A stretch of 64,000 nt of DNA. Origin: Clavelina lepadiformis. Lineage: Eukaryota; Chordata; Ascidiacea; Aplousobranchia; Clavelinidae. A model generated the notes under the pieces. The model made no database searches. It saw only the letters and a program-made list of their open reading frames with translations, and was not told the DNA's origin. The position numbers and the translations under genes are program-made. Positions 1-64,000 of this stretch are shown here, one piece after another; the first letter of the stretch is position 1; every line of letters starts with the position of its first letter. The stretch is taken from contig NC_135241.1 in the NCBI RefSeq assembly GCF_947623445.1, forward strand, positions 2,234,501-2,298,500, read 5' to 3'.

Positions 1-219
1 ATATCGTCCATATATTTTTACAGCCTCAATGAACAGATTGAAGTGCTGATTGCTTCTGCATAGGGCATCTGCCTTTTGCAGCTTAAAAGCTTTCAGGACA
101 TACTAAAAGTCTGAAATTGAAAACAGTGTTTCCCAACAATCTATTTTCTTCGTTTCAGCCTTTCAGGATCTCAGTGAGATCCAAAACTTCATTCGTTATG
201 TTTATTTTTTTTTGTGCAG

Positions 220-1264
220 GAGAAACAAATGTACTTGTTGGGGTATATGGCCCTGCTGATTGCAAGGAAAGCAAACAAGACGTGAAGCAAGCTGTTGTTG
301 AGGTCAACTTTCGCCCAAAGATTGGAATCCCAGGGGTTGCAGAAAAATACATGGAGAAATTTGTTTGTAAAATCTGTGAGTCTGTTATCCTGAGGAGTTT
401 TCATCCGAGAACTGCCTTTTCTGTCATCGTGCAAGTCATGCAGGATCAAGGATCTGTATCCTTTTGAGTTTATGTTTCTAGTTTCTAATATGTTAAAAAT
501 TTTGCTTTTTCACCTTTGTTGAGAAACATCAGCACAAGTATGATTTGTCAACCAAGCCAGACTGCAGAGTATGGCCGAAGTAGTATAGCGATTTCTCGAA
601 AAACCTTCCGTTTTTTTTCTCTGTTATCTATTATAAAAGGCCGAATCTGTCCTACCACAAACACCAAAATGCTAAGGCCACGAGTTTTGGCGCACACCAA
701 AATTTTGCATTTTCACCCACAAAATCTCGGCGAAAACTGCCATAATCTGCAGTCTGGCAACCAAGCATAATTTTATGATTTTCCTTAACGTTTCTCAATT
801 TTAGCTGCTCTCTTGTGCCATTAATGCCGTTAGCATGGCTCTACAGGTAAGTGACTGTGTGCTTTATTTTCTATCTTTGATCATTGAAACAGTTAGCTGT
901 TTTATCGTAATATTACTTTTCACTTTTTTTTTCGATCGCTCAGGACGCAGGTATTTCAATGCGTTGCATGCCAGTAGCGGTTACGGTTGCTCTTCAGAAA
1001 AAAGAAAAGGAAGACAACGAAATGAAGGATGACTCCAAAAAGTTTGTCATTAGCCCTTCAACCAAAGATGAAGAAGAATCAGTAGCTATCGCCACATTTG
1101 TCTTCGACAGTGCTCAATACGACTCCATATCAGCATACGCATGTGGACCTATGACCTCCGATGAATACAGAGAATGTCTGCGCTTGGCAAAAGAAGCAAG
1201 CAAACATATCGTGCGCTTTTTTCGGGATTCCGTATCAAGGAAAGTTTCCACTGATATCAGATGA
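220..1264 (+). CDS. EXOSC5: Exosome complex component RRP46 (EXOSC5), 3' three exons
   Basis: Non-catalytic RNase PH-fold subunit of the RNA exosome ring, which processes and degrades RNA in nucleus and cytoplasm. Three exons are seen: 220-455, 805-846 and 944-1264, with AG/GT borders and consistent phase. The first opens with a split codon (phase 1), so the N-terminal exon(s) lie left of the window. Matches to the animal family as I know it: ETNVLVGVYGPADCK, RPKIGIPGVAEK, HPRTAFSVIVQV, then GSLLSCAINAVSMALQDAG spanning both introns, and a C-terminal helix rich in R/F ending at TGA 1262-1264. The stretch DDSKKFVISPSTKDEEES matches the family's variable loop before the last strand. The visible part covers about 199 residues of a protein usually about 235 long. 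It ends about 500 bp from the convergent ABCD4 gene. The family assignment is firm; the exact promoter and start cannot be seen. Confidence 0.93.
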
Positions 1265-1776
1265 TGCCAATTAACATTGTATTTTAGCTTCGCCATCTTT
1301 AATGCAACTGCAGATGTGAAGAAACACAACACCAGTACGGACCTAGACAATTTAATCAATGCACTGGCAATATATTCGATACAATGTAGTGTAAGTACAG
1401 TTGGCACAGGAAGACAATGTCTTATTAATTTTAATAATTGTTTCACGGTGTCTATTTGCATTATCGTTGTAAATATAAAACTATGCATGTAATGCCAGTA
1501 CAGACAGCAATGGTAGTCTACTAGGTAGCAATGGAAGCTTTAACACAATTTAGGAAAAATTTCTCTTAAATTGAAAAGTTGTAAAAAAAGTGATAGACAT
1601 TGCATAAGCTGAAATGCAAAGAAGCACATAAAAAGCAGCTCAATCAGTAGGCATATTTCAGTCACGATTGCAATAGAAGCACATAAACATAATAATAATC
1701 AAACAAAATTAAAACTGTTAACACTTAGTTCTGACACTTGGCAAAGAAGATTAAAATAACTTAAAAAACGCTAGCA

Positions 1777-4700
1777 CTAAAACCGAGTGGATTGAATAGC
1801 AGTCACGCTCCATTGGCCTTGACCACTCAAGTGTAACTCCACATCGTGATGCTAAAAAATTTGTAATCGTTTGAAAAGTAGCATGAAAACATAGGATCTA
1901 TTATATCATTATCTAACAATCAGTAGTGCTTGTCCAATCACAGCAAGGTATATGACATGACATGCCATGCCAACAAAAATATCAAAATAAGCAAAAACTA
2001 TAGTCTATTATAATTTTATAAGCGAAAAGAAAGCGCACCTCTTTCAGATTAGGACTGTGTGCGACAGTGACATAAGTTATCTTGCGTTCGATGCACAACT
2101 CAAACATTTTCTTCTCTGTAAACTTGCTTAGGGCACTCGTGGGTTCATCCATTACTAAAGCAGGAGAAATGAATAGAAAAATGCTATAATTTAAGGAAAT
2201 TACCGACAAAAATAAAATCTATGAGCAAACCACACTGACCTGCTAAATCCGGGTAATGGTAGAACAGCCTCGCAAACATCAAGCGCTGTGCTTCACCCGG
2301 TGACAGTTTGTCAGCCCAGTTTAATTCAAAACTGTTCAAAGGAAAAAAATTTAAGCCAAAGTCTAACAATATTTACCAGTCTTTATGACAGCAACCGTAG
2401 CACAAAAAGCACAGGCAGCAGCATATATTTATCGTTATTGATGGTACAAAAAGAGGTTGTACAGCAGGGGTGTTCAAATGATTTCTGCCATGATCCACCA
2501 CAGCCAAACCTGACAACATGATGATCCACTAAATACGAATAGTAGACATATTGGACATGTTTTAATTTTTATGGTGCTTTATTTATGTAAATGTACCCTA
2601 CATTGTCGGGCCTACAACATATTAATAACTTTGTAAAAGTCAAAAGTGAAGTGTGCTGCAGCAAACACAAAAAGTTGAAAAGATCCGGATCTGGATCGAG
2701 ATCTGCCATTTGAACGCCCCTGTTCTACAGTATAAGGTTTAAGTTCTGATCTAGTCAGAATAATGTCATTCGAGAATTCATTATCGAAAAAAGGGTGGAT
2801 GAAACAGGATAAAATTCCACACAAATTCTGTATTAATACTAATTTTATATTATTTATCTAGGTGCCTCAACTATAGTAGGCGATATACACTTATGATGTC
2901 TGATAAGAGTATGTTATAGCTTACTTTCCTTCAAAGCCTCCATTGTTTTCAAGCAGAGTTGTCAATCCAACTTCTTCAACGATCCCCATCATCCTATCTC
3001 TATCGTTATCACTGCTATATTCAGGGTAAGGGTCTAATCTTGGGTAAATTATCTATCAAATAGGTAAACATGCGGTAATTAAGCAATTGCAGACTGGAAA
3101 TTTAATAAAAGAAATGACAAAAAAACAATCCCTTTTACGCAATACTTTGATGTAGAAGAACAAGCTGACACCCTGTTCTTTCACAAAATAAAACTCAAAG
3201 TTATCAAATCTTGCAACACAACTAACCTGATCCTGCAGTGTTCCATCTGTGAGCATGGGTTTCTGCGGCAGGTACATTACTCCTTTGGGGCCAAAGTCAC
3301 AGAATTTCTTTACGGAACCGGGGTGAGATGGCCATATTCCGGCCAACACTCTCAACAATGAAGTTTTCCCACTGCCTGTTGCACCGGTTATCAGGACATT
3401 CTTACCGGCTTTTAATGTCAGCGTGAGATGTTCTACCAAATTCATTGCTTGCTTAGGAGCTGAAAATGTCACCTGAAATAGAAAGCAATAAATAACGAAG
3501 CACTTTCAAGGTTAACTGAGTGTTAATTGATTAAAGCACAAACATGTCGCTGATAAAACAAAATACGACAAAGAATTATATTTCAAAAAGGAAAAATCAG
3601 TAAAAATCTGTTGAGGCCCTCCTTGCTATAATTCCGCTGAAGTTTCTTGAATTTTGAGTCTAAGCGGACGTTAATAGTTAGTTGTAATATTCATCATTAT
3701 TACCAGTATTCATTTTCACATGCAGGTAAGTTAAAGCAGGAACTTATTGTGTCAAAAATCATAAAAAAGATTTTTAAATCATCCCAACAAATGTGCAACA
3801 TACAAAGGGAGTTTCTGTGTAGTTTTGCCTGTTTCACAAAAACTGTAAAAAAAACTTTAGGAAGTAATTCTGTAAATTGCTTACATTGCTTAAATGGAAA
3901 TAAGTGTGGCTTCCATTATCAAATTCTGCTTCAGATGAACTGAGGACGAAAAGCAATTGCAAAAACTGTTAGTAAATAGACAGGTTCGGAATAGTAGACA
4001 CTTAAATTTGTAGTCAAAGTAATCTACAATATACCGGTAAGTAAATCATATCATTAATTAAATTGTTTTGATTTCCAGTGCCATTAAGTCATTTGCATAA
4101 TATAAACCAACCCATCAATGGTGTCTAAATCTTTCTTGTCCAGCACAGCGCTGCTTTTTGAAGTGTTTGGTTCATCAAATAACATTTGGTGAACGTTGCT
4201 GTACGACTCATTTTTGTGCCCATCGTCAGAAAATTCTTCCTTTCTTTCATCTGTGTTTACATCAAACCCTTCCAGTAGTTGTCCTAATCTGCAAACAGAC
4301 ACAAGTAACTGTATGTGAGGTCTGGTAGGGGAAAAGTCAGAAATTGTTTCATGAAGCAAAACAATTATAATTTAACAATCATTTGTTCTGTTCTTTTAAG
4401 CTATGCTCATTGCTGGCATGCCATGGGCACTTTTTAGTAGTTATGTGCACAACCTAGGGTGGTATAAGCAGCACTTTGTTGAGATGTCAGTGCAGTTACA
4501 TATTGTGTACACAACTTAACACACAGTGCATGGTTAATCTTACACAACTTAAAAAATCTTTCAACTTACATGGGCACTAGGTCATGAAAATTAGTTTATC
4601 AATCAAGCATCTATTAATGTCAAAAGAAAGAATGCAAAGAAAAGATTTCCACACATTTAACATGCTAATCATGCAGATGTGCAAAAGTTTTTGTATAAAA

Positions 4701-7056
4701 ATGATCAAATTATTCAAACATAGTCATAAAACAGAGATCCTAAACTGGTGGGCCACATCTTCAGCACAACACAGCGTGATTCTCTCCTTGTCAGCAATTG
4801 TCACAAGACAATGAGCAAGCAAAGTTGCATATTAAGCGACAGAAGAAGCCTAAGATAAGCTTAATGTTTGTTTTTTAAAATTCAGCAAACACCAAATCGT
4901 ACTAAAGCCAGCTGAGGTTTCAGTTCATGCTCAAAACACATGCTTAAAGTAAACGTTGATAAAAACCTGTGGGTGTGTGCAGCAATATCACCAATTGTGC
5001 TTGACATGTCAATCAATTGAGAAAAGGAATGTATCAGATAAATGCATACGAACGAGTTCTGGAACACAATGCCAAAAACATTCATCGCAAATGTTATTTA
5101 TCATTCAATACAGCAAATCCGAAACACACTGTCTATATAATTAAGCAATAACAATAGTGCTATAACATATCTTAAGGAAATAGAATTGTCATACCAATGG
5201 TTGCACCAGTACAACAAGAGTGAAAATACATATCAACAAAATTAACCAGACAAATTAAGCAACATACCCTACTAATCAAAGAACTTATTTCCTCAGGAGC
5301 CAGGTGATCATATTCCCCACCAAATATGGGCACAGCAATGACGAGATAGCTCAGGATGCCACCGACATAGTCAAAAATATTGACTGACGAATTCAACCAA
5401 AATGACCAGTTGTATAAAGACATTAAAGTCTTCAGAAGAAGATTTAAGCGTTTCTCACTCTTCACATGTTCTGTTTTTCCAGCTTGATAAAACGCAATTG
5501 ACTCGGAATTAACACGAACTTTCAAATGTTGAAATCTATGTTAAAATAAAGCCAGTTGAAAACTACAGTGAGGTTACAAAGACTAACAAACTGTTCACTC
5601 AAATTGTCTGCAGGTAATTTTGAATGACATTTAAGCCAATAGTCTGTGGCTTGAACAGTGGAGAACCATTGGCACAATATAACCTGGGAGTTTTATAATG
5701 CCGAAAATGGTTTTTATACAGAACAAGTAGCATACGTCTGGGATATACAACGACAAAGAAATTAAATAAATTATTAACCTGAAATCGCCTTCACAAACTT
5801 CCTGCTCGACATTTAAACGAACAATTGGTGCCATGATAAGTCTGTTAATTATTGTTCCAACCACAAAATAGACATAAATTGTAACTGGCCCAAGCCAGGT
5901 GGTGCTTGCAAAACACTGATATGAATAATATCCAATTGTGAAAGGAATGACGACCAATCTGCTCGTCAGAAGACTCCATTCTTTTGTAAATTGATCAACG
6001 TCTCGAGTTATACGTTGGTCACTGCAAAAATATAATAAAATTTCATTTTACAACATTGTACCAGATTTCACAATTAAAATATTTAAAATATATACATACA
6101 TATATTTGAAAAAAAAACTTTTTATTTGAAACAAAAAACCGACCGATACAATAAAGGCACATGCAAGTTGCCAAGCAGAGATTGCGTACCATCATCAGTT
6201 CGTTTAAGATATTAGCAGACCTACTTACATATTGTCAAGGTTGTCATTAACAACATTGAGTTTGTAATAATTTATGCTGCTGAAATATTGATCATGAAGA
6301 TGGGAACAAAGCATCTTCCTCCAGGTGAGATAAAGAACTCGAGACACATAGTTTAATGAACTTTTCATCTGCAAAATTTACATCCAGGCTGTAAAAGAAT
6401 GTTTTTCCAAAGAAAATTGTGTGAAGTCTTTAGTTTAAAGATTAGCAAGGCAAATATACTGGAAGGAAAACTACAAATATATACCGCAATATAACCCATA
6501 ACTTATTAATGTCAAATGATGTAGGAAAATCAAAAACACATTTTAAACTAAGCCACCTACAATCCTACATGGCATTTTCACCAAAGCAATATATTACATA
6601 AGTCTTATATTTATGACTTAAATATACGTACGACTGCATTCAAGACGATGACAAGAATGGAATAAATAGCTAGCTGTTGAAACCCTGGGTAATCTTTTGA
6701 ACCGAGAACTTCAAAGTATTTTGATGGAATAAGACCAGCAGCATAGATAACGAATTGCACTGAAAAAAAAATATTAGCAAAAAATATGTAGACTATAGTA
6801 TCCTACATTATGTACATATACACAGAGAAAGACTATTATAAAGTCACCTAATGCTTAGAATTAGAACTACAAATTAGTACATTATTTTATATAAACATAT
6901 ACTTATATATACAATATTAGTGAACATACTTAGCAGAGAAAGGATGGTCAGGGAGTAAAAAATCAGAGCTGATCTTGAAGTAAAATTTCCGAACAAAATT
7001 CCAAAAAGTTTCCACAGTCTTTTGAAGAAAAGGACACCTATCCTGGCCTGCGTCAT
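1777..7056 (-). CDS. ABCD4: ABC transporter subfamily D member 4 (lysosomal cobalamin exporter), complete, 12 exons
   Basis: Half-size ABC transporter. In vertebrates ABCD4 works with LMBD1 to move cobalamin out of lysosomes. Exons in coding order: 6930-7056, 6632-6759, 6229-6368, 5779-6021, 5268-5535, 4967-5058, 4108-4288, 3227-3472, 2925-3052, 2240-2331, 2039-2154, 1777-1851. All phases agree and sum to 1836 nt (611 aa plus stop; human is 606 aa). The start is the ATG at 7056-7054, followed by an N-terminal hydrophobic segment. Transmembrane-domain signatures: [37 protein letters not shown] and NSFVCIYLI. Nucleotide-binding domain: Walker [11 protein letters not shown]-loop [11 protein letters not shown], signature LSPGEAQRL (the family's LSPGE variant) and Walker [10 protein letters not shown]. 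The last exon encodes [10 protein letters not shown] up to the TAG. Intron 9 carries a hAT MITE. No lesions were seen, so it looks functional. Confidence 0.95.
2465..2722. mobile_element. hAT-type MITE in ABCD4 intron 9
   Basis: The termini are inverted: left end CAGGGGTGTTCAAATG and right end (reverse complement) CAGGGGCGTTCAAATG. They are flanked by near-identical 8-bp copies, TTGTACAG (2457-2464) and TTCTACAG (2723-2730). CAGGGG-type ends with 8-bp duplications are typical of non-autonomous hAT elements. It has no coding capacity. Confidence 0.82.
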
Positions 7057-7628
7057 ATTTATCACCTACTTATGTTGATCACTTGTGTCAGAAAAATTAA
7101 AAAATATTAATTAAATTAAAAATTAAATACGTAAAATCACGCAACACGCCTACTTTTTCCTAACTCGAAACACACACCCTCACACGGGGAAACATTGATC
7201 ATCAATGATCGATGACATGTTCAACAGGTCACCAGCTATTTGCAGGGTATATAACCCCGAGTGCAGCTGTCATACGTCATACGTGTACATATCGTCACTG
7301 AACATCGGCAGACTATCAGAGTATATAGATCTGCACCTGCATAAAACTTACGGAACAAGCATAATTATCAGCTCCATGAATATTAATTATGTCATTTATG
7401 TTTTGGTTTGTTGTGACAAGTGACATGCTTTATCATAGAGATCTTACAGTAGATGGCTCACCTGTGTTTTGTTACGACTGAATGTTTCTTTTTTGTGTTA
7501 TATTATATTGTCTAATTTTCGCCATTGTCGGCAATGAACGAAACAAGTATGTTGCTAACCTTGTTCTAGCGTGCTAAAACAAGAATAATACATTCAAAAT
7601 AATAAAAAAACCAAAAAGCGACGAAAAC
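7057..7628. other. ABCD4 upstream region, no gene recognised
   Basis: This holds the 5' flank and probable promoter of ABCD4, with no clear TATA box. Short open frames are present but have no splice structure, codon signal or family resemblance that I can support. Confidence 0.4.
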
Positions 7629-7636
7629 TGGAAGCG

Positions 7637-8006
7637 GCACCCGATTCGTCTGCTTTCCGCCCATTAAAATGGGTGAAAATGCGGTAATATTTTCCCATTC
7701 GAATGGCATGAAGCATGCCTTTCTTACCCTAGAGTAAGATATATGCATTTGGAATGGGGAGGTGTTTACTTCGGCAGAAATATGGTTTGTGGGAAACCCC
7801 ATTGCTGAAAGCAGGTCCATTTTAATGGGCGGAAAAATAGACGAATGGGGTTGACAAACCATACTTGTGCCGAAGTAAAATTCTCCCCATTCCAAAGGCA
7901 TATATCTTACTCTAGGTTAAGAAAGGCATACTTTCAACCATTGGAATGGAAAAAAATTCCCGTACTAAGGACCATTTTAATGGGTGGAAAATAGACGAAT
8001 GGGGTG
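7637..8006. mobile_element. Palindromic fold-back MITE (hAT-like ends)
   Basis: Two arms of about 160-190 bp run as near-perfect inverted copies. The left end CACCCGATTCGTCT (7638) matches the right end read in reverse, CACCCCATTCGTCT. Inside, the ATGGGG and TTACTTCGGC blocks recur in inverted order around about 7800. An exact 8-base repeat, TGGAAGCG, flanks it at 7629-7636 and 8005-8012, although its last two bases may belong to the element end. The transcript would fold into one long hairpin. It has no coding sequence. Confidence 0.78.
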
Positions 8007-8092
8007 GAAGCGTGCAAAATGTTAACTACAACTAACACAGTCTCAAAACCCAGCCAAAGTTCGTTTTATCGTATAGGTCTACCTCCAACAAT

Positions 8093-8501
8093 GACGTTTA
8101 CTGTTATAACAATAAGTTGGTTTTGTTGTTTGCTGGTAAGTGTTGATGTCTGGGAAAACATTACTGAATCGGCCGAGGTTATCGAAAATTTTTTGTGATG
8201 TGGTAATAAAACGAGATGTAATGTGGAAACTTCGAATTTTTCAGTATCAAAACATTAACACACAGTATTAATGATAAATATACGATGTATAGCCAAAGAG
8301 AACCGATTGAAAACTAACTGTTTATTAATCCTGGTAAACATTTTCAAATTCAGGCAAAACGATACAAATAAATTAAAAAAAATAAAAAGCATGTCGGAAC
8401 TTGCAATCGGAATCGGAACAATCGGAACTTGCACAAAAGGTGGCTCGGTAACCGAACCTCAAATGATGACGAATTTTTGTAACGTTTTGCAATGTTATTA
8501 A
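8093..8501 (+). CDS. Candidate small secreted cysteine-containing peptide locus (two partial exons)
   Basis: Not a recognised gene. At 8093 an ATG opens 15 codons (MTFTVITISWFCCLL) that resemble a signal peptide and run straight into a strong donor, GTAAGT. A candidate terminal exon, 8354-8501, follows a TTCAG acceptor and reads QNDTNKL, then IGTCTK, and ends in two Cys near the stop. The two do not join in phase as drawn, so a small intermediate exon or a different border is needed. The terminal part resembles the exon at 55142-55378 (Q-x-D-x-NKL and IGTCTK in the same order), which is the main reason for listing it. The function is unknown. Confidence 0.3.
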
Positions 8502-10684
8502 TTTCAATGTGGACTTGAAATCGTTGTGTGATTATTGTGATGTCAATTTAATAAGTCTGTCAATAGACATGTCATACTTGTGCAATTGCATATCTGCAAG
8601 AAAGTGTCAGACAATTTAACATTGGCTCGTCATCAAATTCGAAGAAAGAACAACCAACTCAACACAGTTTTCAGATCCCTTTTGTATGGATAAAGGTGAT
8701 GTTCAAAAGCTAAGCAGTCGACTACAAACCCAATAAAATCTTTCAGAATTTAAAAAAGGTACCGATTATGGTGGAAATACACTTCGTAAAAATCGTATTT
8801 CAGTTGGTCAATATAAGCCCTCTGTGCTTGTAGATCGTAAGCTATTGTATTGAGTATTTGCTATTAACTGTAGGGATCGAAAAGTATGGCAGGTAACTAT
8901 GTTAAATCTATACAGCATAATAGGCTACAACATGAAATAAAACAGAATTTTTTCTATTAACTTTGACTCTTTTCTTCTGTTAATCTTAAAGTTAGCGTTT
9001 TCTCTGCAAATTTGAATTTTTCAGCAAAATCTACTACTCTAGCAAACTTAATAAAAGGCAATTGTAAGCGCCCACGATACAATAAAATTGTTTTTTAAAT
9101 TAAGTTTTTCCAGTGAGGTTTGTCTAGATATACGCATTGAAACAGGCATGTTTCCTACACCAAGCCGCCAAGAGACCTCTCTTCCAAGCATATCTCAAAC
9201 TTCGACGTATAAGATAAAAATATAAGCCTAGTTAATGTACATAAGCTATATAGTTATAAGCTATGCGTCTTTTTATGTATTTATCATCGACTTTTACTTG
9301 TTGATATTAATCTTAAATTACTTTAATGCTCGTAATAGAATTTATACTAGCCTGATGTTTTAAATTTTGAAAGAGCAAAACACGATAGTATTAATAGAAA
9401 ATCACAAACTTGTACAAAAAATATTATTTAGGATTGAGAAGTGTCAAGTGAAAACTATAACGTTCGTAGTTTATACGTAACGTTAGTACTTTGGAAGTTA
9501 TAGATACGTTATAGACACAAACTTAATAAAGAGTATTTGGTCAAATGTTGCCGTTTTTCTATTGTTTGATTAGATTCAAGTACTCTGCTGTTATTTCCGT
9601 TCATTCTATTAAGCTATTTTAGTTTGGTTTAATTAAACGTATTCAGCCACCAAAAGAACAGTAACGACAAAAAGAAAGTTATTCAAAGCAATGGAGTACT
9701 TTGAACAATATGGCTTATGGAGATGATTGTAATCCGACAATATGTAGCACTTAGCTTAATTTGATTAGCAACCTTTAGTGGATAGACTATAGGCCTAATC
9801 GTTGTAAAGTTGAATGATACAAATTTTGAAAAAAAAAACGGTTTCAACGGTAAATCGCAACGGTTCTAACTTCAATCAAATGTCTATCAAAGATGTTTAC
9901 AAAAAAAACTTATAAAAGTAGGCCACTCTGTTTCCCAACAGACAATTGTTTCAATACAAGGCGAGGAAAATGTATTACATGAGGCTGGTACTTCTGCTGC
10001 ACTATTTCATATAGTTTGGAAAATCATGGAAAGCACATTTGAGAATTCGTAGTACCATAGGCAATTACATAGCCTCTAGTGTAGAGAAAGCTTATATATA
10101 TATAGGCTATCGCTATACTTTATACTGCAGTAGCCTATACTGTAGACTGTAGAGAAACTATATTCCAGCTCCATTGGAGAAATGCAAAGAAAAGCGAAAA
10201 AAAACGAACAATTGTTTTCAACTAAGAAATCGATGCTTGATGATGATGAAATTATGCAGACATTTTTCATATTTTGCTACAAAGGTGTACATGCCTGAGA
10301 TAACTACAAAAATAAAATACATTTTTAAAAGAATGACGTTAGGTTCATAAGAAATTCCCCTAAAATCAACCTAAGCGTCACTTTTAAACTCTAATGTCAT
10401 AGGCAGATCAAATTTTCAAGAAAACGTAACTGGAGCGTTACACGGACTTAGACGGATACAGACAACATATGATAGCGAAATTTGCTAGTAAAATGTTCCC
10501 GGACATATTTTATCAATTTACGCAGCTGACCAATTAATTACAATCGAAATTTTCCAGTAGAGATCAAATTTATTGCCTGTAGAATTCGAAGACGTATAAG
10601 CAAAAGTGGTTTGTGATTAATTTACAGTCTTCTTTCTCCTACGCAATGCTCTTCTGTTTTGAGACGTAGTTCCAATCGTAAGAC
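8502..10684. other. AT-rich intergenic DNA, nothing recognised
   Basis: Homopolymer-rich, low-GC sequence with only short random open frames. No splice-bordered coding exon, RNA gene or terminal-repeat element could be supported by eye. Confidence 0.4.
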
Positions 10685-10860
10685 ATATTCATTCGCTTCG
10701 CTGACGCTTGTTTTCGCTATTGTCAGTTACGCCCGTACAAAAAAACAAAATCTTAAAACATGTTTCATCCTTTGGCTTCAAGACACAAGCTTTGTGAATG
10801 AAATCAACCAATAACACTGTTATAAATCTTTCACACTGCGACCTCGCTAAAAAAGAGAAA
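10685..10860 (+). repeat. Dispersed upstream block, copy U1
   Basis: Carries GACGCTTGTTTTCGCTATTG at 10703, followed by ACATGTTTCATCCTTTGGC-type sequence and GAATGAAATCAA. The same order recurs at 13160-13345 (U2). A shorter version recurs at 32325-32480, 33105-33260, 38749-38900 and 41630-41790. Copies lie about 0.5-1 kb upstream of mini-gene starts, here 11247. Confidence 0.6.
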
Positions 10861-11246
10861 AAACTCAGCTTGTTTTTTTTTGTGGACAACCTCTGTGTAA
10901 AGTCTTTGAAATGGTCAAAGTTTTCAGCCTTTTGTGCAGTAGTTGTTTTCAGAAATGCTGTAGCTAAAACATTTAATAAAAATTCTTAAATAAACTTTTG
11001 GTTCTGGGAAAGAGTATACGGTTATATTTGAGGAAACGCAAGCTCGATAATCTCGTACAACATCATATACTCAAGCAGTTATTATGATGAGGACTCGTTT
11101 TATAAAGTGTTTATGAGCAAAGAATATACTAATGCATTATAAAATATTTTTACTCGCAAATTGGAATAAACGTTAGCCTATTACTTTGTAACAGTTGTTG
11201 CTGTAGGCTATATGCATTTATTGGATAAAGTATAACTGGAAAAAAT

Positions 11247-12034
11247 ATGGAAGAACCCAGCACAACCATTTATCGTTAGAAACTATTGATCAATCAATTT
11301 ACATTTCTACATGTGATCTTCTGTTTAATTTGCCAATTAGTCATTTGTAATAAAAATCTATGTATTTCTTGCATATAGACGAAAATCGGCCAGTGTCCAA
11401 AAAGACGGAATTAAGTGTAAGACGACCAATGGATAGCCCAGCATCAGGTGTTCCATCTGCAGTGTATGGTGGAAGAAATTACAGGCGTAAGTATCAAAGA
11501 AACACAAGTTGATTGTTTGACGCAGACCAGATTGCAATTCTCTTTCTGCAAAATAAAGCAAATTTGAATGAATAAATGAGCAAGGGAATTGTTTACCCTT
11601 GAAACAAAATTGATCCAACTTAAAAATAAGCCTGATAAAGTGTACTGTGATTAGTGCCTTTATAACCTTTATAACGATTGAAGATTTAAATAAGATTTGT
11701 TTTGTTTTCGAAGGTTCTCGACGTTGTTGTTGCTGTGTAATATCCTGATTGATGAAGCCGATTTTTAGTAATGAATTTTTAATTCTTCGTTTGATTGATT
11801 GAATTTCCTTTTATCAATTTTAGGGAAGTTTGTGTTTTTAACAAGGACGTTTTGAACGAAATAACCATTTTAAAGCATTGAAATAAATTATCTGTTCTGT
11901 CTTATTGCTTGGCTTTTTCAACATAATATTTAACAGTGGACAACAATTTGCTGATTCGTGCTCAGGATCAACCTGGACAGGAGGTAGTTGTCTGCGAATG
12001 TTTACTACAAATGATTTACTACTCAGTTCAATGA
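11247..12034 (+). CDS. Candidate 3-exon mini-gene, 77 aa, unknown function
   Basis: Proposed exons are 11247-11274 (MEEPSTTIY, donor GTTAGA), 11379-11486 (acceptor CATATAG, donor GTAAGT) and 11937-12034 (acceptor TAACAG, stop TGA 12032-12034). Both introns are phase 1 and the reading frame is open throughout, giving 77 codons. The middle exon reads ENRPVSKKTELSVRRPMDSP, then a GGRNYR run, so it is basic and Ser/Pro-rich. No known domain was recognised. The gene architecture (tiny first exon, ~100-nt second exon, two phase-1 introns) and the U1 block 0.5 kb upstream match the DCX-like mini-genes to the right, but I cannot align its protein with theirs. It could be a distant relative or an unrelated small gene. 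Confidence 0.45.
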
Positions 12035-13159
12035 ATATTCTTTTGTGCTTGTCTCTGGCAAAACAGCAGCCTTATCAACCTGTTATTACTTTTATGAAAG
12101 CAAGAAAATGCTAAATGCTGCATGGTCTCAAAATTCACCACTACATAATTACAAGCTTTGGCAAATGCTGAAACAAACGCTCTGGCCTCTGGATGGAACC
12201 TAAGCGTATTGTGATCAAAAGCGCAGTAATTTGTCACTTGTTGTGTCGAAGTCAGTTCCTCAATACTTTGAATGAACAACAGAAATTGCCAGAAAAAGAA
12301 GGAAGAGGAAAAACATTTGACTGAGTTTTGCTCTGAGGCGTGTTCTTCCTATTCGTCAAGCCCTTAATTTATGTATATAGATAACTAACTTTTTAATCTA
12401 CAGCATCTTGTGAATAGCAAGCCAATAATAACACGTCTTTTTAAGTGAAACGTAAAGCGAGCAAAACATTATAAGCTTGGTTTTAACTAAAGTAGAATTA
12501 TGTGAAGTGTTGCGTAATCTATGATGTAATCCTGACTGATTTAGAAAAACAATGTCACGACAATGAGAACTACACGAGCAATTATAGTGTTTCAAAAATA
12601 AAGCTTCAAAGCAATGTTATGACCTGTTGCAACTTGTAATTTTTGCCTTGGGCGTAGCTCTACCTAGCGGAACATATTTTATATGAACAAACAAAATCAC
12701 TTGAGATGTAGCTAGCGGTCTTAGACAAAATATATACAGTACGTTGTGGGCGCTAAAGCTGCTATCGGGTATGTGTTGTTTGGGTTTAATTAGCGATATA
12801 AACTATAGTTTTGATTTGTGGGAAGCGGAAGCTGACGTCGCCTAAATAAATAAACAAACAACAGAAAGGATTCGAGGCATTGGAAGACTTTCTTCAGAAA
12901 CCCGCGTGCGACAGAAATCACACTTTAAAATTTTTCACATAGAAGCCACGATAAAATAATGACAGCAAAATTTGCAAGTTAATAAAAAATACTCGCATAA
13001 ATTATTATCAACTTAAACGATTGCCCAATTTATTGAAGATAATTTTTAAGACAGATAAAAATTGTTTTTGCATTTTATAACAAAATAAAATTTGTGATCA
13101 TTTATTGACTTATTCTGTATGTTCTTCCTTTGTTTTTGTTCTAAACTTTCAAGTGTTAT
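12035..13159. other. AT-rich intergenic DNA, nothing recognised
   Basis: No exon, repeat or RNA gene could be supported here. Open frames on the minus strand (12028-12279, 12398-12595) lack splice context or family resemblance. Confidence 0.4.
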
Positions 13160-13345
13160 AGACATAGTTATTGGCTTCACTGACGCTTGTTTTCTGCTAT
13201 TGTCAATTAAGCACAAAGAAACGAACATGTTTCGTCCTTTGCTTGTAAATGCAAATTTTGTGTAATGAAATCAATCCAGTGTTAACAGTAAACAATAACA
13301 GTGTACTAAACGATGTAAACTCCGATCTCGTTAAAACAAAGAAGG
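13160..13345 (+). repeat. Dispersed upstream block, copy U2
   Basis: The best match to U1. It has GACGCTTGTTTTCTGCTATTG at 13182 with one inserted base, then ACATGTTTCGTCCTTTGC, then AATGAAATCAATCCAG. It lies about 0.7-0.9 kb upstream of the alternative first exons of mini-gene A. Confidence 0.6.
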
Positions 13346-13909
13346 AGATTTTATACCAGGAATCTTCGTGTGAAATAATAAACACAGGCAAAGCAGCACC
13401 ATAATGTTTTCGATAAAGTTTAACTAATGCACAAAAATTATGAGTATTCTCAATGAAGCAAATACAAGGTTCTGAGTTGTATATTTGTGCAGAAGAATGA
13501 CAGTATTCAAAAAATTCGTAGCAAAAACACAGAAACTGAAATAAGGATAATATTTTAGTTACGTTGCAGACGTTTCTATAGTAATATGTATATAAAACTA
13601 CAGTCTTTCTCTACAAGCAAAGCAGAACTATAATAATTCTATAAAACGCAATATATAGACGACGCGATCTCGGCGGGAGGAAAATTTATTTAAAATCGTT
13701 AGAAATATGGCTTTAAGATATGACTTTAGCGAGATATATGACTACTATATTTTTTATTGAATAAAAACGTGACTGTGTGATCGGATAATGACATTGAGCG
13801 TTGGTTGAAAGTTGTGGATTCGGATGCTTTTTGTTTTGTTCTAAGATTTCAGTCTTGTTTAGCAACGGATAAAAATACAAGGACAGGAAAAGTCAATCGA
13901 GTGAGAAAA

Positions 13910-13961
13910 ATGGTCCATTGGTTCATGAGATGTCCATGTTTCTGTTGCAAACGACTTAGAC
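13910..13961 (+). CDS. Candidate alternative first exon of mini-gene A (cysteine-rich N-terminus)
   Basis: ATG 13910 opens MVHWFMRCPCFCCKRLR and meets donor GTAAAC at 13962 in phase 1, the phase of every other first exon in the family. Spliced to the 15021 exon it stays in frame (split codon CTG). An ATAAAAAT box lies about 40 bp upstream. The CPCFCCK cluster followed by basic residues is the kind of N-terminus that can be palmitoylated, but that is inference. Unspliced, the frame stops after 22 codons. Confidence 0.35.
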
Positions 13962-14113
13962 GTAAACGAAGCAGTTGAGAATTTAACTATGTGTAACGTC
14001 CACTATAAATGTTTACAGCAGAAAGATTAAAGGTGTAAATAATCTCTGATCAGATGCGCTAAACGCTCTGGTAAGTTCAAAGTTTTCAAAGAAAAAATCT
14101 TCCATCACTATTA

Positions 14114-17100
14114 ATGATGGCACAACCACCAAGCGGTAAGTTTATATATGATTTTGATATTAACCACTAGATATTTTATAAAGTTTTTAACATCAGTATG
14201 TTTTGAGATTACATCAGAAGAATAAAAATTTCTACGCAAAATTATAATTAATTAAACGTGACACTTTATGGTCACAAATTTTCAAAGCGGTAGGCCTACA
14301 TACAAAGTTTCTTCTTGTTTATCTTGATAATATTAATAATTTCTCAGTCGAATAACTTATGCTCTATAGCAGGGGTTCCCAACCTTTTTATGTTCTCGTA
14401 CCACTTAGCCACCACGGATTGTCAACACGTACCACTATTTTCAAAACAACTAATTTGATCCAATATTCGCACAGCAGCATTGTATTAATAACAATGACAG
14501 CAGGGAGCAAGATCGATAAAAGTAGCTTACTGAGCGCAGAGAATTTAGTACGGAAAGAAATAAAAGTGTTGTTCGCATATTTTAGCAACTCAAAATTAAA
14601 TTGTTATACTACTATACTGTATATCGCATGCAACGGAGAGCTGCTCGCGTACCACCTGAAAAGCTCCCGCGTACCACCGGTTGGGAACCCCTGCTCTATA
14701 GCATAATTTTGTAAACTTTAAAAGAATTTATGAAAATAAAATTTAGATAATTCTGATTAGAAATGACCGCAAGTTATAAAACTAGTTCTTGTGAAACGCT
14801 GTAGGTGAGGATAAAGGCCAAAAGAACGCGATCCACTCAAAATTACATTACTTGCTTTTAGTTCAAAAGCAATGTTTGACTAAATTTTGAAAAAAAATTT
14901 TGCAAACACATTTTGAGTGTGGAAAAATGTAAAAATAAAAAATAATTTAAAATTATTTAAATAAGTTAAATAAAAACAATAGCAAATAAAAAAGCTGTTT
15001 TAGTATCAGATAAAAGTTAGTGAACCACTTGGATGGTAAAGAACTTGTTCGAATGTTGAAGTATGATGACTGTGCGGACCGCATTGAGATGTATATGCGC
15101 ATCATCAACGGTGATTCAAACGAGAATAAAGGTAAAAATAAACTAAGTAAAATCATTTTGAAAAATGAAAACTAAAACTAATTGATACTTTTATGTTATT
15201 TTTTCTATTTCATAAACCTAAATTCTTCTTTTTAATTTTTTATTAGAAAAAACTTTAACTAGACATTTCCACGGGATTGCTTCAGAATATACTGCCAAAT
15301 TTAAAAAAGATGGAAAAGATTGTTTGATCAAAGGTCATGAAGATGATTTTGCTGAAGCTCTCAGCAAAGATCGAACATCTTCTTCTTTCGTATGAGGTCG
15401 GCTCAAGCATATTCGGCTACCAATTGCAGCCATCTCTTCCCTTCCTCGTCAGGGGTCTTTAGGTCGTCTTGGCCTATGGGTGGGTGCAGGACACGGCATT
15501 CGAAGAGGATATGTTCTGCTGTTTGTGATTCTGCACCGCATATGCATGATGATGATGTTTTAAGGCCCCAGCGGTGCATGCATTCGCCAAAACGACCTAC
15601 TCCAGTTCTGAGGCGGTTCAGGGTTGTCCAGGCCTTTCGGGGAAGGTCAGCGCCAGCAGGGGTAGTGGTGGAGGGCTCCACATTAAACTGGGGGGGGGGG
15701 GGGGCGGGACACTTCTTTCCAGTCGTCGCACCATGCAGTGTTGATGTTGAAGCCGGCGGCCACAAGTGCAGCAGCATGTCTGCTAAAGGGGCGGCGAGAA
15801 ACCAGCCGCTGACGGCCACCGTGGGTTTGGCCGCCCAGGGTTGCGTGTAAGGGATGGTTGATGCTATCCATGGCTTGGCATGCAATCTTGTGAGTTGCTT
15901 GTGCTCTTCGATGTTTGGAAGGGGCGATGCCTGCCAGCACCGGCGCATAAACGCAACAGGAGTGGGACGGAGGCAGCCAGTAATGATCCTGAGGGTCTCA
16001 TTTAAGGTGGTGTCCAGTTTCTTTGCATGTACACTTCTACACCAGACTGGAGCAGCGTACTCCGCAGCACTGTGAACAATCGCAAGCGCTGCTGTACGAA
16101 GGGTGGAGGTGCATGCACCCCATGAGGATCCAACCAGACATCTTAAAAGGTTGTTTCTTGCCGATATCTTGCTTCGGAGGGCTGTATTATGTGGTTTATA
16201 CGTTAGCTGGCGGTCCAGTGTCACTCCAAGGTACCGTGGTTGTTGGCTGTTAGGCAGTACAGTCCCGTTCAGTTGGATAGCTAACTGGCGGTTCGCCTCC
16301 CGGTTGTTGAGGTGGAACGCGGTAGTTGTTGTTTTTGCCAGGCTCAACTTTAATCTCCATTTTTCAAGAAAGTCTGCGATGTTCTGCATGTCCTTTGTCA
16401 GGGTCTCTTCCACGTTATTCCAGTTTGTGTTGGCGTAGAGAAGAGCCAGGTCGTCTGCGTAGCCATACTGGTGTGATGTTGTTTGTGGCAAGTCGCTGAT
16501 GTAGATGTTGAAAAGCATTGGCGACAAGGTAGAGCCCTGGGGTACGCCATTTTTCAGCCGCCGCAGGCGGCTGTTTTGTCCATCACTGGTCTTGAGGGTG
16601 AAACTGCGGTTGGACAAGATGTTAGTAATGAAACGCACTAGGTGTCGGTCAGGGATCATCCGAAGGAGTTTGAGGGTTAGGCCTTGCTGCCACACGGTGT
16701 CATAGGCAGCAGTGAGGTCCACCAAAACAACACCCGCTTTCTGTTTTCGCTCGAAGCAGTCCTCGATGTTGTCGGTGAGCTTCAGTACCTGCTGGACTGT
16801 CGATCTTCCCCGTCGGAATCCAGCCTGTTGTTGTGGAAGCTGCGGGTCAACGACAGGGTCAAGGCGGGCCAGCAGGAGCCTCTCCATGACTTTGTAGGGG
16901 ACACAAAGTAGGGAGATGGGACGGTAACTCTTGGGGTTGTCTTTGGGTTTGTTAGGCTTTAGCAAGGCAATAACATTGGCCCTGCGCCAAATCTTCGGGA
17001 TCGCCATGCGGCAGAGGCAGGATGAGAATAGGTTGTTGAGCCATGTTTGACATTTGGGTCCACACTGTTTGAGGAACTCTGGGGGGATGTTATCCGGTCC

Positions 17101-18584
17101 TTGGGCTTTCCCATTCTTCAGCTGCTTGATAGCACTGGAGAGCTCCTGGGTGGTGAATGGCGTGGAAAGATGTCCGTCCGGTCCAGGTGCCTTCCACAGT
17201 GTACTGCATTCCTGCTTTACTTTACGTGTATGGTTCTTGTCTGCATTGCTGAAACGGCCATTGGCAAGGAGCTGACCGGCTATGCAATTAGCTGTGATCG
17301 GGCATGGTTTTGACTGAGCGTTCCGTCCAGTGAGGTGGTTAAAGGTCTTCCACGCTTTTCTGCTGGAATGCGTAAAATACATGTCCTTTACAGTATCCTC
17401 CCATCGCTTCTTACGTTTTTTGTCGAGGCAGTTTAGCAGGTCTGTAGCCTTGGAAGCAGCATCTCTAGGTTGCTCGGCACTCACGAATGCGTCATAGTTG
17501 TTATTACATTCATCATCCCATGCGGGGATGTAGTGTTGACGCCGGCGACGTGGTATGGTCTTCTTTGCAGCGTCAGTGAGTAGTTGGCAGAATGCAGAGT
17601 AGGCTGCATTCAGGTTGGCCGAGGTGGGGTCTGGTAGCTTTTCAGATCCAGACTCAACCAGTCGAGTGTATCGTTGCCAGTTGGCTTTCCGGAAGTTCCA
17701 TCTTTTGACTGGTTTTGTTTTCAGAGGTTCAATTGGATTCGTTGGTTTTATTAGTGATGGTCTGTGTTGGGATCTTGGGAATTTATCCAAAATAATACGT
17801 CTCGGGGTAGGTCCAGTGTTGAGGTTTGCAAAAGCCAGGTCAGGGTTGGAGGTGGTGTTCCATCTGCCTGAGCAGAAACTGCCTGGCTGTTTGGGGTCAA
17901 ACAAAAGGTGGACATCGGAGGCCGAAGCCCATTCTTCAAGTGCTGTGCCGTCATGGTTTATAGCGCTGTAGCCCCAGATAATGCTGTGGCAGTTGAAATC
18001 GCCAGCATAGATGCATGGGCTGCTAAAGGTGGGGATGGAATTTTTAAGCAGCCTCGCAGGGGGCGGTTTGTGGACATTCATGACATTAACGCCTTCCACC
18101 TCTACAGCCGTCCATTCTGTTTCGGAGTTAGCAGCACATGTTGCCATGTGTTTCCATTTGGCTGATTGCTTCACAAATGTTGCTGTGCCATGAATTGCGC
18201 TCTCGGTATGGGCAGCCAGGGTGTATCCGGCAATCTTGAGGCGGGATGTATCCATTACATGGGTTTCTTGTAGGAGGATGGTGGTGGCTTTGTGGGTGCT
18301 CACAAGGTGTTCCAAGATGTTGATTTTGGCTTTTGTGAGACCTTCAACATTCAGCTGTAGCAACGTGACACCTTCCCGTACGGCAGTTCTAGCTGCCTGC
18401 CCTAATGAGGACACATGCTTCGGGTCAGTATTAGGTTGCTTGGGCTGAGATCGCATTTTTCTAGGTAGCTTGATTGCTTGTTTGCTTTTCTCAGGTTGTT
18501 GATATTAGCCTGACATACGTCAGTTTCCAGGATTCACCACGGGGAGGTCATCAACTTGAATCGAACATCAACTATGCAAACAAT
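14114..18584 (+). CDS. DCX-like mini-gene A, split by a LINE
   Basis: Member of the local mini-gene family. Exons: 14114-14135 (MMAQPPS-), 15021-15131 and 15247 onward. Exon 2 reads LDGKELVRMLKYDDCADR, then IEMYMRII. Exon 3 reads EKTLTRHFHGIASEY, KFKKDGKDC, then EDDFAEALSKDRTS. Introns are phase 1. The closest relative is mini-gene F (shared MIKFDNFADRLE / MLKYDDCADRIE and DDL/DDF elements). A LINE inserted antisense in exon 3 at the duplicated ATCGAACATC (15370-15379 and 18560-18569). Read across the empty site, the exon would end after DRTSTMQTMG at TAG. With the LINE present, the frame instead ends at TGA 15393-15395 (DRTSSSFV). Intron 1 carries a hAT MITE. The beta-grasp reading is inference; the family membership is well supported. 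Confidence 0.68.
14370..14693. mobile_element. hAT-type MITE in mini-gene A intron 1
   Basis: Perfect 15-bp terminal inverted repeats CAGGGGTTCCCAACC are flanked by an exact 8-bp target duplication CTCTATAG (14362-14369 and 14694-14701). The length is 324 bp with no transposase. The exact duplication implies a relatively recent insertion. Confidence 0.93.
15380..18559 (-). mobile_element. Near-intact non-LTR retrotransposon (LINE, APE endonuclease type)
   Basis: About 3.18 kb between copies of a 10-bp target duplication ATCGAACATC (15370-15379, 18560-18569). It has a ~103-bp 5' leader, one long open frame and a very short 3' end finishing in a GAA-rich tail (reverse complement GAAAGAAGAA). 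There is no separate ORF1, so it either belongs to a single-ORF lineage or is slightly 5'-truncated. The uninterrupted 1017-codon frame and exact duplication point to a young, possibly active copy. It lies antisense inside exon 3 of mini-gene A. Confidence 0.93.
15403..18456 (-). CDS. LINE endonuclease/reverse transcriptase polyprotein, 1017 aa
   Basis: N-terminal apurinic-like endonuclease (about residues 30-235): QLNVEGL, LLQETH, YAGDFNCHS, then SNPDLAF-type sequence and SQHRP, which carry the expected acidic, Asn and His catalytic positions. Reverse transcriptase (about 430-730): GPDNIPPEFLK, YRPISLL, QAGFRRGRSTVQQ, motif A VDLTAAYDTVW, motif B NGVPQGSTLSP, motif C GYADDLALLY and YLGVTLDRQLTY. 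The C-terminus has a CICG...H...C zinc-knuckle-like segment (CGAESQTAEHILFEC). No RNase H domain was seen. The overall look is of the jockey superfamily, but the clade is not fixed. A run of 14 G at about 15690-15703 (poly-Pro in the protein) is in frame. The first ATG (18456) is used. Confidence 0.93.
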   Translation of the reverse strand: MRSQPKQPNTDPKHVSSLGQAARTAVREGVTLLQLNVEGLTKAKINILEHLVSTHKATTILLQETHVMDTSRLKIAGYTLAAHTESAIHGTATFVKQSAKWKHMATCAANSETEWTAVEVEGVNVMNVHKPPPARLLKNSIPTFSSPCIYAGDFNCHSIIWGYSAINHDGTALEEWASASDVHLLFDPKQPGSFCSGRWNTTSNPDLAFANLNTGPTPRRIILDKFPRSQHRPSLIKPTNPIEPLKTKPVKRWNFRKANWQRYTRLVESGSEKLPDPTSANLNAAYSAFCQLLTDAAKKTIPRRRRQHYIPAWDDECNNNYDAFVSAEQPRDAASKATDLLNCLDKKRKKRWEDTVKDMYFTHSSRKAWKTFNHLTGRNAQSKPCPITANCIAGQLLANGRFSNADKNHTRKVKQECSTLWKAPGPDGHLSTPFTTQELSSAIKQLKNGKAQGPDNIPPEFLKQCGPKCQTWLNNLFSSCLCRMAIPKIWRRANVIALLKPNKPKDNPKSYRPISLLCVPYKVMERLLLARLDPVVDPQLPQQQAGFRRGRSTVQQVLKLTDNIEDCFERKQKAGVVLVDLTAAYDTVWQQGLTLKLLRMIPDRHLVRFITNILSNRSFTLKTSDGQNSRLRRLKNGVPQGSTLSPMLFNIYISDLPQTTSHQYGYADDLALLYANTNWNNVEETLTKDMQNIADFLEKWRLKLSLAKTTTTAFHLNNREANRQLAIQLNGTVLPNSQQPRYLGVTLDRQLTYKPHNTALRSKISARNNLLRCLVGSSWGACTSTLRTAALAIVHSAAEYAAPVWCRSVHAKKLDTTLNETLRIITGCLRPTPVAFMRRCWQASPLPNIEEHKQLTRLHAKPWIASTIPYTQPWAAKPTVAVSGWFLAAPLADMLLHLWPPASTSTLHGATTGKKCPAPPPPQFNVEPSTTTPAGADLPRKAWTTLNRLRTGVGRFGECMHRWGLKTSSSCICGAESQTAEHILFECRVLHPPIGQDDLKTPDEEGKRWLQLVAEYA

Positions 18585-18738
18585 GGGTTAGCTTTGTTTT
18601 AGAAACGTTGAAGGTGTCAAAATATCAAATATGAAACTTTTTATTCTGCAACAGCACTGAAAAATAAACTTATAGAAAGGCAGCAATTCATATAATAAAA
18701 CTTTTTCTACACACGCAACAGCCATTTCATATATCCAG

Positions 18739-18862
18739 TGGAAGCAAAACCTTAGGGAAGCTCCTCAAGGAAGAAGCTCAAGATCTTCATCAAGTCCGTC
18801 TTTCAGCTCCTCCTTATTCTCACCGGAACAAAGTAGAAGACCTCAAGCTCAAGCAAGTCGTG
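18739..18862 (+). CDS. Candidate Ser-rich exon downstream of the LINE
   Basis: Bordered by acceptor ATATCCAG and donor GTAATT. In one frame it reads WKQNLREAPQGRSSRSSSSP and continues Ser/Arg/Pro/Gln-rich with no stop. It could be a further exon of mini-gene A, but the phase does not fit the end of exon 3 as I read it. It may be an unrelated exon or chance. Confidence 0.25.
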
Positions 18863-19623
18863 GTAATTTTCTCTTGTGATCTTTCTGTATGATTATTTCG
18901 AGTTGACAACGATAAAGAACTTTTTGTGACAGAAACTGATCAACTTGGCTGTGGCTGCGGAAGATGTCTTTAATTGTATCTTGAATTAACCAATTACGAA
19001 CATATGTAATCCAAGCAGACGGATTTGGAGTAGTTACAATGAAACTTATACCTTATTGGGGTTTACTTTTTGAGATTCAAATTCTGCAACTTTCAAATTT
19101 TTGCATAATAAAATAATTTCGAAGTTATCGTCTATTTCCAACTTCGGTTGAAAAGGTCCATAAAGTTTTGTGTCGTCATCAGCGGATACACCCGACAGCC
19201 AAATAGAAACTTTCAGTTTGTCGACAGCGGTTTTCGATCATCTTTTAATTTAGCTTGTCAGAGAACCATCTTCCCACAACAAACCACCTGCCATAACACC
19301 ACAAATCTTTGACTTGGATTAATTTAAATCATTTCTATGGTAGATCAGGCAGGTTATAACAACGTATACCGGTACACCAGAAGTTTATATAAACTTATAC
19401 CGATATACGGTCGTTTAATATGCAAAGGCTAACGATAAGCTTGAAACAAGTTTAACAGATGAGGCAGTTACATCTTACTGTACTTATACTCATAGACATA
19501 TAAGTTTTAATGTTTATAAGTTTCTAATATACAATATTTTCCAATATATAGTTTCCTGAATTTGCTCACTTTGGTGGACTTTTCTTGGCCGAGCACTTTC
19601 TGTATCTGCCTACCGTCTAAGCA

Positions 19624-20358
19624 TAGAGGTGGGCAGTGCCGCGGTACTATGGTACCGAATTACTGTGCCGCGGTAATATTTCAGTACCGATACCGGGACC
19701 GTTGATACTTTTGTAAAAACGTACCAAATTCTGTACCGAATTACTTTTTTCGAGAAATTTCAGTCGGTTCCGGTACTTGGCACTTTTCACGCTATAATTT
19801 CAAAATTTTAAGTGTGTTTTCAAAAATACATGTCAATTAATCCTTAAAACTAATTTTGTAACGAAGATATTCTCGTTCATAACGCCAGACTTTCACGTTT
19901 ACGGTGAACCGCAACACCCTTAACTGTGAGTAACTATATAGGCCTACTGTGTAGCGTTATTACGCCAATAAAATAAACCGATGATCTTTGAAAAGCCACA
20001 TTTAATTGGTCACAGCCACGACTAACAACATTCCTTCTCCTGAAAAAAAGCGCATAACCTTTATATTTAACGAGGGTGCCAAATCACGTGATCAAAATAG
20101 GTAATAACAAACACGCAAAAGGTGCTAATTGGTAAAATCGCTTCAAACGAACACACGATAATAAGCAACCATCACACATTACGTGAGGAACAAAGTTTGT
20201 AACAATTTTGGCATCTGTCGATCATTTTTTAATCCAGAAATGTCAAGTAAAATTGCAAGCGACTAACATCACACATGTTTTCACCTGGATTAACATCGCA
20301 TATGCTTTACCGAGGACATAACTGTGGGCACTTTCAAAGTACCGACTGCCCACATCTG
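19624..20358. mobile_element. Non-autonomous hAT-like element, 735 bp, older
   Basis: Ends TAGAGGTGGGCAGT and, inverted, CAGATGTGGGCAGT. They are flanked by diverged 8-bp copies TCTAAGCA (19616-19623) and TCTAACTA (20359-20366). The subterminal region is rich in GGTACCG/GTACCGA motifs, as in many hAT ends. No transposase frame was seen. The mismatches in ends and target copy suggest greater age than the 14370 element. Confidence 0.72.
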
Positions 20359-20366
20359 TCTAACTA

Positions 20367-21469
20367 TGTGTATATGGCATGTAGCCTACATTTCGCCCAG
20401 TAGCAAGTGCTCGCAAAAACAAGTTTCGTTCTCTCTTGTGGCAACCAATCATATGTCAGGAAGCGAAACAAACTGCAAGGTCAAGTACAATTGACGCATA
20501 AAATTCGTTGAAAATTTGCATAGGACCTGAAAACATTTTGGTTAAAAACATTCATTGTTAACAACAGGAGACAAGAGTCTGATAATGAATTGTGTAATTC
20601 AGCTCATTAAAGGTCGTTTTGATTGCGTCTTGGCTCATGCATGAGCTCAAGAGATTTTTGCAAAAAGTTGCGTGCTTATAGTTGTTCCTGCATACGCCTA
20701 TAATGCACGTACATACGTTGTGTATTGGGTTGGTAAAAGTCAATTAAGTAGACCCGCTTCTGTCTTGAAATTGAGTTATTTTTACTCAGCTTTTAACAAG
20801 CGAAGTCACCAACAGGTGCGGTTTGACTTGTATTTCGAAAAAATCGACAATTCATCCATAACATTGAAGACTGTGACATACTTGTATTGACTGGCAACAC
20901 ATCGTGTTGTGTAATTGTCTCCAGGCTAGTATATGGTAACCGCTCGGGTGGATGTGATGGTTTGGTCCTTCTCAAGCGTCTTATTGTTAGCACTGGTAGG
21001 TCTAGATTGTTGGTTTATTTTCTAGATATCGTCTTCTCCTGAGACGTGATGCTTTGTTCTTTGAGTGAAAACGACTCTTTTATGAGCTGTAAGTGGCTTT
21101 TATGGCGGGTTCTACAATTTTTATTACGGTGCAGTTCGCTTTGTGACTCTTCATTATTGCGATAATCAACCTTCTTTCTATATTGTAGCCGTATTTTAAG
21201 TTTTGTCAAATGTTTGAATCTCTTCAAACAAGTCTATTTTAACGTTTGGCAGTGTAACAATTAATTTTTTTAACATTTAAAAAAAAAGTTTAATAAGTAA
21301 ATTTAATTTTAAAGCTAAGTTAAATACTCCCTCTCAATTTTGTTTAAAAAAGATCAATTATTCCCGTTTTGGGCAGGAATACAGCAGTATTGACATTATA
21401 CAGAACTGTAAACGTTAAAATGATTGTCATTGATCTTTCAATATTTTTATCCTTGGACTCAAGAAAATC
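20367..21469. other. Intergenic DNA, nothing recognised
   Basis: Only short open frames lacking splice borders or family resemblance. No terminal repeats or RNA gene were identified by eye. Confidence 0.35.
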
Positions 21470-21560
21470 TTAACTTGACTAAAGCCGGCGATAAATCCTC
21501 ATCACTGGAACCTTTGTCTTTGTACAAGTTTCGTTCAATATTTTTTTTTCGTCGTTTCCT
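21470..21560 (-). pseudogene. Remnant of the cysteine-rich terminal exon seen at 55142-55378
   Basis: The reverse strand shows an ETCTK-like start and then, in a shifted frame, a GSSDEDLSPALV-like run. This matches the order IGTCTKDY ... GEESSPALI at 55.2 kb. The frame change indicates decay. Similarity was judged by eye over about 25 residues. Confidence 0.35.
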
Positions 21561-21569
21561 ACGTATTAA

Positions 21570-21818
21570 ATGCCAGAAATGCTACGTCAGAACTTAAAAT
21601 GTTTGGAGGAAAAAAGCGAACAGGAACGAGCATCTCTGGTGAAATCACTGCTGGAAGATTGCCCTTATTTCTTCGTTATCAAGCTACGGATCAACGGATG
21701 TATCCGCGGGCATTTACGAGCAGACAATCAAGCAAGAGCGTGCAGTGCCAAGGACAATATACTTCCAACTGTTTTAGAAAACGATGTCACAATAACCAAG
21801 GAATTTTCCAAACTTTGA
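21570..21818 (+). CDS. Open frame of 82 codons, doubtful
   Basis: Starts MPEMLRQNLKCLEEKSEQER and continues with helix-forming, fairly polar sequence up to the stop at 21818. Codon composition looks less AT-biased than the surroundings, but no domain, paralogue or splice context was found. It overlaps another frame of similar length, so chance is a real alternative. Confidence 0.2.
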   Translation: MPEMLRQNLKCLEEKSEQERASLVKSLLEDCPYFFVIKLRINGCIRGHLRADNQARACSAKDNILPTVLENDVTITKEFSKL

Positions 21819-21829
21819 CCTTTATTTAA

Positions 21830-24800
21830 TTTCATGGTTTTGTCATTGCAAATTTACTGGAAAGCATGCAGCTGATTCAACTGTGTTTGACAGAAGTTGA
21901 CATCACGTGTGACCTAGTGGGCACCCCCCCCACCCCCGACCGCACTAGACGTCAATTAATACTCGCAACTCGCCCCGCATTGTTACCTGAATACCCGCTC
22001 AATACCTCACTCCGTAACCGCATGAAGTGTTGGCAGAACAGGCACACGCAGGGCTCTATTAGAAAAATGACATTTGTTGATTTTTTCTGCAACGTGGCGA
22101 GCAATTGTTTTTCGCAATTCCACCAAAAGTCGCCTAACTGTGATTATATAGTTATTAAGGTCGCAAATATATAGATCGTTACGCGGAATTATTGACGGCA
22201 GTTACGATACGGAGAGAAAGGAAGCGAAGTATATTCATAAAACATAACTCTCCTTGTTTCTCTTCTTATCAGAGGGCGTTATGAGGACGGATGCAGCCCA
22301 ATGCGTGTAATTAAAATCAGAAAGAACAGCAGATCAATAAAAGTGTCGAAGTTTCGAAGTTTTAAGCAAGTTGTAAAGTTCGCCTTTTGTAATACATAAA
22401 TTAAAAACTAATAATTTTTATTGTCAGCTTTCCGACGTTGTTTATTCCGTTGTTCTAATACGGGAGATTGTTGTACTTTTATTAACTGTTAAAATTTGAT
22501 GTCTTTTGGAACTGACCCTGAAATTAACCTGAAAAGCCACGTCTGGCCCTGATAAGTTTAAGTAACTGTAAATATAAGTATTTGAAACTGTGCCAATGAA
22601 TATCTGGAACGTATTGTAGTTTATTACCGGACGTTTAAAGAACAATTTTAATAGCTCGTTTGTGCATTGCAAAGGCTGATTGAAGCGAGATTAACGCTTA
22701 ATCCAAATACAAGTGCTATTTTCTGGAAGCAACGTGTTTTTCTGTAGGCACCACGCTGTAGTCTTCAAATTTTTCACTTTGTCCAGTCGCTGCTATTCAC
22801 ATTCGACAACCACGTGATGCCCTTGGCTACTCCCATCGATTAGTTTATCGTTTTGTCACCCTCCATTCCAAAAGCATTGATCGATGGACGGAGCGTTGAG
22901 GTCATTTCGGTTTTTAGTCTTGGCCGGTTGACATTGTTTTGAGGTAGCCTCAGCCATTGTAAGCTTTTAGCGCATGGTTTGTGTGATTGTGTACGACGGT
23001 TGTCATACTTTTGGTTTTGCTCTCTTGGCAACTTGCTTTACTGTTATTAAGTCGGTAAAGGTTTTCTGAGGTACTTTAAGTCGAATCAGTTTTGTCTTTC
23101 TTGAACAAACTTCGCACTTTTATTAAACTAACACTCCAGTGTGATATTAGTTGGAAATGTTTCGGTTTTCGGTAACATTGTTGAACACGACTTGTGTTCT
23201 TTGTGATGAGACAGGGGCAGGGTGAGAACCATTACTTTGGTTTGACCTATTTTGGATTTTTGGTTAAATCGGGTTTACTGTGACACTAATAATTATTATA
23301 ATAATTGTCGGTATGCGACCGAATGAAAACAATGAGGTTTTATTGCTTGTCGTTCCTTTTAATTGTTTGGACAGAGGGAAGTCGTGCGTTGTCCTATTTC
23401 AGTCAATTCCAATAATTTGAAATGATTTTTTATCTTTTGTGTGACGTTTTTCTTTTTTTTTCTTTTTACTAGCAGCATAAAGAAGGTCGATAATTAAAAA
23501 CAATGAGACCAAACAACAGCAAGCTTCAACGTGACGGGAACGGGGCATAGGCGCTGGTAAAATTAAGAATGAAGCGGAGTGTAGTTTTCTTGCGTGTTGG
23601 CGCATGGTGTTCGCAGTTTCAAAGATAAAACCTCTTCAGCAGCTGACAGAGCCAACAGCTGAATGCTAAGCAGTTTGAATGAAGTTGTAAATCGCTTCTT
23701 AAACAGACAGACTTTGACGGAGACCTGTCACAATTTTATCAAAAACTAATCTTTATCTGAAACCAATGAGTCCGATGCAAAAAAATAGGCGGTGTTTTTG
23801 TGTGTGTGTCATTGTCACAATGTGTCACTTTTCGGTGTTATTCACTTTGCCAGATCAAGAAGTAAAATAGTGAAGTAAAATATTTTCTACATTTCATCAC
23901 ATAGCGTCAGAAAGCAAGTAGTCAGAAGATAATGATTTGCAGTGAAAAATGCATTGTTTCAGTAAGTTAGTATGCGTCAAAATATTAGACGTAAATTTTC
24001 TGCATTATTGATTAATGAAACATGAATTATAACTATATGAAATCTACGTACTTACTACAACATGCTTTTTAATATATAAGCCACGGCATTTGTGTTTATC
24101 GTCGGTCCACATCTTGGAAAGGGCGTGTCCAAAAACAATTTAAGAGCTTAGTTTATAATTCTTATGCAAATTACATCTACCGGATTTTCAGAAATTTTTT
24201 TCAAGATGTTTCTAATTCAAAATCAAAAATATTTTTCTGACTTAAATTAAAAAAATTGCTTTTAAACTTGTTTGTGCATATGGTTGCTGTGGAATGCATG
24301 GGCCTAACTGCGTCGAAATACGACCTGCATCAATTCGAAATGTACCATAATGGTAATCGGAGCGGCTTACATTCGAGGGAGGCTTATATGCAAATATGCT
24401 ATCATTGTGCGTTGTTACTGCAAGCAAGCATGGATCGATCGAAATCATTGCATGTGCAGTGATTACGATAGTGATGGTCTCATGTTGTAAACGTGTGTTT
24501 ATGTAAGGACACAACCGCATCTTATTGTTAGCAAATTACCTATGATAGGCTTTTGAATGCAATGACATCGTCCCTCGCAGTTATGTGTAGCACACGCACA
24601 CACACATTACATTTCAGCACTCGCGCGTAAAAACCAATCATTGCAATGAGCTTCTTTTTCCGGCATTTCATTAACGACTGAACTATAAGCTTCTTGCATT
24701 AAGCCGTCCTTATTTGGCTTAGACCGTTTCGTTCGTAGCGACGTCATCTCTTCAGCAAGACACAAGACTGCATCTTATTGCAATCGTGGAAAAGGTTATT

Positions 24801-25190
24801 GGCTATCTTTTGAAGCTTTCGTGTTTTAACGTTTTGATTACAGTTTTGTTGAGTTGTTGACAATGTTCATTTGTGTTCTTGAATATATCCTTCATTAATG
24901 CAAAAAGTAGTCACTACTTCGTCGCCGCGCCATGAAATCACAGCGCTTTTTGACAACGTTAAGTTTTAATGTTTTTTTTGTCGTACTTTACACGGTTTTT
25001 ACAACTTCGCTGTAATTATGCGCTGTTACTTGCGGTTGTAAAATACAGTATTGTATATTCTGCAATACTGTGTTGCGTTTGTATATTCTTCTGTTACTAC
25101 TATTGTAACAGTAGAATTTACTTGCTGCTTTACACATTAACATTTTGTCTTTTGTTTTGCAGCGTAGAAATACAGTAATATATTTTCCGA
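21830..25190. other. Long gene-poor stretch
   Basis: No supportable gene. It contains C-rich (about 21920-21940) and T-rich (23448-23470) simple tracts and an AC run near 24592-24606. Scattered short frames have no family resemblance. Confidence 0.4.
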
Positions 25191-25201
25191 ACTTTTTCAA
25201 A

Positions 25202-25662
25202 ATGGCCCTTTTCAGTAAGTTTGCTAATTGAACAAGGTAATACTTGAATAGTGGCTACCAATAATTAATGAATGTTAATTTTTACCAGTTCTTGACGGAG
25301 GAAAGTTTCGAAAACTTGACAAAGATTCTTTTCCACCAACAAAAGACTTAGTTCATTTCTTAAAAGCGGAGTTTCGTCGTGAGAGTAAGTTTGTTCGCTG
25401 GCTCATATATCGACAAATGTTTAAATACACAGCATCAAGCGTGGAATTAAAAGATCGATTTTCAGATGCAACGTTGACAAACCTGCACTATTACTTATTC
25501 ACTGATATATCCAAAGAATGGCCAGTGCAAGGCAACGAAAAGACCATCAGCAATTACTTAGAGATGGGTAAAGAAGTGTGTATCTGCGTATATCATTCCA
25601 CCTATTGGAATCTATTTATGGACAAAATTACTTCCAGAAACTCAAAATCCAAATACTTGTAG
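25202..25662 (+). CDS. DCX-like mini-gene E
   Basis: Exons: 25202-25214 (MALF-), 25289-25384 and 25466-25662, with GTAAGT donors, CAG acceptors and phase-1 introns. Exon 2 (96 nt, the same length as in D and D') reads ILDGGKFRKLDKDSF, then TKDLVHFLKAEFRRE. Exon 3 reads NATLTNLHYYLFTDIS, then EKTISNYLEMGKEV and a hydrophobic-aromatic strand, and ends with a longer basic tail (SRNSKSKYL). It aligns to C and D at DGG, at the LVHFL/LSGFL helix and at the L..G turn. Intron 2 is 81 nt, a multiple of three without stops, so it reads through as a long frame. AATAAA-type signals follow from about 25808. Role unknown. Confidence 0.72.
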
Positions 25663-26394
25663 GCAATGGACATGGGTTTTAGTGTTCTTTGTGTTGATTA
25701 TTTATCAAATTGAAACGTGACAGATTTTCGTTAATTCGTTTCGCTCCTTCATTTTTTTTCTCTTTATTTCTCTTTTTCTAAGCAGCTTTGTGTACATAGC
25801 TTCTAGTAATAAAATAAATTGCAATAAACAAACATATTGTAAGTTGAAATCAACCACCTACGTTGTTGTATTGTCTGTAATAGCTAGCAATATAGGAAAG
25901 AAAGCAGCCTGTGTTGCTGGAGCCAGAGTTGTAAATTGCTGAAATTAATAATTAAACGAACATTACTGTTAAGAATTGTGGTTTGTTACCACTTACAGAT
26001 TGTCATGTATTCTTTATATCCTACTGATTCTACTTCTAATTTCGTTAGTAATTTCAAGCGTAAGTCATATTTAATGTCACCAGTTGTTTAATGTTATTTA
26101 ATGTTGTATTTGCAATTATCAATTGTGCACATTCATAAACACAAAATCGATAACCTTTTCTTACAAATACGAAGTTTTCTGACTAAACCCAACATAACTA
26201 ACAACCTAATCTACTACATTGTGATAATTGGTAAAAAATTTAAGGCCTTGCAAAGAAACTAAAAAAGCGGTTTGTGGCAGTTAAGCGTTTTCGCCTTTTC
26301 GGTATGAATTTGACCATAAGTTATCATATACCAATATTTGCTGGGTTTTGCTTAGTAACGATTTGAAGTTTGATCAGATTTGATGAATAGGTAC

Positions 26395-26540
26395 CGTGCT
26401 TAAAGCATGAAATGTTGAACAAATAAAAATGTAACGGCTAATTCGAACCGTTTCGCCGAATTAATCTTTTGCAAACATTTGATATCTTTCAAGTTTTATG
26501 AACAATCCGTCGTTCTGTTTCACAATTATCTATTCTTTTT
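26395..26540. repeat. Diverged copy (alpha) of the 29.3-30.3 kb tandem repeat
   Basis: Shares the ordered elements CTTAAAG...GTTGAACAAA, an AACGGCT...AACCGTT imperfect hairpin, CAAACATTTGA and CGTCGTTCTGTT with the two copies at 29285-30330. It lies downstream of mini-gene E. Confidence 0.5.
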
Positions 26541-26644
26541 TTAAACTGGGCAAGTTTTAAAGTAGTCAAACCATAGCTTACTACAATCACAGTAAGCCAC
26601 GAGTCAAACACAAAACTGAATAAATTTTGAGAAAAATTACATCA

Positions 26645-28220
26645 AGGACAAGATAATGTTCCAGGTCAGTGATGTAATTGAACCACCTGGTTCATAGTCG
26701 ACCGGTTGGTCTTTTACCGGTTGGTGTGGCAAGCATGACTTGGTTTGCAAGTCTTTCCTGAGGTATTCTAGTGAAATTTCCAAACCATCGTAGTTGGGAC
26801 CACTCAATTCAAAGAAAGGAGATCGACACTTGGAGATTTACTGATTTTAGTGCTGCGCATTTGATCTTGTCGCGTTACATTATAAACCCTTCTTAAAAAT
26901 TCCAATTCTGAAGCCTGCACCCGTGAGCGCACTCTTTCGGTCATTATTCAAGATTCATGACCATGGGTGAGCATTGGAAGGAAAACTGACTTATAAAGAG
27001 AGCTACACAGTCTTAGAAAGCTCTCACGTAATTATAAAGCTCACGCATAGCTGCGCTTGCTTTATCAATACCGTGTCTAATTCAGTGTTCCGCCTTCCAT
27101 CAGTCGAGAATTGCACTCCCAGATACTTGAACTTCTCCACCTATTTCAGTGTTTCTCCGCAAACTTGTAGTGAGCGCTGATCAGGGTTTTCTGAGAGGCG
27201 GAGTACCTCATTTTTCTTAACCCTTATTTTCATTCAGGGGTCATTGCAAACAGTTGCAAAACGATGGAGTGCACGTTGAAGATCATTTTCGGAATAAGCC
27301 AGAAGAACTAAGTCATCTGAAAACAGTAAATGACTGATCCTAATGCTTCCAATCATGACACACTCTCAACCAAGGCCATGCCTGTTTATCCAGTTCATGT
27401 AAACTATGAAAAGGAAAGGTGACAGCACATACCCTTGGCGCAGTCCAATATCCACAGTGAAAGGTTTTGACTGAACACTGTTCAAACGAACACAAGCTTT
27501 AGGGCACTTGTCCATTGCTTTAATGGCTACTAGTAAGCTACCATCAATACCGTACTCCTGCAGCACTTTCCGAAGCGTATCACGAGGAACTCGATCGTAC
27601 GCTTTTTCGTGATCAACGAAGCAGGCATAGACATCTTTTGGGTACTCCCAAGACTTTTTTAAAGAATGCTTAAGAGTGAAAAGTTGATCCGTTGTGCTCC
27701 GTCCGGGACGAAAACCACACTGTGTGTCTTCAAGTTGAGGCTCACCTAGTTCACAGCATCATTTCGCAAGACACTTGGCATACACTTTACCAGGTAGACT
27801 AAGCAAAGAAATGCCCCGATAATCAGAACACTCCTTCTTGTCACCTTTTTTGTGTATTGAGATGATAACACCCATTTACAAATTTCGGGATCTGGATTTA
27901 CAAATCTCAAGCTGGCTGAAACGATACAAAAATCTATCAACAATCGCCGTTGTACACTATTCCTGTACCAGGTATACTTGCTCACATCTCTGTGTTGGAA
28001 AAAGATGTTCATAATGCTAAGACCGTTGTTACAACATAGCTGTAACAAACACCTTCCATTCTCATTAAGGTCTGCATCACCATGCTTTCCAATCACACCC
28101 TTCCATGTATGGTCATCAGTTTCAACATGTGCATTGAAGTCTCCCAATAGAAATACGGATTCATTGGGTGCCAACCTCTGCAGGGCAGCCTTCAATTCAA
28201 CAACAAACTCGAGATATTGC
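26645..28220 (-). mobile_element. Decayed LINE fragment (second family, APE type)
   Basis: The reverse strand carries an endonuclease piece with LLGDFNAHVETDDHTWKG and YTWYRNS (27830-28195). It is followed by reverse transcriptase blocks CSDYRGISLLSLPGK, QCGFRPGRSTTDQ, DHEKAYDRVPRDT, GLRQGYVLSPFLF, LLFSDDLVLLA and VEKFKYLGVQFS (26990-27830). The order is right, but the endonuclease C-terminus and RT N-terminus are joined by a deletion near 27860, and several frame changes and stops are present. The leftmost 300 bp carry a degraded C-terminal region. It is more diverged than the 15.4 kb LINE and clearly dead. Confidence 0.87.
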
Positions 28221-28249
28221 GATGTTGTATTTGGAAATATTTGGTAATA

Positions 28250-29284
28250 ATATACGCAAATATTTGGAAAAATGAGGGTGTCATACGTTACATGTAACTT
28301 AAAACTATCTGTTATTTAAGACTACAAGTTCTAGTATATTAAATCATCTAAAGAGGTATATTTGTAAATGATTATATGATCTGCACAGGAAAAGAATTAA
28401 ACTTAAAAGGATCTTCAAAGGGTTGCATGTTGATAGAGCTACATTTAGATTGAAAATAAAACTACTGAAATTATCAAGTGCTGAGAAGTGAGTTTGATAA
28501 AACTAAACAAAGTAACTTGCTATAAGTTGCCCAGATACCACTTAGTGCTACATTTATCAATGGTGAAATACCACATGTTGGAAAACGTTTTCTCTTAAAC
28601 GTAATCGCCCCATCTTAACCTTCAACAAACACTGGCTCTACAGCACACGGCACGGCAAACCTTTTTCAAATGTCTAGATTCTGAAAACTGAAAAATTTTA
28701 AATTATAGTTGTAGTTGCAGCATTAAGCGCTAAAAGTAGATAAATTAGTAAATTAATATCTATACTTGTAACACGGATGGTCGCACATTTTACGGGACTT
28801 AACAATGGTGTAGGTCGTAGGTACCTCAAAGGTTTGCTACAAATGTTATGTCCTTGAGTCCCTCACAATCTGTAGTGAGAAAGCAGTGATAAATTTATTG
28901 GAATTTACAGTACACCAAAAACAAAAAATACGGAAAAGCGCTCGGTACCGAAAAGCGCCCAGTTTAACACAACATAATCATTAAGGTGCATTAACCTAAC
29001 TCGATAACATCAGTAATAGAAGTTTATGTTAACTGCTATAGAAAATTTCAAATATTTATTGACACAATGTAAGACTACGTATTTTTTCTGCTTGAACGCT
29101 GTCTTTGACCTTGGGTTTGTAAAAATATCAGCAACGTTAGAATTGCGCCACACAGTAAAAAACAACAAGCTAAATATGTATATATCGGAAGGTGTAAGAA
29201 ATGCTACACTTTAAGTTAAGATAAGATACTAAAAGCTACAGTTTAAGTCGAAGTTTTAGAAATAGCATTGCACTTAAATAGACT
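28250..29284. other. Intergenic DNA, nothing recognised
   Basis: AT-rich sequence between a dead LINE and a tandem repeat. No exon or RNA gene was supported. Confidence 0.35.
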
Positions 29285-30330
29285 TAAATAAAATTCGGCA
29301 ATAGCAAAGTTTTAATGGTTATAACGTAATTGGTTTGATTTAGTTCAGTATTGGGCTTAACCGCATTCAGACCAGCAGAGTGCGCTGCTTTAACACACGG
29401 CTGATAAAAAAAAATTTACAGAGAAAGTTTTGGGGACTATTTCTTACAAATTATCAACTAGATATATATATTTGCCGAAATGTATTTCGTGTTTTTTCAG
29501 ATATTAACATAATAATTGTTCCATTATGCCTTCTGTTACCATTCTTGTATATGCTTAAACCATCTATAAATCCATAATAAACCTTCTTGGATAATTGTGG
29601 TTCAAATTTATGACCGATTAGACTTTAATAAACTCATACTTCGCTTAAGGGGATGGGGCATATTGAACAAAAGAGAATTTATAACGGTTAAATCCAACCG
29701 TTTTTCCGCCGTAATCCTATACAAACATTTGAGTTTATCTTCTATTTGACATTATCGTAAAACTTCGAACAGAACTGGTCAAACCGTCGTTCTGTTGTAC
29801 AGTCTCATTTTAAATTCTGCAAAAGCAAAGTTTGAACGCTTATCACGTAGTTGGTTTGATTTAGTTCAGTATTGGGTTTAACCACATTCTGACCAGCAGA
29901 GTGCGCCGCTTTAACACTTGATAGATTAAAAAACAAATTCAAAATGAAAGCGTTTTCGCGAAACAGGTAATATGGTGACTTTCTTACCAGTTATGAATTA
30001 AACATTTATATTTATTTATTTGTTAGAATGTCTTGCGTGTTTTTCGAGATATTAACATAAATATTCAATTGTGCCTTCTGTTACCTCATGTGAGCTTGAA
30101 CCAACTATAAGTCATAATAATCCTTTTTGGGTACCTTAGGGTCAAATTCATGATCGATAAGACTTTAACAAACTCATATTTCGCTTAAAGGAATGGGACA
30201 TGTTGGACAAACAAGAATTTATAAAGGTTAGATCCGACCGTTTTACCGCTGTAATCCTATATAAACATTTGAGTTTATCTTCTCTTTTAAATTATATGGA
30301 ACAAACGTGATCAAACCGCCAAGATATTGT
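29285..30330. repeat. Two tandem ~530-bp repeat copies (beta, gamma)
   Basis: Copies run from about 29285 to 29812 and 29813 to 30330. Shared landmarks in the same order: GGTTTGATTTAGTTCAGTAT, GACCAGCAGAGTGCGC, CTTCTGTTACC, TAGACTTTAA/AAGACTTTAA, an AACGGTT...AACCGTT hairpin and CAAACATTTGAGTTTATCTT. No coding frame is conserved. The copies probably arose by local duplication of mini-gene flanking DNA. Confidence 0.7.
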
Positions 30331-30566
30331 GTAGTTTCTAATAAAGAAGTTATAAGTAATATATAAGAAAGTCGAACCCAAAATACATTTTGTAAAAATA
30401 TATCAACAAGATCACCTTAAATTCTGATGCAACGAAAGGTAACGTGAAATTAATTGATTTATAAGTGTTCTCTCCTTCACTTCTGTAGCAGTAAAAATAT
30501 ACGAAAGCAGTTCAATGAAGTACATGACGTCTTAGACTATGATAGTTTCTTTTCAAGGCGACTTAC

Positions 30567-30597
30567 GCTGAGCATGACTGGTTCATCAACTTTTATA
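30567..30597 (-). promoter_or_regulatory. Minus-strand TATA box plus tiny first exon candidate
   Basis: On the reverse strand TATAAAAG (30597-30590) is followed 15 nt later by ATG CTC AGC (30575-30567) and then a perfect donor GTAAGT. The context CCAGTCATG..AGCGTAA.TCG recurs at 37388-37390 in unit Y, and in altered form in unit Y'. No second exon was found for it. Confidence 0.35.
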
Positions 30598-30599
30598 CT

Positions 30600-32320
30600 C
30601 ACATTTTGTTTTATATATACTTAAGTGATGTTACACGTGTTTTTGCTCTGTGGTTCGTTGCATTTTCCCTTGCGGCCGGTTACGCCTTCTTATGCGCTTG
30701 TGTATTTTTCGACCTGTGCCCGACAGATAGCCATGGTCATTAATCCATATTGAAGCTCCTGAGATGCGCTGTGTCATCGAAACTTTTAACTAAACTTTTT
30801 TTAAATAAAAGATATACCTGCAAATCTAAGAGTGAGGGCAACAAAAACGTAACAGTAATGTGAAGATGATGATGAAGGTGAAGATTGGAAACTTTTTGCT
30901 CATAAAATGTACGTTTTGGTTAAAAGACAGACATACTATTCACGAAAACAAACAGAATACTTACACGAAGGCTTTTGGTAAAAATGGTGTACTGAGTACA
31001 AAGATAATAAGAATAGCTTGATAAAAAAGTAGGCGTAATACTTTTACAGGCGTTAAAACTTAACAATTAACTACCATTTGAAGTAAACCATTCATTAGAG
31101 TATTAAACCAATAACAGCTTTTCTAAATGTCAACTGTCAACTCTTTTGCCGTACCTAACTGTATAGCATATGCTGAAATGGCTAACACAAAAGAACACTC
31201 AAAAACATAGTTTAATAAACCCATTCAAACCCACTAGACTAGAGCATAAATAGAAATGTTGTGATGTTATGAATAAAGTTATAAGAAGTAGATATCAACC
31301 GTTAGTGAGTAACCGTTTTTATGTTAGATTTATTATTCATTGAAAGTTTTCAATAACGGTTTCGACGTTAATTCTTAACGGTCGTCGCTTCACTTACGTG
31401 TTTGTCGCGGATGTTTAAAAATAAATTCAGTTCATAAAATTTGAATAAAAATCTTATATAAGGGGAAGACTTCCTTTCGAAACGGATCAGTCGCTCAAGC
31501 ACCATGGAGAAAAAAACACGTTTACATTTAGTGCGGGACATCTTACAAAGTATCCTCACTGTGCATCGTTAAGAAACACTGTTTAGCAACTCTATACTTG
31601 ATTAGCGAATCACGTTCAGTCAAAGTTGCTTGTTGTGGAATAGCTTTAATAGAGCAATGCAGAAGTCATGTAGTCGACAATTTACCATTTACTGATCATG
31701 TTGAAATATAACTAGATTTTAGAAGTGAGCAGACGCTAGAAGAAGTGAGCAGACGCTATTAGAAAATAAATCAGATGCGTTACCACTACTGATAATAAAA
31801 TGTAAAATAGAATTAAACTTCGCTTAAGCGGCTTGGCCAGCTTAAAACCCTGTTTGCGGACGACGCACGGACGTTGCTGATTGTTCGATTTTATATTCTC
31901 GTTGCTGGCTATGATATTGCAAAAAATGGTACCGTACCCTAACGTTTACAATGCCTTTTCTGATTATATTTTTTCTTGAAGCAAAGAACGATTTTTTGGC
32001 AAATTAACGACAGCATTTTTTCCACTGTTTTACTTAAAAGTGCTCGATATATTTTTGGTCCCCTTTGCCGTAATCTGAAGCTGTTAGAAATAAGCATGTC
32101 TCTGTATTTGAAACTTGACCTAGTTCAAATGTCTTCATTGCGCAAAAAAACATAACGCAAAAACGAATAATAACTTTAATTTGAGCTTTATACACAAGAT
32201 TATGCTTATTATTATTATTAGTAGTATTTTTATTTATTAATTTTTTATTTTATTAATTTGTCACCTATTTTTCCTCTTTCTGTAAACTCCATTATTGCAT
32301 GCACAGGATCTGTATTTCTA
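30600..32320. other. Intergenic DNA with a short direct repeat
   Basis: An 18-mer (AGAAGTGAGCAGACGCTA) occurs twice at 31721 and 31740. Several AACGG/CCGTT motifs lie near 31300-31385. No exon was supported. Confidence 0.35.
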
Positions 32321-32324
32321 AGAG

Positions 32325-33645
32325 CGCAACAAACATTATTTGGCAACCAAAGCTTTCACAGACGCTTGTTTTAGCAGATCCAGGAATTCCAGATGTTCAT
32401 ATTCCGTTCTACTAGACGCTTGCTTCCGTTATTGCCAATTGAAAATAATTGTAAAAAAACAAAGCATTGAACCATGTTAAAGCGTGAATTTATACAATAT
32501 GCTTAGTGGTTTTAATGTAATTAAATAAAACACAAAACCTAACATTGGCATTTTAGATATGATAGTTAATGCGCAACCAAGTTTCAATTGAACATGTGAT
32601 TTAAATTTGAGTAATCAAAGCCTTTAGATACCGGTATATTGGTTTTAACGGTAATGCTTATAACGATCGTTTTCTCCACATGGTGTTAAGCACAGATTTT
32701 GAAAGAAAGTTTTAATTCTTAAAATATAAAAAGCATATGGGCTTTATGAAAGGAATTACTCCTAAATTCAACAAGCAAATGATACATTAAATACATGTAT
32801 CCAAGGGGTGTGTTAATAAAATTTTGAAATTTGTCGTACAAACATTTGAAAAAAGCTTTGATGTAATTTTCAATTATGCAGATATACCTTTAGAACAAAC
32901 AAAAAGATTGTGCATTGTATAAAATTTTGCAGCAATAAATCAAAGTAATTTAAAAGCATAATCATATTTTCCTGCAACAAAATATCAAAAGTATGTTGGC
33001 AACATACTTACCCTAGAGATGTATACCAAATTACTAAATAAGTGTTTATGCTTTTCATATTTACGAAACTCTACGCGTATTGGATCTGTATTTCTAAACG
33101 TAAGCTCACAACAAAGTATCATTGGCAAACTAGGGTTCCACAGATGCTTGTTATAATTGAACGACGATTTGCCGATGAATAAACAGTAACATGTCATCCT
33201 GGCACGACGCTTGTTCCTGCTTTTGTCATTTTGGTCGTCCGAGAAATACAAAGCTTTGGAACATACTCTGGGCTGGGTTCTTAAACAAAAGCTGGTGTAA
33301 GTGAAATTAATCAGAAATCGCTTGAGAAGAAATTTTATAAAGCTTTATACCAGAGTAGTACAAAGCTTTTAAACGACTGATGGTTTGCATTGTCAAACGC
33401 GAGTATTTTCTAATCTGTGTGGTTTAATTAAAACAACTTTATCCAAAGTGAGTTAAGAATCTACAGCAAAGAGTTTTTGCATTTTTGCAAAAACTGCGGA
33501 ATATAAAAGTTTGAAGTTTTTAACCACAAAAATCGGACAGTTATGAACTATTGTGTTTTTTTCAGTCGAATACTTTATACAGTGAACTGTAAGATATGCG
33601 AAAAGGAAAGAATGAAAATATTAATATAAAGGCAATTGTTAAACG
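32325..33645 (+). repeat. Chimeric duplicate R1 (X-start joined to Z)
   Basis: 32325-32985 matches 38747-39400 (the 5' flank of mini-gene D). 32988-33645 matches 41505-42165 (unit Z, the 5' flank of D'). In R1 the TATAAAA box is kept (32918-32924), but the position of the start codon of D reads ATA (CAACAAAATATC versus CAACAAAATGTC). Sequence then jumps directly into Z. R1 is therefore a mini-gene promoter copy without its gene. Confidence 0.75.
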
Positions 33646-33991
33646 TCTAAAAATGATATCAACACTGCCAACAACGAAATAATAAATATTATCTCAATAA
33701 AAGAACTTATTGGCCATATCAGGCTGTAATCGTTCTGTTAAAGTACAGGATTTACACGCAAGAGGATTTTTTGGAACTACAAAATTAAGCAAAAATGATA
33801 TTTATTGTTATTGTTCTGAAATAACTATATGAGCCCAGTTTTTCTTTGGTGTATAGCGAGAATGCTTGAACCACTCATTTGAAACAGCTTTATATAATGC
33901 AGTCAAATTTATAAGGGGAAAGCAAAATAGATTTTTCGTTTCTTGTCTTATCCCTGACAATTACTGTATCGTGTAGACTTTCTACAAGACA

Positions 33992-35004
33992 ATGCCACTA
34001 TATGGTAAGTATGGTTAAAGTGTTGAAGCTCCATCTGAAAAGGTACAAACCTTTCTGTAAAATTTATTAAAATTTACAATTTATAATAAATAAAATTTTT
34101 ACTTATATAAAGAAAACAAGAGCTAAAACAGCATAAAGCATAACCAACTGATTATGTTTCTTTTATACTAAAGGAGTTATAAATGTCACATTACCGTTGA
34201 TTCTCTGTTACGGGGATTCTCAACCAGCAGTGGGCAGCTGGTGGGTCATTGAGCATTTTTAGGTGGGCCAAAGAGCTTTTATCAAATCTTAGTCCTTTCC
34301 TTTATTTCAGATGATATATTTCAAAATTTTGATCTTGTTTTGACATTAAACCTGAGAAAGACATTAATCTGAAAAGTAAATAATCAAGTTAAACTAGTAG
34401 TTTTACTAGTCAGTCCTTTCAATATAAATAATAATTCCATAACCCGTTTATAAGAAGAACCTTGAAAAGTGCACCAAACAATAATTTACAGAACAAAAGT
34501 GGGCCACGACTGTAAAAATATGAGAAACCCTGCTTGGTGCATTAAAGATAGTTGTAGTTTCAACCGAAACGTCTGAATAATAAAATGATTTCTACTGTTT
34601 TGGTTATTGTGTTCGTTATAAAAGTGAGTCGTAATTCTCAACATTTTGCTCGTAATATTTTAATAGTTATTGACGGGAATCAGCAAATAAATGTCCCCAT
34701 ACACGACGTTTTTGGGCATAGCAAAAACCTGTGTCAACATTTAAAGGGCTACTTCAGCAATTCAAGTAAGAATACAAATCAAAATTATAAAATAATCTTT
34801 GAAATTGCAAAATCAAACCTGTTTTTAACGCATAAACGAAACCTTACAGGTGCAACGTTGGACAACATGTATTATAGCAAATGTTCCGATAAAAGCAATG
34901 CAGTGAAGGTGAATGGTAATGAAGATGGAATTATTACGTTCTTGAATGGTGGTGAAATCTATGTCTTTGTTAAATCAGGGTGGTGGTGGTGCTCTATTTT
35001 GTAA
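33992..35004 (+). CDS. DCX-like mini-gene C
   Basis: Exons: 33992-34004 (MPLY-, donor GTAAGT), 34667-34765 (acceptor TAATAG, donor GTAAGA) and 34850-35004 (acceptor TTACAG, stop TAA). Both introns are phase 1. Exon 2: VIDGNQQINVPIHDVF, then NLCQHLKGYF. Exon 3: SATLDNMYYSKCSDKS, then EDGIITFLNGGEIYVFVKSG and a Trp-rich end (WWWCSIL). It aligns residue by residue with D (NASSNKLFYS / SATLDNMYYS). An 84-nt intron 2 is in frame without stops, so an unspliced frame from 34585 also stays open. That start lies in intron 1 and I consider it spurious. Intron 1 holds a MITE. Product about 88 aa, predicted cytosolic. Confidence 0.75.
34211..34532. mobile_element. Degraded hAT-like MITE in mini-gene C intron 1
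   Basis: Left end CGGGGATTCTCA and inverted right end CAGGGTTTCTCA. The inside has GTGGGC motifs near both ends. No convincing 8-bp duplication survives, so it is older than the 14370 copy. Confidence 0.55.
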
Positions 35005-35634
35005 AGAAAATTTGCTACCGCTGTCGCAAAAAAATAAATGTTGATTTCATTATATAAGAAATAAAAACTTGAAATTTGCAAATTATCTGTATGATTTATA
35101 GACTAAAGCTACGTTCAGACAAGTGAACTTATAAGGTTTGGTTCACGTTCTTGTTACGTGATATGAAGAAAGCGAATGACGTATTTCAAGCACCAAAGTA
35201 TAATACCTATAGGTTCACTCGTAACCCTGGAACACTGTGCATGAGTCGCTCACACGTCACTGAAGATAATAAAACATTTAGTAACGCAATGAGATAACAG
35301 TTTCAAATATAAGTTTTAAATTATTGCTATTTCACAAATTCACAAGCACCCATTCATAAAGTTTAAGGAGAAACTTTAAGGTTGCACTTTACAAACGTAA
35401 ACTAAATGTGATGCACCGGATTTTGCACAATTTCGTAAGTCGTTTGTAACACCATTTTAATATAAAAATTAATAATAAGAGCAGTAAATAGTAAATTAAG
35501 AAATAAAAATTAATAATATGGAAATTCTAAGACTCTTTTTTCTTGAAGTTTCAAGCCTATTCAAGAACAAGCTTCTGCATATAACCCCAGATTCTCTTGT
35601 TCTGCTTTGACGTAAATTAAAACTTTAAACGCAG

Positions 35635-35810
35635 CTGCAAGCAACCTCTTAAGCCGATATAGTTTCTCATTTAGTAAATATCATGACCGGCAACTGCAAG
35701 GCAACAAAGACAACATTATCGCCGAATTGGAAAACGGTCGTAATATCTACATTTTCGTACAAGGTTCGCTGCTGAAGGATTCTATTTTGTTTTGTTGTTT
35801 TTTATGGTAA
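35635..35810 (+). pseudogene. Orphan third exon of a DCX-like mini-gene (J)
   Basis: After acceptor AAACGCAG the frame reads AASNLLSRYSFSFSKY, then KDNIIAELENGRNIYIFVQG and a hydrophobic Cys tail to TAA 35808-35810. It matches exon 3 of D (ENDIIERLHDGSPIYIYVAG). The preceding ~60 bp also resemble the end of intron 2 of D. I cannot find exon 1 or 2 in the 600 bp upstream, so it is probably a truncated copy. Splicing from the upstream gene C cannot be excluded. Confidence 0.6.
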
Positions 35811-36939
35811 AATATCTTTCGTCGCTATTTTGTTATTTTTCACTCAATAGAATAAAAACCAAAATAATGTACAAATGAATTTTTAACTCCAGTGTTTTGC
35901 TGCTCAAAAATTGTCATTTTTTCAAATTATGTCATACAAATTAGCACCATTTAAGAAAAATCGATTGGTTTGATAAATTACAATCATGTTATATTTAAGT
36001 GATTATGCTCTCATTAGAGCAGATTTCCAAAATAGGAAATCTTCAACTCTTTTTTTTATCATATTAAATATTAAATATTATCATATCGCGCTTTGCATAT
36101 TGCATCTCAAATGTAAGCCTTACACAGCATTTTCTACTTTAGTATAACTTGACTCTCAACCGGAAAGATTTTACATTTTGGGGGGAAATTGGACTGATCT
36201 TTTCGTGTAATATTTGCTGAATGAATGAGTCGGTGTGTAGCGCAAATTGTGGAATCGCTTTTTCATAATAGTAATTATCTATAGTCATACATAAAAGTAA
36301 CGAAGTGGTAGTTTGACGACAGATTTAAAATTGATATTTCAAGGATGTATACATAACTTTCCCTGGACTTTTAAACGTAGACACTTCTTTATTACGTTTT
36401 AATCTACGTTTTATTACATTATTTTTTACGTTTCTTTTTACTTAAATTTAATACAAAACCGTTGATACAAAATGATTCCATCATCCTGAACCTCTACAAA
36501 TATTATCTAATAAATATTTTCACAACATCCCACCGCTTTTTTTATTGGGGAAAAACTTTTAAATTCCCCCACTAGACGTCTGAGGTTGCCCATCTAACTT
36601 CTTGTTTCTAATAGCAGGAAACTCAATGAACGTTTGTAACGAAAATAAAATAATACTGAATATAAATAAAATAATAGAATACTGAAAAGCCGAACGCTTG
36701 TTGGCGCCTTTAAGTAGTTTTTACATATAACAAGCGTAATAACATGCTTTAGCATAATTTTTTTTTATACTTTTAATTTAATCCAAATTTTATTATTGTT
36801 ACAAAATAGAATACTGTATAGATATAGATCAGTTAGCGTTATAATGCCGGTCCTGGTATCGGCAAGCGATCAATAACACACTGTTAACAGTGTAAGCTTC
36901 ATTAAATAATCACATCTGAAACGAAACAAGTTTTTCTGA

Positions 36940-37390
36940 TTATACAGTAGTTACAGTAGTTACAGTAGTTACAGCATTGCCTAAAAGGGCCATGCAAGCC
37001 ACGCTCAGATCAAACTCTTTCTTCGACTTCTTCTTTTTGCAAACCTTTGACTTCACCTCGGCCTTAATTCTTTCGACGGAAGAAAACAAACTGAGTAAAC
37101 CGTCAATAAATTGTATATTTATGTTTCGTAATGTCATTTGGTCAATCCAAACAAGTGAAACTTTTTGCCCAGAAAACGTCGTTGTTGTTGTTGTTCGTTG
37201 TTTGCTTGTTTCCAACGAAATAGAAAAAATCAAAAAGCTTACAACATAATTTTCTGCTGCGGCGCCAAGCCACGCAGCATTGACTGATGCGTGACAGATG
37301 ATTCTGTTGCCTTTGAAGTCGCAAGCACAAGAAAGAGCTGATGAAGGTCATGAAGCGCGTAAGAGTTTTATGACGATTTACGCTCAACAT
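36940..37390 (-). CDS. Overlapping minus-strand frames kept in both Y and Y', doubtful gene
   Basis: Two reading frames stay open in both duplicates: one starting MLSVNRHKT at 37390, with QNHLSRISQCCVAWRRSRK, and one starting MIFSISLET, with SLVWIDQMTLRNINIQF and a Lys-rich segment. The start context at 37390 resembles the TATA/ATG unit at 30567-30597. No known domain was recognised. Conservation may simply reflect recent duplication. Confidence 0.2.
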
Positions 37391-37907
37391 GACTGGCTCT
37401 TGACCTTTAAGCCTCGCTTTTTGTTTTTTAAATAGAACAGCAACGAACTTGGATTATCTGTGTTATGAGGAAGTGAAATTTTTTGGCTTAAACAATAGAA
37501 TCTGATTGTACTCTTCCATGGCACGCAATGAACATGATGATGCAATGGCATGCAAGTCTGAAAGTTACTTGAAAATAATTTGAAATTAAAGAAATCTGTT
37601 TTGTGTATCATGACGTCATTTGCGTTTTTGGAAAATTGTAATTTCAATTGATAGGATATGAAAAGAGACTTAAAGTAAATGATTAAATAAAGGAAATCAT
37701 GTTTTAGGGCATAAGTGAGAGAACTACCGATACTTAATTTGTGTACAGTAAATGCAACTTTTAGCGTTTTCGTTTACGATTATTTAGATTTGTGGATTTC
37801 TCAAATTAATTTTTTGCATCCCTACAAGTTTATCAATTTTATTGCAATATTAGCAGTTCATCATTGCAAGGCATAGTACACAACAATTCTACAGACAATT
37901 ATATGTT

Positions 37908-38294
37908 ATGGTTTCTATAAATGTTTTGATGACGGCACGTTTTATCCAGGGTTTAACTAAAAGCAATTTTGTCAAAAACATGAAAAAGGCTAAATCTATT
38001 GCGCAACAAGTCATACGACCCCTTGGTAGAAACATACGTTGCTGCAAGCTTCAAACAAACGTAAATTGCCCGGGAGATATTCCCCGGTGTTTTACCCATT
38101 TATATTTTCTCAACCCAAATCGTGACGATCTGCATACTTGTTATGACAACATGACGAAAGATCATTGGAGCGAAGGCGCCCCTAAAAGTCTTTCCATCTT
38201 CTGCTGCATTGATTTGTTCAACTTAAAACGTCATAAGCTAATCGTTAATACAAAATTTCAAATCAATGTTAGCTCACATTGTATGATATTATAG
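37908..38294 (+). pseudogene. 128-codon open frame in Y, broken in Y'
   Basis: Reads MVSINVLMTARFIQGLTKSN, then a KNMKKAKSIAQQVIRPLGR segment and a Cys-containing C-terminal half. In Y' (from about 45580) the same region has a one-base insertion and in-frame stops, so there is no sign of constraint. The sub-block CTTGTTATGACAACATGACG (38137) recurs at about 45803 and, diverged, near 46490 and 48745, upstream of mini-genes F and G. It is probably flanking DNA rather than a gene. Confidence 0.3.
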
Positions 38295-38561
38295 TTGACC
38301 TAAAGCAAATAGCTTTGAAAGAAAAGCATTGCTTTAAAACGCGCACATCTAATGTATTGATAAATAATTTGTGCAATCATATATACGCATAGAGTATAGT
38401 GTAAAAATATTTTACTTATAGTTGTTTTTAAATAAATTTCTTAGTGTTTTGTCTTTATAATTTGAGTAATACAATTGGTTAATTCAAATTAAAGTAATAA
38501 ATACACTGTACATAATCAGGTTACGCATAAATCAATTTAGTAAAGCTTTTGACTTGGACAG

Positions 38562-38716
38562 AAAAGTTCTTAAATCGTGAATATTGGCCCGTTTACGGCG
38601 TAAGTTTTAAAGAAATTAATCATCATGCCGAAAACACGAAAAACGCTAAACTCATGCATTACGCAAGAAATCATGAAACCCCTGTGTTTATCAACTTCAA
38701 AAATAACTCATGGTGA
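38562..38716 (+). pseudogene. Orphan third exon L in unit Y, prematurely stopped
   Basis: After acceptor TTGGACAG the frame reads KFLNREYWPVYGVSFKE, then AKLMHYARNHETPVF, ending TCA TGG TGA. The Y' partner (46232-46404) reads on for another six codons. The pattern (aromatic-S strand, helix, G/N turn, VF strand, Trp) fits the third exon of the family, but weakly. No first or second exon was found nearby. Confidence 0.4.
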
Positions 38717-38746
38717 TGCGCAAGCAGGTTTTAGTCAAGCGTAAAA

Positions 38747-39400
38747 TGAGAGCGCAACAAACATTATTTGGCAACCAAAGCTTTCACAGACGCTTGTTTT
38801 AACACAACCAGGATTTCTCAATGTTCTACAAGACGCTTGCTTCCGTTATTGCCAATTGGGAATAAATGTACAAAACCAAAGCATTGAACCATGTTAAAGC
38901 GTGAATTTGTACAATATGCTTAGTGTTTTTAATATAATTAAATAAAAGTTAAAACCTCACATTGGCATTTGAGATATGATAGTTAATGCGCAACAAAGTT
39001 TCAATCGAACATGTAATTTAAATTTGAGTAATCAAAGGCTTTAAATACCGGTATATTGGTTTCAACAGTAGCGCTTATAATGATCGGTTTCTCCGCATGG
39101 TGTTTAGCACAAATTTTAAAAGAGAGTTTTAATTCTTAAAATATAAAAAGCATATGTACTTTATGAAGGGAATTACTCCTAAATTCAACAAGCAAATGAT
39201 ATATTAAGTACATGTATCCAAGGGGTGTGTCAATAAAATTTTGAAATTTGTCGTACAAACATTTGAAAAAAGCTTTGATGTAATTTTCAATTATGCAGAT
39301 ATACATTTAGAACAAACACAAAGATTGTGCATCATATAAAATTTTCCAGCAAGAAATCGAAGTAATTTAAAAATATATTCATATTTTCCTGCAACAAAAT
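38747..39400 (+). repeat. 5' flank of mini-gene D, duplicated in R1 (32325-32985); includes upstream block U5
   Basis: Contains paired GACGCTTG motifs (CACAGACGCTTGTT and AGACGCTTGCTTCCGTTATTG about 50 bp apart), then about 500 bp leading to the TATA box. The high match to R1 includes the TATA box, up to the start codon. Confidence 0.75.
39335..39341 (+). promoter_or_regulatory. TATA box of mini-gene D
   Basis: TATAAAA lies 64 bp before the start codon, predicting a ~30-nt 5' leader. It is conserved at the same distance in D' (TATAAGA, 42291-42297) and in the gene-less copy R1 (32918-32924). Confidence 0.55.
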
Positions 39401-39944
39401 GTCACTTTGGAGTAAGTATGAATTACAAATGAAGTCTGTGTCCTTAATTTAAATTTCTTATTTAATATTTATTATTTATTAGTTCCGCACAACATGTTAA
39501 CATGAATTGTTGCTTCATAAACATTAATTTTCATATATTTCAGTTTTCGATGGAGGTCAACATAAATTAGTTTCAATAAGTAATGTGACCCGAGCCGGAA
39601 ACTTGTCTGGATTTTTAGCAAGAGAGTTTGTAAATGAAAGTGAGACTTGTTTAATCAGCAACTTTTCTATTAAATAGAGATTTACACAAATTTATTTTCA
39701 AGTTATAACTTAGTAACCGTTACTTTTTGTATCAACTTTCCTTGTTCTGTTTTGACTTAAGTCAAAATGCTCTTTAGATGCATCTTCGAACAAACTCTTT
39801 TATAGTCACTCCTCGGACATGTCTCAGGGAAGACCGGTGACAAACAACGAAAACGATATTATCGAGAGGTTACATGACGGAAGTCCTATTTACATTTACG
39901 TAGCAGGGAAGTGGGCGAGGAATTGGTATTCATTTTTTGGCTGA
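39399..39944 (+). CDS. DCX-like mini-gene D
   Basis: Exons: 39399-39411 (MSLW-), 39544-39639 and 39778-39944, phase-1 introns, stop TGA 39942-39944; 91 aa. Exon 2: IFDGGQHKLVSISNVT, then NLSGFLAREFVNE. Exon 3: NASSNKLFYSHSSDMSQG, RPVTNNENDIIERLHDG, SPIYIYVAGKW and an aromatic tail. The layout (DG turn, V/I strand, L..FL helix, LFYS strand, D-I..L..DG, IYIYV strand) is what a single doublecortin-type domain shows, at about its usual 80-90 residues. This is a by-eye assignment, not a profile match. There is no signal peptide, so it is likely intracellular. D' is a recent duplicate whose exon 3 is strongly diverged. Confidence 0.78.
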
Positions 39945-40523
39945 TAAACTTACCGTTATTTTCTTTTTCAATTTACTGTAAGCAAAATTAGTTGGGGATT
40001 GAAAGAAATTTTATACACGTTTTTACTGTTATAGCAAAATAACCTGATGGAACTATAACCAAAAATACTTCAATATGTACCGTTTGAAGTAATAAAAATC
40101 CTTTTCTTACTTTCAATACAAATAATTGCCGTACCACTTTATGCTTTATGTCTTTTGAACTATGTTATCATTAGCTATGAAGGTTTGCAATTTTCCTTTC
40201 CGAACCAGTATACCAAAAAAGCAGAACACTTGTCAGCGTATCTTTAAGCAAGTTGTGCATGCCAAATCAAACATCAAGTCAAGGTTCTAATTTTTTTTAA
40301 TTAATTTTATTTGTAGTTCATTCAAATTAATTCAAACGTTAATTCAAATTAACGTCAATAATGAAATAATTTTGAAGTATTCATTACTCTGTCTCTTGTT
40401 ATTAATTATATTACCGTTTGGTGTTTTAACAAATAATAATGAATACAAAATATTATAAATTTCTATTCGTGTACTAACTTTACAGTGCAGTACAAAGCCA
40501 ACAGTGAATGAGGCTTTTTTTAA

Positions 40524-40657
40524 CTAAGTTTTATCGGTCCTATTAATACAAGCGTTACGTGAAGCGTAAGTATCTAGGCCGGGTCTGTAGCTCCTTTCAG
40601 GGCAAACCACCAAACCAAATTCACACTTGAGTGCTGGTGAGAACTTATATTTAAATA
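40524..40657 (-). CDS. Candidate minus-strand terminal exon conserved in X and X'
   Basis: The reverse strand has acceptor TGTGCAG followed by a frame reading FKYKFSPALKCEFGLVVC, then ERSYRPGLDTYA and CIN to TAG (40526-40524). The X' copy (43441-43562) keeps the frame with substitutions and a small deletion. Upstream sequence in frame is hydrophobic. The three Cys suggest a secreted peptide, but no first exon was fixed and the evidence is only duplicate conservation. Confidence 0.25.
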
Positions 40658-40905
40658 CTGCACACAAAATAGTCTTTGACTTAAAGTAAAAATTTAGAAG
40701 AGGAACGATCGCTAAAAGCATAGAGTAGAAAAAACGCCCTGTCACAACACTCACTAACGACTAACCGAACTGAATGTCTAGATCAGGAAAACGCCGAGAA
40801 TTCAATATAATCAGTAGGGACAAGAAAAGCTGGCATGATAATTGGGAGGCTCGGGAATCAAAATGAGACCAAAACACAAACAATACAACCTTACAAGAAA
40901 CACAA

Positions 40906-41504
40906 CAAACAATACGAAAAAAGATACAGCAAATAATATAAATCACAAAACTTGCAAACAAGTCAAACTTATGATACACAAACGAAATACACAAAACAAT
41001 AAACTAAAATGTAAAAACTGTTAGCAATGATGACACATACATTGTTGTTAATTGTGGCCACATTTGTTGCACAAAGAATATATACATTACAACTGTACAA
41101 CTAATAACAGCGGACTGACCTATGAGGAAGTGTCAAGTATATTATACTATAAGAAAAATACCAAACAACCGATAACACTACGCCGTGTAATAAAATAATA
41201 AAACACAGGCACAAATTAAGACGTTTTTGCCACGGGTGTCATGTGTGAGACAATAAGGTGCAAGCTAAACAAGATGCGTAACTCGATCAACAAGTGAGAA
41301 CAAAATGCCACAACATTCGTCTTAGAAAAATCCGGAGTTTTGACTTGCTTCTATTTGATGGCCATCTGGAGTTATCTGAGGAATAGGAGTCTGGACGGAA
41401 GATGATCACGAAAATCATACACAGTTTGCGTATCGTTTTAACAATCTAATTAAATTTTTTACAGATTAATTAACGACTTTAAATGAGTGTAGTTTCTTGC
41501 CATT
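40906..41504. other. Spacer between X and Z, no partner in the window
   Basis: AT-rich sequence, A-rich on the + strand from 40860 to 41010. No exon was supported. Confidence 0.35.
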
Positions 41505-42165
41505 CAAAAAGTATGTTGGCAACATGCTTACCCTAAAGATATTTACCAAATTGCTAATTAAGTGTTTATGCTTTTCATTTTTACGATACTCTACGCGTAT
41601 TGAATCTGTATTTCTAAACGTAAGCTCACAACAAAGTATCATTGGCAAACTAGGGTTCCACAGATGCTTGTTAAAATTGAACGACGATTTGCCAATGAAT
41701 AAATAGTAACATGTCATCCTGGCACGACGCTTGTTCCTGCTTTTGTCATTTTGGTCGTCCGAGAAAAACAAAGCTTTGGAACATGCTCTGGGCTGGGTTC
41801 TTAAACAAAAGCTGGTGTAAGTGAAGTTAATCAGAAATCGCTTGAGAAGAAATTTCATAAAGCTTTATACCAGGGTAGTACAAAGCTTTTAAACGACTTA
41901 TGGTTTGCATTGTCAAACGCGAGTATTTTATAATCTGTGTGGTTTAATTAAAACAACTTTATCCAAAGTGAGTTAAGAATCTACAGCAAAGAGTTTTTGC
42001 ATTTTTGCAAAAACTGCGGAATATAAAAGTTTGAAGTTATTAACCACAAAAATCGGACAGTTATGAACTATTGTGTTTTTTCCAGTCGAATACTTTATAC
42101 AATGAACTGTAAGATATGCGAAAAGGAAAGAATTAAAATATTAATATAAAGGCAATTGTTAAACG
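41505..42165 (+). repeat. Unit Z, 5' flank of D' (partner 32988-33645); includes block U6
   Basis: Nearly collinear with the second half of R1. It contains paired motifs CACAGATGCTTGTT and CACGACGCTTGTTCCTGC, the same pair as in U3-U5. A minus-strand frame is open in both copies, but I do not regard it as a gene. Confidence 0.8.
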
Positions 42166-42353
42166 TGTCACTAAAAGGAGCGTGTCACTAAAATTTGGAA
42201 ATTTGTCGTACAAAAATTTGAAAAAAGCTTTTATGTAATTTTCAATTATGCAGAAAAACATTTAGAACAAGCACAAAAGATTGTTCATTGTATAAGATTT
42301 TGCAGCAATAAATCAAGTACTTTAAACACATCTTCATATTTTCCTGCAACAAA

Positions 42354-42886
42354 ATGCCACTTCGGAGTAAGTATGAATTACAAATGAAGTCTGTGTCCTT
42401 GATTTAAATTTCCTATTTAATTCCGCAGAACAAGTTAACAAGAATTATTGTTTCTTCATAAACATTAATTTTAATATATTTCAGTTTTCGATGGAGGTCA
42501 ACATAAATTAGTTTCAATAAGTAATGTGACCCGAGCCGGAAACTTGTCTGGATTTTTAGCAAGAGAGTTTGTAAATGAAAGTGAGACTTGTTTACTCAGC
42601 AACTTTTCTATTACATAGAAATTTAGACAAATTCATTTTCAAGTTATAACTTAGTAACCGTTACTTTTTTGTATCAACTTTCCTTGTTCTGTTTTGACTT
42701 AAGTCAAAATGCTCTTTAGACGCATCTTCGAACGAACTCTTTTATAGTCTCTCCTCGGATATGTCTCAGGGAAGACCGGTGAAAAACAACGAAAACGATA
42801 TTTTCAAGAAGTTACATGACGGAAGTCCTATTTACGTTTATGTAGCAGGGATACTGGCGAGGATATGGTATTCAATTTTTGGTTGA
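42354..42886 (+). CDS. DCX-like mini-gene D' (duplicate of D)
   Basis: Exons: 42354-42366 (MPLR-), 42485-42580 and 42720-42886; 91 aa, phases as in D. Exon 2 is identical to D over all 96 nt. Exon 3 differs at 18 of 167 nt, changing 11 amino acids with 4 silent codons: LFYSLSSD for LFYSHSSD, NDIFKKLHDG for NDIIERLHDG, YVYVAGIL for YIYVAGKW. Intron 2 differs at about 5 substitutions and 1 indel in 138. A TATA-like box lies at 42291. The intact frame with such exon-specific change suggests that both copies are used. Confidence 0.77.
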
Positions 42887-43440
42887 AAAACTTATCGTTA
42901 TTTTCTTTTTCAATTTACTGTAAGCAAAATAAGTTGCGGATTGAAGGAAATTTTATACACGTTTTTACTGTTATAGCAAAATAACCTGATGGAACTATAA
43001 CTAAAAATACTTCTATATGTACCGTTTGACGTAATAAAAATCCTTTTCTTACTTTCAATACAAATAATTGCTGTACCACCTTATGCCTTATGTCTTTTAA
43101 ACTATATGTTATCATTAGTTCGGAAGGTTTGCAATTTTCTTTCCGAACCAGTATACTAAAAACGCAGAACACTTGTCAGCATATCTTTAAGCAAGTTGTG
43201 CATGCCAAATCAAACACCAAGTCAAGGATCTATTTTTTTTAAATTAATTTTATTTGTAGTTATCAAATTAACGTTAATAATGAAATACTTTTGAAGTATT
43301 CATCAGTCTGTCTCTTGTTATTAATTAATATCGTTTGTTGTTTTAAGAAATAATAATGAATACAAAATATTATAGATTTCTATTTGTGTACTAACTTTAC
43401 AGTTCAGTACAAAGCCAACAGTGAATAAGGCTTTTTTCAG

Positions 43441-43562
43441 CTAAATTTTTTCGGTCCCATTAATACAAGCGTAAGTATCTAGGCCGGGTCTGTAGCTCCT
43501 TTCACGGCAAACCGCCACACCAAATTCACACTTGAGTGCTGGTGAAAACTTATATTTAAAAA
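43441..43562 (-). CDS. X' copy of the minus-strand candidate exon
   Basis: Reads FKYKFSPALKCEFGVAVC, then ERSYRPGLDTYACINGTEK to TAG after acceptor TTGTGCAG. See the 40524-40657 copy. The frame is conserved despite a deletion of a few codons, which is mild support for coding. Confidence 0.25.
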
Positions 43563-43811
43563 CTGCACAAAAAATAGACGTCGACTTAAAGTTAAAATTG
43601 AGAAGAGGAACGATCACTAAAAGCATAGAGCAGAGAAAACGCCTTGTCACAACACTCACTAACGACTAACCGAACTGAATGTCTAGATCAGGAAAACGCC
43701 GAGAATTCAATACAATCAGAAGGAACAAGAAAAGCTGGCATCATAATTGGGAGGCGCGGAAATCAAAATGAGACCATAACACAAACAATACAACATTACA
43801 AGAAACACATT

Positions 43812-46420
43812 TGGACTGAACTTTTCGTGTAATGTTTGCTTACTGAATGAATCTGCGTGTAGGGCAAAATTTGCTATTGCTTTTTCATAATAGTAATTAT
43901 CTATAGTCATACACAAAAAGTAACGAAGTGGTAGTTTGATGACAGATTCAAAATTTATATTTCGAGGATGTAAACATAACTTTCCCTAACATTTGAACGT
44001 AGACTCTTCTTTATTACGGTTTAATCCACGTTTTATTACGTTACTTTTTACGTTTCTTATTACTTAAATTTAATACAAAACCGTTGATACAAAATTATTC
44101 CATCATCCTAAACCTCTACAAATATAATAAATAATTTCACAACATCCCATTGCTTTCCTTTATTGGAAAAAAACTTTTAAATTCCGGCACTAGATGTCTG
44201 AGGTTGCCCATCTAACTTCTTTTTCTAATAGCAGCAAACTCCATGAAGGTTATTGTACTGTAGCAAACGCAATATTCAAGAAGAGAAAGCGTTTGTAACG
44301 GAAATAATTTGAGAAGAATACTGAAAAGCCGAACGCTTATTGGCATCTTTAAGCAGTTTCTACATATAACAAGGGTAATAACATGCTTTAGCATAATTTT
44401 TTTGTTTATACTTTTAATTTTATTCAAATTTTATTATTGTTAAAAAATAGAATACTGTATAGATATAGGTCAGTTGGCGTTATAACGCCGGTCCTGGTAT
44501 CGGCAAGCGATCAATAACACACTGTTAACAGGGTGAGGTTCATTAAATAATCACATCTGAAACGAAACAAGTTTTTCTGATTATACAGTAGTTACGATTA
44601 AAGTTATATAAAAGATAAAGGTTTCAATAAACATATATTGCCTAAAAGGGCCATGCAAGCCACGCTCAGATCAAACTTTTTCTTCGACGTCTTCTTTTTG
44701 CAAACCTTTGACTTCACCGCGGCCTTAATTCTTTCGACGGAAAGAAACAAACCGAGTAAACCGTCAATAAATTGTATATTTATGTTTCGTAATGTCATTT
44801 GGTCAATTGAAACAAGTGAAACTTTTTGCCCAGAAAATTTCGTGGTTGTTGCTGTTCGTTGTTTGCTTGTTTCCAACGAAATAGAAAAAATCAAAAAGCT
44901 TACAACATAATTTTCTGCTGCGGCGCCAAGCCACGCAGCATTGACTGATGCGTGACAGATGATTCTGTTGCCTTTGAAGTCGCAAGCGCGAGAAAGAGCT
45001 GATGAAGGTCATGAAGCGCGTAAGAGTTTTATGACAATTTACTCTCAACATGACTGGCTCTTGACCTTTAAGCCTCGCTTTTTGTTTTATAAATAGAACA
45101 GCAACGAACTTCAATTATCTGTGTTATGAGGAAGTGAAATTTTTTGGCTTAAACAATAGAATCTGATTGTACTCTTCCATGGCACGCAATGAAAACGATG
45201 ATGCAATGGCACGCAAGTCTGAAAGTTACTTGAAAATAATTTGAAATTAAAAAAATCTGTTTGTGTAATATGTATCATGACGTCATTTGCGTTCTTGGAA
45301 AATTGTAATTTCAATTTACAGGATATGAAAAGTGACTTAAAGCAAATGATTAAATAAAGGAAATCATGTTTTAGGGAATAAGCGAGAGAACTACCGATAC
45401 TTAATTCGTGTACAGTAAATGCAACTTTTAGCGTTTTCGTTTACCATTATTTAGATTTGTGGATTTCTCAAATAAATTTTTTGCACCCCTACAGGTTTAT
45501 CAATTTTATTGCAATATTAGCAGTTCATCATTGCAACGCATAATACACAACAATTATACAGACAATTATATGTTATAATTTCTATAAATGTTTTGATGAC
45601 GGCACGTTTTATCCAGGGTTTAACTAAAAGCAGCTTTGTCAAAAAACATGAAAAAAGCTAAATCTATTGCGCAACAAGTCATAAGACCCCTTGGTAGAAA
45701 CATACGTTGATGCAAGCTTCAAACAAACGTAAATTGCCCGGGAGATATACCCCGGTGTTTTACCCATTTATATTTTCTCAACCAAAACCGTGACGACCTG
45801 TATACTTGTTATGACAACATGACGAAAGATCTTTAGAGCGATGGCGCCCCTGAAAGTCTTTCCATCTTCTGCTGCATTGATTTGTTCAACTTAAAACGTC
45901 ATAAGCTAATCGTTAATACAAAATTTCAAATCAATGTTAGCTCACATTGTATGATATTATAGTTGACCTAAAGCAAATAGCTTTGAAAGAAAAGCATTGC
46001 TTTAAAACGCGCACATCTAATGTATTGATAAATAATTTGTGCAATCATATATACGCATATAGAGTATAGTGTAAAAATATTTTACTTATAGTTGTTTTTA
46101 AATAAATTTCTTAGTGTTTTGTCTTTATAATTTGAGTAATACAATTGGTTAATTCAAATTAAAGTAATAAATACACTGTACATAATCAGGTTACGCATAA
46201 ATCAATTTAGTAAAGCTTTTGACTTGGACAGAAAAGTTCTTAAATCGTGAATATTCGCCCGTTTACGGCGTAAGTTTTAAAGAAATTAATCATCATGCCG
46301 AAAACACGAAAAACGCTAAACTAATGCATTACGCAAGAAATCATGAAACCCCTGTGTTTAGCAACTTCAAAAATAATTTATGGAGATGCGCAAGCAGGTT
46401 TTAGTCAAGCGTAAAATGCT
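43812..46420 (+). repeat. Segmental duplicate unit Y'
   Basis: Partner of 36190-38730. Sequence starts after the X' break and runs collinearly to the end of the orphan exon L' (46404). From there it turns into the unique flank of mini-gene F. Confidence 0.88.
46232..46404 (+). pseudogene. Orphan third exon L' in unit Y'
   Basis: Acceptor TTGGACAG, then KFLNREYSPVYGVSFKE, NAKLMHYARNHETPVFSNF, NNLWRC to TAG 46402-46404. It is longer than the copy in Y, which stops earlier. Pattern similarity to the third exon of the family is modest. No partner exons were found, so it is likely non-functional unless spliced from elsewhere. Confidence 0.42.
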
Positions 46421-46908
46421 TACAAGATTTCTCTCCCGGTGTTTTACCCATAAATATTTTTTCTTAACCTCAACTATGACCATCTTCAAGGATGTTATGA
46501 CAATGCGAAGACATGTGGATCAAGTTAAGCTTCCTCTGAAAGCATGAGCTTAATTTTCATAGCAGAAGGTTAACCACTGGAAAGTTTGGATGATTTACTA
46601 CTGTATATAGCCTATATATTGAGGAATTTTGAGCTAATTCTTAGAGTTACGGCTTGCGGCATTACGATTTAACGTCGAAGACAACCGCATGGTTTTGAAA
46701 GATTTCAAAATATGTCGCAAATCTCGCCTTTGCTGTAGCCTAAGTAAATTTCATCGTGCTTTTTATAACTCAAAATTTTTAAATTTTTCTTACGACACAC
46801 GTTGTTGCCCAGGAAATAAAGATCGAATTGTTTATTCGAGAAACCAAAATATCTGATTTGAATTGCCAAAAATTGTTTTCAGTATAAACTCAGAAAATTA
46901 AAGTGAAA

Positions 46909-47923
46909 ATGTCTCGTTTCTTTGGTAAGTGCTTCCCATAACAAGGCTTGCTTTTAAACGAATATTAAAAACGTTCTACAATAACTAATTACTTAACGCA
47001 GTTTTCAACGGTTACAAAACTGATGGTGTAGATTCTCAAACTATCGCGAAAATGATCAAATTTGACAACTTTGCTGATCGGTTGGAGGCTTACGTGCTGA
47101 GAAAGTTGACTTCAGTTCAAGGTATGTTAAATTTAAATACAAAAAGGTAAGCAGTTACCAATAGCTGTAACTATTTCGCGCTAACACTTCAACTCCGTCA
47201 CTTCATAACAAAAGAAGGAATCACGAAAGGAGAAACAAAAGAGGAATTATGCTCGCTTTAGAGCAAAGTTATCCTGTCTTCTGCTTTGAATGTCATCTGT
47301 CATGCAGAAAAATTAAAGATTAATCAAGTTTAATTGACTGTTTGGTTAAGACTTTTGAACGTTATATCAAACCAGTCGGAAAATTTCATCGACTTAATAC
47401 TTTGAGCTTTGCTCATATGTTTAGGTTATTAAATCTTCTGTCGCTGAGAAACATTTTCGTAGGAAAAGCTCAAACTTGCTTTATTAACTTGAGTCTCTGT
47501 AGATGTAAAATTTTTAACCGGCGGACAACAGTGGAATTTGTTGAAATGACAAATTATATCACTCCAATCAGATTAATATTTCCTGTCATGTTTAGCCTTG
47601 TATCCTGCTATATGCTTTGAGATACATACTTGGAATAACATGCTTACACCAAAGTAAAAGTTTGCTCTTCTTTATAAATTATAATTATAAATATTATAAT
47701 CTATAGGCTATAATATTTATTGTGACTGTTTATAGGAACAAAAGACCCTTTAAGCAAGAGGTTTTGGCAAACATTCGATGACTACGTTGTTTATTACAGT
47801 CTGTCAGTGGACCGACGCGATGGAAAACAAGTTGCCAGTCACATTGATGATCTTGAGAAATTTATTACTGACGGGCGGACAATTTATTTTTTTATTCCGA
47901 AAAGATTTCACAACACTGTTTAG
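46909..47923 (+). CDS. DCX-like mini-gene F
   Basis: Exons: 46909-46924 (MSRFF-), 47002-47121 and 47736-47923, all phase 1, with donors GTAAGT/GTATGT; 107 aa. Exon 2: VFNGYKTDGVDSQTIAKM, then IKFDNFADRLEAYVLRKL. Exon 3: GTKDPLSKRFWQTFDDY, VVYYSLSVDRRDGKQVA, SHIDDLEKFITDGRTIYFF and IPKRF. This member gives the clearest DCX look: an NG turn, a K-F-x-x-F-x-x-x-L helix, a YYS strand, DGKxV, IDDLExxxxDG, IYFF and a closing RF. A TATAAAC lies at 46883-46889, very close to the start. AATAAA occurs near 48085. Intact, likely functional. Confidence 0.8.
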
Positions 47924-49144
47924 TAATATCATAGCGACATTTTATTGCGTTCACAAACATGGCTCTTGCCAAAGAATTTCGTAGTGTGTTGTGTTTTATC
48001 ATTGCTATATGTATATAACCATTATTGGTAATTAATAGTGAGCAAATGCTATGTACTGTAAAAGCTTTCATATTTTAACCAATTAATAAACTGCTGAATA
48101 GTATTTATTGTACCTTGGTTATCTTTTCAAGATAAATAATCTGAGAAACGAAGAAAGTTTAGCTTTACGACTTTTTCTTATCATATTGCGCAATGCACAC
48201 GGATAAAAACAATCGCGTATTTTATATCACAACAATCATTTCAAGTCCAAAATATGTCACCATACATTGCCTTGCAAATCCTACAAGGGCAAGATGAACA
48301 TTAATTTCAGCAGAAAAACTATAACTCGCTCCAAAATGTACTATTAAATTGGGTTAAACAACTAAAAACAAGCCGGTTAAAATGAAAAACGAGACATGAA
48401 TATGAACGATGTGAATAGATAGCAAAATTCCATACATTTAAATATTCTTTTGCATAATTGCAAAACATAAACATAATTGAACCCACGACATTATGCCGAA
48501 CAAATTTCAAATGTAGTCAAAGAGAAGTGTTATTTATTAAAAAAGCATCAGTAAAACAAACAATCCATCATATAAAAGCACAAGAAGTTTAGGGGAAACC
48601 AAAAGATACAAAGATGAAAGTTAAATGTGTTGGAGTTTTTAAATTAGACGTTAAAGTCCCGAATTCTAAACCCTCAAAATCTACAAAAATAGCAGCAATC
48701 TCGTCAGCAGACAATTTTATGTTTCATCTCAACTTCTACTCGATGTTATGACAACATGACGCAGAAAGATCACTCAACCGAAAATAGCAACAAACTTTTC
48801 ACCACAAACTCACGAAAAACGCAATCTGTGGAACGACTGTTAATCCTTTAAGATCATATATAACAAGAAAAAGATGCTGCGTTGAAGCAAATTGACAAAA
48901 CTCTTGCCATGACTCAGAGTGAAGTGTGTCAGGTAAAGGTTGAAAGTGTAATGCTGCAGTACTAAATTATAGATTTAAATAAATACTTAGGAAGTGTAAT
49001 AATTTCATTACAGTTAGTAAATTGCGATCGAGGAAATTTATGTGATATTTAGATACATTTTTTTTGTTTAAAAGAAATACGGTCAAAAATTTAAGCAAAA
49101 ACTGAAATTGTAAAATTTGAGCAACATAGAATACGTTCAACAAA

Positions 49145-50044
49145 ATGCCAGACGTTTACAGTAAGACAAACAACAGACATATGTCTCTGTCTAAGTTAAC
49201 TTCTTGCTGTAACAATTATGTTATAATTTCAGTTTACGATGGTACCAATAATGTCAAAGTGCCTGCATCAGAAGTGGCGCGGATGAGCAGACAAAATAAT
49301 TTCGGTGAGCGCTGGTTGGCGTCGTGGAGCCGCTTTATTTTTCTTTTGAACAAAGTTGTATCGATCCTCTCAGAAACTTGCAAACTACATGAAGCAAATT
49401 AGTGGACCGGCCCTAGGCCAATGCGAGTAACGCGATTGCGTTGGACCAAGCAGTCTTGGCGACCCCGAGATTTTATAGCACTAAAAGAAAAATAACAATT
49501 CAGTTTTCCATCTGCGCAATTCTGAGCGTTATTTCTCCATTTGTTCCAGAAAGATAATTTTATGGTGAGAATGCATCAAGAATCAAAGCTTTCATTGGAC
49601 CTGGTTGGCAAAGAGTTGATATTTGGTTTACGTTATTATTAAGTTATATAAATCAGCAAGGGGCTCGCTATACCGTACATCAGTTTTTGCATTTGGTCTC
49701 CCGTTTAATTAAGCCTGCCCTGGATGTTAGGGTAAATATTGTAAACTATTAACAAATACAACTCAATAACAGACATTGGGGAAGGAAACCAACATAATTT
49801 TCAGTGCTAAAAATCAAGTAATATTTAATGTGCATGATTTTAATTTTTTTTTAATTTATTATTTTTTGTTAAAGATTTTAAGGAATACAATTTGCTCGAA
49901 AACAACTTGCACTTCAGCCAGCAGTCTGACAGAAGTAATGGGATTCCACTTCAGAGTAACAAGGACGGACTGAGCAGAGCTCTGGATAATGGCAAGCCCG
50001 TGTTCTTGTATAAATCGCCCTCGAGTTCTTGTGTTGTTCAATAA
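49145..50044 (+). CDS. DCX-like mini-gene G
   Basis: Exons: 49145-49160 (MPDVY-), 49233-49304 (donor GTGAGC) and 49875-50044 (acceptor TTAAAG, stop TAA 50042-50044), phase-1 introns; about 85 aa. Exon 2 (72 nt, shorter than its relatives): IYDGTNNVKVPASEVARM. Exon 3: DFKEYNLLENNLHFSQQSD, then KDGLSRALDNGKPVFLYKS and a Ser-rich end. It aligns with D and N at the LHFS/LFYS strand and the L..G..VF.Y element. Intron 2 is 570 bp. A TTATGACAACATGACG block lies 400 bp upstream, as for F. Confidence 0.72.
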
Positions 50045-51060
50045 ACTTTGCTTTGATTGAAATAAGAAACCACTTACATGTTACATGTTAGCTGTGAGAG
50101 TGTAATGATTAATAATTAGCTGTAAGTCGAACCTTCCAACTCGGCATGAACACCTTGATCGTGGTACCAAAATACACAAAGGATTTTGAACCTGCCTTTG
50201 CTTTAATATTACTTCGTATACACAACGTGAATACAAACACAAGCAAACAAGTGAAGACGTTCAAGCGGGGTAACAAGCAGCATTTCATATACAGATATTT
50301 GCAATGTGCATTAGCCGAGTCTATTATATCAAAATCGAATTTAATTAGCCGATATGTATAAAACGCGCTTTAGCACTTCGCTAGCAGAACAGAAACACGA
50401 ATCTAGAACTTTCAAACGAAAGACGAAAATTGTTGTTCGGTATTTATGAGTGTCTGATGTTCACCTTTTTGGACGGGTTTGTTTTGAGAATCTGTATCAT
50501 GTTATGCTGTATTAATAACAAATAAATAAAAACTGCCATGTACCTGTGGCACAAACTATGTTTTGAAATGTGGTAGAGTTTTGCACAATGAAGCATAATT
50601 TAAAGTGTTTGCAGCCAACAAAACAAATTTACTTTCTAAAGTGAAAGAAAGAAACTAGTCTCACGCCAGCCAAATATTTTACGTTTAGATGGGAACTGAT
50701 TGTACAATGGTGTTTTGTTAGTCGTGCTTTTGTTTAACTGGACTGCCTTTTAGTAATTATTTGTCAACATTTAGCATTGTTTTTCGAAATAAGACATGTT
50801 CAGATTTTTCTACACAAACACAAGTGATGTTATTCTTTCCTATCAAATAACCCCAAAATAACATTGTGAACAATAAAAGGAAAACTATATCGCAAACCGA
50901 GGCCTAAAAACCGTGTCGTAATCAATTTTAACAATACCTAGAATCATTTTCAAAACGCATTCAACAAGAAATATTTGTATATAGAAGCGTGAGACAACAA
51001 AACTAGCTCACAAACAGATATTAGTTCGTTCAAGGAAATAAGTTTTACAAATCGATTTTT
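50045..51060. other. Intergenic DNA, nothing recognised
   Basis: Contains AATAAATAAAA near 50520, possibly a polyadenylation region for a longer G transcript. The open frame at 50146-50361 has no supporting features. Confidence 0.35.
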
Positions 51061-51076
51061 GCGCGGTTTTTCGTTT

Positions 51077-51083
51077 TATAAAG
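51077..51083 (+). promoter_or_regulatory. TATA box of the 51115 mini-gene
   Basis: TATAAAG lies 38 bp before the proposed start codon, so the 5' leader would be only a few nucleotides. Confidence 0.5.
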
Positions 51084-51114
51084 GCAGTTCGCAATTAGAC
51101 AAGACTTCGAAACA

Positions 51115-51407
51115 ATGGAGTGTAAGAAATAATGTCAAAATCGTGAAAAGGAACGCTGATACTCATGTTAAAAAAAATTATTGGAATTCATAAAAAGTTT
51201 TTGTTACACATCTATAGAACTTGAAAATTAAAACTAATCAAAATAACATAATTCAAGTATTACTTATTACTTTATTTTATATTATTAGATGAAAACAAAC
51301 CCTTGTCTGGAAGTGAACAAAAAGCTGTGAGGCAGGCAGCAGCAAAGGATTCCACAAACGTTTCAGCAGCTCTTCCCTCGTCTGAAAAGAAATCTAGTAC
51401 GAAATAA
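51115..51407 (+). CDS. Candidate two-exon micro-gene H, 41 aa, unknown
   Basis: Exon 1, 51115-51121, is only seven nucleotides (ATG GAG T) before donor GTAAGA. Exon 2, 51289-51407, follows acceptor ATTATTAG and completes TAT. The product reads MEYENKPLSGSEQKAVRQAA, then AKDSTNVSAALPSSEKK and a short basic end to TAA: hydrophilic, Ala/Ser/Lys-rich, no Cys, predicted disordered or helical. The single intron is phase 1 and follows a tiny first exon, as in the DCX-like genes, but the protein is not alignable to them. TATA box, start, splice sites and frame all agree, yet with 41 codons chance remains possible. Confidence 0.45.
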
Positions 51408-52740
51408 TACATTTGTTTTAATGAAATTTTAATTCTTATGACAGCAGTTTAAGATTTGTTTTTCCTGTCACAAAAGGTCAGAAAAATGTTTGAGGTCATA
51501 ATTGCGAAAGTTTTCCCAGAAACTTACAAAGTTTGTCTCAAACAAATTACATAATTTTTTTGCTTCATTTGGACTTTTGTGGTAATCTTTGTGAAGATTT
51601 ATAGTAAAACAAAGCTAATGACAAATAAAAAAACTACTTTACAGCGGCATATTGCAGAGTTAAAAATAGTAATTTTTAGTCAAGTTCTCATTTGAACAAA
51701 ATACGGTGAACAATTATAGCATAACATTGCGAGGCTGTTTTTCCAATTATTTTTGTTGTTTAAGGTTGGTTCGATGGCTGTGCCATTCTATAACAACTTG
51801 ATCAACTCAACTTTCTTTGGATTTTTATAACTCAACCAATATGATAAGTTTGTTTTTGTTGATTGAAACTGCATTTGAAAATAAAAACAAAAATCATTGA
51901 AGCTCACTCTGCGTACGTATGTGAGGCGACATAGGTTCAGTTTCAAAGAGCAGTGTTTCCTGGCAAATAATCGCAAAATATAAAATATGTGCGAATTGTG
52001 CATAATAAATTATACGATTACTTTTATAATTTTTCACTTCAAATTGAGCAGAAGTAAAGAATAAAAATAAACTGTCTTTACAAGCATTACGATTAATAGA
52101 AATATGTCATGTATTCTTTTACGGCTACACCTTTCAAATTTTTCATTTTTCTATCCTTCACCTGTAGGCTGTACAATTAGCACATTGCTGACGAATCAGC
52201 CTTGTCAAATCAATTTGTATAGCGGGTGCATCTTAAACGCTGATGATATTATGTACTGCATGACCTTTAAAATCAAATAGTTCTTTTGTTTTCTTTTTTC
52301 ATTTTTATAGTAAACCTCGGTAAAGTAACTAATAGACACAAATTGGTTCCATATCAGACGTTGACAAAATTTACGATTTAAGCCAAATTATAGTGTAATT
52401 GAACACCATAGCCATGCTGATTACACTGGTCAACAATTTTTCAAAAATTTTTTGCTTCCGTTAAGAAAACAATTGATTCTTATGTATTTTTGGACGCTGA
52501 ATCCAAAAATGTCGGTTAAAATTGCTGATTAGCTCTAGTTTAAAAGATAAAAAAATTTTCATTTTTGTATGTTAATCTATATATGGCAAGCCTTGGTGCA
52601 CTTTATTGAACACAACAGTAACAATGTACAAACAGTGTAATAATTGCATGCGTTTATATTTCAGCATAGCATATGCAACAAATAACTGCCACTTTCCAAA
52701 TATGAATTTCTAATCTATTTTATCTGTTATATTCCTTTTG
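51408..52740. other. Intergenic DNA, nothing recognised
   Basis: AT-rich, with no exon or terminal-repeat element that I can support. Confidence 0.35.
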
Positions 52741-52744
52741 TCCT

Positions 52745-53640
52745 GTAACTCGTATACGGTTAATGGAGCATCCCTACATATCATCCTGCAAAAGTGAGCA
52801 AGCATTGATTGATTTTGTTTTCCATGGTACCTCTTTTGCATTGCAGATATGCATTGGTGAAATCGCTCACCATGCTAATCACTGACATCTCCACAGTTTG
52901 GTAGAAAAAATCCAGGTGCGAGTCCAAAAAGTGTATCTTCAGTGACATATTGCACTCCATGCATCTGTATGCTTTAATGAGATTTACACCAATTCCGTGT
53001 AGTTGTCAGCTCTTTTGTTCCCCAAGAATTTTGTGGCCAGCAACTTAAACGCTTCCCATGCAATTTTCTCTTTGTCAAATAACACTTGATCAAATTTACC
53101 GTCTTCGAAGATGATGATTCTGCCAGAAGATTCCATTGCTGTAGTCTAGAGCTGAAGTCTAAATTTCTGATTTAACTTTTGGTAGTTCCAAATCCCGGAT
53201 AAGATAGTGCAATTTCTTTTGAGTTATAAGGTGTGGTTCTTTGGAAGATAGTGTTTCAACGTAACGTGAATTCTTTAGGTACCTCAGGAACAGGAAGTAA
53301 TTCTCCATGCGGTACGGGACGAATTGCTGATGGAATATTTGTGTATTGAATACTTTGCTTCTTCTTTCTCGACAAACCTTTACAAACCGGGGGGTGGGGG
53401 GTCGTGCAAAAGTAGCAATCGCTAATGTGGTCAGTAGGTTCTCTCAAAACCATTGGAACAGCAAAGGGCATACATTTTCTTTTTCCGTTTAGCCATTGCC
53501 AAAGATTTGCACCACAGGAGTTACAGCATATGTTAGGGGCCCAACTCTTGTCCTGATCACCAACTTTATATCCAAAATACAAGTTGAATACAAGGTTTGT
53601 TTTCCTGACCACAGCCGTTATACTTCACTTTTGTGAAGAA
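52745..53640 (-). pseudogene. Fossil copy of a multi-copy metazoan gene of unknown function
   Basis: The reverse strand keeps an N-terminal Cys-rich segment (LYFGYKVGDQDKSW, ICCNSCGANLWQWLNGKRK, DHISDCYFC, IPSAIRPVPHGELLPVP) and a C-terminal segment (KIAWEAFKL, NMSLKIHFLDSHLDFF, NCGDVSD, HGERFHQ, KRYHGK). I recognise both ends as one family that occurs in many copies in several invertebrate genomes and behaves like a mobile or mobile-derived gene. The central several hundred residues are missing and the copy is broken in several places. No terminal repeats were found. Confidence 0.72.
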
Positions 53641-55140
53641 AAAGTTATTTCACCACAAATCTAGTAGAAATTGTCTGCATTTTTTATGCATTTACGTGGC
53701 ATCTGCAGAAAGAGCAGTTCAGACTACACACATGAAGCAAGCAAACAACCCAACTCAAACATACGTCAAAATAAAAAATAATATGAATAGAAACGTCATC
53801 TACCTTCAAACAAATATATTAAGTGCCCAACTCTATCTGGCAGATGCAAACTACAACAGATAAACGCACACTTCTTTCCGCGTTAGCAAGTAAAGCACAT
53901 TTTGGCATGGTGCCATATCTCAAAAACTAGAGCTAATTAACAAATTTAAAGTTGATATTCGAGATCAGTGACCCCAAATTAGCCAAGATTGACCTCATTC
54001 GTTTCAGAAGCAAATTGGCTGTTGACCAGTGTTATTATCTATGAGATATACATATCTATGAGATCTTTAACTGTTATTAATCAATTTGAACATCCGTGAA
54101 CTACTTATAGTACTTATGCTGTTAGCCTATTGACTATGTACATTATCTAAAATGTCGGGTCGTCAACAATAAGACAAGCTCCTGACTTAGATTGGATTTT
54201 GGTATTAGAGACAATAATTTGCACCACAGCCATATTGTGTCTGGATGTAAAGCTGCAAAAATAATTTTTATACGGGCTATTGCTATAGAAACGCAATCAG
54301 AATTAAGAGCAGACTTTCGGCAAGGTGAATCATTTTAGCAATCTGTATCAGGGCGATTCCGAAAAACTGCGTCAAAATTTATGAACAACGTTTTGGAGAT
54401 GACAGTTTTGCAAAAAGAAAAAACAAAGGTTAGTGTCCGAAATATTTTCGCCCTCAACTGTGACGTATGCAGTAATACAGAATAAACTATGATGACGTTT
54501 GTATATCAAAGAAATACAAGACAATATTTTGATTGATTTCTTTACATTTGCAAATATATACAGTACACCAAACACGTATGAAATGCTTTGCACTCAACGT
54601 CAAATTCTTACCATAATGACGCAACGTTAATTTAAGCAGCTCTTCAATGCAAGTAACTCATACAAGGAAAAGAGAAACAAATCTTAATTTTATTAGAACA
54701 AAACCGTTATACGTCACCAGAGGGAAAACACTTAGGCCACCCCAAAAACTATTTGAAGAAAATAACAAATCACACAGCTTTAAAAATTTGCAGTCAAAAT
54801 TTGTTATGTAGGTAGGTTTCAGTTTAGCTTGTTCTGTAGCTTATTTTGCATTGAGTAAATCATGGTGGGTATGTTTAAAATTTTGAAGTCAATTTATAGG
54901 GCGTTTGACAAATCATTGATTGAAAGTTTGTGATGTCATTTGATTACACTACTTTTGTTTGTTAGAATTTTGTATAAGTGGCTTTGCTTGTCTTCATAAT
55001 ATATTTTTTACTAATGTTCTGTGGCTTTTCATGACTAATTTTATAAACGATTTCCAATATAGCAAAATTGAATCCATGCTGCCATCTGACGATTAAAAAA
55101 TCGTGTTGTCAACTTTGGTGTGGTATCATAAATTTTATCC
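53641..55140. other. Intergenic DNA, nothing recognised
   Basis: Low-GC sequence. Open frames at 53633-53863 (+) and 54372-54593 (-) have no splice or family support. Confidence 0.35.
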
Positions 55141-55141
55141 T

Positions 55142-55378
55142 TCACGGACTGAGGAAAGTCTTTGCACGGATTAAAGCTGGCGATGATTCTTCACCGTTCA
55201 AGCCGCGGTTACCAAGATAGTCTTTTGTGCAAGTTCCAATTGTCATACATTTTTCATTTGCTTCTTCGTTTAACTTATTTATATCGTATTGCCCGAATTT
55301 AGTATTGTCCACCTGGTCCACTGAACAAGAGCAATCGTCTTTAATGCCTTGCCCAAGGGTACAACAACGGTAACGCGA
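55142..55378 (-). CDS. Terminal exon of a cysteine-rich protein
   Basis: The reverse strand has acceptor CGTGTGCAG at the right edge and a stop TGA at 55144-55142. The 78-codon frame reads SRYRCCTLGQGIKDDCSC, DQVDNTKFGQYDINKLNEEA, KCMTIGTCTKDYLGN, then a GEESSPALI segment. It has six Cys in the first two thirds (CC, C-x-C, C, C), typical of a secreted disulfide-rich domain. No named domain was recognised. Related pieces occur at 8354-8501 (+) and 21470-21560 (-). Earlier exons, which should lie to the right, were not identified, so this may be an orphan exon. Confidence 0.42.
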   Translation of the reverse strand, partial: SRYRCCTLGQGIKDDCSCSVDQVDNTKFGQYDINKLNEEANEKCMTIGTCTKDYLGNRGLNGEESSPALIRAKTFLSP

Positions 55379-55394
55379 CTGCACACGGATCACG

Positions 55395-56200
55395 TGGATA
55401 TTTTTTCGAGTCTAAAGCTTTAACCAAACGACTACCCAACCGACTTTAAATGATCGATTGCTAAGTAACGAAAAAATGGGATTTAAGATGCCCATAAAAT
55501 GGCATGATAGCTGAAACATAGTAAAAATTTAATACGTTTTAAGTCTTACTTTTTCGCTTACTTGTCATAAAAAAGTGCTCACGTTCGCATTTCGTGTATT
55601 TTTCTGTAAGACTCGAGAATAAAGAAAGTATTCAATTGCTGAGTAAACAACAAAGTAAGAGAGTTATTAAAACCTCAAACTAATGTGTGAGCCAATCAGA
55701 GCGGATTTTTTTCTCCCTGAAATTACTTTAAACCCTCTGCAAGGAAAACAGGTGACTGAAGCTTTTAGATATAGCCTATAGCTATAACGCTACGTAAAAA
55801 CAAAAGAAGGTATCCCTGTACAAATGTAATCGATGTTTACATGAAGAAACACAATCAGACGGAGTGAGTAGTTATTTAATTAACACTTCAGACGGGACCC
55901 AAATCAATGAAGTGTCACGTTACACAAAAAATCTTTTCAAATGATCAGTCTCCTATTCCTTCCTTGAACACAAGCGCATCGGTAAGTCGAAGTTAGATAA
56001 GCTTGCTATAAGACAGCAAACTTAAATTAGACCTATCTGAATTAACGTATTGTAGAGGAAAGTTAACTAAACATGTTTAGCTTTTATGTCAAGATCTATC
56101 GATCATATCTTTTTTTATTTGTAGTAGCTATTATATGTTTGCATCCCGAAGGACTGGCGTTTTCATAAGTAATTACAGTATAATAGAGACATATTTTACT
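55395..56200. other. Intergenic DNA, nothing recognised
   Basis: No exon or repeat was supported between the Cys-rich exon and mini-gene N. Confidence 0.35.
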
Positions 56201-56206
56201 TACATC

Positions 56207-56213
56207 TATAAAA
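56207..56213 (+). promoter_or_regulatory. TATA box of mini-gene N
   Basis: TATAAAA starts 34 bp before the start codon at 56241, a spacing close to that of gene H. Confidence 0.45.
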
Positions 56214-56240
56214 ATTTTATGAGTTGACCATTACTCAAAC

Positions 56241-56543
56241 ATGTCGTCGAAGCTTGCTTGTTGGACTTGGTTTACCAATTTTTTTGGATGTTTAAAGAAA
56301 GGTAAAGTAGCTGCGGCAAAGCAAATTATTAAGGTAGATTTTCGCTGAAGAAAAGAAAGTGAACCCTCTTGCAGCCTACTATTCGTGTAAGCACTATAAA
56401 TGTTCGTCGCAGATTCGACCAGAAGAATAAAATTTTCGTCCACTTCAGATAGGAAGCGGGCGAAGATGCTCGACGAATCGACCAGAAAAGAATTTGAAGA
56501 TCTTTTGGATTCGGATCGACCGATCTACTTTTTCGATCCTTAG
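56241..56543 (+). CDS. DCX-like mini-gene N (short form)
   Basis: Exons: 56241-56301 (MSSKLACWTWFTNFFGCLKK, donor GTAAAG, phase 1) and 56413-56543 (acceptor GTCGCAG, stop TAG 56541-56543); 63 aa. The last exon reads STRRIKFSSTSDRKRAK, then RKEFEDLLDSDRPIYFFDP. It lines up column by column with exon 3 of D (NKLFYSHSSD ... DIIERLHDGSPIYIYV). The first exon supplies the helix part (WFTNFFGCLKK) but lacks the usual DG turn, so either an exon is missing or the fold is truncated. Unspliced, the first frame stops after 35 codons. Confidence 0.6.
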
Positions 56544-57150
56544 AAAAAATAAAGTTGGAAATAAATTCAACTGTGGACAGGAGGATTTCTGTGTCCTTAA
56601 AAAACCATGGCATGGCATAGTTATAGCCATTGGCATGACTTGATTTGACTTGCGCCAATTAGTAATTTGACTGGACTTTAGTCAACTTCTCAAATGACTC
56701 GACTCGAGTTTTAAAAAAATGACTTGGTTACAGCACTGGTATCTACTTCCCAACATGCGCCAAGTTTCATTATTTTTGTGAAGGGTTTGTTTCGGATTTG
56801 GTTACAGTTGGTTAATCTAAAAGCCTATGTTACCGCTTGTATTGCTTTGTTCATGCCAGAATTTTGTCCGCCAACGTAAAATATGAGTCAACGCACAATA
56901 AATGACAAATTATACGAACCTACTATCCGTTAGTAAATAAAATATGAAAAATCTTATTGAACGTGGTGATCAAAATTACGTAGATTTAATCAAATTGTGT
57001 ATGGCACAGTTAGCTCACGCACAAATTGCGCAATGCATAAATTGAAATCACAGAAACCCTTGCTTTCAACGAAATTTTATTCAAGAGGCAGTGTGGAGGT
57101 TTATAAACAGGAAAATTTTTGACTTCATACAGTGATTGTCATATTGGCAT
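56544..57150. other. Intergenic DNA, nothing recognised
   Basis: Contains repeated GACTTG/GACTCG words (56635-56715) of a kind seen in simple degenerate repeats. No gene. Confidence 0.3.
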
Positions 57151-57153
57151 CTT

Positions 57154-60100
57154 TCACATTCGACCAATTCTGAAGAAGCTGCACACCGTATCAGGGCTCA
57201 GGGATGTGACGTAATCGAGACCGGAAGGAAGCCTGAGAGATGACCAAATGTCGGAAGTTGTCCATTTTTCAGATATAAGAGGGCAATTGATGACTGGCAG
57301 AACTGTGTTGCCACTAAGTACCGGACCTAGACCATTACTTCGGCCAGCAACTGCGATTGTGACTGTCAGATTGTAAAAGGCATATGCTTCGACTTTAGCT
57401 AGCAACTTCAGAATTCTGTCAGTTAATTTGTGCGCTGATGAAACATAAAGCTGACAACATATATATGCAAAAATATGCTGAAGTCGGAACATACGCTTTT
57501 GATTTTCCCATCACTACGACAGCTTTTTCCTGGCCCGATTTGTTTGTTACGGACTCTACAACTTTATTCACTTTTTCTGACACCCATGAATAGTTTTCTT
57601 TCAAATTGTTCATGTTATTGCCAGTGACTTTGGTGAAATTTCTGTAAACCTAAAAAGATGTGTTTTCTAACTATGTTACAATGAACATTGATACTTTTAC
57701 CTATCCCCTTACCTACATACAGTGTCTATGTCAAAGGTATTCGACCTGTTTTTCTTTTTATTGAAATCTATAGAAAATCAACTTCATGTGTTATTAGCGT
57801 TTGTTACAATTTATACCTGCTTGTCCATCATCAGTCTTTTGTCTCCAGTGGGCCAAATCCTCCAGGAATAAATTTCAATGACATCTGAGAGGATGGTTTC
57901 ATTCGTGTCGCTGCGTATTCTAAACTCTGTCTTCATGTCAATCAAGACTAAGGCCTGCAGCAATTTTTAATTTCCAATTAAGATTGATATAAAGCTTAAG
58001 ATCGCTAAATCAACTAACCATTACTGCACAATGCTAATAATTGATGCATTTGATGGTTATAAGCACCTTTACTCATCTTTGCTTTCCACATTTTCTCTTG
58101 AATTTCAAATATGGAAAAGGTCATTTTCTCAGTTAAATCAGGAGTGATTGTCACTCCACCACATTCAAGCTTTGCTTCTTCCAAGACCTAGAATGCAGGA
58201 AACACAAGAAAAACATTGTTACAGTGCGAGTTGTACTTAGTGTTTTAGATTACAGCTCATACAACAGGTAATAAAGTAGCAGAGCTAATTCACACGTTTA
58301 ATTGAAGTTTGCGAAAACCTGTGCTGGCAATGACATAGTCTTCAGTCGGGAGTCTTTAAGAAACACTGCTATAATGCGCAAAAGAAATTTGAAAGTCCCA
58401 AGAGAAATACACTCACTCTCATTTTTGTTTTAAAGCAGTGGTTTTCTAACGTTAAAAAACTTCATTCTATAATATATTCTGTATTTTACTTCATAATTGT
58501 TCAAGCCTCACTAGCGTTTGTTACAATTTATACTTGTTTGTCCACCATCAGCCGTTTGGTCTCCACTGGGTCAAATCCTCCCGGAATCATTGTCAATGAC
58601 ATCAGAGAGGATGATTTCTTTCGTGTCAGTGCGTACTCCAAATTCTATCTTCATGTCAATCAAGCTTACGTCTTGCATGCAATTTTCATTTTCTAGTTAA
58701 GATTGATATAAAGCTTAAGATCACCTAATCGACTACCCATTACTGCCTAATGAAAATGATTAATGCAAAAAGGAGGCGTGAAAGACTTAATTAAAACTAA
58801 GATCTTCATGAGTTTGTTGGATGTCCTAGGAAGGGCTTTAAAACACCTGTTTAGGCCAATCAAAAGGCAGCATGGTTGGTGTTGTTTTCTAGCCTGGGAA
58901 TTAACCTAGCAGTTGGCGTGCTTCAATGTCCCAAGTGGCGTGCATACTTTGGCTGAAAATTAGCATGAAAGTAGCTAAAAAAAATTTTAGACCAAAAATT
59001 CCAGTGTTCATTTTGGGCCTCAGTTCAAAAAGTTTGATTTATGGTTTTTTGATGGCATTTTATGGAATGGTAGTCCAAATCATACTAAATTGACATGCTA
59101 AATTTCAGAGAGCCCCATGCAGGATTTTTTGAGACATCAGTCTTTTAGTAAATTCACTGTATAATAAAACAAAGATTTTATGACATTTTTGGTGTTTGAT
59201 GCCTCCTTAACAGTTATAAACATCTTACTCACTTTGCTTTCCACATTTGATCTAGAATTTCAAATATGGAAATGGCCATCTTTTCCATTTTGTCAATCAA
59301 ATCAATAGTGATTGTCTCTCTACCACATTCAAGCTTTGCTTCTTCCAAAACCTGGAATGCAGGAAACACAAGAAAAACATTGTTACAGTGCGAGTTGTAC
59401 TTAGTGTCTTAGATTACAGCTCATACAAGAGGTAATAAAGTAGCAGAGCTAATTCACACGTTTAATTTAAGTTTGCGAAAACCTGTGCTGGCAGTGACAG
59501 ACTCTTCAGTCGGGAATCTTTAAGAAACACTGCTATATTGCACAACAGAAATTTGAAAATTCCAAGAAAAACAAACTCACTCTCATTTTCGTGTTAAAGC
59601 AGTGGTTTTCTAGCGTTAAAAAACTTCATTCTATAATATATACTGTATTTTACCTCACAATTATTCAAGCCTCACTGGCCACACTTTGTGTTGGGATTTT
59701 TATTTAATCTGCAGTACCTAGATTTGAGAGCTAATTTTATGTGAGTTTACACTAAAATCAACTAGTGGACCTCAGTTGTTTTGGCGGCAGCACAAAGGGT
59801 TTTTAACTGATACAAATACGTTGAAAGCGTAAGATTGTTTTGAAAGTTTGTTAATGGTTTGGTGGTCGTTTAATGAATGAATCGTCTTATTAACATTATA
59901 GAGCACTACACGTGCTCACAAATGATCAAATCACGTGTTTAATTGAAATTTTCAAAATCAGTTCTAAAATTATTTACAATCACAAGCATATAATATATAC
60001 CATATCGTGATAAATATGCATATCATATGATCACCAAACCACATACAATTACTGCTTCATATAAATATACTTCTCTGCTCCGTTGAGTCTCATGATTTTT

Positions 60101-60595
60101 ATCGTCCTTGAAGAATGTTTCCAGCTTTGGTGGGCTGAAACGGTAACCTTCATTAACACCTTTATTGCGCCTTAAAAATGACCCAGTTGCAATTCTATGA
60201 GCAACCCATTCGCTTGGGATTATGTCGCATTTCCACACATGTTTACCTGAATTACAGAAAAAGAACGAGATTAAAAGATTACATGAGGCAAATGCACAAC
60301 TGGATAGCATGACTATAATAATGTAGTCGTATTTAAATTAATAGTGAACCACCTTGCACAAGATGTTTTTCCAATTTTATTAACGTTGTTTTTATGCCAA
60401 AATGGTTTAGAAGCTTCATGATGTTGGTAGACGTCCGAGTTGAAAATTCAGCTTTTCCTTCCATCACATTCCTTTTGACGCCATCACCAGCTGTTACTAT
60501 ATCTTGGGAAACAACCAGGCATTGGCCATCAGCAGCTGATTTGACATCATACACAATCTTTGTTTTTTCTCAATTATTTTCTCTCCGAGGGTACA
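57154..60595 (-). pseudogene. PAICS-like (SAICAR synthetase / AIR carboxylase) pseudogene with duplicated exons
   Basis: PAICS catalyses two steps of purine synthesis. In coding order: 60353-60555 (KIVYDVKS, VTAGDGVKRNVMEGKAEFS), 60035-60246 ([36 protein letters not shown]), 59233-59351 (SIFEILDQMW), 58535-58680 ([19 protein letters not shown]), then second copies of those two exons at 58060-58190 and 57860-57960 (LIDMKTEF). These are followed by 57535-57649 (FTKVTGNNM, WVSEKVN, KAVVVMGKSK) and 57154-57470 (VSSAHK, AVAGRSNGLGPVLSGN, DIWSSLRLPSGL). Defects: one 58.6 kb exon has TGA for the Trp codon of the WPSGD motif. The 58.1 kb copy has lost its donor. The carboxylase N-terminal loop is shortened and changes frame. 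The C-terminus stops early (FFRIGRM). The upstream frame shifts in an A-run at about 60560. Some exons still splice in phase, so decay is recent or partial. Confidence 0.78.
58769..59208. mobile_element. Small inverted-repeat element between PAICS-like exons
   Basis: Ends AAGGAGGCGTGAAAG and, inverted, AAGGAGGCATCAAACACC, about 440 bp apart, with no coding frame. No clear target duplication. It separates the two copies of the duplicated exon pair, in the intron between 58680 and 59233. Confidence 0.5.
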
Positions 60596-60786
60596 AATAT
60601 CATCACAAGTACTTGTACCAAGACGTGTTTGTAGGCCGTTATTTTAAAGTTCAGATTGCTTCATCAATTTGCTTTTTGGTTCCCAATTTCCATTATTCAA
60701 CAACATAGGTCGTGTCGGTGCGTACTCAAATTCTATCTTCATGTCAATCAAGCTTACGTCCTGCATGCAATTTTCATTTTCCTACA

Positions 60787-61640
60787 AACCTACAAAGATG
60801 TGTTTACTAACGGTGTTACATTGATAATTAATTAATCTTTATAGTATCTAGTTACTTATTTTAAGAAATCGACTTACGGACTCCACAACTTCATTCACTT
60901 TTTCCGACACCCGCCGATAATTTTCTTTCAAGTTTTTCATGTCATTACCAGTAGAAACTTCGGTGAAATTTCAATAAACCTACAAAGATGTGTTTACTAA
61001 CGGTGTTACATTGATACTCTTTACCAATCTAGTTACTTATATATTAAGAGATCGACTTACGTACTCCACAAATTCATTTACTTTTTCCGACAACCACCGA
61101 CGAGAGTTTTCTTTCAAATTTTTTATGTCATTACCAGTAACTTCGGTGAAATTTCGGTAAACCTACAAAGATGTGTTCACTAACGGTGTTAGATTGGATA
61201 CTCTTTACCTATCTAGTTACTTATATTAAGAAATCGACTTACGGACTCCACAACTTCAATCACTTCTTCCGACACCCAACGATAGTTTTCTTTCAAGTTT
61301 TTCATGTCATTGCCAGTAGTTTCGGTAAACCTACAAAGATGTGTTTACTAACGATGTTACATTGATACTCTTTAGCTATCTAGTTACTTATTTTAAGAAA
61401 TCGACATATGAACACCACAACTTCATTTACTTTTTCCGACACCCACCGATAGTTTTCTTTCAAGTTTTTCATGTCATTGCCAGTAATTGCGATAAACCTA
61501 CAAAGATGTGTTTACTAACGGTGTAAGATTGATACTCTTTACCTATCTAGTTACTTATATTAAGAAATCGACTTACGGTCTTCACAACTTTATTTACTTT
61601 TTCCGTATTATATACTTTATTAACTTTATTTAAGCTCTTT
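60787..61640 (-). repeat. Tandem array of five exon units from the PAICS-like gene
   Basis: Units begin (left edge CCTACAAAGATG) at 60787, 60979, 61162, 61330 and 61497, spaced 192, 183, 168 and 167 bp apart. Each is exon plus intron. On the reverse strand each exon reads like FTEVTGNDMKNLKENYRW, then VSEKVNEVVES, the counterpart of 57535-57649. Units 1-3 keep an acceptor and a GTAAGT donor, unit 4 has lost the donor GT, and unit 5 is cut short. They lie upstream (5') of the rest of the gene on that strand. Confidence 0.8.
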
Positions 61641-62235
61641 GTTATGTCAAACAAATGAAATACTACCACGTTTTGTACTGAAATGTGCGAGTTGCATTTT
61701 ACATTTAAAATAATAGCAAAATGGATTTGTTGTATTCAAAACTGCGAGCTTGCGTGAGTATGAAGAATTTTCTCCGAGTGGTGCTTCGCGAATATAAAGG
61801 CTAGCAAAAAAATGAAAACAGGTAAGCGATCGTAAAACAATTTTGCTTAATGTTAAACAGTACGAAATTAGCGGCTTGCTAGAAACAAAGCCGCTCAAAC
61901 CACCTATTGTAATTATTTATAAATTATTCCGATTTGTTGCGTGAATAAAATAATACAAAAGGACTTTTTATACTAATGCTTAGCACATTTAAATAAATTT
62001 CCTGTAGTAACAACTTTTGTTTGCCGAACGGCTCTTCCTGACTTATTGCCTTTCTTTCACGCCAACGCAGGGTAACTATAATAATTAATCGATCGAAGAA
62101 CATTAGAAAGATGGACTCTTATTCTGTTGTTTTGCCATTCATTTGAAATCAAACAATGATCGATAAACAAAAGCTTTTAAAACCTACAACAATGTTTAAT
62201 CTACATAAAATTTTCATACCTACATAAATAAAATC
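61641..62235. other. Spacer between PAICS array and coiled-coil gene
   Basis: No gene recognised. A minus-strand frame at 61647-61898 has no support. Confidence 0.35.
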
Positions 62236-62239
62236 AACG

Positions 62240-62585
62240 CACCTGTCTTTAGCTAATTGTAGAGCGATGATTTCGGATCTATGATCCTTTTCATTCTATC
62301 ACATCCGGTTTTTGTACTTGATTTGACAGATTTGAAGTGGGAGAGGACTTGGTGACAAAATTAGCAATAGAACCTCTTGAAATGTTTGAGTCAAAAGTAA
62401 ACCATTTGTCAATGAACAACACTCCTGTCTTTAGCTAATTGTGAGGCGCTAATTCCGAATCTATGGTCCTGTTCATTCTATCTTATCAGGTTTTCGTACT
62501 TGATTTGACAGATTTGAAGTGGGAGAGAACTTAGTGACAAAATTAGCAATAGAACCTCTTGAAAGGTTTAAGTCAAAAGTAAACC
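62240..62585 (-). repeat. Tandem duplicated exon region of the coiled-coil gene
   Basis: Two ~170-bp copies (about 62240-62404 and 62405-62585) share CTGTCTTTAGCTAATTGT, TGACAGATTTGAAGTGGGAG and AGCAATAGAACCTCTTGAAA. On the reverse strand they encode NEKDHRSEIIALQLAKDR and the diverged NEQDHRFGISASQLAKDR, each just before a weak donor-like site. Confidence 0.6.
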
Positions 62586-63926
62586 TGCCAATTTTCATCT
62601 CTATTTCCAATTTTTTCTTTTTCAGCTTCAAGCAATTGATTGCACTTTGCCTTTAAGGTGCTTGATTTTATCCAGCATTGCTTGTTTCTTTCTAAATGAG
62701 TAAGGAGACAAAACTTAGCGAAGCGTAACTCATACGAAAAGGTTAAAGGGTTTAGGAAGCGAGACGTACTTTCGCTGTTGCCTGTTTGCTCTTTCATGAT
62801 TTTCATTGCACTGCTTCAGTTTGTGTTCGACCTGATCCAATCGGGTCTGAATTCGATGTTTTTCCTCCCTGGAAGCAATTTTATGAGCTTCGATAGACCT
62901 AAGTTTTCAAACAGTGTTACGGTACGTGGGAAGGACTTAGCCCGCACTACTCTATATTTATCTCAGTTACAATTACTTTTCGGCCTTGCTTTGTGCTCGC
63001 TGAGCTTGCATTCTTGCAGCTTCAGCGTCTGATCGTATGTCACGGACCGCTTCTCTCGCCCGTTCCGCTTCGTCGAGGGCCTGCTGTCGATGTGATGTCA
63101 TAGCTTGCAGTTCGCTTTCCCGGTCGTGTATTTTTCCGCAAGGTGACACATTCGTCACGATCTCGTTCGTATTGTTGCCGGGTTTGTTTCTCATGTGCAA
63201 GTCTTACCCTTTCCACGGTTAAAAAATATAAAGTTGATGCGTTGTCGAAATACAAAAAACGTTAGGATATTATAAAAAATATTAAAAGTTTATACTGCAT
63301 ACGTAGCTTTGTACAGTAGGCTATTCAATGGTGATGAATTGCATTGGATTAATCTCAAATGATGTGTGGTTAAAACTGTAAATAATCCTGTATCACTCCA
63401 ATAAACGACAAACGCAACAAATGCAAAGCGCAATTACGCTTCTATAACGCATGCCAAGTGTCATTTTCACGTTACAAAATACTTGAAAATCTAAGCTTAC
63501 TTGAGTTGTGAGATTTCATTTTTCAGCGACATGATTTCCATTTCTAACGTCCTCATTTTGTCTTCATTCTGTTCACGTTCACTCATTCTCGACGATTTTT
63601 CATTCGCAAGGTGCTGTTCTAATTCACGGCATCTTTCTTCAAGTTGCAACCTGGAAACATTTACGTGTAACCTGAAAAATATTCAAATTTCAGCAACAAA
63701 GTGTTTTGCTATATAGGATAAATCATAAGTCTTCATGACTTTAATATACATGACTAAAATCTAAGCTACTTTAACAATTACTTTTCGTTTTGCAAAGTGT
63801 TGTTTTTCCTCCATTCCTCCTCTCTCGACTCTAGAATCCTGCGAGACGACTCGCGCTCTGCTTCCTCAAGCTCCCTCTGGTGGTTGGTAGTTGAAGTACG
63901 AAGAATATCTAGTTCTGCTTCTAGTT
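62586..63926 (-). CDS. Coiled-coil protein, partial (five exons seen)
   Basis: In coding order: 63782-63926 (LEAELDILRTS, RELEEAERESSRRILESREE), 63501-63650 (LQLEERCRELEQHLANEK, TLEMEIMSLKNEISQLK), about 62977-63217 (HEKQTRQQYERDRDE, ELQAMTSHRQQALDEAERAR, EAARMQAQRAQSKAEK), 62770-62898 (HRIQTRLDQVEHKLKQCNE) and 62586-62691 (KKQAMLDKIKHLKGK). Phases of the exons agree. The sequence is almost pure heptad-type helix rich in E, K, R, Q, as in cytoskeletal or centrosomal coiled-coil proteins, so the family cannot be named. The third exon changes frame at an A5 run near 63140, and the fifth reaches TGA unless frame changes, so this is either an assembly error or a decaying gene. The 5' end is beyond the window. 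Confidence 0.65.
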
Positions 63927-64000
63927 CTTAAAAGACGTATCAAACACAAAATAAAATAAGCTAGAAATGACAATTTCATTACAGTAGAAAATATTAGTAC

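Follow-up and report, generated by a model that had tools for sequence, protein, structure and literature searches.

A local family of fast-diverging three-exon genes with a possible beta-grasp domain in the ascidian Clavelina lepadiformis

Among the closest known systems to the small proteins described here is the PB1/OPCA domain (PF00564). By eye, the proteins also resemble the doublecortin domain (DCX, PF03607) in size and in having a DG/NG turn, a helix and a final L..G..Y strand, but their first hairpin is shorter and a few extra residues are found ahead of the final DG; furthermore, the gene models have phase-1 introns and lack both a tandem second domain and a partner domain. Locally duplicated, fast-evolving gene families such as the tunicate TNF superfamily (PMC12843592) are likewise reported to duplicate often and diverge strongly; the proteins of the present cluster are much smaller, consist of one domain and belong to no recognised family.

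The cluster is located in C2:2234501-2298500 on chromosome 2 of C. lepadiformis; this whole stretch of 64,000 nucleotides is referred to as the window, and all positions are counted from its first base. From the sequence we read six intact three-exon gene models on the plus strand between 25.2 and 50.0 kb (g25k, g34k, g39k, g42k, g47k, and g49k). Both introns are GT-AG and phase 1 in six of six models. The phase of intron 1 is no independent evidence, because phase 1 was built into the exon-1 search pattern, while the exon-2 lengths and exon-3 frames were unforced. The first exons are 13 or 16 nt long (encoded residues are given in the list below), exon 2 measures 96, 99, 96, 96, 120, and 72 nt in the order given above, every length being divisible by three, and carries [IV]-x-[DN]-G near its start, and exon 3 has a common motif and ends at the stop codon. 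The tiny first exon and the two phase-1 introns had been described in the first-pass annotation and hold in all six models. Intron 1 ranges from 72 to 662 nt and intron 2 from 81 to 614 nt. The predicted proteins are 85–107 residues long, show 16–33% identity to the first one and have no shared cysteine pattern. In g25k and g34k, intron 2 (25385-25465 and 34766-34849; 81 and 84 nt) is stop-free and divisible by three, possibly by chance, and its retention would therefore yield a longer open protein. The features of the cluster, with the evidence for each, are as follows.

25202..25214, plus strand: g25k exon 1 (MALF); gene model, exon-1 pattern
25289..25384, plus strand: g25k exon 2; gene model
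25466..25662, plus strand: g25k exon 3 with stop; left-out test E 0.0076, rank 1
33992..34004, plus strand: g34k exon 1 (MPLY); exon-1 pattern
34667..34765, plus strand: g34k exon 2; gene model
34850..35004, plus strand: g34k exon 3 with stop; left-out test E 9.4e-10
35635..35810 (start approximate), plus strand: orphan exon 3 with phase-1 acceptor and stop; left-out test E 1.2e-8
39399..39411, plus strand: g39k exon 1 (MSLW); exon-1 pattern
39544..39639, plus strand: g39k exon 2; gene model
39778..39944, plus strand: g39k exon 3 with stop; left-out test E 4.9e-10
42354..42366, plus strand: g42k exon 1 (MPLR); exon-1 pattern
42485..42580, plus strand: g42k exon 2, matching that of g39k at every base; gene model
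42720..42886, plus strand: g42k exon 3 with stop; left-out test E 1.5e-9
46909..46924, plus strand: g47k exon 1 (MSRFF); gene model, exon-1 pattern
47002..47121, plus strand: g47k exon 2; gene model
47736..47923, plus strand: g47k exon 3 with stop; left-out test E 1.1e-7
49145..49160, plus strand: g49k exon 1 (MPDVY); gene model, exon-1 pattern
49233..49304, plus strand: g49k exon 2 (short); gene model
49875..50044, plus strand: g49k exon 3 with stop; left-out test E 6.9e-12
14114..14135, plus strand: g14k possible exon 1; pattern only
15021..15131, plus strand: g14k exon 2, by eye like g47k exon 2
15247..15380 (end approximate), plus strand: g14k exon 3, with a LINE inserted shortly before its end
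56412..56543, plus strand: 56 kb copy, possible degenerate exon 3; left-out test E 0.92, rank 4, unconfirmed
36189..38748, plus strand: segmental duplicate of 43811-46418; 92.6% identical, self-comparison
39220..40904, plus strand: segmental duplicate of 42175-43809, bearing g39k/g42k; 89.7% identical, self-comparison
32321..33646, plus strand: mosaic duplicate of 38749-39404 and 41507-42166, holding the 5' relic 32803-32987; self-comparison

Exon 3 provides the best evidence of kinship. Profiles were built without one member at a time, the near-duplicates g39k and g42k being removed together, and searched against 5066 open reading frames of at least 25 aa from 204 kb, comprising the window and 70 kb on each side, which form the whole background of the test. 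Seven of the eight left-out exons were regained as the best untrained match (E 7e-12 to 0.0076); that of g42k ranked second, behind its near-duplicate g39k, which had also been left out. The 56 kb exon 3 failed (E 0.92, rank 4), and no exon 2 is visible by eye at this copy. The next-best untrained match in six of the eight runs, two of which are the same search, was exon 3 of a seventh gene, g14k, at E values that are not significant (0.12–0.34). The corresponding exon-2 test placed none of the six members among the best ten matches listed per run, and exon 2 is thus the less alike half among the older members. The case for exon-2 homology draws on position, on the phase of splicing and on the opening [IV]x[DN]G, and is much weaker than that for exon 3.

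The family is also local. Five single exon-3 queries were run against the whole assembly (209,060,895 bases in 95 contigs) at E up to 10, giving five matches for g39k and four for g49k, all in the window, three for g47k (two in the window), four for g34k (three in the window) and only itself for g25k. Ten of the 12 non-self matches thus fall within 0.03% of the genome; the near-duplicate scores E 5e-23, the other nine are weak (E 0.03–1.1) and partly reciprocal, their weight lying in where they cluster, and each of the two matches outside (E 0.46 and 0.54) contains an in-frame stop. With the exon-3 profile, no further convincing member was found in the 70 kb on either side; the flank matches at 82.6 kb and -52.4 kb (E 0.24–1.7) were dropped, having no clear acceptor by eye. 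A transposon origin was rejected because the exon-3 queries show no repeated copies elsewhere in the genome. Judged by these comparisons of sequence, the members have common ancestry and sit together, and within this genome the family is limited to a single part of chromosome 2. The cluster is a genuine small family of an evolutionary kind already known, and the local expansion, fast divergence and constant exon architecture proposed in the first-pass annotation are supported. In place of the eight or more genes and three orphan third exons counted there, six intact genes, a seventh that a LINE has broken (14–15 kb) and a single orphan (35.6 kb) can be defended; the frames at 38.6 and 46.3 kb are absent from the exon-3 profile list to E 20. 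The impression in the first-pass annotation that the cluster is undescribed agrees with the open-licence literature on ascidian or tunicate doublecortin and on fast-evolving tandem ascidian genes, where, at the level of titles and abstract beginnings, the family was not found.

Other genes and repeats share the window. Plus-strand exons at 87-464 and 911-1261 belong to an exosome subunit gene, which we take to be EXOSC5-like; their match to RNase_PH passes the cut-off and that to RNase_PH_C falls just short of it. At about 2000-7000 on the minus strand lies an ABC transporter gene, presumably of the ABCD type, whose exons match ABC_membrane_2 and ABC_tran. A tandem array of 4.7 copies of a 167-base unit occupies 60786-61605, with related units at 57.5–57.7 kb.

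Comparison of the window with itself revealed repeated duplication within the cluster. The paired segments are 36189-38748 and 43811-46418 (92.6%), 39220-40904 and 42175-43809 (89.7%), 32987-33646 and 41507-42166 (96.5%), and 32321-32987 and 38749-39404 (90.7%). Positions 32803-32987 are a relic of a g39k-type 5' region from a further copy (93.5%), and 59 bases over the start of the orphan exon 3 are 75% identical to the intron 2/exon 3 region of g39k. Exons 1 and 2 of this orphan were not seen. The mosaic duplications, the 5' relic and the orphan thus indicate that copies are being made and lost. The orphan lies ~630 bases downstream of g34k exon 3 with equal splice phase, so that g34k could use it as an alternative last exon. 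In the large segmental duplication (37854-38294 / about 45520-45960), one copy holds an open frame of 146 residues; for the other copy, the list of open reading frames has no plus-strand frame of at least 60 aa. In g14k (14–15 kb), a non-LTR retrotransposon (15403-18504, minus strand) cuts into the last part of exon 3. It has an uninterrupted endonuclease-reverse transcriptase frame of 1033 residues, an RVT_1 match at E 2e-38, endonuclease matches and the same ten bases on both flanks; the insertion is probably recent. A second non-LTR retrotransposon, at 27369-28315 on the minus strand, is broken, its RVT_1 and endonuclease fragments being split between two frames.

The youngest pair, g39k and g42k, differs at 0 of 96 positions in exon 2, 18 of 167 in exon 3 and 94 of 1352 in noncoding sequence. 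The exon-2 value is significantly low (Fisher p 0.0002 against exon 3, p 0.002 against noncoding sequence). Exon-3 divergence does not differ significantly from that of all noncoding sequence (p 0.08) and is higher than that of the introns (p 0.02), while its pN of 0.097 and pS of 0.135 give a pN/pS of about 0.7, near neutrality; with these values, positive selection on exon 3 is unsupported. Frame conservation was also sought in missing indels, but their number (0 in 276 coding bases, expected 2.0) is not significant (P 0.13). As read from the aligned bases, the pattern suggests that exon 2 is under constraint or gene conversion and exon 3 is little constrained; in a single pair, gene conversion could be the alternative cause of the exon-2 identity. 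The older members show the opposite trend, exon 2 being less alike than exon 3, and one pair cannot settle the matter.

The near-neutral exon 3 of this pair, together with the LINE in g14k, the orphan exon, the 5' relic and the 56 kb copy, is what one would expect of a dying family, once functional and now passively duplicated and drifting, in which the frames are intact only through the youth of the copies. We regard this as unlikely, although it deserves weight, since the six genes, at 16–33% identity to the first, have all kept the motif, the splice phases and an open frame, an outcome hardly expected under neutrality, and since exon 2 is unchanged between g39k and g42k.

Structure prediction gave two models from one alignment, both of low confidence (mean pLDDT 57.5 and 64.0) and both including 27–28 residues coded by intron 2. 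In each, strand-strand-helix precedes and strand-(strand)-helix-strand follows the intron-coded part, and the first strand starts in 3–5 residues coded by intron 1, not by exon 1; the first model has an extra intron-coded strand and no separate beta4. Neither model had a significant Foldseek match. For the first, 33 of the 50 listed matches were titled ubiquitin-like, SUMO, UBX, PB1 or Ras-binding (best E 0.39), the PB1 matches covering only its residues 50-111, with exon 2 outside; the second returned a mixed list (best E 2.2). The models suggest, but do not prove, the strand and helix order of the beta-grasp (ubiquitin-like) fold. The earlier proposal of some other ubiquitin-like beta-grasp protein is thus weakly supported. 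No DCX chain was named among the Foldseek or VIA matches listed, which excludes nothing.

The doublecortin type favoured by the first-pass annotation was not borne out by domain searches. At E up to 10, the six spliced proteins gave no DCX, PB1 or CIDE-N match in Pfam, in a search where the HMMER filters drop most weak matches; their only match, Methyltransf_8 (E 0.084), was judged to be chance. A profile search of PDB sequences returned no DCX, and its matches to purine repressor (E 0.37) and YIL161W (E 0.6) were likewise put down to chance. Two hand-made consensus sequences scanned against Pfam also gave no DCX, and Sterile (E 0.035) and Ras_bdg_2 (E 0.13) were both below the cut-offs. When the genome was searched with the Pfam profiles, none of 12 DCX, five PB1 and two CIDE-N places fell in the window.

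Direct profile-profile comparison was more favourable to DCX, which scored 14.8 locally against 9.0 for PB1 and 8.3 for CIDE-N. Neither of the latter gave a local signal, CIDE-N lying under the shuffle mean of 9.1. However, the DCX match spans 14 columns (last helix and strand) and is barely above shuffles: its local score was reached by 9/200 column shuffles for the whole profile, 5/200 for exon 3 and 17/200 for exon 2, and one shuffle scored 22.7. Global DCX scores were ordinary (44/200, 29/200 and 93/200, respectively), and in the global exon-3 comparison 14/199 shuffles scored as high for PB1 and 29/200 for DCX. Since 18 comparisons were made in all, these results are a hint only, and the likeness to DCX at the profile level appears marginal. 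True single-domain DCX relatives, split from a tandem DCX gene, would bind tubulin or DCX partners and tune the cytoskeleton. To the local score such a descent adds the resemblance seen by eye in the opening [IV]x[DN]G, in the helix and strand that follow and in the L-x-[DN]-G-x-x-[IV]-[YF] motif at the end, but we consider it improbable in view of the short match, the ordinary global scores and the negative Pfam, PDB-sequence and own-genome searches. Of the introns of DCX genes in this genome that could be read by eye, moreover, four are of phase 0 (two in L002 and one each in L003 and L048) and one is of phase 2 (L046), although intron position is not defining.

Cellular location bears on the remaining proposal, that the proteins are secreted or surface molecules for self/non-self or gamete recognition. 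Fast divergence and local expansion occur in some recognition families and are seen here, but only 4–5 residues precede the domain start in the models, leaving no room for a signal peptide. Neither signal peptide nor membrane segment is apparent in the first exons as read, and a shared cysteine pattern is lacking. We therefore take the proteins as cytosolic, and the recognition role suggested in the first-pass annotation seems very unlikely.

Our preferred reading, with a probability just short of one half (about 0.48), is that the genes form a local family under birth-and-death evolution and encode single-domain proteins, probably of beta-grasp fold, that serve as binding modules in the cytosol. 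The family would grow and decay through local duplication on one stretch of chromosome 2, each intact gene encoding a protein of 85–107 residues with little beyond one probable beta-grasp domain. Since one small domain and no evident catalytic motif are found, action by binding is most likely, and the protein, lacking an enzymatic site, would stay in the cytosol as a small adaptor or competitor. Exons 1 and 2, with the predicted first hairpin and helix, may carry the surface retained by recent copies, and exon 3, with the predicted other strands, second helix and tail, may drift freely and supply the differences between copies. The failure of the exon-2 profile to regain any of the six members makes for a poor fit with exon 2 as a fixed half among older members. 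A bolder version of the binding-module reading, which we offer as conjecture and hold to be rather improbable, is a new beta-grasp family, DCX-derived or independent, in which one domain is the whole gene and in which a kept first half and a variable exon 3 among recent copies would yield a set of small adaptors or competitors in the cytosol that have one docking face in common and differ in the second.

Poly-A RNA-seq of this species (ERR10908613, PMC10884593) and the assembly are public, and the main claims are thus easy to test. The cluster shows how a compact family can verge on the undetectable, with exon-level gene structure outlasting sequence. If the split in constraint between exon 2 and exon 3 holds in population data, it would be a natural case of a two-speed small domain.
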